Assembly (NCBI RefSeq): GCF_027359675.1
Contig: NZ_CP114786.1
Coordinates: forward strand, 5,306,501 to 5,370,500
Length of the DNA stretch: 64,000 nt
Source of the DNA: Roseibium sp. Sym1
GTDB lineage: Bacteria; Pseudomonadota; Alphaproteobacteria; Rhizobiales; Stappiaceae
Direction of reading: 5' to 3'
Positions 1-64,000 of this stretch are shown here, piece after piece. The translations under genes were made by a program, and so were the position numbers. Every line of letters begins with the position of its first letter. Within the stretch, counting starts at the first letter, position 1. The notes beneath the pieces were generated by a model, which did no database searches, was not told where the DNA came from, and worked only from the letters and a program-made list of their open reading frames with translations.

Positions 1-1140
1 TTCTTTGATTTCGGGAGGCGTTTCGACAACCGGCGGGGTGACGGGCTGAACTTCCGGAACCACCGGAGCCTCTGGCGCGTCTTCGCGCGGTGACGCAACA
101 AGGACGGGTTTCTGATCCTGATCGGGAACCGTCTGACCAACGAGGAAATAGACACCCGCCGCCCCGACACCGGCAATTCCCAAAAAGGACAGGGCAACCA
201 GAACGCGCTTGGCCCAACTGGTCGAGGGCGGAGGCTGGTCGAGCGCGGCCTGCTCGGGTGGCGGCGACGACGGCCTGATCACTGTCCGGTCTTCCACCTG
301 CCGCTGCATCGGTGCGCCGAGTGTCCAGCCGGCAATCTCCGCCATGCTTTCCGGCCGATTTGCCGGATCCGGCTGCAGCATCGCCTCCAGCAGCGGGCGG
401 AACCGGTTGTCTATGCCGTCCAGTGACGGGATCTGGCGCCGCTTCTCGACGATCTGAACCTGCGTACCGCCCATGTCGACCTGGGTGCCGAGCAAGGCCT
501 CAGCAATCACCAATCCGAGCGAATAGATGTCGCTTCGTGCCGTGACTTTGCCGTCGAATATGCCGACCTGCTCCGGGGACACGTAGTTCACCTTGCCGGC
601 GAAACCGTCGCCAATGATCGTCGGTCCGCCGGTATTGGCCCTGGAAATACCGAAATCGATGATCTTCGCCTGGCCGACGTCGCCGTTCTGAAGAATGATG
701 TTGTCCGGAGACAGATCCCGGTGGATGACCTCCCGGTCGTGGACCGCCTGAAGCGCGGATGCCAGGCGCTGGAGCAGCCGGAACACGGCTTCCGGTTCCA
801 GTGGTCCCGATTGCAGGCGCGTCTTCAGGGACGGACCACCGACGAATTCCATGGCAAGGTAATAGATGCCAAGCGTCGGTTCCTTGGCAAAGACGTAATA
901 CTGTGTCAGCGCATCATGTTTCAGCTTGCGGAGAATTTTGGCTTCGCGCTTGAACAGGTCCAGGATCATTGGATCCTTGGAAAAGTTTGCCAGCAGAACC
1001 TTGACCGCAACCGGATCTCCGCTTTCCACGTCCCGGGCCCGGTAGACGGTTCCGATACCGCCGTCGGCGATATGTTCCTCAATCTCATAGAGATTGTTGA
1101 GCCGGGTTCCGGCCGGCAACAGTTGGTCCGCTGGGCTCAT
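1..1140 (-). CDS. ppkA: T6SS Ser/Thr protein kinase PpkA (partial, C-terminus beyond window)
   Basis: Membrane-bound Hanks-type Ser/Thr kinase that, in known T6SSs, phosphorylates threonines read by the FHA protein to switch assembly on. The frame is open from ATG at 1140 to the window edge (380 codons, no stop), so the periplasmic C-terminus is missing. Visible kinase features are the ATP-binding Lys in VAVK (K47), HRDLSPDN (140-147, catalytic D142), DFG (162-164) and SPE for the APE motif. After the kinase domain come a Pro-rich juxtamembrane segment containing DRTVIRP (T286) and one membrane helix at about 312-332. The ATG overlaps the pppA stop as TGATG, so the two are translationally coupled. 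T286 resembles threonines in TssL, TssG and the M23 peptidase and may be an autophosphorylation/FHA-docking site (inference). Confidence 0.93.
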   Translation of the reverse strand, partial: MSPADQLLPAGTRLNNLYEIEEHIADGGIGTVYRARDVESGDPVAVKVLLANFSKDPMILDLFKREAKILRKLKHDALTQYYVFAKEPTLGIYYLAMEFVGGPSLKTRLQSGPLEPEAVFRLLQRLASALQAVHDREVIHRDLSPDNIILQNGDVGQAKIIDFGISRANTGGPTIIGDGFAGKVNYVSPEQVGIFDGKVTARSDIYSLGLVIAEALLGTQVDMGGTQVQIVEKRRQIPSLDGIDNRFRPLLEAMLQPDPANRPESMAEIAGWTLGAPMQRQVEDRTVIRPSSPPPEQAALDQPPPSTSWAKRVLVALSFLGIAGVGAAGVYFLVGQTVPDQDQKPVLVASPREDAPEAPVVPEVQPVTPPVVETPPEIKE

Positions 1141-1904
1141 CAGTTGCGAGCTCCTTCATCCGGTGGCGCCCGGTCCACATCCACGATCACGACTGTCACG
1201 TTATCCGATCCACCTTCATTCAGGGCCCCGTTGATCAGCCCGTGCGCCGCCAGACTGGCTGCGCCGTTCATCAATAAGGTCCCGATCACACTGTCATCCA
1301 GGTGACCTGTCAAACCATCCGAGCATATCAGGAACCGGTCCCCCGACCGGAGATTTCCGGATACAAGTTCGAGTTCCAGGTCCAGCCCCGTCCCGATGGC
1401 GCGTGTAATGATATGACGTCTGGCAAAGGTCCTGGCCTCTTCCTTCGTCAGCACGTTCTGGTCGACGAGTTCCTGTGCTTCGGTGTGGTCCGTCGTCAAC
1501 TGCTCCAGCTTGCCGTTGCGCAGGCGATAGACACGGCTGTCCCCGGCCCAGAGACAGGCGAAGTTTTTCTGGAAAGTCAGGAGGGCGGCGATCGTGGTTC
1601 CCATATGCGCGCCGTCGGCATTCCTGGACGCGCTCTCTATCCGGTCCTTTGCGGTGATCAATCTGCTTTCGAACTGCTCGAGCAGATCCTCACCGCTTCT
1701 TGGCGCCGCGATCGTGGTCAAGGCGTCGCGCACAAGCCCCGACGCCATCGCCCCGGCATACATTCCGCCGGCACCGTCCATCACGGCAAACACCCCCTTC
1801 TGCTCGTCGACAAAATAGGTGTCCTCGTTTTCTGCGCGAACCTTGCCGACATGGGTCATGCCGACGGCGAAACCCCGCAGTGTTTCCTCCTGAATCTCCG
1901 TCAC
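1140..1904 (-). CDS. pppA: PP2C-family Ser/Thr phosphatase PppA
   Basis: Metal-dependent protein phosphatase that reverses PpkA phosphorylation in T6SS threonine-phosphorylation pathways. The predicted 254-aa protein has the PP2C motifs in order: RAENED (metal Asp28), VMDGAGG (Asp43), GDSRVYR, SDGLTGH and GGSDNVTVV near the C-terminus. It has no membrane segment, so it is probably cytosolic. I chose the GTG at 1904 because GGAGG lies 10 nt upstream and the GTGA overlaps the tagF stop by 4 bp; the same frame stays open further upstream but only through tagF sequence. The tagF-pppA adjacency mirrors the TagF-PppA fusion known in Agrobacterium; here they are separate, overlapping genes. Confidence 0.93.
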   Translation of the reverse strand: MTEIQEETLRGFAVGMTHVGKVRAENEDTYFVDEQKGVFAVMDGAGGMYAGAMASGLVRDALTTIAAPRSGEDLLEQFESRLITAKDRIESASRNADGAHMGTTIAALLTFQKNFACLWAGDSRVYRLRNGKLEQLTTDHTEAQELVDQNVLTKEEARTFARRHIITRAIGTGLDLELELVSGNLRSGDRFLICSDGLTGHLDDSVIGTLLMNGAASLAAHGLINGALNEGGSDNVTVVIVDVDRAPPDEGARN

Positions 1905-2581
1905 GTTCGATGATCCTCCGGATGAGATCGCCCATGATGTTCCCCTGCCACGGCATCCAGACCTTCCGGCGCTGAATGGTGTTCCGGCAGCATCAGCCAC
2001 CGGAACGTGTCTGCTGCCGGCAACCCGCCGCAGTCAAAGACAAATTCGGTTTCGCCGGCCGGGCACCTGAACCTGGACCTGACTGTCCCGTCGCTGTCCG
2101 GCGATGGCGCCAGCCGGGCCGCGTCCTGCAACAGGTCGCCGCCGTCCGAAGCCGCGGGCGGCTCAAGGTCCGCAATGGCAGTTTGAAAGTCTTCAAGCCT
2201 GGCCTCCTCCCGCAGGGCGCCCAGCAGAATGGCCTCGGCCGCGTCGAACCAGTCCTCCATGGGAACACCGTCCGTCCCCTCGGCAGCGGCGACAAGGGTC
2301 AAGGGAAACTCCCGGCCGACCTTGTCCACGCTCGGCATGAAGGCGCCGGCCACCGCTTTCGGCAACTTTTGCGTTTCAGTTGCGGTATCACCCGGCCAAA
2401 TCCGAAACCTCCAGACCGGCATCGTCATGTAGGCCTCCTTCCAGGCGTCCCCCAGGTCCAGCCTGGATTGAGCGAGCCCCTGCATCAGGAACGGCTCCCA
2501 CAGTTTCAAAAAGCCTTTCGGGCATTGCCCGATCACAAAATCCGAGCGGGCCGGCAACTTGCCGAAGTAACCGCAACTCAT
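1901..2581 (-). CDS. tagF: T6SS-associated protein TagF (ImpM family)
   Basis: A 226-aa TagF/ImpM-family protein, known as a post-translational repressor of T6SS firing. The N-terminus has the family signature FGKLPARSDFV (residues about 5-15), followed by the conserved aromatic-rich region ending near WLMLPEH. The frame is open upstream of 2581, but that stretch overlaps tssM and encodes an Arg/Ser-rich shadow. The ATG at 2581 lies 1 nt past the tssM stop and begins the conserved domain. The end overlaps the pppA GTG by 4 bp, so tssM-tagF-pppA-ppkA are translationally chained. Confidence 0.92.
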   Translation of the reverse strand: MSCGYFGKLPARSDFVIGQCPKGFLKLWEPFLMQGLAQSRLDLGDAWKEAYMTMPVWRFRIWPGDTATETQKLPKAVAGAFMPSVDKVGREFPLTLVAAAEGTDGVPMEDWFDAAEAILLGALREEARLEDFQTAIADLEPPAASDGGDLLQDAARLAPSPDSDGTVRSRFRCPAGETEFVFDCGGLPAADTFRWLMLPEHHSAPEGLDAVAGEHHGRSHPEDHRT

Positions 2582-2582
2582 C

Positions 2583-5500
2583 TTAGAAACTCGTCGGGCA
2601 ACTGAAGTCTCCGACCGCCGACAGGAAGAACGGGTTTGGCGATGTCCGCAACGTGATCGTGAACGCCACCTGGCGCCCGCCGAGGGTCTTGCGCACCACG
2701 AACTTGTTTTGACCCGAACTGACCCGGTTGGCCTTGATGAAGCGGTAGAATGCCCAGTCACCGTGGATTTCCTGACGGGATCGATACCCCGGAACTTCAG
2801 GCTGGATCACCAGAACGACACGCGGCGTCGCCGTGTTGCTGGGCCAGTCGAAATTCGCCGGCACAGGCTGGATGTCGGCGTTGAAGCCGGCGCCGCGCGT
2901 GACGAACACGACGTTGCCGTTCACTTCCAGGCTCGCCGAATCCGCCTGCTGTGACAGGGAGCGCGGAACCACCTGCAGGCCCACGGACGGGAACGCGTTG
3001 CCAGTCGGGAAAAACGATTCCTTGATCAGGTCGGCGCGCTCGAACTGGCGCAGGGTCGCATTGGACAGCCGCTCGGCCTGTGCCACGCCCGGTTTCCAGG
3101 TCCATGGCCTGTTGGATGTGTCCACGAGCGGCTTCAGGTTCTGCTCGAAGAAGCGCTGCATGATGCCGGCGGGCGAAAACAGCTTGGCGAATTCCGTCAT
3201 CGGCACTTCGGAACGTCCGTTTTCAAACGGATAGTTCCGCCCGACAATCTGCCGGCACTGATCGACCACGTCGGCTTTCAGGCGCTCGTTGAGCTGGAAG
3301 ATGGAATTGTCCTTGAACTCCTCGTCGAATTCCTCGGCCGCCTGAACGATCATCCTGTCGAAGGGCTTGGGGAATCTGGAAGCATTTCCGCGCAGCAGCT
3401 TGGCCTGGACCTGGACGTTGGCGTTGGCGTCCTGAGCCTGGACCGGGTTGTTGGCAACCAGCAGCAGGTTCTCTGAAATATCGTTGAAATTGCGCAGGAG
3501 ACCATCGATCGCCCGGCTGTTTTCACCTTCAACCAGGACATGATAGGGCCGGAAATGGTCCTCGATGGCCTTGCCTGGAATGATCGCGGGGCCACTGCCA
3601 CCGCCGGTCGCGCCACCGATTGCGCCAGACAGTCCGTCCGGTGCCAGCGCCTTCAGACCCGCCTCGAGGCCGATACGCTTCAATCCACCCGAAGAATCGA
3701 GCACGTAACGCTGGAAAATCTTTTCCGCAGCCTCGGACCCTGCATCCTGGGCATTCCCGCCCGACAATGCCCCGGCAATACCCTCGCTGGACAGGTCCTG
3801 GGTCAGGAGCGTTTCGCGGCGCAGGCTTTCCAGCAGCTGGACCAGTGGCGAAGTCGGCGCGGAGACCGCGCGCAAGGTCGTGTAGAGCGGCTTGTCCTCG
3901 CTCATCGACTTGAACTTCAGGTTTCCGAGCGCGGTTTCCCAGGCTTCAATGAAGTCCTCAGTGTAAAGGGCCAGCACCTCGCCCGGAAGCGACTGGTACT
4001 GATCGGCGAAAGCATCGACCTCGCCCACCTCGCCGAAGACCCATTTGTCACGCTCAAGCTCCTCGCGGATACCGGCAAGGTTCGGCAACACGGACAGATG
4101 GAAACCGGCATAGGTGAAGAACTTGTCGACCAGTACGGTGTCGAGCGTGTCCCCATTGGCGGTTTCGAAGACCGTCTGCATGTCCGAGCCGCCACGCTGT
4201 TCCGCGATCCAGTCCTCGCTCGCCAGACCGTTGGCGCGCGACTTGAGCAACGCGTACCCGCGTTCGGCCAGGCTGACGCGCGCCAGTTCCCGCTGGACTT
4301 CGGCGACCAGAACCCCGTCGAGCTGGTCGGTCAGCGGCCGCCCGCCGAAATCGAGCTCGAGCATGGCCGCCACGTGTTCATTCAGCGGCTGGCGAAAGAT
4401 TTCGCCCTGCGGTCCGGGGAAGCTCTGCAGGAAGTCCGCCCGGAAAGAGTTCTTGATCTGGTCTTCGTCGATCTCGGGCGCGTCGCGCGCCACCATGCGA
4501 TAGAGCTTCGCCAGATTGTAGAGCCGGTCAATGTCTTCGCCACCCGGTCCCGTGCGGTTGTCCAGCACAAAGGCCATCTGGTCCTCGATCCGCAGCAGCA
4601 GACGCGGCCGGAGCAATCTTTCCAGGCCACTCCGGTACGAGGTCACACCCGCAGCCACGAGACGTTCACGCTGGCTGAGGCCAAACTGCTCCAGGAACGG
4701 TGTGGGATCATTGCGGCTGTCATAGCCCGCCGGCAACGCCTTGAGTTTGTTGAGAACGTCAACAGTGCTCAGCAGATCATCGTCGCGAACGATCCGCTCG
4801 CCCAAAACGGTTTCGCCGGAGCTCCGGATACTGTCCACCGCCTGTGCTGTCTGGTCTATCAGTTCCTTGTTGTTGAGGTAACTCATGGTCCAGAGGCTGC
4901 CGAAGCCGAGGGTCACCAGCGCGATGGCCGCATAGGCGGCGATACGCGTCGCCGTGGCCATGCGAACGGCGGCCCGGTTATGCGTGACCCAGCCGGCCTC
5001 CCCGATGATCACCTTGGTCAGGAGATCGCGCAGGAAGTAGCTCTTGCCCTGACCGGACAGCGCGGCGGCCTGGTAGGCTGTCCCGAAGGCCTGGTTCATG
5101 GACCCGATCACCCGGTCGATCGCCGTACCGGTCTGGGTTCCGGACGTGAAATAGAACCCGCGCAATACCGCGTTCGGATAATAGCGGCTCGGCTCGAAAA
5201 CGGCGTTCAGGAAGCCGGTCAGACGACCCTTGAGCGCCGCCACCTGGGTCGGAAACCCGTAAAGCATGAGCCGGGCACGCGGGTCCGGTTCTTCCTGCAG
5301 CCGGTCCGCCATTTCCTCGTTGAGACGTTCGACCAGCAGGTCGAACTCCGTCGGTGTCTCGGCCACCATGTTCTTGGTTTTTTCGCGGGTCTGGAAGGTT
5401 GCCCCCCAGACAAGATTGCGGCGGCTTTCCGGGTAGGAGCCGAAGAACTCCATGAAACCGGCAACCGTGTCCGCCTTCGTGAAGATGACATAGACCGGAA

Positions 5501-6239
5501 AATCGATCTTGAGCGTCTTGTAGAGTTCGATAAGCCGGGCGCGGATTGCGTCGGAATGCGCCTTCAACTCGTCGTCCGGCAGGGTCATCAGGTCTTCCAG
5601 GCTGATCGACACCATCACGCCGTTGACCGGTTGCCGGGGGCGCGCCTTGCGCAGGATGTTCAGGAAACCAAGCCAGGACTCCCGGTCATGCTCCTCGTCG
5701 GAATCCTGCGTGGTATAGCGGCCGGCCGTATCTATCAGGACCGCCGTTTCGGCAAACCACCAGTCGCAATAGCGCGTGCCGCCGAGCCCTTCCAGCTTCT
5801 GCGCCTCCCCCTTGCCTCTCGAGGCGGCGAATTTCAGGCCGGAATGCATCAACGCCGTCGTCTTGCCCGCTCCCGGCGGACCGATCATCAGGTACCAGGG
5901 CAGATCGTAAAGATAGGTGCGGGTGTTGCCGCTCGATGTTTTCAGCGTCTTGAGCGCGTCCTTCATGCGCTCCGAAAGGATCTGGAGATCCTCTTCGCTG
6001 GCCTTGGGCTGCAGGATTTCCCGCTCAAGGGCCCTGTTGGCTGCAATCCGCTTGTAGATGCGCCAGGCCTGCCAGCCGCCGACGGTAAGAATGATCAGGA
6101 AGACAAGCAGCAACCGTACCCACAAAGGCTCAAACGGGCGCACGCCCGCAATCGCAAGAAAGGGACCGCCGAACCAGATCAGGGCCACCAGGGCGAGTAT
6201 GCCGAGAAGGATAGCCGTAATTCCGAGCCAGAATTTCAT
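2583..6239 (-). CDS. tssM: T6SS membrane complex protein TssM (IcmF)
   Basis: Inner-membrane core of the T6SS envelope complex. The 1218-aa protein has two N-terminal membrane helices (about 5-27 and 40-62), a cytoplasmic NTPase-like domain with intact Walker A GPPGAGKTT (120-128) and LIDTAGRY downstream, a third helix near 430-455, and a long periplasmic region. Length and architecture are typical of IcmF/TssM. It lies 21 bp after tssL and 1 bp before tagF. No tssJ lipoprotein, the usual outer-membrane partner of TssM, was found in the window. Confidence 0.97.
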   Translation of the reverse strand: MKFWLGITAILLGILALVALIWFGGPFLAIAGVRPFEPLWVRLLLVFLIILTVGGWQAWRIYKRIAANRALEREILQPKASEEDLQILSERMKDALKTLKTSSGNTRTYLYDLPWYLMIGPPGAGKTTALMHSGLKFAASRGKGEAQKLEGLGGTRYCDWWFAETAVLIDTAGRYTTQDSDEEHDRESWLGFLNILRKARPRQPVNGVMVSISLEDLMTLPDDELKAHSDAIRARLIELYKTLKIDFPVYVIFTKADTVAGFMEFFGSYPESRRNLVWGATFQTREKTKNMVAETPTEFDLLVERLNEEMADRLQEEPDPRARLMLYGFPTQVAALKGRLTGFLNAVFEPSRYYPNAVLRGFYFTSGTQTGTAIDRVIGSMNQAFGTAYQAAALSGQGKSYFLRDLLTKVIIGEAGWVTHNRAAVRMATATRIAAYAAIALVTLGFGSLWTMSYLNNKELIDQTAQAVDSIRSSGETVLGERIVRDDDLLSTVDVLNKLKALPAGYDSRNDPTPFLEQFGLSQRERLVAAGVTSYRSGLERLLRPRLLLRIEDQMAFVLDNRTGPGGEDIDRLYNLAKLYRMVARDAPEIDEDQIKNSFRADFLQSFPGPQGEIFRQPLNEHVAAMLELDFGGRPLTDQLDGVLVAEVQRELARVSLAERGYALLKSRANGLASEDWIAEQRGGSDMQTVFETANGDTLDTVLVDKFFTYAGFHLSVLPNLAGIREELERDKWVFGEVGEVDAFADQYQSLPGEVLALYTEDFIEAWETALGNLKFKSMSEDKPLYTTLRAVSAPTSPLVQLLESLRRETLLTQDLSSEGIAGALSGGNAQDAGSEAAEKIFQRYVLDSSGGLKRIGLEAGLKALAPDGLSGAIGGATGGGSGPAIIPGKAIEDHFRPYHVLVEGENSRAIDGLLRNFNDISENLLLVANNPVQAQDANANVQVQAKLLRGNASRFPKPFDRMIVQAAEEFDEEFKDNSIFQLNERLKADVVDQCRQIVGRNYPFENGRSEVPMTEFAKLFSPAGIMQRFFEQNLKPLVDTSNRPWTWKPGVAQAERLSNATLRQFERADLIKESFFPTGNAFPSVGLQVVPRSLSQQADSASLEVNGNVVFVTRGAGFNADIQPVPANFDWPSNTATPRVVLVIQPEVPGYRSRQEIHGDWAFYRFIKANRVSSGQNKFVVRKTLGGRQVAFTITLRTSPNPFFLSAVGDFSCPTSF

Positions 6240-6260
6240 CGATAAAGCCTTATTCTGGTT

Positions 6261-7871
6261 CTAGTTGTTAATGACCAGGCCGCCGCCTGCCGGTTTCAGG
6301 AAGACCTCGACACGCCGGTTCAGCGCCTTGCCGTCCCGGGTCGTGTTGGGGGCAATCGGCTCGTCCGCACCGCGCCCTTCCACCTCGACCCGGTCGGGTG
6401 CCTGCAGCACGGCCTTCATGACTTCGGCCACCGATTTGGCCCGTTCGACCGACAGGTGCCAATTGGTCGGGAAACGGGGATTGTTGCGGATCGGGTCGCT
6501 GTCGGTATGTCCGACAACGAGGATTTCGCCATCAACCTTGTCCAAAGTCTGGCTGACCTGCTCGACCAGCAACTGGAACTCCGGACGCAACGTTGCCGCG
6601 GCAACGTCGAACTGGGCGCGCATGCGCAGCATGATGGCCGGACCGGCCTGCTGGATCTCGACCCCGTCGAGGCCGGCCAGCTGTTCGGAAACCGTGTCGA
6701 TCGGAGCGTCTTCCGGTGGTGGCGGGGCCGGAGGCGGTTTCGGCCTGTAGCCCTCGCGAGCCAGTTCGACAGGCCCCGTGGGATAGAGCGACGCGGCGCG
6801 GCCGGCAACGACCTCGCTGCCGCTGGACAGGAGCAGCAGGAGAGTGACATAGCCGCCCAGCAGCAATGCGCCGGCAACCGCGGCCACCGACCAGATCGGA
6901 ATTGAAAAGCCGGTGCGCCGCTGCAGAAGTTCAAGGCCGCGCCAATGCGGTGACAGGTCATCGCCCGGGCGCGGGCGCACACGCCGCAGGATCTCATGAA
7001 GATCGCGGCGTTCGCGCTCAAGTCCCTGCTGTCCGCCCTGGATCGCACGATATTTTCCGTAGAACCCGAGCGACAGACAGGCATGCATCACTTCCAGAAC
7101 GCCGTAATTGCGACCGGGGTCCTGCTTTGCGTTTTCCAGCAGCTGGAAAAATTCGACCCCGCCGGTGGCCTGGCCGAAAAACTGCGTCAGCATGGAATAT
7201 TGCGTCCATTGGTGACGTCCGGCAGAAGGCAGGTTCTGAACGATATCGTCGGACGTCGCGCACAACGCATAGGCCGCCGAGCGGATCTGGTCGTCCGTGA
7301 TGCCCGCGCTGCGCAGATCTTTTTCGAATGTCTTGATGGCGTTGTAGACATCGCGCATCAGCTGGTCGAACTGCGCGTCGGTCATGGTCAGGTGCAGGCG
7401 GCCGAGCAACAGAAGCAGCGGAGCGGCGGCACGCGAAATGGGATTGCGGTTGGCGACGCGGATCTGGTTGATGTCCGGCGTGTGGGCCAGTTGCCCGGAC
7501 TGTGGTGCCGGTCCGGCTTGCGGTTGCGCAGGCGCTGCGCCGGGCCCCGGCGGAGGTGTGTGAAGATCAGGTGCCTGCTGCTGGCCATATTCATAGCCCG
7601 CCGGCGTCGCGGCATAGGGATCTGCCTTGCCCGCGCCGCCACTTTGCCAGGGATCGCTCCCCCCCTGTTGTGCCGGAGGCTGCTGTGGCGGCGGCGGAGG
7701 TGCCCCTTGGGGCGACGCTGCGGGTGGCGACTGAGGCGGCTGTTGAGGCTGCCCTGCCGGCCCGGTCGGGCCGGCAGGCTGGTCCTCTTTCCATCGACCG
7801 CCCGGATTGGGCATGACAATGGTTTTGCCCTTGCGCTTGGAGACGCCAAAGGGGTCGTCCTTGTCCGACAT
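6261..7871 (-). CDS. tssL: T6SS membrane protein TssL (DotU) with C-terminal OmpA/peptidoglycan-binding domain
   Basis: Extended TssL of 536 aa. Order: a disordered Pro/Gln-rich N-terminus (1-130), cytoplasmic DotU domain (about 135-320), one membrane helix (about 325-347), and a periplasmic OmpA-like domain (about 415-530) with GHTDSDP and NRRVEVFL that should anchor the complex to peptidoglycan. The first residues contain GKTIVMP with T17. In Agrobacterium, TssL Thr14 is phosphorylated by PpkA and bound by Fha; T17 is the obvious equivalent here. ATG 7871 overlaps the tssK stop (TGATG); the TTG one codon upstream is less likely. The built-in OmpA domain may compensate for a missing separate anchor (inference). 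Confidence 0.95.
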   Translation of the reverse strand: MSDKDDPFGVSKRKGKTIVMPNPGGRWKEDQPAGPTGPAGQPQQPPQSPPAASPQGAPPPPPQQPPAQQGGSDPWQSGGAGKADPYAATPAGYEYGQQQAPDLHTPPPGPGAAPAQPQAGPAPQSGQLAHTPDINQIRVANRNPISRAAAPLLLLLGRLHLTMTDAQFDQLMRDVYNAIKTFEKDLRSAGITDDQIRSAAYALCATSDDIVQNLPSAGRHQWTQYSMLTQFFGQATGGVEFFQLLENAKQDPGRNYGVLEVMHACLSLGFYGKYRAIQGGQQGLERERRDLHEILRRVRPRPGDDLSPHWRGLELLQRRTGFSIPIWSVAAVAGALLLGGYVTLLLLLSSGSEVVAGRAASLYPTGPVELAREGYRPKPPPAPPPPEDAPIDTVSEQLAGLDGVEIQQAGPAIMLRMRAQFDVAAATLRPEFQLLVEQVSQTLDKVDGEILVVGHTDSDPIRNNPRFPTNWHLSVERAKSVAEVMKAVLQAPDRVEVEGRGADEPIAPNTTRDGKALNRRVEVFLKPAGGGLVINN

Positions 7872-9205
7872 CAACGGCCCTCCCGGATGGCATAGAATTC
7901 AAGCTGCAGGTCCGGCCAGTTGCCGGAGAACTGAAGCCCGACCGCCGAATCCTGGCTGAATTCGCGCCACAGGGGCGTCGTCTTGTCGAGGCGAAAATAG
8001 ACCCGGTCCGTCAGGGCGCGAATTTGCGCCGGCGGCACCGGCATGTGGATCAGCGGGATGCCCGGCAGGTTGGAATAGACGATCTGGCGCATCTGACCGA
8101 ACGGCCCGACCTTGAACAGTTTGGGAAACTCGTTCTGGATCTCGGTCAGCGGACGACGTGCCGCCACCTCGATCACAAAGCTTGCCTGCGAGAACAGGTT
8201 CCGGTCGACCACCGTCGACTTGAATGCGTTCGGAGCAAGCTGTTCCAGGGGAAGACGAATCGCCCGGCGATCGTAACCGGCAGACAGGAACGCCTGGATA
8301 TCCGACAGCACCGGCTTGAAGATGTCGTGCAGCTTGTCATGATCGTAGACAGGATAGTTGCGCGCCCGGCGCTCTTCCGTCGCAAAGGTCGCAAGTTCAC
8401 CTGCAAGCTGGAGAAACTCAGAATACAGCCGCTCGGGATGCACGTAGGCCGACTTTCGCAGATGCATCAGCAGCGGATAGGTCCGGTTGAGCATCTGAAG
8501 GGTCAGGTAGTCGAAGTTCTGCAAGCCGCCGCCCGCAGACGTGTCGGCTGCGTACCGGGCCAGTTCACTGAGCTTGCGCTCCACCCAGCCGATCACGGAA
8601 TCGATCCAGCCCGTGACCACAGGATGAACATGGCAGGCCAGCACGGGCGGAGCGAAAGCCCCGTCCGTTATCACGATCCTGTCCTTGATCTCGGTGATCC
8701 GCGCAACGGGCAAACACACCTGGCCCGGATGGGGAGTCGAGCGGATTGAATAGGTCAGTCGCGGATGGGCAACGTCGATTTCCTCCTCCTGGCGGATTGC
8801 GGAGGTGGAATCGATAATGGTCTCGCGGTTCTGCACATAACGTGTTGCCGCGTCATCCTTGCCATTGGCGACCTCAACCGCGTTGACCGTGGTTTCCGGA
8901 ATCCCGAGCCAGACGATCTGGCCCGCGGCGTCTTCCGGAACGTCGATCGCCGGAGGCGGCGTGCCGTCGGCAGGGAAGTTGAACACCGTTCCATCGGCAA
9001 AGATGCCGCGCCCGTAACGCAACGCAAATCGGCATTGCTGACCGACATCCTGGTCGATTTCCAGGTCAGAGAACCCCCACGGATAGGGAGACGCGAGCCG
9101 CACCCGCTCATCCAGCAGGTGTTCCGCGTAACGGTCGCTTTGCTGCAAATGGTGCGGCCGCAAAAACAGGCCTTCGGTCCATGCAACCTTGCTATACCAC
9201 GACAT
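7871..9205 (-). CDS. tssK: T6SS baseplate protein TssK
   Basis: A 444-aa TssK (VasE/ImpJ family), the trimeric adaptor linking the baseplate to the TssM/TssL membrane complex. The N-terminus WYSKVAWTEGLFLRPHHLQQ (2-21) is the strongly conserved family signature. A GGGAG-type ribosome site precedes ATG 9205 at somewhat long spacing. It lies 56 bp after the FHA-protein gene and overlaps tssL by 1 nt, within the minus-strand vgrG-to-ppkA unit. Confidence 0.96.
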   Translation of the reverse strand: MSWYSKVAWTEGLFLRPHHLQQSDRYAEHLLDERVRLASPYPWGFSDLEIDQDVGQQCRFALRYGRGIFADGTVFNFPADGTPPPAIDVPEDAAGQIVWLGIPETTVNAVEVANGKDDAATRYVQNRETIIDSTSAIRQEEEIDVAHPRLTYSIRSTPHPGQVCLPVARITEIKDRIVITDGAFAPPVLACHVHPVVTGWIDSVIGWVERKLSELARYAADTSAGGGLQNFDYLTLQMLNRTYPLLMHLRKSAYVHPERLYSEFLQLAGELATFATEERRARNYPVYDHDKLHDIFKPVLSDIQAFLSAGYDRRAIRLPLEQLAPNAFKSTVVDRNLFSQASFVIEVAARRPLTEIQNEFPKLFKVGPFGQMRQIVYSNLPGIPLIHMPVPPAQIRALTDRVYFRLDKTTPLWREFSQDSAVGLQFSGNWPDLQLEFYAIREGR

Positions 9206-9261
9206 TAAGTCACTGCTCCCTTGATGCTGTCGGCGCCTGCGCGCTCTTTGACCGCAATAGC

Positions 9262-10959
9262 TTAATCAAATCCTCCGGGGATCGCCCCCGGATCGTCCTT
9301 GCTCATTTCCTCGTAACTCTCGGTGAAATACTGCGTGAAAACACCCACGAGACCATCGTCATAAGACTTGGTCAGTGATGTCCAGCGCTCTTCCAGCCGT
9401 TCCCAGAGTTTGGCTTTCTGGTTTCCGAATGTGCTCTTGGCAACCTGGCCTTCCGCTTCAATAGCCGTCGGCGACAGGGTTTCATCGAACCGCGCTGCAG
9501 CCTTTTGCATGGCGGCATAGGTCCACACATGGTGTTTCTGAATATCCTTGAACGCCGCAGACATGGCCTTTGGCAGGGGCAGATAGCCATCTTCCTCCGC
9601 GCGTTGTGACAACATTGTCTGCAAGGCCATCTGCGGGGTTGGCGAGAATTTCAGGGCATTGTTGCCGGTGCGCGCAATCAGCGTCCTGTTGGCATTGCGC
9701 GTCATTGCCTTGACCTGGCTGCGAGCCTGAAGCAGGCCCATCAGGTCTCCGGCGATGCCGTTAAGCACCGTCCCGAGTTCCCGAGCGAACTCTTCCGGGT
9801 CCCGGTCCCTGAGAGCATCGGGCGGCAGCCCTGCCCCTTCCGCGAAGGCCTTCAGGAAATCAATGGCATCACCGGCGACAGGTTGACCTGTATCGCCCTG
9901 CGGACTGCCCGGTTCCGACGCGGGAGGAACCGGCGGCATGGAAGGTTCAGCAGCGATCTGCGGACTGACCTTCTCCACACTGACGGCCGGGGCCGGCGTG
10001 GCGGCCGGGGCCTCCGGGGTGATGGATGAAGCCGTGTCGTCGCCCGGCCAGACCGGGGCTTCGGAAACGGAAGATCCTTCCTGCTCCGGAACGCCACCTG
10101 GTTCGAAGGCCGGTTCGGCCTGTTGTGGAGACGCCGCAGGTTCCAGGTCGGGCATCTGGAACATCGGTTCCGGTGTCGCGCCCGGCCCCTCGCCGGCTGC
10201 CGGCGGGAACGCTCCGGGTTGACCGGCTGTCGAGACCGGCTCCCTGTGAAGGTCCGGCTGCTGGGCAAGATGGTCCAGCGGATCGGCCTGGGAGGGACGC
10301 GCCGGTTCACGATCCGGCTGTTGCGCCTTCGGGTCATAGAGAGCTGGATCCGCGTTGCCCCAGCCGTGTCCCTGCTGGCTCCAGACGTCGTCCGCCGGTG
10401 TTCCGATCCCTGCATCTCGTGATGGTGGAGCGTGCGGGCCTTCGAAACCGGCGCCAGGGGTCGCCCAGGGACCGCCGGCCGGTTCGGAAGGATACGGTGC
10501 CTGAGGCGCTGCCGGTCCCGGGCCGGACGGCCAGGCGGATCCGGCGCCGACCGCTTCGGGTTGCGGTGCATTCCAGGGCTGACCTTGCTGATAGGGTGCG
10601 GGGGCAACCGCGCTTGCCGAGGAACCCTGGTCCCGTGCGGCGGAATTCTCCAGAGACACGGCGATGATATAGTCGCCGATCATCACGCGATCACCGGACC
10701 TCAGCACGTGAGCCTTGTCCATCCGCGTCTGGCTGCCATTCAGGAAGGTGCCGTTGGTGGAAAAATCATAAAGGACGAACTGGCCACCTTCGAACCGCAC
10801 CTCGCAGTGTTTTCCCGAGATCACGCGCTGCGGGTCGGGCAGGCTCCAGTCAAGATGCTCGTGCCGGCCAATATCGAATCCGCGATCGGCACAGCTGTAG
10901 GACAGCTGCCCGCCGCTTTCCAGTCGGTCAACATTCTCGATCTGGAGAGTGATACGCAT
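9262..10959 (-). CDS. tagH: T6SS FHA-domain protein (Fha/TagH type)
   Basis: A 565-aa cytosolic scaffold that reads phospho-threonine and promotes T6SS assembly in known systems. The FHA domain occupies about residues 25-100 with the binding residues intact: GRH (31-33), ISGKH (47-51) and STNGTFLNG (67-75). A Pro/Gln/Glu-rich disordered linker (about 110-355) follows, then a C-terminal helical domain typical of T6SS FHA proteins (about 365-560). Candidate ligands in the same cluster are threonines in TssL (T17), TssG (T19), PpkA (T286) and the M23 peptidase (T20). It lies 25 bp after the DUF6931-like gene. Confidence 0.93.
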   Translation of the reverse strand: MRITLQIENVDRLESGGQLSYSCADRGFDIGRHEHLDWSLPDPQRVISGKHCEVRFEGGQFVLYDFSTNGTFLNGSQTRMDKAHVLRSGDRVMIGDYIIAVSLENSAARDQGSSASAVAPAPYQQGQPWNAPQPEAVGAGSAWPSGPGPAAPQAPYPSEPAGGPWATPGAGFEGPHAPPSRDAGIGTPADDVWSQQGHGWGNADPALYDPKAQQPDREPARPSQADPLDHLAQQPDLHREPVSTAGQPGAFPPAAGEGPGATPEPMFQMPDLEPAASPQQAEPAFEPGGVPEQEGSSVSEAPVWPGDDTASSITPEAPAATPAPAVSVEKVSPQIAAEPSMPPVPPASEPGSPQGDTGQPVAGDAIDFLKAFAEGAGLPPDALRDRDPEEFARELGTVLNGIAGDLMGLLQARSQVKAMTRNANRTLIARTGNNALKFSPTPQMALQTMLSQRAEEDGYLPLPKAMSAAFKDIQKHHVWTYAAMQKAAARFDETLSPTAIEAEGQVAKSTFGNQKAKLWERLEERWTSLTKSYDDGLVGVFTQYFTESYEEMSKDDPGAIPGGFD

Positions 10960-10984
10960 TCCCGCAGAATTCCCTTGTTCGTCT

Positions 10985-11578
10985 TCAGACCGGTGAGGCC
11001 TGGCTGTTCACACTGACAACCGGCATCGAACCACCGCCGGCGAATGACAGCCCGGCAGTCAAGCAGGATCTCAAGGCCTGTTCACGCTCATCAGGCATGA
11101 GCGACCCCAGCGCGATCAATACCGCTGCATTCACGGCTTTCGCCGTCAGATCGTCCGGCATTTCGACACGATGGTCCGGGTTCGGGGACAAGGACCCGCC
11201 AGACCATCCGGCGGCAAATCCGATCCACACGGAAGCGCTGTCGTTCTTCGCCGCCTCCGCCGCCGCATGCACAGCCGCACGGGCGTCCTCGTCGCCTTCG
11301 CGCACCCAGTTTTCACTCAGTTCCAGGACTTCACGGTCATGCTCGTTCGAGACAGCATCAAGCCCCTTGACGCAATGCATGCCCCACCAGACAGCCTCCC
11401 GTTTCGGCAGGACGTGCGCGAAATAGGCAATCGCCCTGTTCGGCTCCTCGCTTTCCTGCAGCTCGAGCGCATAGTCCTCCGGAGCAACGTCACCGCTCGG
11501 TTCGCTGACCGTCTCCGACAGGTCCGGATATGTTTCAAACACCTGTTTCGCCTTTGTAAAGCGGATACGTGATCCCAT
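10985..11578 (-). CDS. DUF6931-like T6SS-associated protein of unknown function
   Basis: A 197-aa acidic, mostly helical, soluble-looking protein with no signal peptide or membrane segment. The central AYFAHVLPKREAVWWGMHC (about 51-69) is the kind of conserved block I associate with DUF6931; that assignment is from memory and uncertain. GGAG precedes ATG 11578. It sits between vgrG and the FHA gene in one minus-strand unit, a position where adaptors or chaperones for spike-loaded cargo often lie, but nothing in the sequence proves that role. Confidence 0.75.
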   Translation of the reverse strand: MGSRIRFTKAKQVFETYPDLSETVSEPSGDVAPEDYALELQESEEPNRAIAYFAHVLPKREAVWWGMHCVKGLDAVSNEHDREVLELSENWVREGDEDARAAVHAAAEAAKNDSASVWIGFAAGWSGGSLSPNPDHRVEMPDDLTAKAVNAAVLIALGSLMPDEREQALRSCLTAGLSFAGGGSMPVVSVNSQASPV

Positions 11579-11626
11579 CTGCTCTACTCCGTTCTTTGTC
11601 TTTGCTTCGTTATCAAGACCAGCGCA

Positions 11627-13453
11627 TCAATTGATCTTCACCAACGGCGCGTTGACGACGACCATCGCGTCGCCCTTGACCTTGTTCATCAGTCCCTTGG
11701 TCGTCATCATGGTCTGGGCGATCACATCGATCTTCAATGCCTCGATCTTGATCGACATCGGGGTCATGGTGATCTTGCTGGTGCCGCAAATGAACTCGAT
11801 CTTCGTACCGGCGGTCACCTTCCAGTTCATGCCGATTTCCTCGGTCGTGTTCTTGCCGACCTTCTCTGTCCGGTTGACGTCGATCTTTGTCTCGCGGCAA
11901 TTTTTGACATGGAGCGTCTCGTTGTTCTCGATAACGGTGTCCATGTCCTTCTGCGCATGGATCCCGATCTGCTCCTGGCCTTTCGAATCGTCGAGCACGA
12001 ATTCGTTGTAGCCACCGCCGCCGACGGTCGAATCGGATTTGACCCCGGCCTTGTTCTTCTCGCCCGGCAAGGAGTATGGCGGCATGTTCTCCGCGTTGTA
12101 GACCGTGCCGACGATGATCGGCTGGTCCGGGTCTCCTTCCAGGAATTGAACGATCACCTCCTGGTCCACGCGCGGGATGTAGATGCCGCCCCAATTCTTG
12201 CCGGACCACACCTGAGCCACACGCACCCGCCGAGATTGCGTCTTGTCGCGGTCCCAGTGAAATTCGACCATGATCTGGCCGTACTCGTCCACATCGATTT
12301 CGCCTTGCCCCACGACTTTTGCCGTCTGCGGGCCGGGAATGCGGGGTTTGCGGGTCACGGCCGGCGTACGGAACGGGATGTCGGAAGCCAGAACATCATA
12401 GGTGCCGGTATAGGCTTCTCCCTGGGCACCACCGCCGCCGGACCGGTATTGTTCCGTGATGATCTGGTGGCTCGCGCGCACCACGAGGTATTCCTTGTTC
12501 TGGGGACCGTGCGGATGGTCCTTCAGCGTGAACAGGCCACCTGCATAGATCCGCGGAACTTCACCCGCTGTCTCGATCCTCTTGTCCGCGGCCTGCTCGG
12601 CTTCGAGACGGATCTTGGAAAAGGTAGTGCCCTTGTCCTTTTCCGTATACCGGCCGGGGTAATCGTAGTTTTCGAGCGATCCGGCGCGATAGGCAGAGCC
12701 GGCGTCGCGGTCCGCCTCGAGGGCCGCGCTCGGTTTCTCGAAATCGTAATCGTTGACCGCGAATTTCCCGGTGCGGAACCGGCGCGTGGGCACCCAGTGG
12801 TGAAGATGTTCCTCCTGCCGCTGACTGTCCCCGCCAAGAGGGATGAAAGGTATCGTGGACTGGCCGATGATCGGGCTGTAGGACGACTTGGCGTCGGCGA
12901 GGATCATCGTGTGCTTGCCGTCCTCGTGCTCGAAGAAGTACGAAATCCCGAACTCCTCCATCAGGCGACGGCAGAAATTGTAATCGGATTCCCGGTACTG
13001 GACGCAATAGTGAATCGGATCATAGCTCTCGGTGAGCTTGTCGCGGAATTCGGCAAAATCATGTTCGCCGAGAACCTCGGAAATAATGTCCGGCGCCGAC
13101 TTGTCCTTGAAAATCCGGCAATTGGCATTCTTGGTCAGCAGCCAGAACCAGGGCTTCAGGGTCAGCCGGTAGATGTAATAGGCGTCGCGGTGGCCGAGCC
13201 ACCTGGCGTCGGTCAAGAGTCCGTCGAAATAGCGGGTATCGCCATTGTTGGTGTGGACTTTCACCGTCATGTGCGTGGCAATGGCCTGATCGAAGTCCAG
13301 GTCCTCTTTCTGGCTGACGACCTCGAGGCGTATCTCGTAGTCGTCGCTGAGGCCTTCGTCACATTCGACGGTGACCACGGACAGCTCGTCCTTGCCAAAG
13401 ACCGATGTCAGCTCGGCCATCCGCTGCTTTTGTTTGAGTTGTCCTAAGGCCAC
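11627..13453 (-). CDS. vgrG: T6SS spike protein VgrG (TssI)
   Basis: Trimeric needle tip. The 608-aa protein has the gp27-like half (about 1-370), then the gp5 OB-fold region (YGQIMVEFHWDRD...RVRVAQVWSG...YIPRVDQEVIVQFLEGDPDQP), then a short beta-helix ending in MVVVNAPLVKIN-type repeats. There is no C-terminal extension, so it is a structural VgrG rather than an evolved effector VgrG. I chose the GTG at 13453 because GAGGAG lies 7 nt upstream; the frame stays open to 13507 without a better start. It is the first gene of the minus-strand unit, with a CRP-like box about 99 bp upstream. Confidence 0.95.
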   Translation of the reverse strand: MALGQLKQKQRMAELTSVFGKDELSVVTVECDEGLSDDYEIRLEVVSQKEDLDFDQAIATHMTVKVHTNNGDTRYFDGLLTDARWLGHRDAYYIYRLTLKPWFWLLTKNANCRIFKDKSAPDIISEVLGEHDFAEFRDKLTESYDPIHYCVQYRESDYNFCRRLMEEFGISYFFEHEDGKHTMILADAKSSYSPIIGQSTIPFIPLGGDSQRQEEHLHHWVPTRRFRTGKFAVNDYDFEKPSAALEADRDAGSAYRAGSLENYDYPGRYTEKDKGTTFSKIRLEAEQAADKRIETAGEVPRIYAGGLFTLKDHPHGPQNKEYLVVRASHQIITEQYRSGGGGAQGEAYTGTYDVLASDIPFRTPAVTRKPRIPGPQTAKVVGQGEIDVDEYGQIMVEFHWDRDKTQSRRVRVAQVWSGKNWGGIYIPRVDQEVIVQFLEGDPDQPIIVGTVYNAENMPPYSLPGEKNKAGVKSDSTVGGGGYNEFVLDDSKGQEQIGIHAQKDMDTVIENNETLHVKNCRETKIDVNRTEKVGKNTTEEIGMNWKVTAGTKIEFICGTSKITMTPMSIKIEALKIDVIAQTMMTTKGLMNKVKGDAMVVVNAPLVKIN

Positions 13454-13544
13454 GAAAGCTCTCCTCGGAAATACTGCGATTGCTGACAAAGGCAGCCTTG
13501 CGGCCACCGCTTATCAACTCCTATCGCCTTTCCGCAAAAAATAA

Positions 13545-13560
13545 TGTGCTCAAGAACACA
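13545..13560. promoter_or_regulatory. CRP-like box upstream of vgrG
   Basis: TGTGC-N6-ACACA, i.e. TGTG-N8-CACA, matching 8 of the 10 consensus positions of TGTGA-N6-TCACA with both outer tetranucleotides intact. The centre is about 99 bp upstream of the vgrG GTG. Confidence 0.4.
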
Positions 13561-13745
13561 GTTGATGCAAATACTATACGCTCTTCCCGCCCGCGTGACG
13601 AAACGAAGCCAAACTCCTTACCCTGCTGTCCGCAAACGTTCGGACATCGGGTGTGACACTCATGGACAGCTCTCCAACGTCATTCCACCGGCTCTCCTCT
13701 TGCTTCTTACTCACAAAAAGACATACTGACATCAAATCGCACTTT

Positions 13746-13761
13746 AGTGACTTTCGCCACA
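13746..13761. promoter_or_regulatory. CRP-like box upstream of the OmpA gene/tssA
   Basis: AGTGA-N6-CCACA, 8 of 10 matches to TGTGA-N6-TCACA, inside the longer inverted repeat TTAGTG-N10-CACTAA. The centre is about 95 bp upstream of the OmpA-gene GTG. Confidence 0.4.
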
Positions 13762-13848
13762 CTAATATTCCATTCGTTATGGCACGATACATTTCGAAAC
13801 CCCAATGCGATAACGCATTCGAACACTCCACAAGGGAGGATTGAGATC

Positions 13849-14562
13849 GTGACCCCTATTAATGACCTGATTGGCCTGCGCATGCCGGCTCAAAACACAC
13901 TTCGCCGGTTGTTTCTGGCAACCGCACTAAGCTTTGCAATTGGTGGCCTCGTGCCCTCGGCACCCGCCGCGGCCCAGGACCCGACCTACTCCGCCGACGA
14001 AGTCACCCGGCACTTCAAGCAGCTGAAAACCCGCTCCCTGAAACCGACCGGCGCCACGCGTGCGCTGTGTATCGGCACGCGTGACGAATGCAACCCGAAC
14101 GCGGCGCAGGCCGACGGCGGTCAGGTTGCCGTCACCAAGGAGAACGCGGATGGCCAGGGCGAAACCGCCACCGCCAATGCACCGGCGCCCCTGGTGGTCG
14201 ATCCTGAAACCAAGGCAATCGATGACGCCTTCAACCTGCTGGTCTCCTTCGAGTATGCCTCCGCACGTCTGAGCGGTGCTGCCAAGGCCAATCTTCGGGA
14301 GTTCGCGAAGGGCATCAACGACCCGGAAATCGCGGGCGCCAAGTTTGTGATCGAAGGCCATACCGACGGTATCGGGTCGGAGAGCTACAACCAGCGTCTG
14401 TCGGAGGACAGGGCCCAGGCCGTCACGCAGTTCCTGGTTACGCTCGGTGTCAGCCGCAATCGCCTGAAGACCATTGCCTATGGCGAATCCAGGCCCAAGG
14501 TCGCGGACATCAACGATCCGGCAAACCGGCGGGTCGAAAGCAAGCTGGTCCTCGAGCAGTAA
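13849..14562 (+). CDS. Secreted OmpA-family peptidoglycan-associated protein
   Basis: A 237-aa exported protein with an N-terminal signal peptide (hydrophobic stretch RRLFLATALSFAIGGL, cleavage probably after AAA before QDP) and a C-terminal OmpA-like domain (about 120-237) with EGHTDGIGSESYNQRLSEDRA, NRRVESK and the usual peptidoglycan-binding Asp/Arg residues. AGGGAGG lies 9 nt before the GTG at 13849, which decides the start; ATG 13882 would give a shorter signal peptide but has no clear ribosome site. It precedes tssA and is probably an extra cell-wall anchor for the T6SS (inference), in addition to the OmpA domain of TssL. Confidence 0.88.
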   Translation: MTPINDLIGLRMPAQNTLRRLFLATALSFAIGGLVPSAPAAAQDPTYSADEVTRHFKQLKTRSLKPTGATRALCIGTRDECNPNAAQADGGQVAVTKENADGQGETATANAPAPLVVDPETKAIDDAFNLLVSFEYASARLSGAAKANLREFAKGINDPEIAGAKFVIEGHTDGIGSESYNQRLSEDRAQAVTQFLVTLGVSRNRLKTIAYGESRPKVADINDPANRRVESKLVLEQ

Positions 14563-14578
14563 GCGCCTGAGTGCAACA

Positions 14579-14612
14579 CTGGCCGGCCTTTCAGCCGGCC
14601 AGGGCAATTTTT
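14579..14612 (+). terminator. Rho-independent-like hairpin after the OmpA gene
   Basis: Perfect 9-bp stem (14579-14587 with 14594-14602, loop CTTTCA) followed after GGCAA by a run of five T. Confidence 0.6.
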
Positions 14613-14617
14613 GTTAT

Positions 14618-14643
14618 CCGGGACTGAGCCCGGGCGGTTTTTT
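14618..14643 (+). terminator. Second hairpin directly before tssA
   Basis: CCGGG (14618-14622) pairs with CCCGG (14629-14633), followed by GCGG and six T (14638-14643). Together with the preceding hairpin it could attenuate read-through from the OmpA gene into tssA. Confidence 0.45.
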
Positions 14644-14660
14644 CGGGGTGGGGAGCACCT

Positions 14661-15944
14661 ATGAGTTTTGATCCCGACACATACGGCACCGAGATTGCTC
14701 CGGGTGCCGGATGCGGACCAGATCTGTACGACACCGAGCCGGCCTTTGCCGCCCTGCTCGATTCCTGCGAAGAACTCCTGCCGGAGCGTTTCAGTGAATT
14801 CGACCGGTCGGAAATCGACTTCACAGACCTGTTCAAGCAGATGGAGGGCTTCCTCAAGCAATCGAGGGACCTGAGGCTTCTCGTCATCCTGGCTCAATTC
14901 GGCATTCTTGCCGGACAACTTCATACCTTTGCCAATGCGGTGCGAATCATCCGCAGACTTCTGGAAAACCAGTGGGACACCGTTCATCCTCAGGATGCTG
15001 ATTTCGGGTATATGGAACGGGTCGGCGCGCTCGAGGCGCTAAACAACCGCCCGGCGGTGATCCTGCCGCTGGAGGCGGCCCCGCTTCTCAAGACACGCAG
15101 GGCCGGACCGATCAGCCACCGTGCCATTCAGATCGCGGCGGGCAATGCCACGGCGCGCCCCGACGAACACACGATCTCGCTGGGAGCGATAGAAGCCGCC
15201 CTGACATCCGGCGAACTGGAGCAGGACGCGATCGACGAGGTCCTGGCGGACCTGTCCGAGCTGCCCGACGAGATTGAGGCTATTTCTCTTATCTGCACGC
15301 AAAAACTTCAGGAAGCCGGCGCGAAGGCGGCACCGCCGAACTACGATGCGCTCGTGACCCTGCTCAGGGAGATGAGCACCGAGCTGAACACCCGTCTCGG
15401 GCGGATTGCCCCGGACGAAGACGGTGGCTCGGAAAACGATGCTCCAGCCGAGAGTGAGCAAGCGCAGGCGACCTCTTCCGAGGGGCAGCAGGACATCACC
15501 AATGCGGCCCAGGCGAAACTTATTCTTGATGCCGTCGAGGACTATTTTGCCTCGCGTGAACCTTCCCACCCTGCCCTGTTCCTGGTTCGTGAAGCACGGG
15601 GCCTTGTCGGGAAGTCCTATCTGGATGCGCTGAAAATCCTGATGCCGCGCCGATTTGACGACGTGGCACTTCTGCTCGGGACCAGCGGCCTGCAACTGTC
15701 CAACGACAGGCTTGTCGACCTTAATGAAAACGACGACCGTGATCTGGGCAATATTGACGATTTTTCAGTAATGGTAATTGAAAGCCGGACAGATGCCATG
15801 AAAGGCATCGCGGCCGTGAGGGGCTATTATTCGAGCAACGAGCCGACCAGCCCGATTCCACTCCTCCTCGAAGAAGCACAGAACATGAGTTCGGGTTCGT
15901 TCACGGGCCTGCTCAACATGTTCCTGCGACCTGAAGAGGATTGA
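14661..15944 (+). CDS. tssA: T6SS baseplate/sheath cap protein TssA
   Basis: A 427-aa protein with an ImpA-type N-terminal domain. The signature ESIAPGAGCGPDLYDTE-like region starts near residue 10, followed by the conserved RDLRLLVILAQ block (about 72-82) and QWDTVHPQ. A variable acidic Ala/Glu linker lies near 250-285, and the C-terminal domain ends in the small-helical region LLEEAQNMSSGSFTGLLNM. TssA primes baseplate and sheath assembly. A GGGGTGGGGAGC stretch precedes ATG 14661. It is the only T6SS core gene between the two tandem hairpins and the tssB promoter. Confidence 0.93.
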   Translation: MSFDPDTYGTEIAPGAGCGPDLYDTEPAFAALLDSCEELLPERFSEFDRSEIDFTDLFKQMEGFLKQSRDLRLLVILAQFGILAGQLHTFANAVRIIRRLLENQWDTVHPQDADFGYMERVGALEALNNRPAVILPLEAAPLLKTRRAGPISHRAIQIAAGNATARPDEHTISLGAIEAALTSGELEQDAIDEVLADLSELPDEIEAISLICTQKLQEAGAKAAPPNYDALVTLLREMSTELNTRLGRIAPDEDGGSENDAPAESEQAQATSSEGQQDITNAAQAKLILDAVEDYFASREPSHPALFLVREARGLVGKSYLDALKILMPRRFDDVALLLGTSGLQLSNDRLVDLNENDDRDLGNIDDFSVMVIESRTDAMKGIAAVRGYYSSNEPTSPIPLLLEEAQNMSSGSFTGLLNMFLRPEED

Positions 15945-16052
15945 GCCCACGCGATGCCTCGCCGGGCATTCCGTATAGTTTGCAGGTTCATTCTTGACAC
16001 CAACGATCAACAGGTCCTCAATATTTGAAAGAAAATTCCAAACCGCCGATCG

Positions 16053-16068
16053 TGTGACTGCGATCACT
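16053..16068. promoter_or_regulatory. CRP-like box upstream of tssB
   Basis: TGTGA-N6-TCACT, 9 of 10 matches to the CRP consensus TGTGA-N6-TCACA, in the AT-rich 270-bp gap between tssA and tssB. A possible -10 hexamer GATAAT (16096-16101) lies about 38 bp downstream, centre to centre. The box centre is about 154 bp upstream of the tssB ATG. Confidence 0.6.
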
Positions 16069-16214
16069 TTTAATTTCGGATAATCGAAGTACATAGATAA
16101 TCAACAGAACAAACGCAGGGCGAAGATTTTTTTTAGAAACCAACATCGCCGCGTCAGTATTTGACTAAAATTGACCCTTATTCACCTGGGTCCAGGAAGT
16201 GAAAGGCAAGTACA

Positions 16215-16769
16215 ATGGCATCGAATAGCGGACAAAGTTTTATCAAGCGCAACAGACCTCCCAGGGTTCACATTTTTTACGAGGATCCGTTTGACGCGGA
16301 ACAGAAGGTCGAACTGCCCTTCGTCATGGGCATCATGGCCGACCTTTCCGGCGACAATCCGGGCGTCGAGAAATCCGATATCGACGACCGCAAGCTGCTC
16401 GACATCGACATGGACAACTTCACCAAGCGCATGGAGGCGATCGAGCCTGGTACCTCCTTCACCGTGAAGGACAAGCTGTCCGGCGAAGACAACTCCAAGA
16501 TGAGTGTCCAGCTCCGGTTCAAGAGCATGGATGACTTCACTCCGGGCAAGGTTGCCGAGCAGGTTCCGGCCCTGAAGAAACTTCTGGACGCCCGCCGCAG
16601 CCTGGCAGCGCTGCGCACCATGATGGATGGCCGCGTCAAGGCGATTTCGCAGCTGGAGGAGCTGACACGGGATCCGGCATTGATGCAGGCCCTTGCTCAA
16701 AAAATCGAAGCCGACAATGCAGGTTCTGCCGACAAGCCGGCAGATAGCGACGGCACTGAGGAGGCGTAA
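16215..16769 (+). CDS. tssB: T6SS contractile sheath small subunit TssB (VipA/ImpB)
   Basis: A 184-aa sheath subunit. The N-terminus SFIKRNRPPRVHIFYE and the conserved LPFVMGIMADLSGDNP block (about 36-51) are diagnostic, and the C-terminal half is helical with LLDARRSLAALRTMMDGR. It is the first gene of the tssB-to-clpV unit; its stop is immediately followed by the tssC ATG. AAAGGCAAG precedes the ATG. Confidence 0.97.
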   Translation: MASNSGQSFIKRNRPPRVHIFYEDPFDAEQKVELPFVMGIMADLSGDNPGVEKSDIDDRKLLDIDMDNFTKRMEAIEPGTSFTVKDKLSGEDNSKMSVQLRFKSMDDFTPGKVAEQVPALKKLLDARRSLAALRTMMDGRVKAISQLEELTRDPALMQALAQKIEADNAGSADKPADSDGTEEA

Positions 16770-18293
16770 ATGAGCAACACAGATACCAGCGCCCAAACGA
16801 GTGGCGCAGCAGCCGGCGAAGCCACGGGTGAAGGCAGCCCCGAGGAATTCGCCTCGATCCTGAAGCAGAATTTCCGCATCAAGGACGAAAATGACACGGC
16901 AAACCAGCTGGTTGACAATGCCATGTCGACGTTCCTCTCCGAGGCACTGTCCGACCAGGCGCTGATCAAGGATGATGTCTACGACACCATCGACGAGATG
17001 ATCGCCAAGCTGGACGAGAAGCTGACGGGCCAGGTGAACGAGATCATTCACGCGCCGGAATTCCAGAAGCTGGAAAGTGCCTGGCGCGGCCTGGACTACC
17101 TTGTCCACCAGTCGGAAACGGACGCGACGCTCAAGCTGCAGTTCCTGAACATCTCGAAGAACGAGCTTGCCGGGGTCTTCAAGAGCTACCGCGGCGCCAA
17201 GTGGGACCAGAGCCCGCTGTTCAAGCAGATCTACGAAGCCGAATTCGGCCAGCTCGGCGGACAGCCCTATGGCTGCCTGGTCGGAGACTACGAATTCTCC
17301 TACGAGCCGCAGGACATCACCATCCTGCGTGGCATGGCCAAGATCTCGGCTGCGGCGCACGCACCGTTCCTGGCCGCGGCCAATCCGCAGCTGATGCAGA
17401 TGGACAGCTGGACGGAACTGCCGGCCAAGCGCGACCTGTCGAAAATCTTCGACACCGAGATCCATGCGCAGTGGCGCACGCTGCGGGAATCAGAAGATGC
17501 CCGCTACCTGGGTCTCACCATGCCGCGCGTCCTGGCCCGCCAGCCTTACGGCGCCAAGTCCGACCCGGTCGAGGAATTCGCGTTCGAAGAGGAATTCGGC
17601 GAGGACACGCACGACAATTACGCCTGGATGAACTCCGCCTATGCGATGGCGGCCAATGTCAACCGGGCCTACAAGGAATACGGCTGGACAGTCCGGATCC
17701 GCGGCGTCGAAAGCGGTGGTCTGGTCGAGGAACTGCCGACCCATGTCTTCGAGACCGACGACGGTGGTGTCGACCAGAAATGTCCGGCGGAAATCGCGAT
17801 TTCGGACCGGCGAGAGCATGAAATCTCCCGCCTCGGCCTGATCCCGCTGATTCACCGCAAGAACACCGACCAGGCGGCCTTCCTGGGAGCGCAGTCCGTG
17901 TTCAAGCCGCGCCAGTTCTCCGGACCTGACGGCAAGGATGCGACCGCCTCGGACAACCTGTCGGCCCGCCTGCCCTACATGTTCGCGACCACGCGGTTCG
18001 CCCACTACCTCAAGGTGATGGTGCGCAACAAGATCGGTTCGACCAAGGAAGCGCCGCAGCTGCAGCGTTGGCTGAACGACTGGATCATGGACTATGTCGA
18101 TGGTGATCCGGACAACTCGACCGAGGAGACCAAGGCCCGCAAACCGCTTCGCGAAGCCAAGGTCACCATCGTGCCCGACGAGGAAAACCCCGGATACTAC
18201 CGGGCCCAGTTCTTCCTTCGTCCGCACTACCAGCTGGAAGGCATGGACATCGGCATGAGCCTGGCGTCCCGCATTCCGCAGGACGGATCGTAA
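16770..18293 (+). CDS. tssC: T6SS contractile sheath large subunit TssC (VipB/ImpC)
   Basis: A 507-aa sheath subunit that co-assembles with TssB. Recognised from FQKLESAWRGLDYLVHQSE (about 99-117), QPYGCLVGDYEF, DWIMDYV and the C-terminal YYRAQFFLRPHYQLEGM. ATG 16770 abuts the tssB stop with no spacer, which fits the 1:1 sheath stoichiometry and coupled translation. The first 35 residues are a low-complexity Thr/Gly/Ala-rich tail. Confidence 0.98.
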   Translation: MSNTDTSAQTSGAAAGEATGEGSPEEFASILKQNFRIKDENDTANQLVDNAMSTFLSEALSDQALIKDDVYDTIDEMIAKLDEKLTGQVNEIIHAPEFQKLESAWRGLDYLVHQSETDATLKLQFLNISKNELAGVFKSYRGAKWDQSPLFKQIYEAEFGQLGGQPYGCLVGDYEFSYEPQDITILRGMAKISAAAHAPFLAAANPQLMQMDSWTELPAKRDLSKIFDTEIHAQWRTLRESEDARYLGLTMPRVLARQPYGAKSDPVEEFAFEEEFGEDTHDNYAWMNSAYAMAANVNRAYKEYGWTVRIRGVESGGLVEELPTHVFETDDGGVDQKCPAEIAISDRREHEISRLGLIPLIHRKNTDQAAFLGAQSVFKPRQFSGPDGKDATASDNLSARLPYMFATTRFAHYLKVMVRNKIGSTKEAPQLQRWLNDWIMDYVDGDPDNSTEETKARKPLREAKVTIVPDEENPGYYRAQFFLRPHYQLEGMDIGMSLASRIPQDGS

Positions 18294-18303
18294 GCTCAAG
18301 AAT

Positions 18304-18333
18304 TGCCGTAGGGCGGCAGCCCCGCCCTCGGCA
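18304..18333 (+). promoter_or_regulatory. GC-rich hairpin after tssC
   Basis: Two-part stem: TGCCG (18304-18308) with CGGCA (18329-18333), and GGGCGG (18311-18316) with CCGCCC (18322-18327). A second small hairpin GCATCC/GGATGC follows at 18335-18351. There is no T-run, so this is more likely an mRNA processing or stability element between tssC and the highly expressed hcp than a terminator. Confidence 0.4.
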
Positions 18334-18381
18334 GGCATCCCGTAAGGATGCGGTCCGGTTTATCCGGGTGGAGGTACAAAC

Positions 18382-18468
18382 ATGGTGCGCAAGTACCCAG
18401 GGGTTTGGACCGTGAGGTCCGAGGTAGTTGTCAGGAATAGCAGACATACGTCAGGTCGCAGGACCTGA
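18382..18468 (+). CDS. Candidate 28-aa leader peptide upstream of hcp
   Basis: Short frame with ATG 18382, GGAGG 7 nt upstream and a TGA stop at 18466-18468, 28 nt before hcp. The predicted peptide is Val/Arg-rich, without a run of one amino acid. The coding sequence contains the pairs GGACC/GGTCC (18407-18420) and TCAGGTC/GACCTGA (18451-18468), and AGGTCC (18415-18420) could alternatively pair with GGACCT (18461-18466). That resembles an attenuator, but there is no direct evidence of translation. Confidence 0.3.
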   Translation: MVRKYPGVWTVRSEVVVRNSRHTSGRRT

Positions 18469-18496
18469 TCGTCAACAACCAAGAGGATCTATTGAA

Positions 18497-18982
18497 ATGG
18501 CTGTCGATTTTTTTCTGGAACTTGATGGTATCAAAGGCGAATCTCAGGACAAGACCCACAAGGACAAGATTGACGTCCTGTCCTGGTCCTGGGGCGCTTC
18601 CCAGTCGGGCACCACGCACATGGGCGGTGGCTCCGGCTCCGGCAAGGCCCACTTCCAGGACCTGAGCATCACCAAATACGTCGACAAGTCGACACCGGTT
18701 CTGCTTCAGCATGTCTCCACCGGCAAGCACATTGCCAAGGGCACCTTGTTCGTGCGCAAGGCCGCCGGCGACACTCCCCTGGAATACGTCAAGATCGAAA
18801 TGAAGGACATCATTGTCACCAACGTTTCGACCGGTGGCAGCGGCTCCGATGACCGGATCACGGAAAGCTGCACGCTGAACTTCGGTGAATACAAGTATAT
18901 CTACACCGAACAGAAGCCCGACGGTTCCAAGGGTGCGGCTCCGGAATTTGCCTGGGACATCGCCGCAAACGAAAAGAAATAA
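18497..18982 (+). CDS. hcp: T6SS tube protein Hcp (TssD)
   Basis: A 161-aa Hcp that forms the hexameric inner tube. Diagnostic segments are the N-terminal FFLELDGIKGESQD, SWSWGASQSGT (about 31-41), the KAHFQDLSITKYVDKSTP block (about 53-70) and LNFGEYKYIY near the C-terminus. The start is ATG 18497 with AGAGGA upstream; the frame is open earlier but runs into the leader region. It is isolated by a structured 5' leader and a strong 3' hairpin, as expected for the most abundant T6SS transcript. Confidence 0.97.
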   Translation: MAVDFFLELDGIKGESQDKTHKDKIDVLSWSWGASQSGTTHMGGGSGSGKAHFQDLSITKYVDKSTPVLLQHVSTGKHIAKGTLFVRKAAGDTPLEYVKIEMKDIIVTNVSTGGSGSDDRITESCTLNFGEYKYIYTEQKPDGSKGAAPEFAWDIAANEKK

Positions 18983-18995
18983 GTTTTCGACCTCT

Positions 18996-19033
18996 TTGGC
19001 TGCCGCGCCCCGCGCGGCAGCCAACTCTGTTTT
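18996..19033 (+). terminator. Strong hairpin after hcp
   Basis: Perfect 12-bp stem (18996-19007 with 19013-19024, loop CCCCG) followed by CTCTGTTTT. It is likely a partial terminator or 3' stabiliser that raises hcp mRNA relative to tssE-G and clpV. Confidence 0.65.
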
Positions 19034-19123
19034 ACCCTCGTCTTGAGGGCGTAATCTTTTCGGACCAACATTCCGCATATATCGGACGGATATCAGGGGT
19101 GGCAGTCAGCGTGGGCATGGCCG

Positions 19124-19675
19124 ATGGCTAAATCAACCGTGAAAATGCACTCGCCACTGATGTGGGCGTTCCGTGCAATGGATGACCCGGACTACAAGGC
19201 GGCCCAGGCTCGGCAAAAGGAAGACAGCAAGGGCCGCAACCTGAAATCCGGCCGGCGCCTGTCCCGTTCCTACGGCGTTTCCGAGCATACCCTGCTTGCA
19301 GAAGTGCGGCGGGATCTGCAGGCTCTGCTCAACACGGTCAACCTCAATTCCGCTCAAGACCTTTCAGACTTCCCTGAAGTGCAGACGTCCATTCTCAATT
19401 TCGGCCTGCCGGACCTGTCCGTCCATGTCGTCGACACGGTACGTATCGAGCGGCTCGCCGATGACATTCGCCAGGCACTGATAAGGTTCGAGCCACGCAT
19501 GGATCCGCGCACCCTGCAGGTCACCCGCGATGACAGCATCGACAGCGACACCTTCAAGGTCCGGTTCGTGATCAAGGCGGAGATCCGCTGTGACCCGGTG
19601 CGGATCGGAAGTGAATTCATCGCCGATGTCGACCCTGCCTTCGGCCGGATCAAGATTATCGGGGCGACCGCATGA
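19124..19675 (+). CDS. tssE: T6SS baseplate protein TssE (gp25-like)
   Basis: A 183-aa gp25/TssE-family wedge protein. The conserved VRRDLQALLNT and NFGLPDLS (about 85-92) blocks and the following RFEPRM motif (about 123-128) are present. It joins the tail tube to the sheath baseplate. The ribosome site before ATG 19124 is weak (GTGGGC). The stop overlaps the tssF start as ATGA. Confidence 0.94.
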   Translation: MAKSTVKMHSPLMWAFRAMDDPDYKAAQARQKEDSKGRNLKSGRRLSRSYGVSEHTLLAEVRRDLQALLNTVNLNSAQDLSDFPEVQTSILNFGLPDLSVHVVDTVRIERLADDIRQALIRFEPRMDPRTLQVTRDDSIDSDTFKVRFVIKAEIRCDPVRIGSEFIADVDPAFGRIKIIGATA

Positions 19676-21669
19676 ACCGGGAATTTCTCGACCTCTACAA
19701 TCAGGAACTCATCTACCTGCGTGAACAGGGCGCAGCCTTCGCCGAAGCGTATCCGGCGGTCGCGGAACGCCTCGGCGGGTTGCTGGAGGATCGTTCGGAC
19801 CCGATGCTCTCGGGTCTGCTGGAAGGCACCGCGTTTCTGTCTGCCCGCGTGCAGCTGAAGATGAAACATGAATTCTCCGAATTCACCTCCAATCTCTTCG
19901 AGCAGCTCTATCCGACGGCCCTTGCCCCGATTCCCTCGATGGTCATGGCGCGGGTCACGCCAAAATATGGCGACGCCAACCTGCGCAACGGCATCAGGAT
20001 CAACCGTCACGCGCCCATGGAAGCCGTCTTCCGCGAACGCCAGGGCGAGGTCCGTTGCAGGTTCACGCTGACCTCACCCATCACGCTCACACCGCTGCAA
20101 TTGACAGACGCCAAATATCTGAGTTCCGCGGCCCAGGTTTCCGGTCTGGGTGCCGAAATGGCGGAAGACCGCCGCGCCAGGGCCGGCCTGTCGATCACGC
20201 TGACCCACCGCATGGCGGAAGATCCGGAAAACGAGGTCTCGGCGGAAGAAGCCATGAAGAAGCCGGAATATCAGGTCGCGGGTTGCCGTATCGACGATCT
20301 CCCGGTCAGGCTCGTCGGGCCGTTGGACCTGGCCGCAAAGGTCTATGAACAGATATTCGGCCATACGATTGCGCTCTATCTGAGAACCGAAGACGCCTAT
20401 GGCCAGGCAAGCCTGCAGCGCCTGCCCGTCGACGCAGTCAAGCAGCTCGGTTTCGAAGAGGAAGACGCGCTGCTGCACAATGACCTGAGGCTGTTCACCG
20501 GGTTCGATTACCTGCGCGACTATTTCAATTTTCCGCGCAGTTTCCTCGGCTTCCGGCTGACAGGCCTGCGGCGCTATCTCGACCGGGTGAACGCGAAATC
20601 CTTCGATCTCGTGTTTGTCTTTGACGAAGCGGACTCCCGCCTTCCCGCCCATGTCGAACACAAGATCTTCGCGCTGCATACGTCGCCGGCCGTGAACCTT
20701 TTCGAACGCCAGACGGACCGGGTGCCGATCAAGAAAGGACAGCATGAGTTTGCCGTCATCACGGACCGGACCCGGCCTCTCGATTACGAGGTTCATTCCG
20801 TTACAGAGGTCAACGCCCATTTTTCCGGTGGTGAAAAACGGCCCGTCGAGCCTCTCTACAGCGTCGCACCCGACACGGAAAAGGCAGGCCACGAGTGGTT
20901 CTATTCGATCCGCCGCCTGCCGCGGCGGCAATCCTCATCGGAACTCCGCCGGCAGCAGCCAATCTCCTATGTGGGGACGGAAACGTTCATAACCATTTCG
21001 AGCGGCGCACAGGCAGCCGCACTGCTTCAAAGCGGCGAGAAACGCCTGGCGGAACTTTCCCTGAAGGTGATGGCCTCCAATCGCGCACTGGCCGCTGACC
21101 TTCCCGTCGGCTCCAATCCGGACAAGTCGGACACCGGTGACTTCCGCATACTCGAGGACGTCGGACTGAAAGTGGACTGCGTTGCCGGACCGACATCACC
21201 GCGCCCGCCTCTCCTGTCCTACAACGAGCGCCTTGGCGAAGAAGGTCATTCCGGCGCCATCGCCTGGCGTCTCATCAACATACTCGCGCTCAATCACACG
21301 GGACTGGTGCACGATGCCGCCGGCGCGGACGGGCGGTCTTTCCGCGACATCCTGAGCGTGTTCGCGCCGCTTTCCGACAATACCGCAGACCGTCAGGCCC
21401 AGTCTGTCCGCGCAGTCTCCACCCGCCCCGTGGTCCGCCGACTGCAACAGAAATCGGGTACGGGCGTTGCGCGCGGCCTGGAAGTGACGATTACGCTCGA
21501 CGACAAGGCCTTTGAGGGTTCCAGTGCCTTTCTCCTGGGAGCGGTGCTGGACAGGTTTGTCGCCGAATACGCCTCCATCAACCACTTCACCCAATGCGTG
21601 ATCGCAACCACCGAACGTGGTGTGATCATGAAATGGCCTCCCCGGATCGGCGCAAAGGGAATCCTATGA
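19672..21669 (+). CDS. tssF: T6SS baseplate protein TssF (VasA/ImpG)
   Basis: A 665-aa baseplate wedge protein. The N-terminus FLDLYNQELIYLREQGAAFA (4-23) and DPMLSGLLEGTAFLSARVQ (about 43-61) are the family signatures. The C-terminus ends with FLLGAVLDRFVAEYASINHF and MKWPPRIG, typical of TssF. Four-base ATGA overlaps on both sides link it to tssE and tssG, consistent with a TssE/F/G wedge made in fixed ratio. Confidence 0.97.
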   Translation: MNREFLDLYNQELIYLREQGAAFAEAYPAVAERLGGLLEDRSDPMLSGLLEGTAFLSARVQLKMKHEFSEFTSNLFEQLYPTALAPIPSMVMARVTPKYGDANLRNGIRINRHAPMEAVFRERQGEVRCRFTLTSPITLTPLQLTDAKYLSSAAQVSGLGAEMAEDRRARAGLSITLTHRMAEDPENEVSAEEAMKKPEYQVAGCRIDDLPVRLVGPLDLAAKVYEQIFGHTIALYLRTEDAYGQASLQRLPVDAVKQLGFEEEDALLHNDLRLFTGFDYLRDYFNFPRSFLGFRLTGLRRYLDRVNAKSFDLVFVFDEADSRLPAHVEHKIFALHTSPAVNLFERQTDRVPIKKGQHEFAVITDRTRPLDYEVHSVTEVNAHFSGGEKRPVEPLYSVAPDTEKAGHEWFYSIRRLPRRQSSSELRRQQPISYVGTETFITISSGAQAAALLQSGEKRLAELSLKVMASNRALAADLPVGSNPDKSDTGDFRILEDVGLKVDCVAGPTSPRPPLLSYNERLGEEGHSGAIAWRLINILALNHTGLVHDAAGADGRSFRDILSVFAPLSDNTADRQAQSVRAVSTRPVVRRLQQKSGTGVARGLEVTITLDDKAFEGSSAFLLGAVLDRFVAEYASINHFTQCVIATTERGVIMKWPPRIGAKGIL

Positions 21670-23291
21670 GCGGGTCCGACGGCAAGAAAAAGCGCAAGAA
21701 GGACAAGCAGGCGGACAAGACGATTGTCCAGTTCGCCGGGTCCGGCAAGGCGCCATGGCCTGCGCCTGAAGCCCCCACACCGGCAGATGACGGAGCCGCG
21801 ACTTCGCAGTCAGCGGAAACACCGGATGTTTCGACCGAGGCGATCAAATCGCACACGCCGGACTCGCACACGCCAGACTCGTCCGCGCCAGTATCGCCCG
21901 CAACAGGATCAAATGAGCCGGACTCGCCAGAGCTCACATCGTCCGACACCGATCTGGCAACGACCGGTTCCCCCGGGCAGGTTCCCGAGGCACCTGTTGA
22001 CGAACCTGCCACGGCGCCCCCGGACAAGGATGTCGCCGGCGAGACGGGCCGGGAACCGGACGAGCCCGAAATAACCGTCTCAACCGCCGACGTTTCCCCT
22101 GAGCCGGAAGCAGAAGACGCTCCGCAGGAGCCGCCCAGGATCGAGGTTCCCGTTCAGCAGCAATACGCCTCGCTTCTGGCGGCCCTCAGCGCACGGATCG
22201 AGAAACATCCCGGCGGTCACGATCTTCTGGCCGTGCTGCGCATGCTCGAAGGACAAACCGCCCCCGGCGGTGCGTCGAAGGGAATGGACCCCAAGAAAGC
22301 CGACGAACCGGCCCCGCCGCGGATCGGCAAGAGCCGGCGCCTGATGGAGGACATCGTTCGCTTCGGACAGGACCCGTCGAGCGAGTTCGCCCCGTCGACC
22401 ATCGAGCGGGCCACCCGCGACAGTCAAGGCGATCTGGTCCTTCTGGAACGTTTTCTGGGCCTGCTCGGCCCCCAGGGCGCCCTGCCAGCCGCTTATACCG
22501 ACGAAGCCATCATGAGCGGCCTCAAGGGCGAGGACAGCTTTCCGCGATTTCTGGATGTCTTCAACAACCGCTTTGTCCAGTTGTTCTTCCGAGCATGGGC
22601 CGATGCCAGGCCGATCGTGCAGCATGACCGGCCCGACGACGACCGGTTCCTGGCCTATATCGGATCTGCCATCGGTATCGGCTCGCCGATCTACCAGAAC
22701 CTCGACCGCATCGATGACCGGATCAAGCTGTTATATGCCGGGCTGTCGGCCTCCAAGGCCAAAAGCGCGATCCGCCTCAAGGCACTGATCACCGGCGTGT
22801 TCGGCGTGAAGGTGGAAATCGACCAATGCGTGGGGACATGGCTCCATCTGGATCCCGACGACCAGCTGAAGCTGGGTGGCCTCGGACCCGGTGGCGCAGG
22901 GCAACTCGGAGCAGACACGATCGTCGGTGCCAAGGTCTACAGCGTCAGTGACAAGATCCGCATCCGGATCTTCACACGGACGCTGGAGGAGTACCGCAAA
23001 TTCCTGCCACCCACCCGGACCAAACCCAATCCCTGGACGGAAAAACTCTTTGATCTCATTGACTTCTATCTCGGGCTCGAGATCGAGTACGAGATTGAAC
23101 TCGCCCTTCCGAAGCGCTGCGCCTCCGCCGTCAGGATGGACAGCACAAGTTCCGCAACCCTCGGTCATATCGGCTGGCTGAAGCCTGCAAAACCAAGCGA
23201 ACCGGAGCCGGACGAAACGCTCGAGGACGAGGAAATGCTGACGGATACCCGTTTCCGGCCCGTGCGCCGCCACACCACCGTTTATCAATAG
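21666..23291 (+). CDS. tssG: T6SS baseplate protein TssG with long disordered N-terminal extension
   Basis: The C-terminal part (from about residue 165) is a normal TssG/ImpH domain: FLGLLGPQGALPAAYTDEAI, FLDVFNNRFVQLFFRAWADA and the C-terminal KCVGTWL-like/VRMDSTSSATLG region. The protein is 541 aa against roughly 330-350 aa usual for TssG, because of an N-terminal low-complexity extension rich in Pro, Asp, Ser, Thr and Glu with imperfect TPDS repeats. The first 25 residues are Lys-rich and contain DKTIVQF (T19), similar to the TssL site at T17. ATG 21666 overlaps the tssF stop (ATGA); the frame is open upstream but inside tssF. Confidence 0.94.
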   Translation: MSGSDGKKKRKKDKQADKTIVQFAGSGKAPWPAPEAPTPADDGAATSQSAETPDVSTEAIKSHTPDSHTPDSSAPVSPATGSNEPDSPELTSSDTDLATTGSPGQVPEAPVDEPATAPPDKDVAGETGREPDEPEITVSTADVSPEPEAEDAPQEPPRIEVPVQQQYASLLAALSARIEKHPGGHDLLAVLRMLEGQTAPGGASKGMDPKKADEPAPPRIGKSRRLMEDIVRFGQDPSSEFAPSTIERATRDSQGDLVLLERFLGLLGPQGALPAAYTDEAIMSGLKGEDSFPRFLDVFNNRFVQLFFRAWADARPIVQHDRPDDDRFLAYIGSAIGIGSPIYQNLDRIDDRIKLLYAGLSASKAKSAIRLKALITGVFGVKVEIDQCVGTWLHLDPDDQLKLGGLGPGGAGQLGADTIVGAKVYSVSDKIRIRIFTRTLEEYRKFLPPTRTKPNPWTEKLFDLIDFYLGLEIEYEIELALPKRCASAVRMDSTSSATLGHIGWLKPAKPSEPEPDETLEDEEMLTDTRFRPVRRHTTVYQ

Positions 23292-23315
23292 GTCTCAAAT
23301 CGAAGGACCGAAGCC

Positions 23316-26129
23316 ATGGCTGACATTACCGTAGAAAACGTTGCCTACAAGATTAACTCGGTTGCTTACGAGAGCCTCGACAAGGCGATGCGGCTGACCA
23401 AGGATGCCGGCCACAGGCACCTGGAACTGCTTCACTGGTTCTACTACCTGATACGCGACGAAAAATCGGACCTGTTCCAGATCCTGCGCCATTTCGACGT
23501 GGACCTTGGAACGCTGGACAAGGACCTTCAGAACGCCATCAAGGAGCTGAAGATCAACCAGACCGAACTGCCCGCCATGTCCAAGCCTTTTCGCGAGGCG
23601 CTGGAGGGAGCCTGGTTCGTGGGAACGCTCAGCTTCGGAGATTACAAGATCCGGTCCGCCTATGTCCTGATCGCGGTTCTGGGCGACGAATCCTCGCGCA
23701 CGCAACTGTTCAGGCTGTCGTCCGAATTCAACAAGCTCAAGCGTGACGAGATCTCCGGCAATCTGGATGCGATTGTCGACGGATCCGGAGAAGCGCGCGC
23801 CCGCCCGATCGACGGGTCCGGTCCAAAGGCCACGGCCGCGGCACCGGGCGAAAAGGGTGCCGAACCGGTCCCCGGCGGCCCCGGCGAAGATGCTCTTTCC
23901 CAGTTCACGGTCGATTACACCGCGCGGGCCCGAGCGGAGGAATTCGATCCGATTGTCGGGCGTGACGAGGAGATCCGGCAGGTCATCGACGTCCTGATGC
24001 GCCGCCGGCAGAACAACCCGATCCTCACCGGCGAGGCCGGTGTCGGCAAGACCGCCATTGTCGAGGGTTTTGCCCAGAAGATTGTCGCGGGGGACGTGCC
24101 ACCCGCCCTGCTGGGCACGCGGCTGTGCGCCCTCGATCTCGGACTGCTGCAGGCCGGGGCCTCGATGAAAGGTGAATTTGAAAAACGCCTCAGGGCCGTG
24201 ATCGATGCGGTGCATGGCTCGATTGTGCCGACCATCCTGTTCATCGACGAAGCGCATACACTGATTGGTGCCGGTGGCGCCGCCGGAACCGGCGACGCGG
24301 CGAACCTGCTCAAACCGGCGCTGGCGCGCGGCACCCTTCGTACGGTTGCCGCAACGACGTGGTCGGAATACCGCCAGCATTTCGAGAAGGACCCTGCCCT
24401 CACCCGTCGGTTCCAGCCGGTCCAGGTGGACGAGCCGGATGAGGAAAAATGCTTTGCCATGGTGCGCGGCCTGCTCGGTCCGATGGAAGAACACCATCAG
24501 GTGCGCATTCTCGACAGCGCGGTGCGTTCCGCCGTGTCCCTGTCGCATCGCTACATTCCGGCGCGCCAGTTGCCGGACAAGGCCGTCAGCGTTCTGGACA
24601 CGGCCTCCGCGCGGGTGAACATCTCCCAGGCAGCGCAACCCTCCAGGCTGCTCGACCTGATCGCCAAGAAAGGCTTCCTTGAAACGGAAAGACAGGCCCT
24701 GACCAATGATGCCGAACTCGGCATGGAGCAGGACGAACAGCTCGAGGCGCTGAACGCGGCGATCGAGGAAACGGAGACCAGGATCGAAACGGTCCGCGCC
24801 GACTGGGAACGCGAGCGCAAGCTGGTCGCCGAGATCCGTCGTCTGAACAAGGCTCTGATCCAGCTGAAAGGCGGCGAACCGGCGCCCCATCCGGAAGGCA
24901 CGGAGATCGAAGACCCCGAGCATGAAGGCCAGGCTCTGGTTCCCATCGATGAAATCGAGCTCGACATGGATGTGGATCTGTCCAGCGAGGAGGCAATCCG
25001 CGAAGCGCTGGCCACCAAACGGGCGGAGCTGTCCGAAATTCCGGAAGACGACCGCATGGTCTATGCCTATGTCGATGACGAGGCGGTGGCCAGCATCATC
25101 TCGGACTGGACCGGCATTCCGGTCGGCCGCATGGTCCAGGATGAAATGGAGATGATCCTCAACCTGACCGACAGCCTGAACAAGCGCGTCATCGGTCAGG
25201 CCCATGGCCTTGCCATGATCGCGAAACGTATCGAGACCAGCCGGGCCCAGCTCGGCAACCCGGACAAGCCGATCGGCGTGTTCATGCTTTGCGGCCCCTC
25301 CGGTGTCGGCAAGACGGAAACCGCGCTCGCCCTTGCCGAAACGCTCTATGGCGGCGAGGAAAGCCTGATCACCATCAACATGTCCGAATTCCAGGAAGCC
25401 CATTCGGTCTCCGGCCTCAAGGGCGCGCCTCCGGGCTATGTCGGCTATGGCGAGGGCGGCCGGCTGACGGAAGCGGTCCGCCGCAAGCCCTATTCCGTGG
25501 TGCTGCTGGACGAAGTCGAAAAAGCCCACCCCGACGTGCACGAGATTTTCTTCCAGGTGTTCGACAAGGGCTGGATGGAAGACGGCATGGGCCGGAAAAT
25601 CGATTTCCGCAACACCCTGATCTTGTTGACGTCGAATGTCGGCACCGAAACCATCATGAATGCGGCCAGACACATGCTGGACACGCCGGTGTCCAGCGAC
25701 GAAGGCATGGCGGCGACAGATCCGTACGCGCCGGATCCGGAACAGCTGGCGGAAGCCCTGAGGCCGTCCCTCCTCGAGGTGTTCCCGCCCGCCCTGCTCG
25801 GACGGATCGTCACCATCCCCTACTACCCGCTGTCGCCCTCCATGCTCGGCTTCATTGTCCGCCTGCAGCTCAACCGGATCGTCAAGCGCGTGCGGCAGAA
25901 CCGGGATGCCGAACTGTCCTATGGCGATGACGTTGTCTCGCATATCGTGTCGCTCTGCCGCGACCCCGACAGCGGCGGCCGCATGATCGACAACATCGTC
26001 ACCAACGACCTCCTGCCGAAACTGTCGCGCGCATTCCTGACGGCCCAGATGAATGGCGAGGAAATCAAGACCGCGACGCTCAAGATCGCAGACGGCGGCA
26101 TTGCCATCGACATGGGCACACCGGCCTAG
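23316..26129 (+). CDS. clpV: T6SS sheath disassembly ATPase ClpV (TssH)
   Basis: A 937-aa AAA+ unfoldase that recycles contracted TssB/TssC sheath. It has an N-terminal Clp-N domain (1-150), a flexible Gly/Pro linker (about 165-195), a first AAA domain with GEAGVGKT (about 235-242) and VPTILFIDEAHTL, a coiled middle domain (about 450-540) and a second AAA domain with GPSGVGKTE (about 660-668), GAPPGYVGYGEGG and the Clp C-terminal domain. It is the last gene of the plus-strand unit, with a terminator 15 bp after the stop. A long antisense frame opposite it is a composition artefact. Confidence 0.98.
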   Translation: MADITVENVAYKINSVAYESLDKAMRLTKDAGHRHLELLHWFYYLIRDEKSDLFQILRHFDVDLGTLDKDLQNAIKELKINQTELPAMSKPFREALEGAWFVGTLSFGDYKIRSAYVLIAVLGDESSRTQLFRLSSEFNKLKRDEISGNLDAIVDGSGEARARPIDGSGPKATAAAPGEKGAEPVPGGPGEDALSQFTVDYTARARAEEFDPIVGRDEEIRQVIDVLMRRRQNNPILTGEAGVGKTAIVEGFAQKIVAGDVPPALLGTRLCALDLGLLQAGASMKGEFEKRLRAVIDAVHGSIVPTILFIDEAHTLIGAGGAAGTGDAANLLKPALARGTLRTVAATTWSEYRQHFEKDPALTRRFQPVQVDEPDEEKCFAMVRGLLGPMEEHHQVRILDSAVRSAVSLSHRYIPARQLPDKAVSVLDTASARVNISQAAQPSRLLDLIAKKGFLETERQALTNDAELGMEQDEQLEALNAAIEETETRIETVRADWERERKLVAEIRRLNKALIQLKGGEPAPHPEGTEIEDPEHEGQALVPIDEIELDMDVDLSSEEAIREALATKRAELSEIPEDDRMVYAYVDDEAVASIISDWTGIPVGRMVQDEMEMILNLTDSLNKRVIGQAHGLAMIAKRIETSRAQLGNPDKPIGVFMLCGPSGVGKTETALALAETLYGGEESLITINMSEFQEAHSVSGLKGAPPGYVGYGEGGRLTEAVRRKPYSVVLLDEVEKAHPDVHEIFFQVFDKGWMEDGMGRKIDFRNTLILLTSNVGTETIMNAARHMLDTPVSSDEGMAATDPYAPDPEQLAEALRPSLLEVFPPALLGRIVTIPYYPLSPSMLGFIVRLQLNRIVKRVRQNRDAELSYGDDVVSHIVSLCRDPDSGGRMIDNIVTNDLLPKLSRAFLTAQMNGEEIKTATLKIADGGIAIDMGTPA

Positions 26130-26144
26130 GCCGGCCTGAAATGG

Positions 26145-26184
26145 AAAAAGCCCCGGCCGGTCGCGCCCTGCCGGGGCTTTTTTT
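26145..26184. terminator. Bidirectional terminator between clpV and the PAAR gene
   Basis: Stem GCCCCGGC (26150-26157) with GCCGGGGC (26170-26177), flanked by A5 on the left and T7 on the right, so it can end both clpV (plus) and the PAAR unit (minus). Confidence 0.85.
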
Positions 26185-26212
26185 GTCCAATTCGAGGGCT
26201 GGTTGACGTTGA

Positions 26213-26509
26213 TCAGATCCCGATCAGAACGGTGAATTCGCCGGTTGTGATGACGCCACCCTTCAAGGTCGGGTCGCCCATGCGCGCGGCAGGCAGATTT
26301 CCGATCAGGACTGTCGGCGAGCCGAATACGATCGGATCGACATTGGCCGGTGGCGGGCCGACACAAACGCACATGTCCGTCACACGCGCCGCAGGCCGGT
26401 TGCCGATCAGGACGTTCACCATGCAGGGCGGCGCGATCGGCAGGCCCGGAGGGACCGGCGTCATGGAACACATATGAAAATCACCAAGTCGGGCAGCCGG
26501 TTGGGTCAT
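26213..26509 (-). CDS. T6SS PAAR-domain spike-tip protein
   Basis: A 98-aa protein consisting only of a PAAR domain: PAARLGD at 4-10, repeated NRPAARVTD and NLPAARMGDP motifs, and His/Cys residues suited to the zinc site at the cone tip. It sharpens the VgrG spike. There is no N- or C-terminal extension, so it carries no fused toxin. It is the last gene of the minus-strand accessory unit, 102 bp after the M23 peptidase gene, with the shared terminator downstream. Confidence 0.93.
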   Translation of the reverse strand: MTQPAARLGDFHMCSMTPVPPGLPIAPPCMVNVLIGNRPAARVTDMCVCVGPPPANVDPIVFGSPTVLIGNLPAARMGDPTLKGGVITTGEFTVLIGI

Positions 26510-26611
26510 GATCGCCTCTTCGCTGGTTTCGATCCCTGAAGATAATACACCAGGCAGGGTGAAGCTGGTATCCAGATCACACTCCTGCGTTTTTCCTCAT
26601 TTCATCCAGAT

Positions 26612-28564
26612 CTACTGAATGGTCAGGATGTCGGTGATCGACGTTCGATAATCCTTGATATCGTTGCTGGCCACCGATTGCGGTTCGTCCGTTCCCGCCT
26701 CCATCTCGAAGGCAAGCGGGTCCGTGGGGTCCCCGCGCATCCTGATTTCGAAATGAAGGTGCGGCCCGGTCGAAAGCCCGGTGGTTCCGACATAGCCGAT
26801 CAGGTCGCCGGCCTGGACAACCGACCCGAGCTCGATGCCGTCGGCAAATTCATGCATGTGGGCATACCGGCTGGTGATGCCGTCCTTGTGGGTCAGCTCG
26901 ATGAAGTTGCCGTAACCGCCTCGCACAGCCCTGTAGGTCACCTTGCCGGAAAAGGCTGCCCGGATCGGGGTACCCGTGGGCGCTGCCCAATCGACCCCTG
27001 CATGGAGCCGCTCGGTTTTCTTGATCGGATGGAACCGCATGCCGAATTTCGATGTCAGGACCCCTTTCACGGGGACGAGCATGGCCCCGGACAGGCTGAC
27101 CTGGCCTCCCTCACTCACGCAGGCAAAGCCCCTGTTTCCGGGCGCCTTCATGACGTAACACCGGACCGACCAGTCGTTGCCGCGCCGCACGCCGGCAAAC
27201 AGCACCCGACCACCGCCCCGCTTTTCGTCGCGTGGAGCGTCGGTGAAGACCAGGGTGAACCGTTCGTCATCCTTGATCGCACGCTGCAAGTCCGTCATCG
27301 GCGCGAGATAGGCGATCGCCTCGCCCACGATGGACGCGGGAACGGCATTTCGAACCGCCGTCGCATAAAGACCGTCGATCAGCCTGTGCCGGGTTCCGGC
27401 GCCAGATTTCTTGTCGCTGACGACTTCATCTTGAACGATAGGATTGCCGAACCACGGATCCACGCCGTTGACATAGACAGGGCCGTCACGTGTGATCGAC
27501 AAAGCGGCCGTACCCACATAACCGTCTGACGAATGGATCGAAACCTGCACCGGCCGGTAATAATCGCCGACCCGCCCTAGCCGGTTCGGCATGCGCTCGC
27601 CACGCAGCGAGATCTTGTCGCCCGCGACCATATCGCTTTTCTTGAATTCCTCACGCGCATAGTCCAGCAACGGCTTGACCGCATCTTCGTCGAAGCCGTT
27701 CTCCAGGAGGAACTCCTTGAGGGGGACCGTCTTTTCGATGATCTCGCGGATTTCGATCCGGTTCGGCCCCTGACCGATCGGCCGTTCGGAAAGATAGAGG
27801 TTCAACGTGTTGGTCGCCGGTTTCAGGAACACGGGCAGGTCGGGGCCCGTGTCGACGGCCTCGCCGCTGTCGTCCTCGACCGACAGGCCGTCACTGTCCT
27901 CGCCACCGCCGAAATTGCCGAACTGGAAATCCGCTTCGTTTCCGGGAGCGCGAATGACGAGATTGCCATCGTCGTCCAGCATGCGGCTGTCGAGTATGAA
28001 CGCACTTGCTGTCGGGATAGCCGCCTTTCCCTGGCCGCTTGCGGAGGCCGGAACCGGACGCTCCGACAGATCGATCCGACGGCTTGCGGCACCGCCTGCC
28101 AGGAGAACGGGATCACCTGCCAAAGGGATGACCGCGGACAGTGCCATGTCGAAGAATGGATCGGCGGGGATATCCAGGTCCTCATCGTTCACGAGTTCTT
28201 TTTCAATTTCCTGCGGTTGTTCGGGTTCGTCCGGGCCTTCCTGCCGGGGCGCCAGCTCCGTTTCCGTGATTTCCGCGGTCTCTTTTGGCGTGGAAAAGGA
28301 AATCGCCCCTGACGAGATCAGATGCGCAAGTCCTCCTGCCGCACCGCCGATCAGGAGAAACCCGATGGCAAGAGCGGTGTATTTCACAATGCCGCTGCGA
28401 CGTTGCGACGGCTTTCGCGGCTCCGGCCTTGAGGATGCGGGGGGAACAGGACCAGCGGACCCGCCGCCGGGCTGTGCCGGTTTCGCGGCGGGCCGGCGGA
28501 TCACCGTCCGGTCGAATTCAGGCCGGTTCGGGCCTGGGGTGCGATTGTCTGGCCATTGAGCCAT
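26612..28564 (-). CDS. Membrane-anchored M23 (LytM) peptidoglycan endopeptidase
   Basis: A 650-aa protein. The N-terminus (1-65) is cytoplasmic, Pro/Ala-rich and contains DRTVIRRP (T20). A single membrane helix lies near 70-92 (YTALAIGFLLIGGAAGGLA), then a long periplasmic region, then a C-terminal M23 domain (about 510-620) with zinc-site motifs HAGVDWAAPTG and HLHFEIR intact. M23 enzymes cleave peptide cross-links in peptidoglycan. The T20 motif matches the putative FHA-docking motifs of TssL, TssG and PpkA, suggesting recruitment to the T6SS to open the wall (inference). Start chosen at ATG 28564 with AGGA upstream; nine further in-frame codons lie before it. An M23 effector role is less likely because of the membrane anchor. 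Confidence 0.92.
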   Translation of the reverse strand: MAQWPDNRTPGPNRPEFDRTVIRRPAAKPAQPGGGSAGPVPPASSRPEPRKPSQRRSGIVKYTALAIGFLLIGGAAGGLAHLISSGAISFSTPKETAEITETELAPRQEGPDEPEQPQEIEKELVNDEDLDIPADPFFDMALSAVIPLAGDPVLLAGGAASRRIDLSERPVPASASGQGKAAIPTASAFILDSRMLDDDGNLVIRAPGNEADFQFGNFGGGEDSDGLSVEDDSGEAVDTGPDLPVFLKPATNTLNLYLSERPIGQGPNRIEIREIIEKTVPLKEFLLENGFDEDAVKPLLDYAREEFKKSDMVAGDKISLRGERMPNRLGRVGDYYRPVQVSIHSSDGYVGTAALSITRDGPVYVNGVDPWFGNPIVQDEVVSDKKSGAGTRHRLIDGLYATAVRNAVPASIVGEAIAYLAPMTDLQRAIKDDERFTLVFTDAPRDEKRGGGRVLFAGVRRGNDWSVRCYVMKAPGNRGFACVSEGGQVSLSGAMLVPVKGVLTSKFGMRFHPIKKTERLHAGVDWAAPTGTPIRAAFSGKVTYRAVRGGYGNFIELTHKDGITSRYAHMHEFADGIELGSVVQAGDLIGYVGTTGLSTGPHLHFEIRMRGDPTDPLAFEMEAGTDEPQSVASNDIKDYRTSITDILTIQ

Positions 28565-28674
28565 GCCGAGTCCTGGAAATCGGCAGCCCACCGGCTGCGC
28601 AGTCCATCAATAAATCAGGAACCAGATCATGCCGGATGACTGTTCAAGATGCAAAAGCGGCCTGGAGAATGCCC

Positions 28675-30609
28675 TCACCTTTTGAGCCGGACCAGCTTTT
28701 CGGAGTCTTTTTCGGCCGTTTTTGCGTCGGCGGCAGCCGCCGGTTCCATGAACATTTCCGGCCTGTCCAGGGTGAATACGGACATGTCCGTGCTCAGGCC
28801 ACGCAGCTGGCCGGTCCAGATTTCCTGCACCGGATAGGTTCCAGGGAGTTTTTCCGCAACGGAATTGCTCACGGCCAGCCGAACCTTGCATTCCTTTGCC
28901 ACCGCCTCGATGCGGCTCGCCGTGTTCACGGTGGTGCCCATGACGGTAAAGGACCGCCTGTATTCGCCCCCGATATCCCCCACGAGCACGGGCCCCGAAT
29001 TGAGCGCTATGCGCAGATCCAGGGGCGCTTGTCCGGTGATGTGGCGCAGATGGTCCAGCAGACCGATGATTTCCACCGCGGCATCAACGGAAGCCTGTTC
29101 CGGCCGCGCGACGGCATTCGGCGCGTTCCACACGGCCATGATCGCGTCACCGATATATTTGTCGATATAGCCTTCATGCGTGGTGATCACCTTGCCGATT
29201 TCATCGAAACAGGCATTCACGACACGGACCACTTCCGTGTCGGCCAGTTGTTCCGACATCTTTGTGAACCCGACGATATCGATAAAGGCCACCACAACGG
29301 GACGGGTATCCCCGCCCAGTTCCGGCAACTGTTCCGAACTCGCCATGTGCCTGATGACATCCGGAGCCAGGTAGTGCCCGAAGAGCCGGACCAGCGAACG
29401 CTGCCGGCGCTGCAATATGCCGACCTTGCCCACCGCCGACACGATCATGGCGATGACAAGGGCGACAGGCGCGACACCCGGCGCAATCAGCGTCCCGAGG
29501 TCCAGGCCGGCCAGACTGATACCCAGTCCGGTTGCGACGCCGATCAGCGCGACAAAAGGCAGTGCGGACAGGGGAAGGAAAAGGCCGGCAATCGCACCTG
29601 AAACCGCGAAAAGCGCAGCCAGCGCCGGCAGTACCCCTGCGGGTGGTTCAAGCGCGATTCGGCCGGTCATTGCAGAGGCAATGAAATCGGCCAGAACGAA
29701 AACGCCGGCCGTCTGCGGTTGAACCCGTGGCCGGCCGCTCGGTCCGGTTTCCGCAAGGTTCTCCGGCAGGTGCGGCAGAAACCGGTCGGAATAAAGATGT
29801 TCGTCCTCGTAGGGCAGCAAACCACCGAACAGAACGATCCGGTCCCTGGCAAAGTCCCTGAGCCGATCGCGGCCCTCGTCGGTTTCCAGAAGCCCGAGGA
29901 CGTCGATCAGCGACAGATAGGGAATGGACGAGGCCAGTCTTGCCGAAGGGATCGCTGTGTAACGCTCGTCGACCTGCGCTCCGGCCTGTTCCATCAGTGC
30001 GTCGATAAGGTGTGGGGAGTCGGCCAGGGGGGACTTCGGACTGTGCTGTCTGACAACACCGTCGCTGTCGGTCGAAACGATGACCGAGCGCACACCACCC
30101 TGCCCGGCGGCGGCGGTGAAGGAGCGGTGCGGAACACCTATCTGGGTGTGTGCGATGAACACGCGGCCGCGGTTTTGATACAGGAAGCGCTGAAACGGCT
30201 GATCGAAGCCCTTCAGGCGCGGTTCGCCTGTCTTGAGATCGACGAAGGCGTCCGCACTGTAGGCAAAAACAAAATCATAGCCGACGGCAAGCGCACCGGC
30301 ATCGAGCACCGCCTGCCCCGCCTCCGCGAGCACGGGAGCCATCAGAACGCGCGGGACCGGAGCCAGTCTGTCTGAGTCCAGCGACGTCTGGTCGAGACCA
30401 ACGACGAGAACCGGTGCACGAGCTTGCGGCTCGACACCGGTCATCATGATGCGCATCTGGAACAGGCGGTCCGTCACCCAGCCCTCCCAGATTGCCTTTC
30501 TGGCGGATAAACCGATGGCGATTCCCGCCCCCGCCGCGACCAGTGCGATCAGGACAACAAGCTGTTTCCGGCCAAAGGTTGCGTCCGCAAAGCGGCCGCC
30601 AAATGTCAT
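28675..30609 (-). CDS. CHASE2-domain class III adenylate cyclase
   Basis: A 644-aa membrane sensor cyclase. Order: N-terminal helix (about 18-38), extracytoplasmic CHASE2 domain (about 45-330), three helices (about 335-410), class III cyclase domain (about 450-625). The two metal Asp residues are present (FIDIVGFTKMS and KYIGDAIMAVW), and the Lys before IGDA with Thr in VMGTTVNTASR fit ATP rather than GTP as substrate; the transition-state Asn and Arg are also there. It should be an active cAMP producer. Its ATG overlaps the fecR-like stop by 4 bp. With CRP-like boxes at five promoters of this locus, it may supply the cAMP signal (inference). Confidence 0.93.
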   Translation of the reverse strand: MTFGGRFADATFGRKQLVVLIALVAAGAGIAIGLSARKAIWEGWVTDRLFQMRIMMTGVEPQARAPVLVVGLDQTSLDSDRLAPVPRVLMAPVLAEAGQAVLDAGALAVGYDFVFAYSADAFVDLKTGEPRLKGFDQPFQRFLYQNRGRVFIAHTQIGVPHRSFTAAAGQGGVRSVIVSTDSDGVVRQHSPKSPLADSPHLIDALMEQAGAQVDERYTAIPSARLASSIPYLSLIDVLGLLETDEGRDRLRDFARDRIVLFGGLLPYEDEHLYSDRFLPHLPENLAETGPSGRPRVQPQTAGVFVLADFIASAMTGRIALEPPAGVLPALAALFAVSGAIAGLFLPLSALPFVALIGVATGLGISLAGLDLGTLIAPGVAPVALVIAMIVSAVGKVGILQRRQRSLVRLFGHYLAPDVIRHMASSEQLPELGGDTRPVVVAFIDIVGFTKMSEQLADTEVVRVVNACFDEIGKVITTHEGYIDKYIGDAIMAVWNAPNAVARPEQASVDAAVEIIGLLDHLRHITGQAPLDLRIALNSGPVLVGDIGGEYRRSFTVMGTTVNTASRIEAVAKECKVRLAVSNSVAEKLPGTYPVQEIWTGQLRGLSTDMSVFTLDRPEMFMEPAAAADAKTAEKDSEKLVRLKR

Positions 30610-31289
30610 TTCACAATGACAACCGCTGTATTCCGCCCGACCTGGTCAGGATCAATCGTGAATTTGCGCATGACAACACCGTAGTCGGGCGCCTTGCCCT
30701 GAAGGAAAAGTTCCACTTCGACGACTTCGTCTTCCGTTTCCCGATTTGGCATATCGGTGAGAATATTGTCCAGAACGTCGAAATCGAAACGTTTCGGCGC
30801 GCCGCCCTCGAACGATACAAAGACGGTGTCATACTGATCCCGCAGCTTGTCGTCGAAGCGGAGCATCAGCGAGGCCGCCTTCTTGTTTTCCAGCGTGAGG
30901 CCGCGCAAGGTGACGGTCAGTCCCTTGTCCGCCTGTTCGTCCTCGGACCCGCTGTTGGCCTGCAGACAATTGCCGGCCCGAAGCACTTCCTCGGCACCGC
31001 CGTCCAGCGAATAGCCTTCCGAGGAAACGGACAGCGTGCCCGCCTTGAGGCGCACTTCCTGGCAAGCACCATAATCGAGAAGATCGACATGGCCGTCCTC
31101 ACCGAGTTCGACAACGTCTCCCGGCATGAGTTCGCTGAAGGCAGTCACTTCGATGCCATCGGACTTGTCCAGCACCAGGGCCACAGGATCGGCCAGGGCT
31201 GTTCCGGCCGAAAGGCCCAGTACCAGCGCGGCTGCGCAACCGAGTTTCAAACTTCGCCCCGTGCAAATTGAATTGAACACCTGTCTCAT
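30606..31289 (-). CDS. Secreted FecR-like protein
   Basis: A 227-aa exported protein with signal peptide (about 1-33, cleavage near ALA-DPV). The region about 40-105, with GDVVELGEDGHVDLLDYG and CQEVRLKAGTLSV, has the beta-strand pattern of FecR-type domains; two Cys could form a disulfide. The C-terminal half is unassigned. It is translationally coupled to the CHASE2 cyclase (ATGA), a pairing seen elsewhere among CHASE2/FecR/caspase neighbours, so it may be the periplasmic partner of the CHASE2 sensor (inference). A CRP-like box and a TATTAT hexamer lie upstream. Confidence 0.8.
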   Translation of the reverse strand: MRQVFNSICTGRSLKLGCAAALVLGLSAGTALADPVALVLDKSDGIEVTAFSELMPGDVVELGEDGHVDLLDYGACQEVRLKAGTLSVSSEGYSLDGGAEEVLRAGNCLQANSGSEDEQADKGLTVTLRGLTLENKKAASLMLRFDDKLRDQYDTVFVSFEGGAPKRFDFDVLDNILTDMPNRETEDEVVEVELFLQGKAPDYGVVMRKFTIDPDQVGRNTAVVIVK

Positions 31290-31386
31290 GACGGACTCCT
31301 TGGTCTCTGATCATTTTGCGATCCCGGCAGATACGGTGCCGACCGCTCTTCTATGGGCTGATAATACCAAAGGATGGCAAAACGAG

Positions 31387-31402
31387 TGTGGTCATGGTCA
31401 CA
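31387..31402. promoter_or_regulatory. CRP-like box upstream of the fecR-cyclase unit
   Basis: TGTGG-N6-TCACA read on the plus strand, 9 of 10 matches. On the minus strand a TATTAT hexamer (complement of 31361-31366) has its centre 31 bp downstream of the box centre, close to the spacing of a class II CRP-activated promoter (site near -41.5). The start codon is about 105 bp from the box centre. Confidence 0.65.
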
Positions 31403-31469
31403 TAAAAGAGATTTGTGCCGCAACAACATAGAGCCGTTTCCGGCCCTTTCGGCCAAAGGCGGGCCTGAT

Positions 31470-33092
31470 TCAGCCCGCGGGTTGCGTGTAGACCCCGGCG
31501 ATGCCGATGGCCACGGCGGACTGGCCGATGAGTTTCAACAGGCCCGGCATGATTCCCGTATCGAGCTTCCTGCCGTCCAGCGCGGCAAGAACCCCCACCA
31601 GCTGCGGCATCTGCTGCGCAGAGCGCACCATGACGATGTGGTCCGCGCCAAAGGGCAATGCGGCTCTCAGATTGAGCACGTATGGCGATTTCGCTGCAAT
31701 GGACGTGTCCCGGCCTTTGGGATCCGCCACCTTGTCCGGCGCCAGCAGCCGCAAGGTTCCGTCGGCCTCCAGCGCGAACACTGCCATGAAACCGTCCTCG
31801 TCGGACGTCAGCCCGACCTTGAATGCGGTTCCTTCCGGAATATGCCCGACGGAAGGATTCAATTTGCCTTCGATCGGCTGGCGCTCACGCGACAGGGCAT
31901 AAAGATCCGACAGGAACATCCATTTGGCGACCACGGCCTTGAAACCGTCGGCGTTCCGCGCCTGGCCGCGCAGGACCACGTCGCCAAACTTGGTCAGAAC
32001 ATCCCCTTCTTCGACATCCCAGAACAGATCCGCCTGGCCGTCCTCAAGGACCTTCAGCCGTTCCCTGTGATCCTCGGTCATGAGATTGAGAACCGGCAAG
32101 GCGTTTGCGGTGCTGGCCGCAAGTGTCAGCGTGTTGTCTTCCCGGGTCAGGATATCGTCATCGACCCTCGGCAGCACGGCGGCACGGGTCCCGCCGCCGA
32201 TGTTCAGGCTCGGAGACTGCCTGCCTTCCGTCGCAACCCTTACGGTTTCCTGGAGAAAGCGGCTCAGTTCCTGCATGGAAATGCCGCCGTCCTTGTCCAG
32301 ATCGGCCCGGCCCTCGACGCCGCGCGCGAAGGCCCAGCTCAGGGCGCCTCTGGGTTCACCGGCAATCATCAGTTCGGGAATCACCTGTCCGTCGACCGTG
32401 GCGCCGACGTAAATCACATTCGGCAGCGCCTCCATGTCCTCTGCCCCCTGCGCAGCCTTTGCGATGACGGGATGCGGCGGTTTCGAGCGCAGGACATCGT
32501 CCTCGAAGGGCGGCAGCCCGACGAGGCGCGTTCCCAGACGGGTGATCCGCGGGTCGATCGACCGTGTCATCGTGCCGGAATGGCAGCTGTCGGCCAGCAC
32601 GAGCACACTGCGCTCGCCCGCGGCCCGCAACATCGCGGCAACGTCATCGTCCCGAAGCCGTTCACCGTTGCCCGGCGCGGAGACATCGAAGCCGGCCAGC
32701 AGGAAAACCTCGTCCATGCCGTCTTCTTCCGAACCCGCGATCCATTCCTTTTCCTGGGCGCCATGCCCGGCATAGGACAGGACAAGAATGTCGTCGGGCG
32801 CGGAGCGCTCGACAAGATCCTGCCAGGACCCGAGCACAGCATCGCGTGTCGCGGACTCGTCATAGAGCGTGGTGAGATCACGCACGCCCGCCGCTTCAAG
32901 CGTATCGGCAATGTCTCGCGCATCGTTGACGGCCCCTTTCAGGGGCGAGACGTTGCTATAGGCGTCAATGCCGATGACAAGTGCGCGCCATTCGCCCGCA
33001 GCGGCCGGAAGGACCGCTGCGGAGGACAATGCCAAGACACAGGCGGCCCTGACAAGGACACCGCGCGCACGGAGGGAGAACGTTTCTGGCAT
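31470..33092 (-). CDS. Exported caspase-fold (peptidase C14) protein with EF-hand-like loop
   Basis: A 540-aa protein with signal peptide (about 1-32, cleavage after AAA) followed by a caspase-like domain (about 35-285). The catalytic pair is intact: His110 in SYAGHGAQ and Cys170 in LADSCHSGT. DLDKDGGISMQE (264-275) is a complete EF-hand-type calcium loop. The C-terminal 250 residues are an unassigned beta-rich region, and the tail near 515-535 is hydrophobic. It is one of two caspase-fold genes here, 23 bp after the small lipoprotein gene. Periplasmic location follows from the signal peptide; the substrate is unknown. Confidence 0.88.
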   Translation of the reverse strand: MPETFSLRARGVLVRAACVLALSSAAVLPAAAGEWRALVIGIDAYSNVSPLKGAVNDARDIADTLEAAGVRDLTTLYDESATRDAVLGSWQDLVERSAPDDILVLSYAGHGAQEKEWIAGSEEDGMDEVFLLAGFDVSAPGNGERLRDDDVAAMLRAAGERSVLVLADSCHSGTMTRSIDPRITRLGTRLVGLPPFEDDVLRSKPPHPVIAKAAQGAEDMEALPNVIYVGATVDGQVIPELMIAGEPRGALSWAFARGVEGRADLDKDGGISMQELSRFLQETVRVATEGRQSPSLNIGGGTRAAVLPRVDDDILTREDNTLTLAASTANALPVLNLMTEDHRERLKVLEDGQADLFWDVEEGDVLTKFGDVVLRGQARNADGFKAVVAKWMFLSDLYALSRERQPIEGKLNPSVGHIPEGTAFKVGLTSDEDGFMAVFALEADGTLRLLAPDKVADPKGRDTSIAAKSPYVLNLRAALPFGADHIVMVRSAQQMPQLVGVLAALDGRKLDTGIMPGLLKLIGQSAVAIGIAGVYTQPAG

Positions 33093-33115
33093 CTGTTTCT
33101 TTCAGGCTCGCCCGA

Positions 33116-33382
33116 TCAGTTCCAGCTGCTACTGTCGCCGCCGCCGGGACTGTCGCTACCGCCGCCGCCGCCGCCACCGCTGTTACCGCCGCCGCTGTCA
33201 CCCCCGTTATCGTTGCTGCGGTTGTCGGGATCGTTGATCGGATCGACGGCCTTCGCCGGCGTCGACCTGACGGGCGCGGGTTGCGCAACCGCCTGCGGGG
33301 TCGGGGTCTGCTGGGTCTGGCAGCCGGCCAGCAAGGTCAACGCAAGACCGGTGAGCGGCAGCACATGAAGTATGGATCGCAT
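33116..33382 (-). CDS. Small Gly-rich lipoprotein
   Basis: An 88-aa predicted lipoprotein: lipobox LLAGC (Cys21), then a Pro/Gln/Ala segment and a Gly/Ser/Asn/Asp-rich tail with an uninterrupted Gly run. It lies between the two caspase-fold genes, in the same direction (18 bp after the upstream gene). I considered it as the missing TssJ, but it is far too short and lacks any folded domain. Function unknown. Confidence 0.75.
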   Translation of the reverse strand: MRSILHVLPLTGLALTLLAGCQTQQTPTPQAVAQPAPVRSTPAKAVDPINDPDNRSNDNGGDSGGGNSGGGGGGGSDSPGGGDSSSWN

Positions 33383-33400
33383 TCTTGTTCTCCTTAATGA

Positions 33401-36121
33401 CTAAAACAGATCATAGCGCGGACGGGTCTGCTCCCACTGGTGCTTGACGACCGCAACCAACGCTTCGTCCCCGGAAACCGGGCTTCGTCCGGACGTGTCG
33501 AAAAACGCGGACAGGGCCTCGCGGGTCTTGCGCCCCGGCTGTCCGTCCACGGGACCCGGCTCGAAGCCGAGATCCGTCAGGACCTGTTGCAGTACCTTCG
33601 ACTTGAGGGTCTTTTGCGCCTGGCCCAACTCGTTTTTCGCCTTTTCGGCAGCCGGCGAAGACGGATTGACGGCGACGGCCATGGCCAGCATGCGGACCCT
33701 GTCGCGGCCGGCGGCCTCGCCGGACTGCTTGCCGAGCATCCAGGCCGTGTTGTAGGCCCCCCAGGCGTCACCGCGCTGGGCGCTTTCCCGGAACCAGCGG
33801 GTGGCTTCCGCATCGCTTTTCTCGACACCGTTGCCGTTGAAATACATCAGGCCGATGGATGTTCCCGCGGCGGGATGACCGCCGTCGTGAGCCTTCCTGA
33901 ACCAGCCTAGCGCCGCCTCGTAGTCCTGCGGCACGCCTTTCCCGTCACGGTAGAGCGTCCCCATGTTGAGATAGCCGTAGATATCCTCACGGGCGGCGGA
34001 CCGGTTGAAATAGTAGACGGCCCTGTCGACGCTCTCACCGACATGCTCGCCCTTCAGATAGAATCCGCCGATGGCGTTGTACGAGAAGGTGTGTCCGGCC
34101 TCAACGGATTGCAGCAGTTTTTCCAGGCCGGTCTTCTCGTTCTGGGCCGTGCCTTCTCCCTTGATTTCCGCCATGCCGAGGGAATGCAGCGCATAGGCAT
34201 CGCCGCGCTCTGCCGCCTTGCGGTAGAGTTCGACAGCCTTTTCCCTGTCGCGATCGATGCCGGCCCCCAGGAAATACATGCGCCCAAGGACCTGGCCCGC
34301 GCGTACGTGCCCCATCTGGTAGGCACGTTCGAAATAGTCGACCGCCTTGTCCAGGTCTCCGGCAGCAAAGGCACCTCGGCCGCGCTGGAACACGAACCGT
34401 CCGATTTCCGGATAGGCAGTCATCGCCTCGGCGCAGGCCGTGTCGACTTCGGCGCTTTCGAGTTCGTTGGCAAGGCGACCCTCGGTCACCGCCTGAAGAT
34501 CGAAGGGCTGGCTCGCCAGCGCGTCGCATTGCGTCACCCGCGGCTGAACGACCTGCGTGACGGTCTTGTCGGCCCCGGTTGCGATTGCGGGCAGTTCGAG
34601 AACAAAGCTTGCCGCGCGCGACTGACTGCCGATTTGCGGCCGGACAGTCAGGGACTTCAGCGCATTAGCCGGGAACCTGTCACCAGCCTGCAGCAGGCGC
34701 CCATCGGCGGAAAGTTGCAGATCGGCATCGACGGACACAACCTTGAGCCAGTCGCTTGTTGCCGGCAGGCCGTTTTCAGGAGCCTCCGGGTACACCGGAA
34801 CGGGACCGACGCCGATATCGGCTTCGACGACGCCCGTGTCCGCCCTGGTTTCGAGCCAGGCCAACAAGGCCTGCAACTGTTCGGCCTGGTCGTCACCCTG
34901 TTCCTGTTCCGGTTCCTCGGCAGGCGCCGTGGCCTGGGCAACGGTGATCGACGCGATGGCGGAAACGGTACCGCCCCATTCGTCCGTCACCTCGTAGCCG
35001 ATCAGCTCGACGTCTCCGGCGCTCGACCCGGACGGAACGAATTCAAGGGAGGCAAGTTCCGCGGCGCTCAGAACGGCGCCCTCGGCAACCGGTTTTCCTC
35101 CCGGAAGCTTGAGTTCTCCCTTTTCAGGCGAAAGCGTCACCTTGGCCTGCAGTGCACCGCCTTCGGGCTGCACCGGTTCGGGAATGTTCAACTTGAACGC
35201 CTGGCTGTCGAGCGGGACATTCACCCTGTGATGGGCTGCAACGATCGGCTTCGGTTTCGGCGGTACGAAATAGAAACTCGTGACCAGGGTCGAGTCTTCG
35301 TACGGAATCTGCTGGCCGCCGGTCTTGCGCACGACCTCGTCGCGCACTTTCGTCATCAGGTCCTTGATTTCCAGGTTCGGATCCAGGGCATTGCTCACGA
35401 TCGACGTCGTGAACGGGCTCATCGGCCCTTCGCCGTCATAGGCGACCTGGCCCGGCCTGGTGGCATAGGAGATGAAGCTGCCGAGCTTGTTGGGAATGCG
35501 CCGCAATCCGCGTGTCTTGCCGAGCGCATATTCCTCCTCGCCCCAGAACAGGCTGCCGATTTCGAAGGGATTGTCGCGACAGGCATCCAGCATGACGATC
35601 TGCAGGCTCGAGGCGGCTTTCATGTAGTCCAGCAGATGGGAGATCTTGAGACTTTCGAATTCAAGGTCGTACTGGGACTGCAGCTTGGCATCGACCGGCA
35701 GAATGAAATTGGCGTCGCCAACCTGGAGCGCATGACCGGAATAGTAGAACAGCGCCGTGTCACCATCCGTCAATTCCCTCAGGAACCGCCGGACCACCTG
35801 CTCAAGTTCCTTCTTGTCGAGATTGTGCCCGACCGTCACATCGAAATCGGCTTGCCGCAGGACCCTGGTGATCTCTTCGGTATCGTTCAGCGGATTTTCG
35901 AGCGGTTCCACGTATTGATAATTCTGGTTTCCGATGACCAGGGCGACGCGGCGGCCGGTGTCGGGCGTGCCCGCCGCGATTGCGGTTCCCGCGGTCAGGG
36001 CCAGACCGAGCGGACAGGTCAGAAGCCCGATGCGCAGCGTGCGCAACAGCCCTCCTTGCAAGGGAGACGCGGTCTTTCCGGTTCGCCTGAAGGCGGATGG
36101 TAAAACGTTACGAATGTGCAT
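33401..36121 (-). CDS. Exported caspase-fold protein with Sel1 repeats and peptidoglycan-binding-like C-terminus
   Basis: A 906-aa modular exported protein. Signal peptide about 25-50; caspase-like domain about 55-290 with His130 (YYSGHALQ) and Cys181 (LDACRDNPF); a beta-rich cadherin-like segment (about 310-400); an acidic linker; a run of Sel1-type TPR-like repeats (about 590-830, e.g. AYQMGHVRAGQVLGRMYFLG and ALHSLGMAEIKGEG); and a C-terminal block (about 850-890, LTDLGFEPGPVDGQPGRKT) like PG_binding_1 domains. It is first in its unit, with GAGGACAAG before ATG 36121 and a perfect CRP-type palindrome about 63 bp upstream. Substrate and role in the T6SS locus are unknown. Confidence 0.9.
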   Translation of the reverse strand: MHIRNVLPSAFRRTGKTASPLQGGLLRTLRIGLLTCPLGLALTAGTAIAAGTPDTGRRVALVIGNQNYQYVEPLENPLNDTEEITRVLRQADFDVTVGHNLDKKELEQVVRRFLRELTDGDTALFYYSGHALQVGDANFILPVDAKLQSQYDLEFESLKISHLLDYMKAASSLQIVMLDACRDNPFEIGSLFWGEEEYALGKTRGLRRIPNKLGSFISYATRPGQVAYDGEGPMSPFTTSIVSNALDPNLEIKDLMTKVRDEVVRKTGGQQIPYEDSTLVTSFYFVPPKPKPIVAAHHRVNVPLDSQAFKLNIPEPVQPEGGALQAKVTLSPEKGELKLPGGKPVAEGAVLSAAELASLEFVPSGSSAGDVELIGYEVTDEWGGTVSAIASITVAQATAPAEEPEQEQGDDQAEQLQALLAWLETRADTGVVEADIGVGPVPVYPEAPENGLPATSDWLKVVSVDADLQLSADGRLLQAGDRFPANALKSLTVRPQIGSQSRAASFVLELPAIATGADKTVTQVVQPRVTQCDALASQPFDLQAVTEGRLANELESAEVDTACAEAMTAYPEIGRFVFQRGRGAFAAGDLDKAVDYFERAYQMGHVRAGQVLGRMYFLGAGIDRDREKAVELYRKAAERGDAYALHSLGMAEIKGEGTAQNEKTGLEKLLQSVEAGHTFSYNAIGGFYLKGEHVGESVDRAVYYFNRSAAREDIYGYLNMGTLYRDGKGVPQDYEAALGWFRKAHDGGHPAAGTSIGLMYFNGNGVEKSDAEATRWFRESAQRGDAWGAYNTAWMLGKQSGEAAGRDRVRMLAMAVAVNPSSPAAEKAKNELGQAQKTLKSKVLQQVLTDLGFEPGPVDGQPGRKTREALSAFFDTSGRSPVSGDEALVAVVKHQWEQTRPRYDLF

Positions 36122-36176
36122 CTTGTCCTCAGCGCTGGAATACGATGATAGTTTCGCGCCTGAGCCGCTGTTTGTC

Positions 36177-36192
36177 TGTGACGAAACTCACA
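36177..36192. promoter_or_regulatory. Perfect CRP-type palindrome upstream of the caspase-Sel1 gene
   Basis: TGTGA-N6-TCACA, 10 of 10 matches. It lies in the 249-bp divergent gap between the caspase-Sel1 gene (minus) and the GNAT gene (plus); the centre is about 63 bp upstream of the caspase-Sel1 ATG, with TATCAT (minus strand, complement of 36145-36150) between. Confidence 0.7.
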
Positions 36193-36370
36193 AAGAGGAC
36201 AGACCGGCCCAACCGCATCCGGCGCCCCCAATAAAATAATACCCTTCCGTAAAGTGATGCACACTTGCCGCCTCGTGGCAAGTCGCTCATTGCCAACAAA
36301 TGCCCGGGATTTCAATTCAGTGCGAGTCGTCCTAGGCTCGGTCGAATCGACCATTGCCCTGGACGACAAG

Positions 36371-37222
36371 ATGACCGCAGAACTCAAGATCCGCTGTTTG
36401 CGTGAAGACGAAATCCATATTCCCATGGAAATGGCCATGGAAGAAGGCTGGAACCCGGGCCTTGAAGACGGCCAGGCCTTTTTCACCGCCGACCCGACAG
36501 GCTTTTTCGCAGGGGAAATCGACGGAAAGCTGATCAATGTGATCTCCGCCGTGCGTTATGGCGACACATTCGGGTTTATCGGTCTTTATATCTGCAAGCG
36601 CGAGTTCCGAACGCAGGGCTTCGGTCACAGGATATGGGACCACGCCATGACCTATCTGGGATCGCGCGTGGTCGGGCTCGACGCCGTCAACGAACAGACT
36701 GCCAGTTATGCGGAACACGGTTTCAGATCGGTTTACCGGAATGTGCGCCAGACGGGTCTGTCCCTTTGCGACACACCGATGGATCCGCGCCTGGCGCCGC
36801 TCGGTCAGGGCCTGTTCCCCTCCATTCGGGACTTTGACCGCGAATTTTTTCCGGCTCCGCGCACGGACTTTATCCGGCTATGGACCGCGCCCATGCTGGA
36901 AACGCGGCGCGGCTTCGCCTTTGTCGAGGACGGCAGTGTCAGGGGCTATGGCGTGATCCGCCAATGCCACGAGGGCTACAAGATCGGCCCGCTCTTCGCC
37001 GATACTCCCGATGTCGCGGACACGTTGTTCCAGGCGCTGGCCGGCCAGGTAAAGGGCCAGACCATCATCCTGGACACGCCCGAGCCCAATGCGGCCGCCC
37101 TGCTGCTGGCCGAGCAATACGAATTGTCGCCGGAATTCGAGACGTTCCGCATGTATCGCGGCACGGTGCCGGACCTGCCACTCGACCAGATCTTCGGTAT
37201 CACCACCTTCGAACTGGGTTGA
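36371..37222 (+). CDS. GNAT-family N-acetyltransferase
   Basis: A 283-aa protein with an N-terminal GNAT domain (about 1-135; acetyl-CoA loop region KREFRTQGFGHRIWDHAM) and a second C-terminal domain (about 150-280) like the YitH/Acetyltransf_18 type. The substrate is unknown. I chose ATG 36371 because the conserved ELKIRCLREDEI segment starts right there; the longer frame from 36254 would add 39 residues with no domain match. The ribosome site is weak. It diverges from the T6SS accessory unit and marks the edge of the secretion locus. Confidence 0.85.
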   Translation: MTAELKIRCLREDEIHIPMEMAMEEGWNPGLEDGQAFFTADPTGFFAGEIDGKLINVISAVRYGDTFGFIGLYICKREFRTQGFGHRIWDHAMTYLGSRVVGLDAVNEQTASYAEHGFRSVYRNVRQTGLSLCDTPMDPRLAPLGQGLFPSIRDFDREFFPAPRTDFIRLWTAPMLETRRGFAFVEDGSVRGYGVIRQCHEGYKIGPLFADTPDVADTLFQALAGQVKGQTIILDTPEPNAAALLLAEQYELSPEFETFRMYRGTVPDLPLDQIFGITTFELG

Positions 37223-37226
37223 AACC

Positions 37227-38171
37227 CTAGTGTTCAACGTTCCTGTAGGCCAGAATCGCGCCAGCGAGGTCCTCCAGGGCAGCTCCAACGGACTTGAACA
37301 TCGTCACCGCCTCCTCGGACTGACGGCCGGGATGCGTCCCTCGGCAAAGCTCATAGAGATCCGCCTTGATGTCGGTTGGTGAAATCAGGCCGGACTGCAG
37401 CGGCTGAACAATGTCTCCACCTTCGGCGAGGCAGCCGTCGCGCGTATCCACATAGATCTCGGCGCGCTTGATGAGGTCGTCATCGCTTTCGCGCATGCTT
37501 GGCTTGAATGCGCCGACGAGATCCACATGCGCGCCGGGCTTGAGGTAGTTTCCTCTGATCAGCGGCTCGGTCGAAAGCGTCGCGGCACTCACGATATCCG
37601 CCTTGCCGAGCGCATCCTTCAGCGTGTCCGCAACCTGAATCCGGACCGGCAAGGTCTTTTCCAGGTCTCGGACAAGTTCACCGGCCTTTTCCTTCGAACG
37701 TCCCCAGATCGTGATCTCGTTGATCGAACGGACCGCCATGTGCGCGGCGATCAGGTTCGGTGCCAGCCTGCCGGTTCCCAGCACCAGCAGATGACGTGCA
37801 TCGGACCGTGCCAGATACCGCGCCGCCAATGCGGACGCCGCCGCCGTCCGGCGCGCGGTCAGTTCTCCTCCGTCGACCAGCGCCAGCATCTCGCCGGTTC
37901 GGGCGTCGGACAGGAGATACTGCGCGGACACCGCCGGCAGGTTGCGCTCCGAATTGCCCGGGACGACGGTGGCTACCTTCACGCCGGCATAACCGCCAGG
38001 CACCCAGGCCGGCATCAGCAGCATGGTGCCGTCCGGTTCCCCCGGGATTTCCATGTCATGGTGATGGCGGGTCGGCATGACGCAGCCTGACCGGAACATG
38101 TCGGCCAAAGCGTCGATCAGATCGGGGAATGGCAGGGCGTCGCGGGTCTGGTCGTCGGTCAAAAGCAGCAT
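37227..38171 (-). CDS. Ornithine cyclodeaminase/mu-crystallin family protein
   Basis: A 314-aa NAD(P)-binding protein. The dinucleotide-binding region is LLVLGTGRLAPNLIAAH (about 128-144), with EITIWGRSKEKA downstream; the family substrate-loop GGYAGVKVATVVPGN (about 59-73) and DGGELTARRTAAASALAARY are present. Members act as ornithine cyclodeaminase or as ketimine/pyrroline-2-carboxylate reductases; the sequence does not decide between them. It converges with the GNAT gene (4 bp between stops). Confidence 0.88.
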   Translation of the reverse strand: MLLLTDDQTRDALPFPDLIDALADMFRSGCVMPTRHHHDMEIPGEPDGTMLLMPAWVPGGYAGVKVATVVPGNSERNLPAVSAQYLLSDARTGEMLALVDGGELTARRTAAASALAARYLARSDARHLLVLGTGRLAPNLIAAHMAVRSINEITIWGRSKEKAGELVRDLEKTLPVRIQVADTLKDALGKADIVSAATLSTEPLIRGNYLKPGAHVDLVGAFKPSMRESDDDLIKRAEIYVDTRDGCLAEGGDIVQPLQSGLISPTDIKADLYELCRGTHPGRQSEEAVTMFKSVGAALEDLAGAILAYRNVEH

Positions 38172-38274
38172 TTCGGGCCAATCAGCAGGGTTGAGAACAA
38201 TCCCGCATACAAATCATATTCGCCGCCCGGCTCCAAGACGCGCGCTCGAGAAATTTGTCAAAGCGGCGATGACC

Positions 38275-39369
38275 TCAGGACAGATCGAAAATCATCATCA
38301 CATAGGCAGCGAACAGCGACAGATGGACAGCACCAAGCAGGTAGTTGGTTGTCCGGCTACCAAAGGTCAGCAGACTGATGAACAAGGTTAGGACAAGCAT
38401 GACGATGTCCGCCGGCTTGAGCCCGAGTTCGATGGAATAGCCGGTGACCCAACCCACAAGCAGCACTGCGGGAACGGTTAGTCCAATGGTCGCCACCGCC
38501 GACCCGAGGCAGATATTGACGGCTCGCTGAAGCTTGTTTTCCCTTGCCGCCTGAATGGCGCTCAGGCCTTCGGGCATCAGGACCAGAGCCGCCACGATGA
38601 ACCCGCTGAGCGCAAGCGGCGCGCCCAGGCCGGTAATGCCGAACTCGACATAAAGCGCCAGTTTCTTGGACAGAAGAATAATCGGCAACAAGGCCCCAAA
38701 GAGGCCGGCGACGTGAAACGGCAGGGACCGGACGACCACGCCGTGATGCCCGTGATCTTCCTCCGAGGCCTCCGGCTGGCGGAAGATATCGCTGTGGGTC
38801 ACGGTCTGGATGGCCAGGAACACGCCATAAAGCAGAATGCACATGACCACGTCGAACCAGGCTTGCAGCGGCGACAGTTCACCGCCCGGCGCGGAATGGG
38901 TGAAGCGCGGCAGAACAAGGGCAAAGATGGCAAGCGGCACGAGAACCGACAGGAACGCCTGTGCGCCCTGCAGGTTGTAGGTCTGGTCCCGGTGGCGCAG
39001 CCCGCCCATCAGCAGGCACAGACCGATCAGGCCGTTGAGGACAATCATGACAACCGAGAACATCGTGTCGCGGGCCATGGTGGGCGCCGCATCTCCCGAC
39101 AGCATGATGGCAACGATCAGGGCAACCTCGATGCCGATGACGGCCAGCGTCAGAACCAGCGTTCCGAAGGGTTCCCCGAGGATGGTGGCCAGACATTCGG
39201 CGTGGCGGACCACGGAAAAGGCGCACCACATCACCGTTGCGAATATCACCGCAAGAAGCAGCAGGGACGGGCCGATGCCAAGCGTCTCGGGTTTCAGGGC
39301 ATCCCCGGCAAAGGCAAAGATGCCGAAGACGACAAAGCCGGTCAGGCTGGGCAACTCGGATTTGAACAA
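38275..39369 (-). CDS. chaA: Calcium/proton antiporter (ChaA/CaCA family)
   Basis: A 364-aa integral membrane protein with about 11 hydrophobic segments. The two alpha repeats are visible: FGTLVLTLAVIGIEVALIVA (about 66-85) in the first half and FIVAALVLMPEGLSAIQAA in the second, each with the acidic residue needed for Ca2+ exchange. A cytoplasmic His/Glu-rich loop (EASEEDHGHHG) may bind metal. No ATG fits; I chose TTG 39369 because it directly precedes the first conserved hydrophobic segment. The open frame upstream overlaps livF and its terminator and is not coding. Confidence 0.85.
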   Translation of the reverse strand: MFKSELPSLTGFVVFGIFAFAGDALKPETLGIGPSLLLLAVIFATVMWCAFSVVRHAECLATILGEPFGTLVLTLAVIGIEVALIVAIMLSGDAAPTMARDTMFSVVMIVLNGLIGLCLLMGGLRHRDQTYNLQGAQAFLSVLVPLAIFALVLPRFTHSAPGGELSPLQAWFDVVMCILLYGVFLAIQTVTHSDIFRQPEASEEDHGHHGVVVRSLPFHVAGLFGALLPIILLSKKLALYVEFGITGLGAPLALSGFIVAALVLMPEGLSAIQAARENKLQRAVNICLGSAVATIGLTVPAVLLVGWVTGYSIELGLKPADIVMLVLTLFISLLTFGSRTTNYLLGAVHLSLFAAYVMMIFDLS

Positions 39370-39465
39370 GGATCTCGCCCCCGGCCTGAGAATCGGTAAT
39401 CGGTCGACCGAAACTATAGGCTGCAGCCGGAAGCCCCGGCAACAGGCGGCAAAAAACCGATTGCA

Positions 39466-39496
39466 ACAAAAAAGGACCGGCGCCCGGCGCCGGTCC
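39466..39496 (-). terminator. Terminator of the liv operon
   Basis: Perfect 10-bp stem (39474-39483 with 39487-39496), followed on the minus strand by six T then GTT. It lies directly after the livF stop. Confidence 0.85.
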
Positions 39497-39520
39497 CTGT
39501 TTCGATATGGCCGCAGCCGA

Positions 39521-40300
39521 TCAGATGGCCAGGTATTCCTGGCGCAGTTCGGCATTGTCGAGAACTTCCTGCGCGGTCCCGTCAAACACGACCTCGCCCA
39601 TGTCGAGGATAACTGCCCGGTCGGCCAGGTGCAGGGCGGCAATCGCGTTCTGCTCGACAATGATGGTGGTCATGCCGAGTTCCTTGACGCCTTCCAGGAT
39701 CCGCTCGATTTCCTGGACGATGACCGGAGCAAGCCCTTCATAAGGCTCGTCCAGCAACAGCAGCTTGATGTCCCGGGCAAGGATGCGGGCAACCGCCAGC
39801 ATCTGCTGCTCGCCACCGGACATGGTCACGGCTTCCTGGCCACGGCGTTCGGCAAGACGCGGAAAGTGCTCGTAGATCCGCTCGATCGACCAGCCTTTCG
39901 GTTCCGCGATCTGGGACAGTTCCAGGTTTTCCTGAACGGTCAGTCCGGGAATGATGCGGCGGTCTTCCGGCACCAGCCCGACGCCGAGGCGTGCCGCCTG
40001 GTAGCTTTTCATTTCGTGCAACGGCTTGTGGTCCAGCCAGATCTCGCCATGCGTCAGCTGCGGATCGTCCATGCGGGCAATCGCGCGCAGCGTCGAGGTC
40101 TTTCCAGCTCCGTTGCGGCCAAGAAGTGCCAGGATTTCGCCTTCGCGAACGTCGAAGTTGACGCCCTGAACGATGTAGCTTTCGCCGTAATAGGCATGAA
40201 GGTCCCAAGCCGAAAAATAGGCCGGAGCCGCTCCGGCGGCCTTTTTCGGGGCAACGCCTGGAGCTTGTTTTCCGCTGAATTGATCGTCAAGTAGGGTCAC
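39521..40300 (-). CDS. livF: HAAT-type ABC transporter ATP-binding protein LivF
   Basis: A 259-aa ATPase with Walker A GRNGAGKTST (about 62-71), signature MSGGEQQML and Walker B LLLLDEP. The first 30 residues are a Lys/Ala/Pro-rich extension not typical of LivF. The GTG start overlaps the livG stop by 4 bp. It is the last gene of the binding protein-livHMGF unit, followed by a strong terminator. Substrate class is hydrophobic amino acids, amides or urea; not resolvable by sequence alone. Confidence 0.93.
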   Translation of the reverse strand: MTLLDDQFSGKQAPGVAPKKAAGAAPAYFSAWDLHAYYGESYIVQGVNFDVREGEILALLGRNGAGKTSTLRAIARMDDPQLTHGEIWLDHKPLHEMKSYQAARLGVGLVPEDRRIIPGLTVQENLELSQIAEPKGWSIERIYEHFPRLAERRGQEAVTMSGGEQQMLAVARILARDIKLLLLDEPYEGLAPVIVQEIERILEGVKELGMTTIIVEQNAIAALHLADRAVILDMGEVVFDGTAQEVLDNAELRQEYLAI

Positions 40301-41052
40301 AGATGCGCTCCTCCGAGATAGGCTTCCTGAACGCGCGGATCACCCTTGATGTCCGACGGCTTGCCTTCGGCAATGATTGTGCCCTGGGCCAGAACGGTGA
40401 CCTTCTCGGCAAGCGAGAACACCACATGCATGTCATGCTCGATCACCACCTTGGTGATGCCGCGATCCGCGATCCGCTTGAGCAGATCGATCGTGTTGTT
40501 GGTGTCGGCGCGCGACATGCCTGCCGTCGGCTCGTCGAGCAGCAGCAGCTTCGGGTCCTGGGAAAGACACATGGCGAGTTCCAGCCGGCGCTTGTCACCG
40601 CGCGACAGGGAGCCCGAAATGACGTCCTTCTTATCCGCAAGGCCGACGTCTTCCAGCATGTGGAGTGCCTTGTCCTGAACTTCCGCGTCCCTGTCGAGAC
40701 GCTTGAAGGGACGTAGCGAGAACGTGCCGTCGCGCTTTGCCATCGTCGGGATGACGACGTTGTCCAGCAGGGAGAGCTCGGAAAAGATCTCCGGGGTCTG
40801 GAACACGCGCGAAACGCCCACCTGGTTGATCTCGTAGGGCTTCATGCCTGTCAGAGAGACATCGCCGAACATCACGCTGCCCGTGTCCGGCGCCAGCCGG
40901 CCGATCATGCAGTTGAGGAAGGTCGACTTGCCCGCACCGTTCGGACCGATGATGGCGTGAACGGTCCCCTCTTCAACGGAGAAGTTCACATTGTTGAGGG
41001 CCCGCAATCCGCCGAACGACTTGTTCACGCCCTCTACGCGTAGAATTTCCAT
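40297..41052 (-). CDS. livG: HAAT-type ABC transporter ATP-binding protein LivG
   Basis: A 251-aa ATPase with GPNGAGKST (about 37-45), a divergent signature LSRGDKRRLE in place of LSGGQ, and Walker B LLLLDEPTAGMS. It pairs with LivF to power import. It starts 12 bp after livM and ends overlapping livF. Confidence 0.93.
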   Translation of the reverse strand: MEILRVEGVNKSFGGLRALNNVNFSVEEGTVHAIIGPNGAGKSTFLNCMIGRLAPDTGSVMFGDVSLTGMKPYEINQVGVSRVFQTPEIFSELSLLDNVVIPTMAKRDGTFSLRPFKRLDRDAEVQDKALHMLEDVGLADKKDVISGSLSRGDKRRLELAMCLSQDPKLLLLDEPTAGMSRADTNNTIDLLKRIADRGITKVVIEHDMHVVFSLAEKVTVLAQGTIIAEGKPSDIKGDPRVQEAYLGGAHL

Positions 41053-41064
41053 TATGTCAGTTCC

Positions 41065-42201
41065 TTACTCAGCCGGGGCGGTTGCGCCGCTAGGTTGCGC
41101 TTTGGAGGAGCCGCGTCTGAACAGACGTCCGATCCGCGACACGCCTTCCATGATGCCACCCGGCAGGAAGATCACGATCAGCATGAACAGCACGCCCAGC
41201 GTCAGGTGCCAGCCTTCGCCGACGAAGAGGCCGGCAACGGACACGACAGGGACCTCGAGGAAATCCGGCAGGAAGCCGAAGATCTCATGAAGGGTCTGTT
41301 CGTTGAACGCCGAGAAGATGTTCTCGAAATACTTGATCAGGGCCGCCCCGAAAATCGGGCCGAGCAAGGTGCCCGCGCCGCCGAGAATGGTCATCAGGAC
41401 CACCTCACCCGATGCCGTCCACTGCATGCGTTCCGCACCAGCCAGCGGGTCGGTGATGCACATCAGTGCACCGGCGAGACCTGCATACATGCCGGAAATA
41501 ACGAAGACTGCAAGCGTATAGGGACGCGGATTGAGCCCGGTATAGGTCATGCGGTTCTGGTTGGTCTTCACGGCCCTGAGCATGATGCCGAAGGGCGAGC
41601 GGAAGATCCGCTGGGCAATGAAGAACCCGATCAGGAGCACGACTGCGCAGAAGTAGAACCCGCCCCAACCGGTCATCTCGACACCGAACAGGTTGGAAAT
41701 GAGCGGTCCGGAGCTCTCGCTCGCACTGTCCAGGATACGCGGGTCAGACTGCAGCACGCGCAGGCCGGTTTCACCATTGGTGATCGGGGTCAGAACCGAA
41801 TAGGCCAGGTTATAGGACATCTGCGCGAAGGCGAGCGTCAGGATGGAGAAGTAGATGCCCGAGCGGCGCAGGGACACATACCCGATGGCCAGCGCGAAGA
41901 TGCCGGAGGCGACGACTGCCAGAATTGCCGCGGGAATCGGGTTCATGCCGAGCAGCTTGAACGACCAGACCGCCGTATAGGAACCGACACCCAGGAAGGC
42001 CGCATGGCCGAAGGACAGGTACCCGGTCAGGCCGAACAGAAGGTTGAAGCCGGTGGCGAACAATCCGAAGATCGCGAATTTCTGCAAGAGATCCGGATAG
42101 CCCGCCCCGACGGGCGCGAGCCAGATCGGCATTGTGAGCACGGCGACCGCGAAGACCGCGAAGAAGATAAGATCGCCTGTTGGAGACAGTTTCGTTGTCA
42201 T
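41065..42201 (-). CDS. livM: HAAT-type ABC transporter permease LivM
   Basis: A 378-aa permease with about nine hydrophobic segments and the family motifs [21 protein letters not shown] (about 53-73) and [17 protein letters not shown] (EAA loop region). The C-terminus is a charged cytoplasmic tail. It follows livH by 4 bp. Confidence 0.93.
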
Positions 42202-42205
42202 TTTG

Positions 42206-43234
42206 TTAGCTCTCCATGACGCCCTTACGGCCCAGCAACCCGCGCGGACGCACGAGAAGAATGACCACGGCTACGAGATAGATGATGATCTGGTCGATGC
42301 CCGGGAGGATCGCCTTGACCTCGTTCATGGACGCAAAGGACTGCAGGATACCGAGCAGGAAACCTGCTGCCACCGCGCCTGGAAGCGACCCCATGCCACC
42401 GACAACGACGACCACGAAGCTGAGCACGAGGAAGTCCATGCCCATGTGATAGTCGGGTGGCAGGATCGGCGTGTACATCACGCCTGCCAGACCGGCGACA
42501 ACGGCGGCAATCGCGAAGACGATGGTGAACCGGCGCTCGATGTTGATGCCGAGCAGCCCCACCGTGTGGCGATCCGCCATGCCGGCGCGCACAACCATGC
42601 CGAATGTCGTGAATTGAAGGAAGGCAAAGACGGCGGCAATGATCGCGCCCGCAAAGGCAAGATAGACCATGCGCCAGTAGGGATAGACGATCACCCCGGG
42701 ATCGAAACCGAGAGCGGCACCGATATCGGCCGCACCGCGCACTGTTTCGGGCGCTGCCTGCGGGATCGGGTTGGCGCCGAAGATCGACTTGACGATTTCC
42801 TGAAGAACAATGGCCAGGCCGAAGGTCACGAGGATCTGGTCGGCATGGGCACGATTGTAGAAGTGCTTGATCAGGCCGCGTTCCATGATGAAGCCGATAA
42901 GCAGCATCACCGGAATGGCAAGCAGGATGGAAACAGGCACCGAATAGTTGAGGATCCAGTGACCGAAGTCACCCAGATAGGCCTCCACGTATGGCGTGCG
43001 AATCTCGAGCGGTGTTCCCCAGGCGGTGGTCTTTTCCGGGTCGGTCGTGACCAGTTCAAGGCTCAGCAACGCGTTGAAGGTAACAGCACAGAAAGCGCCG
43101 AGCATAAACAACGCCCCGTGGGCGAAGTTGACAACCCCGAGGGTGCCGAAGATCAGGGTCAATCCAAGAGCAATCAGCGCGTAGGCACCGCCCTTGTCCA
43201 GCCCGTTGAGCAATTGAAGAAGAATCACATCCAT
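42206..43234 (-). CDS. livH: HAAT-type ABC transporter permease LivH
   Basis: A 342-aa permease. Hallmarks are the N-terminal [20 protein letters not shown], then [16 protein letters not shown] (about 33-48) and [18 protein letters not shown] near the C-terminus. It has a longer periplasmic loop (about 65-90) than the average LivH. It begins downstream of the intercistronic terminator that follows the binding-protein gene. Confidence 0.93.
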
Positions 43235-43270
43235 GGTTTTGCCGCTTGTTGCTAAGCCCCGTTGCCTTTC

Positions 43271-43310
43271 AAATAAAAACAGCCGCCGGTGGCCGGGCCT
43301 CCGGCGGCTG
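43271..43310 (-). terminator. Intercistronic terminator/attenuator between the binding protein gene and livH
   Basis: 10-bp stem (43280-43289 with 43301-43310) followed on the minus strand by TTTTTATTT. It probably makes the periplasmic binding protein more abundant than the membrane components by partial termination. Confidence 0.8.
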
Positions 43311-43324
43311 CAATTTTCAAGGCC

Positions 43325-44668
43325 TTAGGCGCCGTTGTTGCATGCCCCGAGTTCACCGCCGAGCAGGTCGGCAGGGTACTCGACCTGGGCGCGCGGAGTA
43401 ACTTCCACGACTTCCAGAACGTCGAACTGGGAGCTCGGGTTTTCCTTACCCTTCACGACCAGGACGTCCTTGAAGCACTGGTGGTCGTCGGCACGGTAGA
43501 GAGTCGGGCCGTTTCCGAGGCCGTCGAACTCGAAGCCTTCCAGAGCCGCCGCGATGCCGCAAGGATCGAAGGTACCTGCACGCTGCGCGGCATCGGCATA
43601 GAGCAGAGCCTGGCAGTAGGTGGTGTGCGCGGCCTGGCTCGGCGGGAAGCCGTATTCCTGACCGAAGGACTTGACGAATGCCTTGGAGCCTTCGTCCTGC
43701 AGCGACCAGTGCCAGTTGGTGGACCCGAAGATGCCCTTGACGTTTTCACCGGCACCCTGAGCCATCAGGCGGGAGTACAGCGGAACGACGATGGCGAAGT
43801 CCTTGCCGTTGACCTGCTTGTCGCGCAGACCGAACTGAACCGCCTGGGTCAGCGAGTTGACCATGTCCTTGCCGTAGTGGTTCAGGACCAGCACGTCCGC
43901 ACCGGAGTTGAGCACCGGCGTGATGTACTGCGAGAAGTCACCAGCACCCAGCGGGGTGCGGACGGCAGCGGCGGTTTTCCAGCCCATGCCTTCGGTGTAC
44001 TTCTTGATCGAACCTTCCTGAGACCAGCCCCAGGTGTAGTCGGCCGTCAGGTGGTAAGCGGTACGGTCGGTGCCGAACGCGTTCTTCAGAACCGGAGCCA
44101 GGGCTGCGCCGGACATTTCGGTGTTGAAGAAGTGACGGAAACCGTTCTTGCGCTTGTCCTTGCCGGTGGTGTCGTTGGAGTGGGTCAGGCCGGCCATGAA
44201 GATGACGCCTGCTTCCTGACACAGCGACTGCACGGCGATCGCCACACCCGAGGACGAACCACCGGTGATCATGATGGCGCCGTCTTTTTCGATCATGCGC
44301 TTGGCAGATGCACGGGCCGCGTCGGACTTGGTCTGCGTGTCACCGGTCACGTAGGTGACCTTCTTGCCGTTCACACCACCCTGCAGGGCCTTTGAGGAGA
44401 AGGTGTTCAGCATGCCGCCGTCGCCTTCGCCGTTGATGTGCTTGACGGCAAGCTGATAAGCGCGCAGCTCGTCGGCGCCCTCATCGGCGTAAGCGCCGGT
44501 CTGCGGAACGTTGAAGCCGAAAACGACTTCGGACCCTGTCGGCTCGTTCAGGTAACCAGCGGACCACGCCCGGCTGGTGAAAATGGTCGGCGTTGCCAGC
44601 GCAGCACCGCCCATTGCGCCTGCGCGCAGAATAGAACGACGATTGAGGGGTTTACGAATAAAGCTCAT
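43325..44668 (-). CDS. ABC transporter substrate-binding protein (HAAT family)
   Basis: A 447-aa periplasmic binding protein of the Peripla_BP_6 type. The N-terminus has RR at 10-11 and RRSILRAGAMGGAALATP, a Tat-like signal peptide. GGGAGG precedes ATG 44668, which decides the start; the frame upstream is not coding. The ligand is not evident. The C-terminus has Cys residues (about 381, 397 and near the end) that may form disulfides. It is the first gene of the import operon, with a 485-bp regulatory region in front. Confidence 0.92.
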   Translation of the reverse strand: MSFIRKPLNRRSILRAGAMGGAALATPTIFTSRAWSAGYLNEPTGSEVVFGFNVPQTGAYADEGADELRAYQLAVKHINGEGDGGMLNTFSSKALQGGVNGKKVTYVTGDTQTKSDAARASAKRMIEKDGAIMITGGSSSGVAIAVQSLCQEAGVIFMAGLTHSNDTTGKDKRKNGFRHFFNTEMSGAALAPVLKNAFGTDRTAYHLTADYTWGWSQEGSIKKYTEGMGWKTAAAVRTPLGAGDFSQYITPVLNSGADVLVLNHYGKDMVNSLTQAVQFGLRDKQVNGKDFAIVVPLYSRLMAQGAGENVKGIFGSTNWHWSLQDEGSKAFVKSFGQEYGFPPSQAAHTTYCQALLYADAAQRAGTFDPCGIAAALEGFEFDGLGNGPTLYRADDHQCFKDVLVVKGKENPSSQFDVLEVVEVTPRAQVEYPADLLGGELGACNNGA

Positions 44669-45153
44669 ACTTTCCTCCCAGAAAGGCACGGCGGCCCACC
44701 TTGGACACGCCTGCGAGTAGCTGTACAGCCGCAAGCAATCCTGGCCCGTTCCCCGTCCGGAAGACCGGCTCCTCTGTGCCAAAACTGCAAGCTGCGGCAA
44801 CTGTAGAAAAATCAAGCGCACAACAGCAATACGACTATTGGAGCGCTTCCTCCTGCCAACCCCTTATACTTTTGAAGTAATCACGGCTAAAAAACACGGC
44901 CCACATCAAAATATATTGCATTGCAAAAGAACTTTTATCCATTCGTTCCAATTATTTAGTGAATTCTATTTTGCAATGCGAAATTACGTTTACGTAACAG
45001 TCAAAAAAGCGAGAGCTTTCAACCTCTTAGACAAAAGTGCAAGACAAAAAACGTGGGACCGGAGCCTTGCCTGGAGATTGACCCCGTACAGCCACGATAG
45101 ATAAGGTCAATCAATCACTTCCCGGACCTTCCAGTTGCATCGGAACATGCCAC
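44669..45153. promoter_or_regulatory. Promoter region upstream of the ABC importer
   Basis: 485 bp, AT-rich in 44840-45060, divergent between the importer (minus) and the PNPOx gene (plus). It has a palindrome TTGCA-T-TGCAA (44916-44926) and a one-mismatch copy TTGCA-A-TGCGA (44971-44981), 55 bp apart centre to centre, about five helical turns. A weak 88-aa frame here lacks a ribosome site and is not called. Candidate operators only. Confidence 0.4.
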
Positions 45154-45762
45154 ATGAGCCTTCTGACATCGCTTGAGGAACTTCACGCCCACTACGGCAC
45201 CGCCGGTGAAGCGTCCCTGATCAAGGAAATCGCCTTCCTCAGCCCGGCGTACCGCAAGATCGTGGAAACCGCGCGCTTCTGCGCCCTGACGACCGCCGGG
45301 CCCGAGGGGCTGGACTGTTCACCGCGCGGTGACGACGGTCCGGTCGTGCGAATCCAGGACGACCGAACGCTTCTTCTTCCCGACAGGCGCGGCAACAACC
45401 GGATCGATTCGCTGCGCAACATCATCCGCGACCCCCGCGTATCGCTGATGTTCATGGTGCCCGGCTGGAACAACGTGCTCAGGATCAACGGCAAGGCCGT
45501 GCTGTCGGTCGAGCCGGATCTGCTGGCATCCTTCGACAAGGAAGGCCACCCGCCGCGGTCGGTCATGATCATCACCATTGCCGCGGTCTATTTCCAGTGC
45601 GCGCGGGCCGTCATGCGGGCGGACCTGTGGAACCCGGACAAACGGATCGCACAAAGCGACCTGCCGAGCCCGGGCATGATCATGCAGGAAATCAAGGACG
45701 GTTTCGACGGCAAAAGCTATGATGAGGAATGGCCGGAACGGGCAAAGACCTCGATGTGGTAG
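45154..45762 (+). CDS. Pyridoxamine 5'-phosphate oxidase-family flavoprotein (MSMEG_1061-like)
   Basis: A 202-aa protein with the PNPOx split-barrel: RFCALTTAGPEGLDCSPRGDDG (cofactor side), LLLPDRRGNNRIDSLRNI, DPRVSLMFMVPG and VLRINGKAVLSV. It resembles the subfamily of uncharacterised flavin- or heme-binding enzymes rather than true PdxH. Function unknown; context gives no pathway. It is followed 7 bp later by the agmatine-deiminase-family gene. Confidence 0.85.
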   Translation: MSLLTSLEELHAHYGTAGEASLIKEIAFLSPAYRKIVETARFCALTTAGPEGLDCSPRGDDGPVVRIQDDRTLLLPDRRGNNRIDSLRNIIRDPRVSLMFMVPGWNNVLRINGKAVLSVEPDLLASFDKEGHPPRSVMIITIAAVYFQCARAVMRADLWNPDKRIAQSDLPSPGMIMQEIKDGFDGKSYDEEWPERAKTSMW

Positions 45763-45769
45763 CAAAGAC

Positions 45770-46888
45770 ATGTTCACGCGCCGCAAATTTCTGAAGGGCG
45801 CAGCGGTCCGGGCGGCGGCAATTTCCACCCTTGCGACCGGAAGCCTCCCCATGCCGTCGAATGCCGCCACCTATGGCCTGCCCCCCGGATTCTACGTTCC
45901 GGCCGAGGAGAACCCGCATGAGCGGACCTTCATGCAATGGCCCGTCAACCGGACGGTCCATCCGGACCGCTGGTTCCTGAAAGACCTTCAGGAGACGATT
46001 GCGGATGTGGCCAATGCAATAGCCGCGTTCGAACCCGTGGTGATGTTGATGGCCCCGGAGCATCGCAAGGCCGCACACAGGCTGCTCACCGGTTCAGTGG
46101 ACATCTGGGATGTGCCGACGGATGACCTGTGGTGCCGGGATTCCGGCCCGCTCTTCGCAGTGAATGACCGGGGAAACCTCGCGGTTTCCGGGATCCGTTT
46201 CAACGGCTGGGGTAACAAGCAGGTACATGGCAATGACGCAAGGATCGCGGAACGGGTCGCGGAACGGCTCGGCATACCGGTCTACCCGAGCGGCCTGACC
46301 GGGGAACCCGGCGGCGTAGAAGGCGACGGTGCGGGAACACTGATGGCCCAGGCCAGTTGCTGGGTAAACCCGAACCGGAACAACTTGTCCGAGGCGGAAA
46401 TCGAATCCCGGCTGCTGGCGTCCTACGGAGCCGACAAGATGATCTGGGCACCGGGCGTGGCGGGCCTTGACATTACCGACGATCATGTCGACGCGCTGGC
46501 ACGTTTCGTCCGCCCCGGGACGGTCCTCATCCAGGTGCCCTACCCTGACGACAAAGACGCGTTTTCCAAATCCGCCCGCAAGACCCTGTCCATCCTGCGC
46601 CGGGCGACAGACGCCTCTGGCCAACCGCTGGAGATCGTGGAGGTCACATCCCCGGCCCGCACCCGGGTCCGATCCGACGACTTCGTTTCCTCATATGTCA
46701 ATTACTACGTCTGCAACGGCGCGGTCATCTGCGCCCAGTTCGGCGACAGGGAAACGGACATCGAAGCGGCAGAAACCCTTGGCGGGCTTTATCCGGATCG
46801 CGAAATCGTCAGCCTGAACATCGACCCGATCGGCGAGACCGGCGGCGGAATCCATTGCGCCACCCAGCAACAGCCCGAGAGCGTTTGA
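45770..46888 (+). CDS. Tat-exported agmatine deiminase-family protein
   Basis: A 372-aa guanidine-group-modifying enzyme of the agmatine deiminase/PAD family. An N-terminal TRRKFLKG (3-10) is a textbook twin-arginine motif, followed by a hydrophobic stretch and AAT cleavage region, so export is predicted. Catalytic features are present: WCRDSGP, GGVEGDGAGTL, HVD and the nucleophile Cys in GIHCATQQQ near the C-terminus. Cytosolic agmatine deiminases lack a signal, so this one may act on periplasmic agmatine or peptidyl-arginine (inference). ATG 45770 is chosen because it starts the Tat signal; its ribosome site is weak. Confidence 0.87.
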   Translation: MFTRRKFLKGAAVRAAAISTLATGSLPMPSNAATYGLPPGFYVPAEENPHERTFMQWPVNRTVHPDRWFLKDLQETIADVANAIAAFEPVVMLMAPEHRKAAHRLLTGSVDIWDVPTDDLWCRDSGPLFAVNDRGNLAVSGIRFNGWGNKQVHGNDARIAERVAERLGIPVYPSGLTGEPGGVEGDGAGTLMAQASCWVNPNRNNLSEAEIESRLLASYGADKMIWAPGVAGLDITDDHVDALARFVRPGTVLIQVPYPDDKDAFSKSARKTLSILRRATDASGQPLEIVEVTSPARTRVRSDDFVSSYVNYYVCNGAVICAQFGDRETDIEAAETLGGLYPDREIVSLNIDPIGETGGGIHCATQQQPESV

Positions 46889-46984
46889 GCCGCGACTTCA
46901 TCGAACCGCCGCGCAATTGGCCTTGGATCCTTCTCAATTCCGCGCCATATGTGTCGCATCGACCTTTCTCCTGCCGAGGTATCC

Positions 46985-49027
46985 ATGACAACCAATCCGC
47001 TTCTCGCCGACTGGGAAACACCTTTCCAGCTGCCGCCCTTTTCCGAGATAGAGCCCGGGCATTTCGAGGAATCGTTCGAGCTGGCCATGGCCGAGGCGAG
47101 GCGTGAAACAGACCAGATCGCGCATCAGACCGACGCGCCGACATTCGACAACACGGTTGCAGCGATGGAACGTTCAGGAGAAACGCTCACCCGCGTTGCC
47201 CGGACCTTCTTCAACCTGTCGGGTGCGCACACAAACGAAGCCCTGCAGAAGATCGAGCGGAACATCGCGCCGAAGCTTGCCAAACACGGCTCGGACACGC
47301 TCTTGAATCCGCGCCTTTACGCCCGGATAGCAGAGCTGTGGGAACAACGCGACAAGCTCGGACTGAATGACGAGGAGGCGCGCGTGCTGGAGCGCTACCA
47401 CAAGATGTTCCAGCGTGCCGGTGCCGGCCTCGAGGAACCGGGCAAGAAGCGCATGGCCGAGATCTCCCAGCGACTTGCTTCACTGGGCACCGGCTTCTCC
47501 CAGAACGTCCTGAAGGACGAGGCCGACTTTCAGCTGGTCCTGGAAACAGAGGAAGACCGCGCGGGCCTGCCGGATTTCCTGCTGACCTCGGCCGCCGAGG
47601 CTGCCAGGGAGCGCGGCCTCGACGGCAAGCATGTGATCACCCTGTCGCGTTCATCCATCGAACCCTTTCTGCAGTTTTCGACCAACCGGGCCCTGCGCGA
47701 GGAGGCTTTCCGGGCCTGGTCTTCGCGCGGTGAGAAAGGCGGCGATACCGACAACCGGGAGATCATCCGCGAGACGCTCGCGCTTCGTGCCGAAAAGGCG
47801 CGGCTGCTCGGGTTCTCGAATTTCGCCGACTACAAGCTCGACGACACGATGGCCAAGACGCCGGCAAATGTTCGCGGTCTTCTGACCAAGGTCTGGGAAC
47901 CGGCAGTTGCGCAGGCCCGCGAGGAGCAGGAAAAGCTCGCAGAGATGGCGCGCTCGGAAGGGGAAAACCACCCGATCGAGGCCTGGGACTGGCGCCACTA
48001 TTCGGAGAAGGTCCGCAAGGCGGAACATGACCTGGACGAAGCCGAACTCAAACCGTACCTGCAGCTCGACAACATCATCCAGGCCGCATTCGACACGGCA
48101 ACCCGCCTGTTCGGCGTCACTTTCCGTGAACTCGAGGGTCTTCCGGTCTATCACCCCGATGTCCGCGTGTTCGAGGTTCTCGACCGCACGGGCGCTCACA
48201 AGGGCCTGTTCCTGGGAGATTACTTCGCCCGGTCCTCAAAACGGTCCGGCGCATGGATGAGCGCGTTCCGCTCCCAGCACAAGCTGAAAGGCGACGTCAC
48301 GCCGATCATCGTCAACGTCATGAACTTCTCCAAGGGCGCGCCCGGCGAAGCAACATTGCTGACCTTTGACGACGCCCGCACCCTGTTTCATGAGTTCGGC
48401 CACGGCCTGCACGGGCTCCTGTCCGATGTGACCTATCCGGTCATATCCGGCACGGGTGTCGCGCGAGATTTTGTCGAATTGCCGTCGCAGCTTTATGAAC
48501 ACTGGTTGTCCCAGCCCGATGTCCTGTCCAAGTTCGCCGTCCATTACAGGACAGGCGAACCGATGCCGGAAGCGCTGCTGGAGAAGCTGCTGGCTGCCGC
48601 AAACTTCAACCAGGGTTTCGCCACGGTCGAATACACGGCGTCCGCCCTTGTCGACCTGGAACTGCATCTCCTTGAGGACCCGTCCGACCTGGATATCACG
48701 GCCTTTGAAAAACAGGCCCTTGGCGGCATCGGCATGCCGGACGCGATCACGATGCGCCACCGGATCCCGCATTTTCAGCATGTCTTTTCCGGGGACGGCT
48801 ATTCCGCGGGCTACTACAGCTACATGTGGTCCGAGGTCATGGACGCGGATGCCTTCGGCGCCTTTGAGGAAAAGGGCGACATCTTCGACCCCCAAACGGC
48901 GGAAAAGCTCCTCACGCACATCTATTCCGCCGGTGGCCGCCAGGATCCCGAAGACGCCTACGTCGCTTTCAGGGGCCGGTCTCCGAAGATCGACGCCCTT
49001 CTGGAAAAACGCGGGTTTGCCGCCTAG
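46985..49027 (+). CDS. M3-family oligopeptidase (peptidyl-dipeptidase Dcp-like)
   Basis: A 680-aa zinc metallopeptidase. The zinc motif HEFGHGLHGLL (469-479) is intact, with the downstream Glu expected for M3. The N-terminal half is the helical channel domain of M3 enzymes. There is no signal peptide, so it is cytosolic, where it trims short peptides. ATG 46985 has GAGG 5 nt upstream and begins a normal N-terminus; the extra 12 codons upstream are unlikely. Confidence 0.92.
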   Translation: MTTNPLLADWETPFQLPPFSEIEPGHFEESFELAMAEARRETDQIAHQTDAPTFDNTVAAMERSGETLTRVARTFFNLSGAHTNEALQKIERNIAPKLAKHGSDTLLNPRLYARIAELWEQRDKLGLNDEEARVLERYHKMFQRAGAGLEEPGKKRMAEISQRLASLGTGFSQNVLKDEADFQLVLETEEDRAGLPDFLLTSAAEAARERGLDGKHVITLSRSSIEPFLQFSTNRALREEAFRAWSSRGEKGGDTDNREIIRETLALRAEKARLLGFSNFADYKLDDTMAKTPANVRGLLTKVWEPAVAQAREEQEKLAEMARSEGENHPIEAWDWRHYSEKVRKAEHDLDEAELKPYLQLDNIIQAAFDTATRLFGVTFRELEGLPVYHPDVRVFEVLDRTGAHKGLFLGDYFARSSKRSGAWMSAFRSQHKLKGDVTPIIVNVMNFSKGAPGEATLLTFDDARTLFHEFGHGLHGLLSDVTYPVISGTGVARDFVELPSQLYEHWLSQPDVLSKFAVHYRTGEPMPEALLEKLLAAANFNQGFATVEYTASALVDLELHLLEDPSDLDITAFEKQALGGIGMPDAITMRHRIPHFQHVFSGDGYSAGYYSYMWSEVMDADAFGAFEEKGDIFDPQTAEKLLTHIYSAGGRQDPEDAYVAFRGRSPKIDALLEKRGFAA

Positions 49028-49094
49028 GTGTGGAATCCGCATGTTTGCCCTGCGGGCCGGTCAAGCGGCCGGCCCGCACCGATACCGGAACACG

Positions 49095-49496
49095 ATGACC
49101 GATAGTACCAAATTCAAAACCGGCGAACCGACCGCGGCCCTGCTGCGAACCGGTCTTGTCCTGGCGGGACTGTGTGGTGGCATGGGTGTCGCCAGCCTCG
49201 CCCTGTCCGCTCACGCCAACGCCTCTCCGCTGCTGCAGACCGCTGCGCAGATGCTTCTTTTCCACGCCCCCGTCTTTCTCGGGATGGGCCTGTTGGCCCA
49301 GATCCGCCGCGTCGTGCTTCTGCCTGTCGCACTGCTCGCCCTTGCCGCAGGCCTCTGCCTGTTTTGCGGCGATCTGTTCCTGCGCGCCTTCGCGGAGCAG
49401 AGGCTTTTTGCCATGTCTGCCCCGACCGGCGGAGCCCTGGTGATCCTCTCCTGGCTGCTGCTTGCGATCGGCGCTTTACGTGTTCGGCCCAAGTGA
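49095..49496 (+). CDS. DUF423-family small membrane protein
   Basis: A 133-aa protein with four hydrophobic helices (about 17-40, 47-65, 72-92 and 110-128) and the family block ASPLLQTAAQMLLFHAPVFLGMGLL-like (in parts; DUF423/YgdD type). The frame is open far upstream into the peptidase gene, but ATG 49095 is the natural start. Function unknown. Confidence 0.78.
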   Translation: MTDSTKFKTGEPTAALLRTGLVLAGLCGGMGVASLALSAHANASPLLQTAAQMLLFHAPVFLGMGLLAQIRRVVLLPVALLALAAGLCLFCGDLFLRAFAEQRLFAMSAPTGGALVILSWLLLAIGALRVRPK

Positions 49497-49555
49497 CTAA
49501 TACCTTGCGAATGCGATATAGCGGACGCGGCTTCAAGTGAATTTGGATTGTACGT

Positions 49556-50980
49556 GTGACGATAACAGAGCAATCGCCTGAGGGTGTGCGGCCGGAGGAA
49601 GCCGGCGAAGCGGTGGAGTTTGTTCCACCCTATCCGTTCCGCTATGAAAAAGTGCCGCCGGTCTGGACCCTGATCGGCCTGGCAAAGAGGAACTTTCTCT
49701 CCATCTGGGGCGAAGACGATTTCCAAAGCCGCCTCAGAAGCAAAAAGATCTTCAGTCGTGAGCTGGTGCTCTGCAATCGACCGGACGTGGTGCGCGAGGC
49801 CTTTCAGACAAACCACGAGGTGCTTCAGCGCAAGACGCCGCAAATGCGTCACGCCCTCGAACCGCTCCTCGGCGACGGCCTCTTCATCAGCGATACCGAA
49901 ACCTGGGCCAAACGCCGCAAGATCGTCGCCCCGATCATTCACGGATCGCGCGTGAAAGGTTTCGCGCCGATCATGATAGAGACGATCGAGGAAAAGCGCG
50001 CCGAATGGGCGGCACTGGGTGACGGCGCCGAAATCGACGCATTGGCCGACATGGCGCATCTCACCGCGGAAATCATCTGCCGGACGATTTTCGGCCGTCA
50101 TCTCGGCAAAAACCACGCTGCGGAAGTCGTTCAGGGGTTTTCGGACTACCAGCGCCATATCGACCAGATCGACCTGCTGTCGCTGTTCGGACTTCCCGAA
50201 TGGCTGCCCCGGTTTCGGGGGCGTGCCATCAAGAAACCCGTTCAGCGCATCATGACCGTGCTCGACAACATCATTGAAAGCTACCAGGCGCAGAAGCAGC
50301 AGGGCGAAACATCCGTGATCGGCGGGCTCCTTGAAGCGCGCGACGAAAACGGAGAGCCGCTGAGCCGAAACGCCATTATCAGCGAGGCCGCGGTGATTTT
50401 CATGGCGGGCCACGAAACCACCGCCAACACGCTTGCGTGGGCCTGGTTCCTGCTGTCCAGATGCGCCAAAAGCCGATCCAGACTTCAACACGAACTGGAC
50501 ACGGTTCTGGCGGGCCGTCCCCCCACATTCAAGGATGTCGCCAACCTGCCCTTCACCAAGGCCGTGATAGAGGAAACCTTGCGGCTTTATCCGCCGGTTC
50601 CCATTCTGGGCCGCGAGGCGATGGCGGACACGACCATTGGCAAGAAACCGATACCAAAGGGATCGCTGGTCATGGTCGTGCCGTGGCTGATGCATCGCAA
50701 TCCGGTGCTTTGGTCGAAACCGGATGTCTTCGACCCGGACCGGTTTCTGGACCCGAATGCCAAGAAGCCAAACAAATACGGCTATGTGCCGTTCAGCATC
50801 GGCCCCCGGATTTGCGCCGGTCTCCAATTCGGCATGACAGAGGCAATTCTCAGTCTTGCCATCCTGGCGCAGGATTTTGAACTGAAGCTCAAGGAAGGCA
50901 GCGATGTGCAACCCGTCGCGCGCCTCACGCTGCGCCCCGGCGCCACCCTGCCGATGACGCTTCATCCAAGACAGTCATGA
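49556..50980 (+). CDS. Cytochrome P450
   Basis: A 474-aa heme monooxygenase of the class using separate redox partners. Motifs: I-helix AGHETTANTLAW, ExxR in EETLRLYPP, PERF-like DPDRFLDP, and heme loop FSIGPRICAG with ligand Cys420. There is no N-terminal membrane anchor. The GTG start at 49556 has no strong ribosome site. Its end overlaps the acyltransferase start as ATGA, so the two are probably co-translated. The substrate could be a fatty acyl or other lipid group, given that partner (inference). Confidence 0.93.
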   Translation: MTITEQSPEGVRPEEAGEAVEFVPPYPFRYEKVPPVWTLIGLAKRNFLSIWGEDDFQSRLRSKKIFSRELVLCNRPDVVREAFQTNHEVLQRKTPQMRHALEPLLGDGLFISDTETWAKRRKIVAPIIHGSRVKGFAPIMIETIEEKRAEWAALGDGAEIDALADMAHLTAEIICRTIFGRHLGKNHAAEVVQGFSDYQRHIDQIDLLSLFGLPEWLPRFRGRAIKKPVQRIMTVLDNIIESYQAQKQQGETSVIGGLLEARDENGEPLSRNAIISEAAVIFMAGHETTANTLAWAWFLLSRCAKSRSRLQHELDTVLAGRPPTFKDVANLPFTKAVIEETLRLYPPVPILGREAMADTTIGKKPIPKGSLVMVVPWLMHRNPVLWSKPDVFDPDRFLDPNAKKPNKYGYVPFSIGPRICAGLQFGMTEAILSLAILAQDFELKLKEGSDVQPVARLTLRPGATLPMTLHPRQS

Positions 50981-52050
50981 CGAAGCGGCTGCGGCTGGAA
51001 GACATTGCCTTCGACGAAACGCTCAGTCCGGAACCTGCCGCTCCGCCCGTTCGTGATCTGGTGGCAGGTATCCCCGAGCAACGCCGCGCTGCCAGGATAC
51101 ACTGGTTGAGGCACACCAAGGATGGCCTCTTCAACACCGTCTTTCACCAGGTTCTGAGACATTTCCCATGCGGCTTCGTGTCAGGTTTCGGACCCGTGCT
51201 CGTTCCGTTTTTGCGCTGGTCTTACCGCGACAAGATTTTTCCAAAGCGCATCAGCCGCAATCTTTCGGCCTTGACCCCGGACAGATGGCCGAACAAGGAC
51301 GTGGAAGCGAAAGCTCTGGACAGGTTTTGGAAAAACGTCGCGCGCACTATCGCTGAATTCTGTATAGTCAATAAGTTATGGAGAACTTCTCGTATAGAGG
51401 TTGAAGGACTGGAGCATCTGGACTCCGTCCGGAATTCCGGGCGGCCGGTTATCTTCACGTCGATGCACCTGGCGACCTGGGAGGCCTTGTTCGTTGCCAT
51501 CCACGATGGCCTTGCCGGGCCGAGCATCGGTCCGTTCCAGCCGGAACCGAACCGCTTCAAGAACCGGATCATCCACGCCATCCGCAGGGAACGGAACCAG
51601 TTCCTGTTTCCGCCTGGCCAGCGCAGTGCCTACAGGTTGCACCGCCTGATGGCCAGCGGCAGATACTCGATGACCATCTTCATTGACGAAGTGCGTGACA
51701 AACAAGTGCATCTGCCCTGTTTCGGACGGCTGGCGCCAAACAAGGGCAATGCGATCGCCGCCATCAAGATCGCCAATGCGTGCGGTGGTACGCTCCTGCC
51801 AACCTACCTGGTGCGAACGGGACCGGCCCGGTTTCGAATGATCATCCTGCCGCCGATCGAGCGGCAGGACGAGGCGGGTTACGACGTACCGGGAACAGTC
51901 AGTGCCCTCAACGACGTGTTTGAACCGATCGTTCTGGAAAACATCGAGCAATGGTACATGCTGAGCGAATTGCGGCTGCCGCAATCGTTCGAAAAAAGCA
52001 AATATGCCAAGGCGCTTTCCCGAGACAACCAGGCAGCCGCCAGCCGTTAG
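50977..52050 (+). CDS. LpxL/HtrB-like lipid acyltransferase
   Basis: A 357-aa protein with a Lip_A_acyltransferase-like domain: H164 and E169 form the HX4E catalytic motif (HLATWE), with QHMxxW-type NKLWRT before it and IDEVRDKQVHLPCFGR downstream in the position of the second conserved block. LpxL-family enzymes transfer acyl chains to lipid A or related lipids. It lacks an obvious N-terminal membrane helix. It is translationally coupled to the cytochrome P450, suggesting one lipid-modification pathway. Confidence 0.85.
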   Translation: MTKRLRLEDIAFDETLSPEPAAPPVRDLVAGIPEQRRAARIHWLRHTKDGLFNTVFHQVLRHFPCGFVSGFGPVLVPFLRWSYRDKIFPKRISRNLSALTPDRWPNKDVEAKALDRFWKNVARTIAEFCIVNKLWRTSRIEVEGLEHLDSVRNSGRPVIFTSMHLATWEALFVAIHDGLAGPSIGPFQPEPNRFKNRIIHAIRRERNQFLFPPGQRSAYRLHRLMASGRYSMTIFIDEVRDKQVHLPCFGRLAPNKGNAIAAIKIANACGGTLLPTYLVRTGPARFRMIILPPIERQDEAGYDVPGTVSALNDVFEPIVLENIEQWYMLSELRLPQSFEKSKYAKALSRDNQAAASR

Positions 52051-52102
52051 GGCACAGTCCTTTGCCGGGCGAGCTGAACGTACAATTTCATGGGTCCGTC
52101 CC

Positions 52103-52930
52103 CTAGACCTTCAGCCGTGCCGCATGCCACGCGACGTGATCACGGCCCAGGCTCGCGACAAAATAGTAGGAATGGTCGTAACCGGCTTGAAGACGAAAGG
52201 TGTGCGCCGTCCTGGTCGCGGTGAGTGCTGCCGCGAGAGCCTCGGGCTTCAACAGGTCATAGAACTGGTCGTCCGCTCCCTGGTCGATCAGAATGTCCCC
52301 GCTCCAGCCCTTGTCCTTCAACAGCAAGGTGGCGTCATGCGCCGCCCAGACGGCCTCGTTGTCTCCGAGATAGGCCCCGAGTTGCTTTCGCCCCCAATCC
52401 GATTTGGTTGGATTGGCAATGGGTGCAAACGCGGACAGGGACTGGTAATGACCCGGATATTTCATGGCCAGCGTCAGTGCCCCGTGACCGCCCATGGAAT
52501 GACCGGTGATCCCTTGATGCACGGAAATGGAGAATTTCTCGGTCACCAGATCCCGCAATTCGCTGGCGATGTAATTTTCCATCTGAAAATTCGAGGCCCA
52601 GGGTGCCTCGGTCGCGTTGACATAGAATCCCGCGCCCTGCCCCAGATCATAGGCCTCGTCATCGGCGATCCCCTCGCCGCGCGGACTCGTGTCCGGAAAG
52701 ACAAGCGCCAGTCCGAATTCCGCGGCATGCGCCTGCAGACCGGCCTTTGTCATGGCATTCTCGTGCGTGCAGGTCAGCCCGGACAGGTACCACAGGCAAG
52801 GAACCGGTCCGTCCTCGGCCTGCGGCGGCAGGTAGACCGCAAAGGTCATTTCGCAGCCGCAGGCTTCTGATTCGTGACTGTAAACGCCCTGAACGCCACC
52901 AAAGGATTTGTTTTCGGAAATGGTTTTCAT
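52103..52930 (-). CDS. fghA: S-formylglutathione hydrolase
   Basis: A 275-aa esterase-D-type hydrolase of the glutathione-dependent formaldehyde pathway. The nucleophile motif is GHSMGGHGAL, and the N-terminus SFGGVQGVYSHES aligns with FrmB/FghA enzymes. Its reaction converts S-formylglutathione to formate and glutathione. ATG 52930 is preferred over the one six codons upstream because it starts the family alignment. It lies 144 bp after frmA on the same strand. Confidence 0.94.
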   Translation of the reverse strand: MKTISENKSFGGVQGVYSHESEACGCEMTFAVYLPPQAEDGPVPCLWYLSGLTCTHENAMTKAGLQAHAAEFGLALVFPDTSPRGEGIADDEAYDLGQGAGFYVNATEAPWASNFQMENYIASELRDLVTEKFSISVHQGITGHSMGGHGALTLAMKYPGHYQSLSAFAPIANPTKSDWGRKQLGAYLGDNEAVWAAHDATLLLKDKGWSGDILIDQGADDQFYDLLKPEALAAALTATRTAHTFRLQAGYDHSYYFVASLGRDHVAWHAARLKV

Positions 52931-53074
52931 CGAAACACCCTGTTTCATATGCCGCGCGGAACCTGATCTTGACTTCCATGCCGTTCCCCGCAGTCAGGAA
53001 ACAGCATGGAGAGCTTCATCAAGTCCCGCAATGACGGCAATTTTTTCAGCCGGAGACCGTCGGCGCAACAACTA

Positions 53075-54187
<1,113 letters not shown>

Positions 54188-54580
54188 GAATGAATCTCCC
54201 TGAATGAACTGTTCCGATGAGAGTTACCGCCCATGCGGGCAAATGCAACAAGCGAAGCGGCATCGAGTGTCGGTTTTGCGCAACTCGGTCCTGCAACACC
54301 GATGAACACGGGTTCGCGACCCATTGGATTCGGCTGTTTTTTGCCGGAAATCAGGGGTTTTGATATGCTTCCACACCGGGTTCCTGCGACCATGTCGCAT
54401 TCAGACAAGCATGCGACCGAAACCTTATACGCAATGATGGATCCAGTCGCGAATATGCCCGGCAATGGCCGAGGCCGTTTCGCTTCAGGAACGGCTGTGC
54501 CCGAGATGCGAACAAAACCTGACGGCAGACACTCCGGATCATCCGGAACACCGGCCGGCAACGTGCGGAGCCGCTGATTG
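54188..54580. promoter_or_regulatory. Divergent promoter region between frmA and soxB
   Basis: 393 bp between the two catabolic units. It has half-sites TGCGAC at 54385-54390 (plus), 54394-54399 (minus) and 54412-54417 (plus): TGCGAC-CAT-GTCGCA, then a 12-nt gap, then TGCGAC. The last two copies also form a 7-bp inverted repeat GTCGCAT-N10-ATGCGAC. A weak TATACG hexamer follows near 54426. A 114-aa frame across the region has no family resemblance and is not called. Confidence 0.5.
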
Positions 54581-55834
54581 ATGAAGCGATATTCCTTTCT
54601 GGAACTGGCCAAGAACGCCTTTTCCGCGCACCAGAACTGGGGTCGCCAGTGGCGTGCGCCCGAACCCAAGGCCGAGTATGACGTCGTCATCATTGGGGCC
54701 GGCGGCCATGGCCTGGCAACCGCCTACTACCTGGCCAGCCAACACGGCATCCGCAATGTCGCCGTGATCGAAAAGGGCTGGCTCGGCGGGGGCAATACCG
54801 GCCGCAACACCACAATCGTTCGCTCCAACTACCTATGGGAAGAAAGCGCGGGCCTTTACAATCATGCCATCGGCCTGTGGCAGGGGCTGTCCCAGGAACT
54901 GAACTACAACGTCATGTATTCCGCCCGTGGCGTGATGATGCTGGCCCATACCGTGCATGATGTTCAGGTCGCCCAACGGCACATCCATGCCAATCGCCTG
55001 GCCGGCGTCCAGAACGAATGGCTGACGCCGGAACAGGCCAAGGACTATTGTCCGCCGCTCAACATCTCGAAAAATGTCCGCTATCCGGTCATGGGCGCTG
55101 CCCTGCAGCGTGTCGGCGGCACCGCACGTCACGACGCGGTTGCCTGGGGTTATGCGCGCGGCGCCGATGCCCTCGGGGTCGACATCATCCAGAACTGCGC
55201 GGTGACCGGCATCCGCCGCGGCCAGGACGGCGCCGTGGAAGGGGTCGAGACAGTCAAGGGTTTCATCAAGGCCAAGAAGGTCGGTGTCGTGGCCGCCGGC
55301 CACACGTCGACCGTCATGGACATGGCCGGGGTACGCATGCCTCTGGAATCCTACCCGCTCCAGGCGCTGGTCTCCGAGCCGGTCAAACCGGCCTTCCCCT
55401 GCGTGGTCATGTCCAACACGATCCACGCCTATATCTCCCAGTCGGACAAGGGCGAACTCGTGATCGGTGCCGGCACCGACCAGTTCATCTCCTATTCCCA
55501 GGCTGGCGGCATCCACATCGCCAACCACACGATCGACGCGATCTGTGAACTGTTCCCGCATTTCCGGCGCATGCGCATGCTGCGCAACTGGGGCGGGATC
55601 GTCGACGTGACCCCGGACCGGTCTCCGATCCTGTCCAAGACACCGGTCCCGGGCCTTTACGTGAACTGCGGCTGGGGCACCGGCGGCTTCAAGGCGACCC
55701 CGGGTTCGGGCCATGTCTTTGCGCACACGATCGCAAAGGACGAACCGCACCCGATCAATGCCCCCTTCACCATCGACCGGTTCCGCACCGGCCGCCTCAT
55801 CGACGAAGCGGCAGCCGCCGCCGTAGCGCACTAG
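54581..55834 (+). CDS. soxB: Sarcosine oxidase beta subunit
   Basis: A 417-aa FAD-dependent subunit of heterotetrameric sarcosine oxidase. The FAD-binding [17 protein letters not shown] lies at about 30-46. His184 in [14 protein letters not shown] sits where this family attaches FMN covalently. ATG 54581 follows a TTG in the same frame and is the better start. It is the first gene of soxBDAG. The complex oxidises sarcosine to glycine, H2O2 and 5,10-methylene-tetrahydrofolate. Confidence 0.96.
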
Positions 55835-55848
55835 GGAGATTTCGTCAG

Positions 55849-56154
55849 ATGCTGCTGGTTTACTGCCCCTATTGCGATGTCGAGCGCGCGGAAACGGAAT
55901 TCGCCTGCCGCGGCGAAGCCCATATCGCCCGGCCGACCGATCCGACACAGGTCACCGACGAGGACTGGGTCAACTACCTCTACATGCGCACCAACACCAA
56001 GGGTGTCTATGCCGAACGCTGGCGACACATTCACGGATGCGGCCGTTTCTTCAACGCGGTCCGCGACACCGTCAGCGACAAGTTCCTGAAATTCTACAAG
56101 ACCGGCGAAGCGATGCCTGATCTTGAAGCGCTTTCCAAGGAGGCCGGCAAATGA
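55849..56154 (+). CDS. soxD: Sarcosine oxidase delta subunit
   Basis: A 101-aa small subunit with the zinc-type pattern CPYC near the N-terminus and HIHGCGRFFNAVRDT. It holds the alpha and beta subunits together in known structures. It starts 14 bp after soxB and overlaps soxA by 4 bp. Confidence 0.95.
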   Translation: MLLVYCPYCDVERAETEFACRGEAHIARPTDPTQVTDEDWVNYLYMRTNTKGVYAERWRHIHGCGRFFNAVRDTVSDKFLKFYKTGEAMPDLEALSKEAGK

Positions 56155-59153
56155 GCCAGCCATTCCGCACTGAAAAAGGCGGCCGGATCGACCGCGCCGA
56201 ACAGCTCACCTTCACCTTCGACGGCGAGGAAATGCAGGGGCACAAAGGGGACACGCTCGCCTCCGCGCTGCTGGCCAATGGTGTCCACCTTGTCGGACGC
56301 TCGTTCAAGTACCACCGTCCGCGCGGCATTATCAGCGCCGGCTCGGAAGAGCCGAACGCCCTCGTCGGCATCTACCGCAACGGCGACCAGACGCCAAACC
56401 TGCGCGCGACCCAGGTCGAACTCTACCAGGGCCTTGAAGCGATTTCGCAGAACCGCTTCCCCTCGCTCGGCTTCGATATCGGCGCCGTCAACGACCTGAT
56501 GTCGCCCCTGTTTCCGGCAGGTTTCTACTACAAGACCTTCATGTGGCCGAAATCCTTCTGGGACCGGGTCTATGAGCCGATCATCCGTGCCGCGGCCGGT
56601 CTCGGCAAACCGCCGAAAAACCCGGATCAGGATTTCTACGGCAACATCTACACGCATTGCGACGTGCTCGTGGCCGGTTCCGGTCCGGCCGGCCTGGCCG
56701 CTGCCCTGGCTGCGGCCGAAACCGGCGCCAAGGTCATCCTGTGCGACGAACAGGCCGAATTCGGCGGATCTCTCCTGAGCGAGGCCGGGGCCAGTATTGA
56801 CGGCAAGGATCCTTCGGACTGGGTAGCGGAGACCGTCTCCAGGCTGGTGGCGCTGGACAACGTCACGCTGCTGCCGCGAACCACGGCTTTCGGTTATTTC
56901 GCGCACAACTACGTTGCGCTGGCCGAACGTGTGACCGAGCACCTTCCGAACCCGGATCCGAAACTGCCGCGCGAACGTCTCTGGCAGGTCCGCGCCAAGG
57001 AAGTCGTGATCGCCGCCGGTGCGATCGAACGGCCCATGGTGTTCCCGGAAAACGACCGTCCGGGCATCCTGATGGCCGACTCGGGCCGAACCTATCTCAA
57101 CCGCTATGGCGTCAAGGTCGGGAACAGGGTCCTTGTCACCACGACCTGCGACACCGCCTGGCAGGCCGCCTTCGACCTGAAGGACCATGGGGTCGAGGTC
57201 GTCGCCATCGCCGATATGCGCGAAACACCGCCGGAAAACCTGATTTCCATTGCGGAAGCACGCGGGATCCGGGTTGAAACCGGCTGTGTCGTCACCGGCA
57301 CCCTCGGCCGCAAGCGGGTCAAGGGCGCGCTGCTCGGCAAGCTGATGACGTCCGGCAAAGTCGCCTCCGGCGGCCAGATCGGCTGTGACGCGATCCTGAT
57401 GTCGGGCGGCTGGACCCCGACCGTCAGCCTGTATTCCCAGTCGCGCGGCAAAGTCGTCTGGGACGCCGACGCGGGCGCCTATGTACCCGGAAAGTCGGTC
57501 CAGAACGAGCGTTCGACCGGCGCTTCCAAGGGGCTTTACGGCCTCCAGGCCACTCTCGAAGACGGCTACGCCGCCGGTGAAGACGCCGCGAAGGCAGCGA
57601 CGGGCAAAACCGGCAAGGTGACCTATGCCGTCGCCACCGGCGGCCAGGCTGGGTCCGGCGGCACGCTCGGTGCCCTTCCGCACGACCGCAATGCCTCGCG
57701 GGTCAAGGCATTCGTCGATTACCAGAACGACGTTACCGCCAAGGACGTCAAGCTGGCGGTGCGCGAAGGCATGCACTCGATCGAGCATATCAAGCGCTAC
57801 ACCACCACCGGCATGGCGACCGACCAGGGGCGCCTGTCCAACATGAACGCCCTGCAGATCGCCTCGGGTGCCCTCGATCGGCCGGTCACGGATGTCGGCC
57901 TGACCACCTTCCGCCTGCCGTTCACGCCAACCACGTTCGGCCTGTTCGCAGGTGTGTCGCGCGGCGACTTCTTTGACCCGGTCCGCAAGACACCGTCCCA
58001 TGACTGGGTGGTTGAAAACGGCGGTGTCTACGAGGATGTCGGCCAGTGGAAACGGACCTGGTACTTCCCGAAAAACGGCGAGGACATGCACACGGCAGTC
58101 GCCCGGGAATGCAAGACAGCCCGCGAGAGCGTCGGCCTGTTCGATGCCTCCACGCTCGGCAAGATCGAGGTGGTCGGACCGGATGCCGCCGAATTCCTGG
58201 AACGGATGTACACCAACCCGTGGAAGAAACTCGCTCCGGGACGTTGCCGCTACGGCCTTCTCCTGAACGACGCCGGTTTCATCGTCGACGACGGCGTCAT
58301 CGGCCGCCTGGCAGAGGACCGTTTCCACGTGACCACCACGACCGGCGGTGCGCCGAGCGTGTTCGCGACCATGGAAGACTACCTGCAGACCGAATGGCCG
58401 GATCTCGACGTCTGGATCACCTCGACCACCGAGCAGTTCGCCGTGGCCGCGGTCCAGGGGCCCAAGGCACGGGAGGTCATCGCGCCCTTCATCGAGGGTG
58501 TCGATCTCTCCGCGGAAGCCTTCCCGCACATGAGCGTCAAGGAAGCCACCTTCTGCGGTGTCCCCTGCCGCCTGTTCCGCATCTCCTTCACCGGCGAACT
58601 CGGCTTCGAGATCAACGTGCCGCGCCGCCACGGCAAGATGATGTGGGAAACATTGGCCAAGGAAATCGAGAAGCACAGCGGCACCGTCTACGGCACCGAG
58701 ACCATGCACGTGCTGCGCGCCGAAAAGGGTTACATCATCGTCGGCCAGGACACGGACGGTACCGTCACCCCGCAGGATGCCGGAATGAGCTGGGCCATTG
58801 GCAAGAAGAAGCTGGACTTCGTTGGCAAGCGCGGCCTGGAACGGCCGGACCTGGTGGCGGAAAACCGCAAGCAGTTCGTCGGCCTGCTGACCAAGGACCC
58901 GAAGGTGAAGCTGGAAGAAGGCGCTCAGATCACCATGTCTGAAAACCCCGCCACCGGCACGCCGGCTGAAGGTCACGTGACCTCGTCCTATTACAGCCCG
59001 GCGCTGGAACGAAACATTGCACTGGCGATCGTAAAGAACGGTCACGCAATCGAAGGCCAAACGCTTTACGTGCCGATGCCCGATGGCAGCATTCCGGTCG
59101 AAGTGACCGGACCGGTGTTCTATGACAAGGAAGGAGCACGGCTCAATGTCTGA
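56151..59153 (+). CDS. soxA: Sarcosine oxidase alpha subunit
   Basis: A 1000-aa subunit: N-terminal ferredoxin-like Fer2_4 region (about 15-100, including FKYHRPRGIISAGSEEPNAL), NAD-binding domain from about 170 (DVLVAGSGPAGLAAALAAAE), and a C-terminal GcvT-like aminomethyltransferase domain (about 600-995) that binds tetrahydrofolate and captures the C1 unit. It overlaps soxD upstream (4 bp) and soxG downstream (8 bp). A long antisense frame here is an artefact. Confidence 0.97.
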   Translation: MSQPFRTEKGGRIDRAEQLTFTFDGEEMQGHKGDTLASALLANGVHLVGRSFKYHRPRGIISAGSEEPNALVGIYRNGDQTPNLRATQVELYQGLEAISQNRFPSLGFDIGAVNDLMSPLFPAGFYYKTFMWPKSFWDRVYEPIIRAAAGLGKPPKNPDQDFYGNIYTHCDVLVAGSGPAGLAAALAAAETGAKVILCDEQAEFGGSLLSEAGASIDGKDPSDWVAETVSRLVALDNVTLLPRTTAFGYFAHNYVALAERVTEHLPNPDPKLPRERLWQVRAKEVVIAAGAIERPMVFPENDRPGILMADSGRTYLNRYGVKVGNRVLVTTTCDTAWQAAFDLKDHGVEVVAIADMRETPPENLISIAEARGIRVETGCVVTGTLGRKRVKGALLGKLMTSGKVASGGQIGCDAILMSGGWTPTVSLYSQSRGKVVWDADAGAYVPGKSVQNERSTGASKGLYGLQATLEDGYAAGEDAAKAATGKTGKVTYAVATGGQAGSGGTLGALPHDRNASRVKAFVDYQNDVTAKDVKLAVREGMHSIEHIKRYTTTGMATDQGRLSNMNALQIASGALDRPVTDVGLTTFRLPFTPTTFGLFAGVSRGDFFDPVRKTPSHDWVVENGGVYEDVGQWKRTWYFPKNGEDMHTAVARECKTARESVGLFDASTLGKIEVVGPDAAEFLERMYTNPWKKLAPGRCRYGLLLNDAGFIVDDGVIGRLAEDRFHVTTTTGGAPSVFATMEDYLQTEWPDLDVWITSTTEQFAVAAVQGPKAREVIAPFIEGVDLSAEAFPHMSVKEATFCGVPCRLFRISFTGELGFEINVPRRHGKMMWETLAKEIEKHSGTVYGTETMHVLRAEKGYIIVGQDTDGTVTPQDAGMSWAIGKKKLDFVGKRGLERPDLVAENRKQFVGLLTKDPKVKLEEGAQITMSENPATGTPAEGHVTSSYYSPALERNIALAIVKNGHAIEGQTLYVPMPDGSIPVEVTGPVFYDKEGARLNV

Positions 59154-59721
59154 ACTTCTGGCAAACGACCTGATCACGCCGGACGCAGGCGAAACACCGC
59201 TTCTGAGCCAGCCTGACGTCTCTATCCTGCAAGCCGTGCCGATCACGCGCCTGTCCTACCGGGGCCGCGAAGCCTCGCTCAAGGCCGCGGGAGAGGCCTT
59301 CGGCACGCCCCTGCCCGTCACGCCGCTCGGCAGCGCGACTGCTGCGAAACGGGCTTCACTCTGGATGGGGCCGGACGAATGGACGCTGCTGGCACCCGAA
59401 GAAGAGCTGACACAGGTCTTCGAGGCGATTGAAGGCAAGCTTGCCGACACGCCGCATGCCCTTGTCGATATCTCCCACCGCTCCCAGGCGGTCATCGTGA
59501 GCGGCAGCAAGGCCGAATGGCTGCTGAACACCGGTATTTTCATCGACCTGTCGCTGGAAGCCTTTCCGGTTGGAACCGTCACCCGCACGATCTTTCACAA
59601 GGCGCCCGTGATGGTGTGGCGGACCGGGCCGGACACCTTCGTGGTCGAAGCCTGGGTGTCCTTCATGGACTATGTCGCGGGTCTCCTGGTTCAGGCCGGC
59701 CAGGAACTGGCCGCCGCCTGA
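59146..59721 (+). CDS. soxG: Sarcosine oxidase gamma subunit
   Basis: A 191-aa GcvT-related subunit: LWMGPDEWTLLAPE (about 66-79), ALVDISHRSQAVIVSG and VWRTGPDTFVVEAWVSFMDY. ATG 59146 overlaps the last 8 nt of soxA; eight more in-frame codons upstream lie inside soxA and are unlikely. It is the last gene of the operon. Confidence 0.94.
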   Translation: MSELLANDLITPDAGETPLLSQPDVSILQAVPITRLSYRGREASLKAAGEAFGTPLPVTPLGSATAAKRASLWMGPDEWTLLAPEEELTQVFEAIEGKLADTPHALVDISHRSQAVIVSGSKAEWLLNTGIFIDLSLEAFPVGTVTRTIFHKAPVMVWRTGPDTFVVEAWVSFMDYVAGLLVQAGQELAAA

Positions 59722-59770
59722 CGTCTTGACCGATACCCCGATCGGGAACACACGATCTTAACGAAGCCCT

Positions 59771-59807
59771 GCAATCCTTGCGGACCATTTTGCTCTGCAA
59801 GGATTGC
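59771..59807 (+). promoter_or_regulatory. Inverted repeat masking the ribosome site of the HD-GYP gene
   Basis: Perfect 11-bp inverted repeat GCAATCCTTGC (59771-59781) and GCAAGGATTGC (59797-59807) with a 15-nt loop. The right arm contains the AAGGA ribosome site (59799-59803), 7 nt before ATG 59811. In RNA the hairpin would hide the ribosome site; in DNA it could be an operator. Confidence 0.65.
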
Positions 59808-59810
59808 TTC

Positions 59811-61172
59811 ATGTCCGGTCACGTCGCGAAACAGCTTCGGTTGGCGGAACTTCTCGGCGCTCTCAGCCACGCGCTCGACATCACCGAGGGCCAACCGCGC
59901 GGCCATTGTGTGCGCAGCTGCTGGATCGGCATACATGTCGGCCGCCAGGTCGGTCTTACCGAGGCCCAGCTGAGCGACCTCTACTACACGCTGCTTCTGA
60001 AAGACCTGGGCTGCTCCAGCAATGCCGCCCGGATCTGCGAGCTCTACCTGACCGACGATCTGACCTTCAAGCACGACTACAAGACCATCAGCGACAGCCT
60101 GCCGGCTGCACTGCGTTTCGTGCTTGGCCATACCGGCCTGAAACACGGCTTTGCGGAACGTGTTCGCGCCATTGTCAATATCCTGCAGAATGGCGGCGAC
60201 ATCGCCAGCGAGATGATCGAGACGAGGTGCCAGCGCGGTGCCGACATCGCACGGCAGATGCATTTCTCCGATCTCGTCATCGACGGCATCTACAGCCTGG
60301 ATGAACACTGGGACGGCCAGGGGCGCCCGCACGGACTTGTTGGCAAGAGCATCCCGCTGTTCTCCCAGATCGCCCTGCTCGCCCAGGTCATGGATGTCTT
60401 CCAGATCAATTCGGGACCGGAAAGCGCCCTGCGCGAGCTGCGTGAACGCGCCGGTGGCTGGTTCGATCCCGTTCTTGTGGACGCAGCTGAAAGCGTTGCC
60501 CGCGACCCGGGCTTCTGGGCCACCCTGAAATCGGACGGGATCGACTCGATCGTCTATGGCCTCGAACCGGCCCAGAATGTCCGCTTTGCAGGCGAGGACC
60601 AGCTGGACGACATCGCGCACGGATTTGCGCTCGTGATCGACAGCAAGAGCCCTTTCACCGCCGGACACAGTGAAAGGGTCACCCTTTATACGGATATGAT
60701 CGCAGAGGAACTGGGCTACGGCGCCCGCGACCGCCAGCTTCTGAAACGCGCTGCGCTGCTGCATGACATCGGCAAGCTCGGTGTCAGCAATTCGGTCCTG
60801 GACAAGCCGGGAAAGCTGGACGATCAGGAATGGGAACAGATCCGCATGCACCCGGTCTATTCGGACGAAATCCTGTCCCGGATAGAAACCTTCAAGGACC
60901 TGTCACCGATCGCCCGCGGTCATCATGAAAAACTCGATGGCCGCGGCTATCCGGACGGACTGACGGCCAGCCGGATCTCGATGGAAACCAGGATCGTGAC
61001 GACAGCGGACATTTTCGACGCCCTGACCGCGGAACGCCCCTATCGCGGGCCGATGCCGCTGCAAAAGGCCCTCGGGATCATGGAGGGAGACGTCGGACCG
61101 GCGCTCGACAAGACGTGTTTTGAAGCCCTGAAACGCGCAACCGAGCGCATGGACCAGATCAAGGCTGCCTAA
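59811..61172 (+). CDS. Tandem HD/HD-GYP domain protein (predicted c-di-GMP phosphodiesterase)
   Basis: A 453-aa protein. The C-terminal HD-GYP domain (about 280-450) has HD at 318-319 (HDIGKLG) and HHEKLDGRGYP beginning at 371, a complete active site. The N-terminal half resembles a degenerate HD-GYP repeat: DEHWDGQGRPHGL (about 164-176) replaces HHE...GYP. A CheY-type receiver domain is absent, so input may come through the degenerate half. ATG 59811 is used since AAGGA precedes it; a TTG at 59778 would place the hairpin inside the gene. Confidence 0.9.
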   Translation: MSGHVAKQLRLAELLGALSHALDITEGQPRGHCVRSCWIGIHVGRQVGLTEAQLSDLYYTLLLKDLGCSSNAARICELYLTDDLTFKHDYKTISDSLPAALRFVLGHTGLKHGFAERVRAIVNILQNGGDIASEMIETRCQRGADIARQMHFSDLVIDGIYSLDEHWDGQGRPHGLVGKSIPLFSQIALLAQVMDVFQINSGPESALRELRERAGGWFDPVLVDAAESVARDPGFWATLKSDGIDSIVYGLEPAQNVRFAGEDQLDDIAHGFALVIDSKSPFTAGHSERVTLYTDMIAEELGYGARDRQLLKRAALLHDIGKLGVSNSVLDKPGKLDDQEWEQIRMHPVYSDEILSRIETFKDLSPIARGHHEKLDGRGYPDGLTASRISMETRIVTTADIFDALTAERPYRGPMPLQKALGIMEGDVGPALDKTCFEALKRATERMDQIKAA

Positions 61173-61185
61173 ATAGGCCGCATTT

Positions 61186-61201
61186 CGGGTTTTCAAACCC
61201 G
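61186..61201 (+). terminator. Weak hairpin after the HD-GYP gene
   Basis: CGGGTT (61186-61191) pairs with AACCCG (61196-61201) around a TTCA loop, followed by GTTCTTCTT. Short and weak. Confidence 0.35.
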
Positions 61202-61244
61202 GTTCTTCTTGCATCCAGTACCGTTCGCACGCCAATTATCTTCC

Positions 61245-61970
61245 ATGCTCAAAATCGGATCCTACAACATACAAAAGGCAATCGGCGTCGATGCACGCCG
61301 CCGTCCGGACAGGACCCTCAAGGTCATCCGGGAACTCGACTGCGATATCCTGGCCCTTCAGGAAGCAGACAAGCGTTTCGGACCGCGCGAAAGCACGCTG
61401 GACCCCGACAGCATCCTGGCCGAGACCGACTACCGTCCGGTGCCCTTCGGCACCAGCGAAAGAAGCCTCGGCTGGCACGGCAACGCCATTCTGGTGCGCA
61501 GCGCCATCGAGATCCTCGACCATCGCCGGATCGACCTGCCGAAGCTCGAACCGCGTGGCGCGGTCGCCGCGGACCTGAAGGTCGGTGGGGAGAAAATCCG
61601 GGTTGCCGCGATGCATCTCAGCCTGGTCAGCCATTTCCGCAAGAAGCAGATCACGTCGCTGATGCACCAGTTGCACGAGCATCTCGACTACCTGCCCACC
61701 GTCCTGATCGGCGATCTCAACGAATGGCGTGACACGGCCGGCAGCATCAAGCTGTTTGAACAGCGCTACGAAGTCACCACGCCGGGACGGAGCTTTCCAA
61801 GCCCCCTGCCTGTCGGCAGCCTTGACCGCATCATCACCAGCCCGGAATTCACCGTGGAACAGGCCGGTGTCCACAAATCCAAGACCGCGCGTGTCGCTTC
61901 GGACCATCTGCCGGTCTGGGCGCATCTGACACTGGAACCCGCCGGACACCTGGCGGCCCGGCACGATTGA
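61245..61970 (+). CDS. Endonuclease/exonuclease/phosphatase-fold family protein
   Basis: A 241-aa EEP-superfamily hydrolase: SYNIQKAIGVD, ALQEAD (metal Glu), AMHLSLVSHFRKKQI, GDLNEWRD and SDHLPVWAHL, i.e. the full set of active-site motifs. Whether it acts on nucleic acid, phospholipid or another phosphodiester is not evident. ATG 61245 starts the fold; a TTG twelve codons upstream is unlikely. It is convergent with the phosphate transporter gene; both stop codons lie in the palindrome at 61968-61983. Confidence 0.88.
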   Translation: MLKIGSYNIQKAIGVDARRRPDRTLKVIRELDCDILALQEADKRFGPRESTLDPDSILAETDYRPVPFGTSERSLGWHGNAILVRSAIEILDHRRIDLPKLEPRGAVAADLKVGGEKIRVAAMHLSLVSHFRKKQITSLMHQLHEHLDYLPTVLIGDLNEWRDTAGSIKLFEQRYEVTTPGRSFPSPLPVGSLDRIITSPEFTVEQAGVHKSKTARVASDHLPVWAHLTLEPAGHLAARHD

Positions 61971-61980
61971 CCGGGTCCGG

Positions 61981-63474
61981 TCAGCCGATCAGCTTGATCA
62001 TCACGAAATAGAGCGCGCCCGAGAGCAGTGCCGCTGCCGGAACCGTTATGATCCAGGCCGCGATGATGGTCATGAAATGCGCCCGGCGCACAAGGTGCCT
62101 GCGTGCCTGTTCTTCCCGGTTGCGGACGGGCCGAACCTGCTGATTGCCCGCGCTCTGGTGCTTGTTGACGTAGTCAAGACGGCGCTTGGAACGCTCCGTG
62201 TACCACTCCCTGAAGAACCCCACACCGAACACCGCACCGACCGCAATATGGGTGGAACTGACGGGCAGTCCCAAACCGGACGCAATGATGACCGTGATGG
62301 CCGCGGACAGGGACACGCAATAGGCGCGCATCGGGTTCAGCTTGGTGATCTGCTGGCCAACCATGTTGATAAGCTTGGGGCCGAACAGCAACAGCCCGAA
62401 CGAAATGCCGAATGCGCCGACCGCCATGACCCAAAGCGGAATGCTGACCTTGGCGGCCACCTCTCCCAGTTCCGCGGTATGCACAATGGCGGCGAGCGGC
62501 CCCACGGCATTGGCCACGTCATTCGCGCCATGGGCAAAGGACAACAGGGCCGCTGAACACACCAGTGGAACGGAAAACAGGGTGCGAAGTGACTGGTTCC
62601 GGTTTTCAAGCCCTTCAGCCTGCCGGCGAATGAGGGGCCGCACCAGGAGCCAGACGGCCAAGCCAACGAGACTGCCAAGGAGCAGCGAGAGCGGCAAGTC
62701 GATCTTGATGATCTTCTTGAGACCTTTCAGCGCGAGATAGCTGGCGAAGGCGCCGGCCATGACACCGATAAGAACCGGAACCCACTTGCGTGCCGCCGCA
62801 ATCTTGTCGTCCTGGTAAATGATGAAGGACTTGATGAAGGCGAGGAAGGCAGCCGCGATCAGACCGCCGAGAAAGGGCGAAATGACCCAGCTCGCGGCAA
62901 TGCTGCCCATGGTCACCCAGTTGACCGCGGTGAATCCCGCCGCGGCAATGCCCGCCCCCATGACGCCACCGACGATGGAGTGGGTTGTGGAGACCGGTGC
63001 CCCGATCCAGGTTGCCAGGTTGATCCACAGCGCGGAAGAGACCAGGGCTGCCATCATGGCCGCCATGAAGACAGACGAACTGGAGATGGAATCCGGGCTG
63101 ATGATCCCCTTGGATATCGTGCCGACAACATCACCGCCTGCGATCAGTGCCCCTGCACTTTCGAAGACGGCGGCAATGATCAGCGCCGTCAGCAGCGTCA
63201 TGGCGCGCGATCCGACAGCCGGCCCGACATTGTTGGCAACATCGTTGGCGCCGATATTCAGCGCCATGTAGGCCCCGATCGCAGCCGCCGCGACGATGAC
63301 GACCGCGCCCGGCGCCCCCGACATGGAAGCCCCAGCGGCCAGAGCGCATAGGACAATGAAGACAAGCGCTATGCCCGGCGCGATCAGACCGCGCCCGAGA
63401 GACCCCGCCGCCTCCTCCATATAGCTGAACTTGTCCAGATCCTTGTCGAGTGTCGGCTTTTTCAAGTTGGGCAT
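61981..63474 (-). CDS. pit: Inorganic phosphate transporter (PiT family)
   Basis: A 497-aa membrane protein with the two PiT signature regions: GANDVANNVGPAVGSRAM (about 73-90) and GANDVANAVGPLAAI (about 318-332). About ten membrane helices, with a cytoplasmic loop near 285-300 and a Lys/Arg-rich loop (about 435-465). It imports phosphate or metal-phosphate with H+ or Na+. No phoU-like DUF47 gene, a common PiT partner, is visible next to it. Confidence 0.94.
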   Translation of the reverse strand: MPNLKKPTLDKDLDKFSYMEEAAGSLGRGLIAPGIALVFIVLCALAAGASMSGAPGAVVIVAAAAIGAYMALNIGANDVANNVGPAVGSRAMTLLTALIIAAVFESAGALIAGGDVVGTISKGIISPDSISSSSVFMAAMMAALVSSALWINLATWIGAPVSTTHSIVGGVMGAGIAAAGFTAVNWVTMGSIAASWVISPFLGGLIAAAFLAFIKSFIIYQDDKIAAARKWVPVLIGVMAGAFASYLALKGLKKIIKIDLPLSLLLGSLVGLAVWLLVRPLIRRQAEGLENRNQSLRTLFSVPLVCSAALLSFAHGANDVANAVGPLAAIVHTAELGEVAAKVSIPLWVMAVGAFGISFGLLLFGPKLINMVGQQITKLNPMRAYCVSLSAAITVIIASGLGLPVSSTHIAVGAVFGVGFFREWYTERSKRRLDYVNKHQSAGNQQVRPVRNREEQARRHLVRRAHFMTIIAAWIITVPAAALLSGALYFVMIKLIG

Positions 63475-63594
63475 GACAATCCAGTTCGCGGCTTCCCGGC
63501 GGCCCGTCGGCAGCCCAGGCGGTCTCGTACGGCGCCTGCCTTAAACAATCGTTGGAAAAGGTCAACCAAAACCACGCAAGAACGCGGATTTTTC

Positions 63595-64000
63595 TTAGCC
63601 GTGCAAGGTTTCCAGCTTGCGCAACACGTCCACAAGGCCGTCGTCATTCGAAATTCTGACAGCTTCCTTGATGGAAACCCACCGGACGTCCCGTTCCCCA
63701 GAATCAGGGAAATCCTTCAGGGTGTCTTCAACCTCGACAAGGAATACGAGGTTTTCCGTTCGTATTTTCAAACCGGCCTCCCCGCCCTTGTGGGAAGAAA
63801 AGCTGGCAAAAGGCTTCTTGTGGGCCTTGCCGACCACTCCCGCCTCCTCGTAGGCCTCTATGGCCGCCGTACGATGTGCCCTGTGGGACAGGATCGGCCA
63901 CCCTTTCGGCAGGATCCACCTTTGGGTCGACTTGGACGTGACCAGGAGGACTTCCAGCTTGCCGTGACGCCTCCGGTGGCAAAGAGCAGCGATCTGCAGC
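63595..64000 (-). CDS. Nudix hydrolase (partial, N-terminus beyond window)
   Basis: The frame is open from the right edge to the stop at 63595, about 135 codons. WILPKGWP followed by EAYEEAGVVG is a Nudix box of the diphosphoinositol/diadenosine polyphosphate hydrolase type. Compared with the GX5EX7REUXEEXGU consensus, the first Glu position is His and the Arg before EA is Ile, while the catalytic EE pair is kept. It may hydrolyse nucleoside polyphosphates; the start codon is off the window. Confidence 0.82.
   Translation of the reverse strand, partial: LQIAALCHRRRHGKLEVLLVTSKSTQRWILPKGWPILSHRAHRTAAIEAYEEAGVVGKAHKKPFASFSSHKGGEAGLKIRTENLVFLVEVEDTLKDFPDSGERDVRWVSIKEAVRISNDDGLVDVLRKLETLHG

Follow-up and report, generated by a model that had tools for sequence, protein, structure and literature searches.

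A short threonine motif recurs in five proteins encoded in the type VI secretion system (T6SS) locus of Roseibium sp. Sym1, and it is probably (we would put it at roughly 0.6, from sequence comparison) a portable phosphorylation tag of the kinase PpkA that is read by Fha, which would gather the kinase, the membrane complex, the baseplate and a cell-wall enzyme. The window, the whole stretch of DNA that was analysed, is 64,000 nucleotides long. An initial annotation of it had proposed a [KR]-T-[IV]-[IV] docking code from four peptides, and a scan of the locus genes recovered all four with their Thr codons as given: DRTVIRP in PpkA (T286, codon 283-285; motif 271..291, minus strand), GKTIVMP in the N-terminal tail of TssL (codon 7821-7823; motif 7809..7829, minus strand), DKTIVQF in the N-terminal tail of TssG (codon 21720-21722; motif 21714..21734, plus strand), and DRTVIRRP in the cytoplasmic tail of an M23 peptidase (codon 28505-28507; motif 28490..28513, minus strand). 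Its residue numbers for the last three, T17, T19, and T20, hold with shorter ATG starts, while the longest frames give T18, T43, and T29. The scan, which covered 23 genes of the locus, also revealed a fifth, looser copy, NRTLIAR, at T426 of Fha (codon 9682-9684; motif 9670..9690, minus strand), so the annotated list of clients was incomplete in lacking Fha itself. Nor is K/R essential at position -1: six of 29 PpkA orthologues have EATIIRP or EATVIRP, which ruled out a strict [KR] as the defining feature, and Agrobacterium has P at this position. Judged from the sequences, T-[VIML]-[IV] forms the core, [RKQ]P frequently comes next, and a preceding K/R is optional, because the Agrobacterium site, DLPpTVVEI, has T-V-V with no K/R. 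Thus, of the proposed common phospho-threonine code, what stands is that the tags are present and kept and that their K/R-less core is like the proven site, while the [KR] requirement and the client list do not stand.

A T6SS of this type was found in 29 of 45 genomes of the genus (the closest named relatives, among the matches listed, are Roseibium/Labrenzia), and these 29 genomes belong to a single genus and are not independent of each other. The Thr and the next two hydrophobic residues are kept in TssL, the PpkA tail, and the M23 tail (29/29 each) and in TssG (28/28). It had been suggested that conservation might be limited to these short motifs within otherwise variable tails, and this was borne out in part: the core, T-[VIML]-[IVL], is present in every orthologue examined and the TssG tail otherwise drifts, but in the 29 genomes the whole TssL block DDPFGVSKR.GKTIV.PNPGG is kept without the tag being singled out, and other words of the TssL and PpkA tails equal the tag in conservation. 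That chance or the common composition of Pro-rich tails should explain the motif is barely credible. It is true that the motif is only four residues, that the tails are long and simple, and that loose-pattern matches also occur elsewhere in the genome; however, 2000 shuffles of the same tails gave mean numbers of matches to [DENG][KR]T[IVL][IVL] of only 0.12 for TssG, 0.01 for TssL, 0.01 for M23, and 0.02 for PpkA, against 25/25, 29/29, 20/20, and 23/29 observed, respectively (the automatic tail anchors took in 25 of the 28 TssG and 20 of the 28 M23 sequences), and the motif is retained genus-wide despite variable TssG flanks. Moreover, 43 of the 86 matches to the strict DNA pattern in the 45 genomes lie less than 30 kb from tssL or on the split contig of genome G062, a region holding ∼1% of the genome, with at least one such match in all 29 T6SS genomes. 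Shuffles, genus-wide retention, and this concentration at the T6SS locus together rule out a chance origin. Of the remaining gene families of the locus, 19 in all, only Fha has consistently conserved the motif; isolated members of the PppA, TssM, and OmpA-domain families match [DENG][KR]T[IVL][IVL], and the looser [KR]T[IV][IV] is matched by 4 of 28 cyclases of the locus.

The tags occur together with a kinase and an FHA protein encoded in the same locus, as had been annotated and as domain search confirmed. The PpkA kinase domain (PF00069, E 1e-39) lies at 349..1089 on the minus strand, with the gene extending below window position 1; DFG and VA[VIL]K are found in 29/29 orthologues and VIHRDLxPxNI in 26/29. 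The FHA domain of Fha lies at 10675..10875 (minus strand), and its R, S-x-x-H, and N-G pattern is present in 29/29, at what we take to be the positions of pThr-binding FHA domains. Its best PDB match is GarA; GarA-type FHA signalling in mycobacteria is thus the nearest likeness of this domain among PDB sequences, but the pathway is different. Fha also carries a T6SS_FHA_C domain (PF20232, residues 374-551), in which the fifth copy sits. The phosphatase that had been annotated in the locus corresponds to a PppA-type PP2C frame between ppkA and tagF (1140..2000, minus strand, start codon not fixed), its name coming from sequence and synteny; PppA and TagF frames, both named in this way, are orthologous in 29/29 T6SS genomes. 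With a kinase, Fha, and candidate PppA and TagF genes, the locus resembles that of the T6SS threonine phosphorylation pathway of Agrobacterium tumefaciens, which works through PpkA, TssL pThr14, and Fha.

The likeness to Agrobacterium extends to TssL itself (6261..7874, minus strand; DotU domain PF09850 and OmpA domain PF00691), in which KTIV is found in 29/29 genomes: in both organisms, a Thr in the N-terminal tail is followed by two beta-branched hydrophobic residues (PMC3953482). The Agrobacterium phosphosite, DLPpTVVEI (PMC3953482), differs in having P at -1 and E at +3, and a DLPTVVE-type site is absent from the TssL of the window, with which the common part is only T-[IV]-V; TssL tails with LPT[VI]VE were seen in two other genomes (L140 and L320). 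The tag in TssL is common among Alphaproteobacteria. Phylum-wide, the strict tag was found in 8 of 20 TssL tails with a nearby kinase gene and in 0 of 17 without one, a comparison confounded by clade and tail length because the kinase-free loci were picked for having no nearby FHA gene and mostly have short tails, and the strict tag is missing from 12 of the 20 kinase-bearing loci. Here, "nearby" means on the same contig and within 30 kb, with kinase status read by eye; L294 (has the tag, but no kinase on that contig) and L325 and L326 (with the kinase on a different contig or at a distance of 32 kb) were left out, and use of the final 130 residues of the tails lost the tag of L128 (NRTMIRPNPGR). 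L141 is counted in the class-level strict set with a match that precedes its likely start codon. In a second T6SS of the same genome, the TssL tail carries two copies of [DE]xPTVA; an orthogonal code for that system was considered, but [DE]xPTVA was seen nowhere else in that locus.

The copy in Fha most likely corresponds to a known PpkA site, Thr362 of Fha1. Its Thr is kept in 29/29 Fha. The matching site in Pseudomonas reads QT[ML]I[RQ]PxENNPLKF, and that in other Alphaproteobacteria ERTTIKPRNNNPLKF and similar, so that the conserved Thr of this domain mostly lies in T-[MLTV]-I, seven residues ahead of the NN in NNPLKF. The link to Thr362 rests on this context and weakly on position, the comparison covering 18 contig stretches (16 from Pseudomonas species other than P. 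aeruginosa). Counted from the first four possible starts, the Thr falls at 359-373 with some possible start in 8 of the 18 stretches and between 294 and 467 in the others, P. otitidis having it at 432-441. From position and sequence, we infer that Thr362, Thr438, and Thr640, the reported targets in P. aeruginosa, Serratia, and Acidovorax, are all the same Thr as Roseibium T426. The Roseibium system shares with the PpkA-Fha axis of these three organisms the conserved Fha C-domain Thr and a PpkA that is a membrane kinase; in them, the reported target is Fha, and for Serratia Thr438 has been described as the only target of PpkA (PMC6082577), which counts against the wider scheme proposed here.

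The view of the motif as a PpkA site gains indirect support from these comparisons: T-V-V recurs in the Agrobacterium TssL site, T-[ML]-I-[RQ]-P is common to the motif and the Fha site, and in the phylum-wide set the strict TssL tag occurs only near a kinase gene. We find it improbable that the motif instead stays unphosphorylated and works as a short linear motif, for example by adding a beta strand to a common partner such as Fha, TssK, or TssM. T-[VI]-[VI] is strand-forming and the charged neighbours are kept, but in a beta motif V, I, or S should also be tolerated, whereas the Thr is present in 29/29 PpkA while the preceding residue changes; moreover, all 17 TssL tails of T6SSs with no nearby kinase gene lack the strict tag, and the tag coincides with one proven and one probable phosphosite. 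A further alternative, to which we assign a distinctly minor share of the probability, is that the motif is a PpkA substrate consensus only, phosphorylation acting locally through charge, conformation, or stability and Fha reading TssL alone or none of the others. The +3 residue, which has been named as the FHA selector position (PMC3953482), differs from tag to tag (R, Q, M, P, N, and others), and what is conserved may thus say more about the kinase than about the FHA domain; the conserved core lies at +1/+2 rather than at +3, where FHA domains usually select, and one copy is inside the Fha C-terminal domain, where it would not have to serve for docking. Against this, the reader is encoded in the locus with its pThr-binding pattern intact in 29/29, and the single TssL tag studied biochemically is bound by Fha (PMC3953482), albeit weakly (Kd 0.54-1.58 mM; PMC3953482).

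We thus favor the tag as a PpkA site read by Fha. PpkA would phosphorylate itself in the juxtamembrane tail, the tails of TssL, TssG, and a dedicated M23 wall endopeptidase, and the Fha C-terminal domain, each time on the Thr of T-[VIML]-[IV], after which R/K/Q and Pro often come; Fha, through its FHA domain, would bind the phosphorylated tails; the kinase, membrane complex, baseplate, and wall-opening enzyme would thereby collect at one site; and PppA would reset the tags, with wall opening predicted to be phospho-gated. Conservation of the tag in the 29 genomes points to a single phospho-reader that brings these parts together. If the proposal is true, one pair of kinase and reader coordinates how the T6SS membrane complex, the baseplate, and peptidoglycan opening meet in place and time. 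The kinase would also have a readable substrate motif from which clients in other genomes could be predicted, and the predictions, at the level of single residues, are testable in an environmental marine bacterium. TssL is the sole client reported in the Agrobacterium study (PMC3953482), whereas Roseibium has further copies of the tag in PpkA, TssG, M23, and the Fha C-domain. A broader version, which we hold more tentatively and at slightly less than even odds, is that PpkA-bearing T6SSs use a movable phospho-Thr tag, T-[VIML]-[IV]-[RKQ]-P, that Roseibium added to the PpkA tail, TssG, and a dedicated wall endopeptidase, one kinase switch letting Fha gather all of them and making wall opening conditional on T6SS activation. 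Elsewhere, the tag is carried by the C-terminal domain of Fha or by the tail of TssL.

In PpkA, the motif lies between the kinase domain and a transmembrane helix read from sequence, with T[IV]I[RQK] in 29/29 tails and K/R at -1 in 23/29. In Acidovorax, a catalytic mutation of PpkA weakens its binding to Fha, and Fha foci require active PpkA and not the Fha phosphosite (PMC12607579); TssG foci, on the other hand, form without PpkA (PMC12607579), which counts against the scheme. Docking of Fha on a phosphorylated PpkA tail would produce these PpkA-Fha results, a link that we draw ourselves and that would offer a candidate mechanism for the connection between kinase activity and Fha binding.

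TssG (21594..23291, plus strand) has an N-terminal extension of ∼190 residues ahead of its conserved core (PF06996 at 236-530). The motif is in 27 of 28 frames, and the 28th genome has DKTVL in a separate upstream frame. Among the matches listed, 73 are Roseibium-type TssG, and all 70 of these that reach the tail have [DE]KT. Core-junction words aside, DKTV is the commonest shared 4-mer of the variable tails, and it alone appears in the majority consensus of the N-terminal part. The Thr is present in 64 distinct TssG peptides and 39 distinct M23 peptides, both sets having been picked by the motif. The tag was found in none of 11 TssG frames of other lineages, by which it was rejected as a general TssG feature, and a 62% identical TssG (P0074) is without it. 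The TssG and M23 copies are confined to the Roseibium-type system among the matches listed (120 of 1316 for TssG, 120 of 5495 for M23).

The M23 peptidase combines a metallopeptidase domain (PF01551, E 2.8e-31; 26717..27007, minus strand) with a likely transmembrane helix (28313..28381, minus strand) that follows an Arg/Lys-rich stretch. Of its HxxxD and HxH ligands, H521, D525, and H569 are invariant and H602 and H604 are present in at least 90% of 48 alignment rows; solved relatives include M23 endopeptidases such as ShyA. The tail motif is kept in 28/28, and the 29th genome, G062, has DRTVIRP on another contig. The enzyme might be a neighboring wall enzyme outside the T6SS whose tag is otherwise used, leaving a code of PpkA, TssL, TssG, and Fha only. 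Its gene is convergent to clpV and adjoins a CHASE2 cyclase gene, and M23 relatives at ∼40% identity are widespread without the tag: in their first 110 residues, only 1 of 30 matches even the loose pattern (P0226, in an Arg-rich stretch with no acidic residue), for which reason the tag was rejected as a common feature of M23 enzymes. We nevertheless regard an outsider as unlikely, as an orthologue (at least 63% identity) is found in 29/29 T6SS genomes and in 0/16 others of the genus, and the commonest 4-mers of the tail come from the tag block RPEFDRTVIRP. No parallel was found for a cytoplasmic tag on a T6SS-linked wall enzyme. The enzyme itself, with its strict co-occurrence, is like TagX of Acinetobacter, a T6SS-encoded, membrane-associated wall enzyme proposed to let the machine through the wall (PMC5061870); TagX is an L,D-endopeptidase, whereas the Roseibium enzyme has an M23 domain and the cytoplasmic tag.

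The window (G000:C1:5306501-5370500) carries a T6SS locus in three blocks. The first, on the minus strand, consists of ppkA, pppA, tagF, tssM, tssL, tssK, fha, a DUF6931 gene and vgrG; the second, on the plus strand, of an OmpA-domain gene, tssA, tssB, tssC, hcp, tssE, tssF, tssG and clpV; and the third, back on the minus strand, of genes for an M23 peptidase, a CHASE2-cyclase, a short product without Pfam match and two caspase-like proteins. Nine genes were named by Pfam and the rest by sequence and synteny, and the closest named proteins, among the matches listed, come from Roseibium/Labrenzia. The initial annotation had noted a [KR]-T-[IV]-[IV] motif (hereafter the tag; its core, as refined here, is T-[VIML]-[IV]) in PpkA (DRTVIRP), TssL (GKTIVMP), TssG (DKTIVQF) and the M23 peptidase (DRTVIRRP), and all four peptides were found at the codons assigned to them. 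We identified a fifth copy, NRTLIAR, in the C-terminal domain of Fha.

Twenty-nine of 45 genomes (the window genome and 28 genus relatives with TssL of at least 78% identity) formed the T6SS-bearing set. Twenty-seven of the 28 relatives keep the ppkA-to-cyclase genes together within ∼38 kb (positions detailed for three); the contig of G062 stops early. All 29 PpkA tails carry T[IV]I[RQK] between the kinase domain and the membrane helix, preceded by K/R in 23 and by A in 6 (EATIIRP or EATVIRP); KTIV is present in 29/29 TssL, and Fha has a Thr ahead of NNxLK in 29/29 (NRTLI in 27, NRTMI in 2). The M23 peptidase has [DE][KR]T[VI]I in 28/28 loci, and in G062, the 29th, an in-frame DRTVIRP lies on a different contig. 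TssG frames range from 488 to 778 residues (broken G046 frame left out); 27 of 28 contain [DN]KT[VI][VIL], and DKTV is the most frequent 4-mer shared by the tails, core-junction words aside; in the 28th, G046 (L072/L073), DKTVL stands in a separate frame 5' of a gene broken between tail and core by a frameshift or an assembly error. The initial annotation had envisaged short motifs kept within otherwise variable tails: the tag is indeed kept in the PpkA, TssL, TssG and M23 orthologues, but in TssL the surrounding block DDPFGVSKR.GKTIV.PNPGG is almost invariant as a whole. The C-terminal, presumed periplasmic part of PpkA has a second kept peptide, MQRTV[IVL] (e.g., at G047 residue 522), in 27/29 frames, the remaining two being shorter; this peptide is probably unrelated to the cytoplasmic tag.

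Wider protein sets comprised the best 120 of 1316 for TssG and the best 120 of 5495 for M23. Among the matches listed, 68 of 73 Roseibium-type TssG carry the tag, two more read DKTM and three start 3' of the tail; the tag is absent from a more distant TssG (P0074, 62% identity). It was found in 0/11 TssG of other T6SSs, and the listed TssG of non-Roseibium type (330-413 residues) gave a single match, at residue 249 of 380. Likewise, 64 of 90 M23 proteins among the matches listed are tagged, the other 26 having annotated starts inside or past the tail region, and relatives at ∼40% identity (the named ones from Rhizobiales) showed no tag except one loose match among the matches listed. The orthologue occurs in 29/29 T6SS genomes of the genus and 0/16 others, retains the M23 metal ligands and best matches solved structures of M23 peptidases, including ShyA; an Arg/Lys-rich stretch ahead of one likely membrane helix likely places its tag on the cytoplasmic side. 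Among the matches listed, N-terminal tail tags on TssG and the M23 peptidase were seen only in the Roseibium-type system. Some TssG (P0012, P0014, P0016, P0020, P0022) have a second DKT[IV][IV] 38-74 residues further along, and TssL of G110 and G301 bear the tag twice; such double tags would permit bivalent binding.

A DNA pattern encoding D-x-T-[IVM]-[IVM]-x-P gave 86 matches in the 45 genomes. Of these, 43 fall no more than 30 kb from tssL or sit on the split-off contig of G062, an area of about 1% of each genome, and all 29 T6SS genomes have one or more; at least one match among the 43, L107, lies in a 58-codon frame that is no gene. Reversing the pattern as a control gave 30 matches in total, close to the 43 found outside the locus. 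Thirteen of 30 fetched loci were PpkA or M23, and the other 17 were three frames of at least 190 codons and 14 shorter ones. A looser pattern matched the window genome nine times, including TssG, M23 and two frames of >300 codons, putative genes, reading DRTIV (L334, L340), the remaining five being short or without a K/R reading.

The motif is most likely linked to PpkA, as three lines indicate: the Agrobacterium TssL site, the Fha Thr and kinase co-occurrence. The proven phosphosite of Agrobacterium TssL, Thr14 (DLPpTVVEI), which Fha binds with a Kd of 0.54-1.58 mM (PMC3953482), has T-V-V in common with the Roseibium tag but not the K/R. Fha has a kept Thr seven residues ahead of NN in NNPLKF; its context QT[ML]I[RQ]PxENNPLKF recurs in 18 records (16 Pseudomonas), retrieved with a pattern derived from the same sequence in an earlier Fha set (28/30 loci readable), and other Alphaproteobacteria have ERTTIKPRNNNPLKF, DRTMIRPFGNNPIKF and the like. 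PpkA targets Fha at Thr362 in P. aeruginosa, Thr438 in Serratia and Thr640 in Acidovorax (PMC3953482, PMC2699552, PMC6082577, PMC12607579), which we infer from position and sequence to be this same Thr. G450b, whose TssL tail is Agrobacterium-like (LPTVVEL), gave no match to the NNPLKF pattern in its Fha, in agreement with PMC3953482, which states that no counterpart of this Thr is detected in Agrobacterium Fha.

Phylum-wide, the strict tag was present in TssL tails of 8/20 loci with a nearby kinase gene versus 0/17 without (Fisher p 0.004), and the looser tag in 12/20 versus 1/17, a contrast confounded because the kinase-free loci were picked for having no nearby FHA gene, mostly have short-tailed TssL and in several cases share a genome. 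At class level, 14/25 TssL tails had the strict and 22/25 the loose tag, commonly resembling DRTVIRPxPGG. Some PpkA from other lineages bear the tag too, e.g., DATVVRPLP (L295), NATVVRPSD (G239) and DRTILAGALP (G110, G301). In the last two Alphaproteobacteria (L184/L185, L209/L210) the PpkA tag is N-terminal to the kinase domain (NDDRTILAGALP, frame residue 14), as if gained independently.

We propose that PpkA would phosphorylate the tags on itself, TssL, TssG, M23 and Fha, and that Fha, which in 29/29 genomes retains the residues expected of an FHA domain, would bind the tagged tails and bring them together. In Acidovorax, according to PMC12607579, a dead kinase weakens PpkA-Fha binding; Fha foci depend on PpkA activity, whereas the Fha phosphosite is dispensable for them; and condensates formed by PpkA and Fha absorb T6SS parts. 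By analogy, a tagged PpkA tail in a Roseibium-like system would account for kinase-dependent Fha binding and foci. Several observations speak against this mechanism. Acidovorax TssG foci appear without PpkA (PMC12607579); the +3 residue varies; the affinity determined for the Agrobacterium TssL site is low (PMC3953482); Serratia Fha Thr438 is named the sole PpkA target (PMC6082577); and three family f180 loci (L296, L306, L311) have a short, untagged TssL tail with a kinase gene 22-26 kb off. TVIRP was not found joined with T6SS in literature drawn largely from outside subscription journals, and titles or abstract openings on PpkA with TssG, phosphoproteomes, condensates, FHA motifs or M23 with T6SS yielded no multi-client tag.

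The CHASE2-adenylate cyclase and two caspase-like genes adjoin the T6SS at 28675-36121 of the window, an arrangement that recurs in the majority of the genus's loci (casp1 in 26/29, casp2 in 25/29), and four other alphaproteobacterial T6SSs (G367, G139, G278, G196) have casp2-like frames nearby. A second T6SS in the window genome (G000:C1, about 1257000-1285000; L174, L175) has its own Fha (TRIQPEENNPFKH), PppA- and TagF-like frames, two PpkA-like kinases and [DE]xPTVA twice in its TssL tail.
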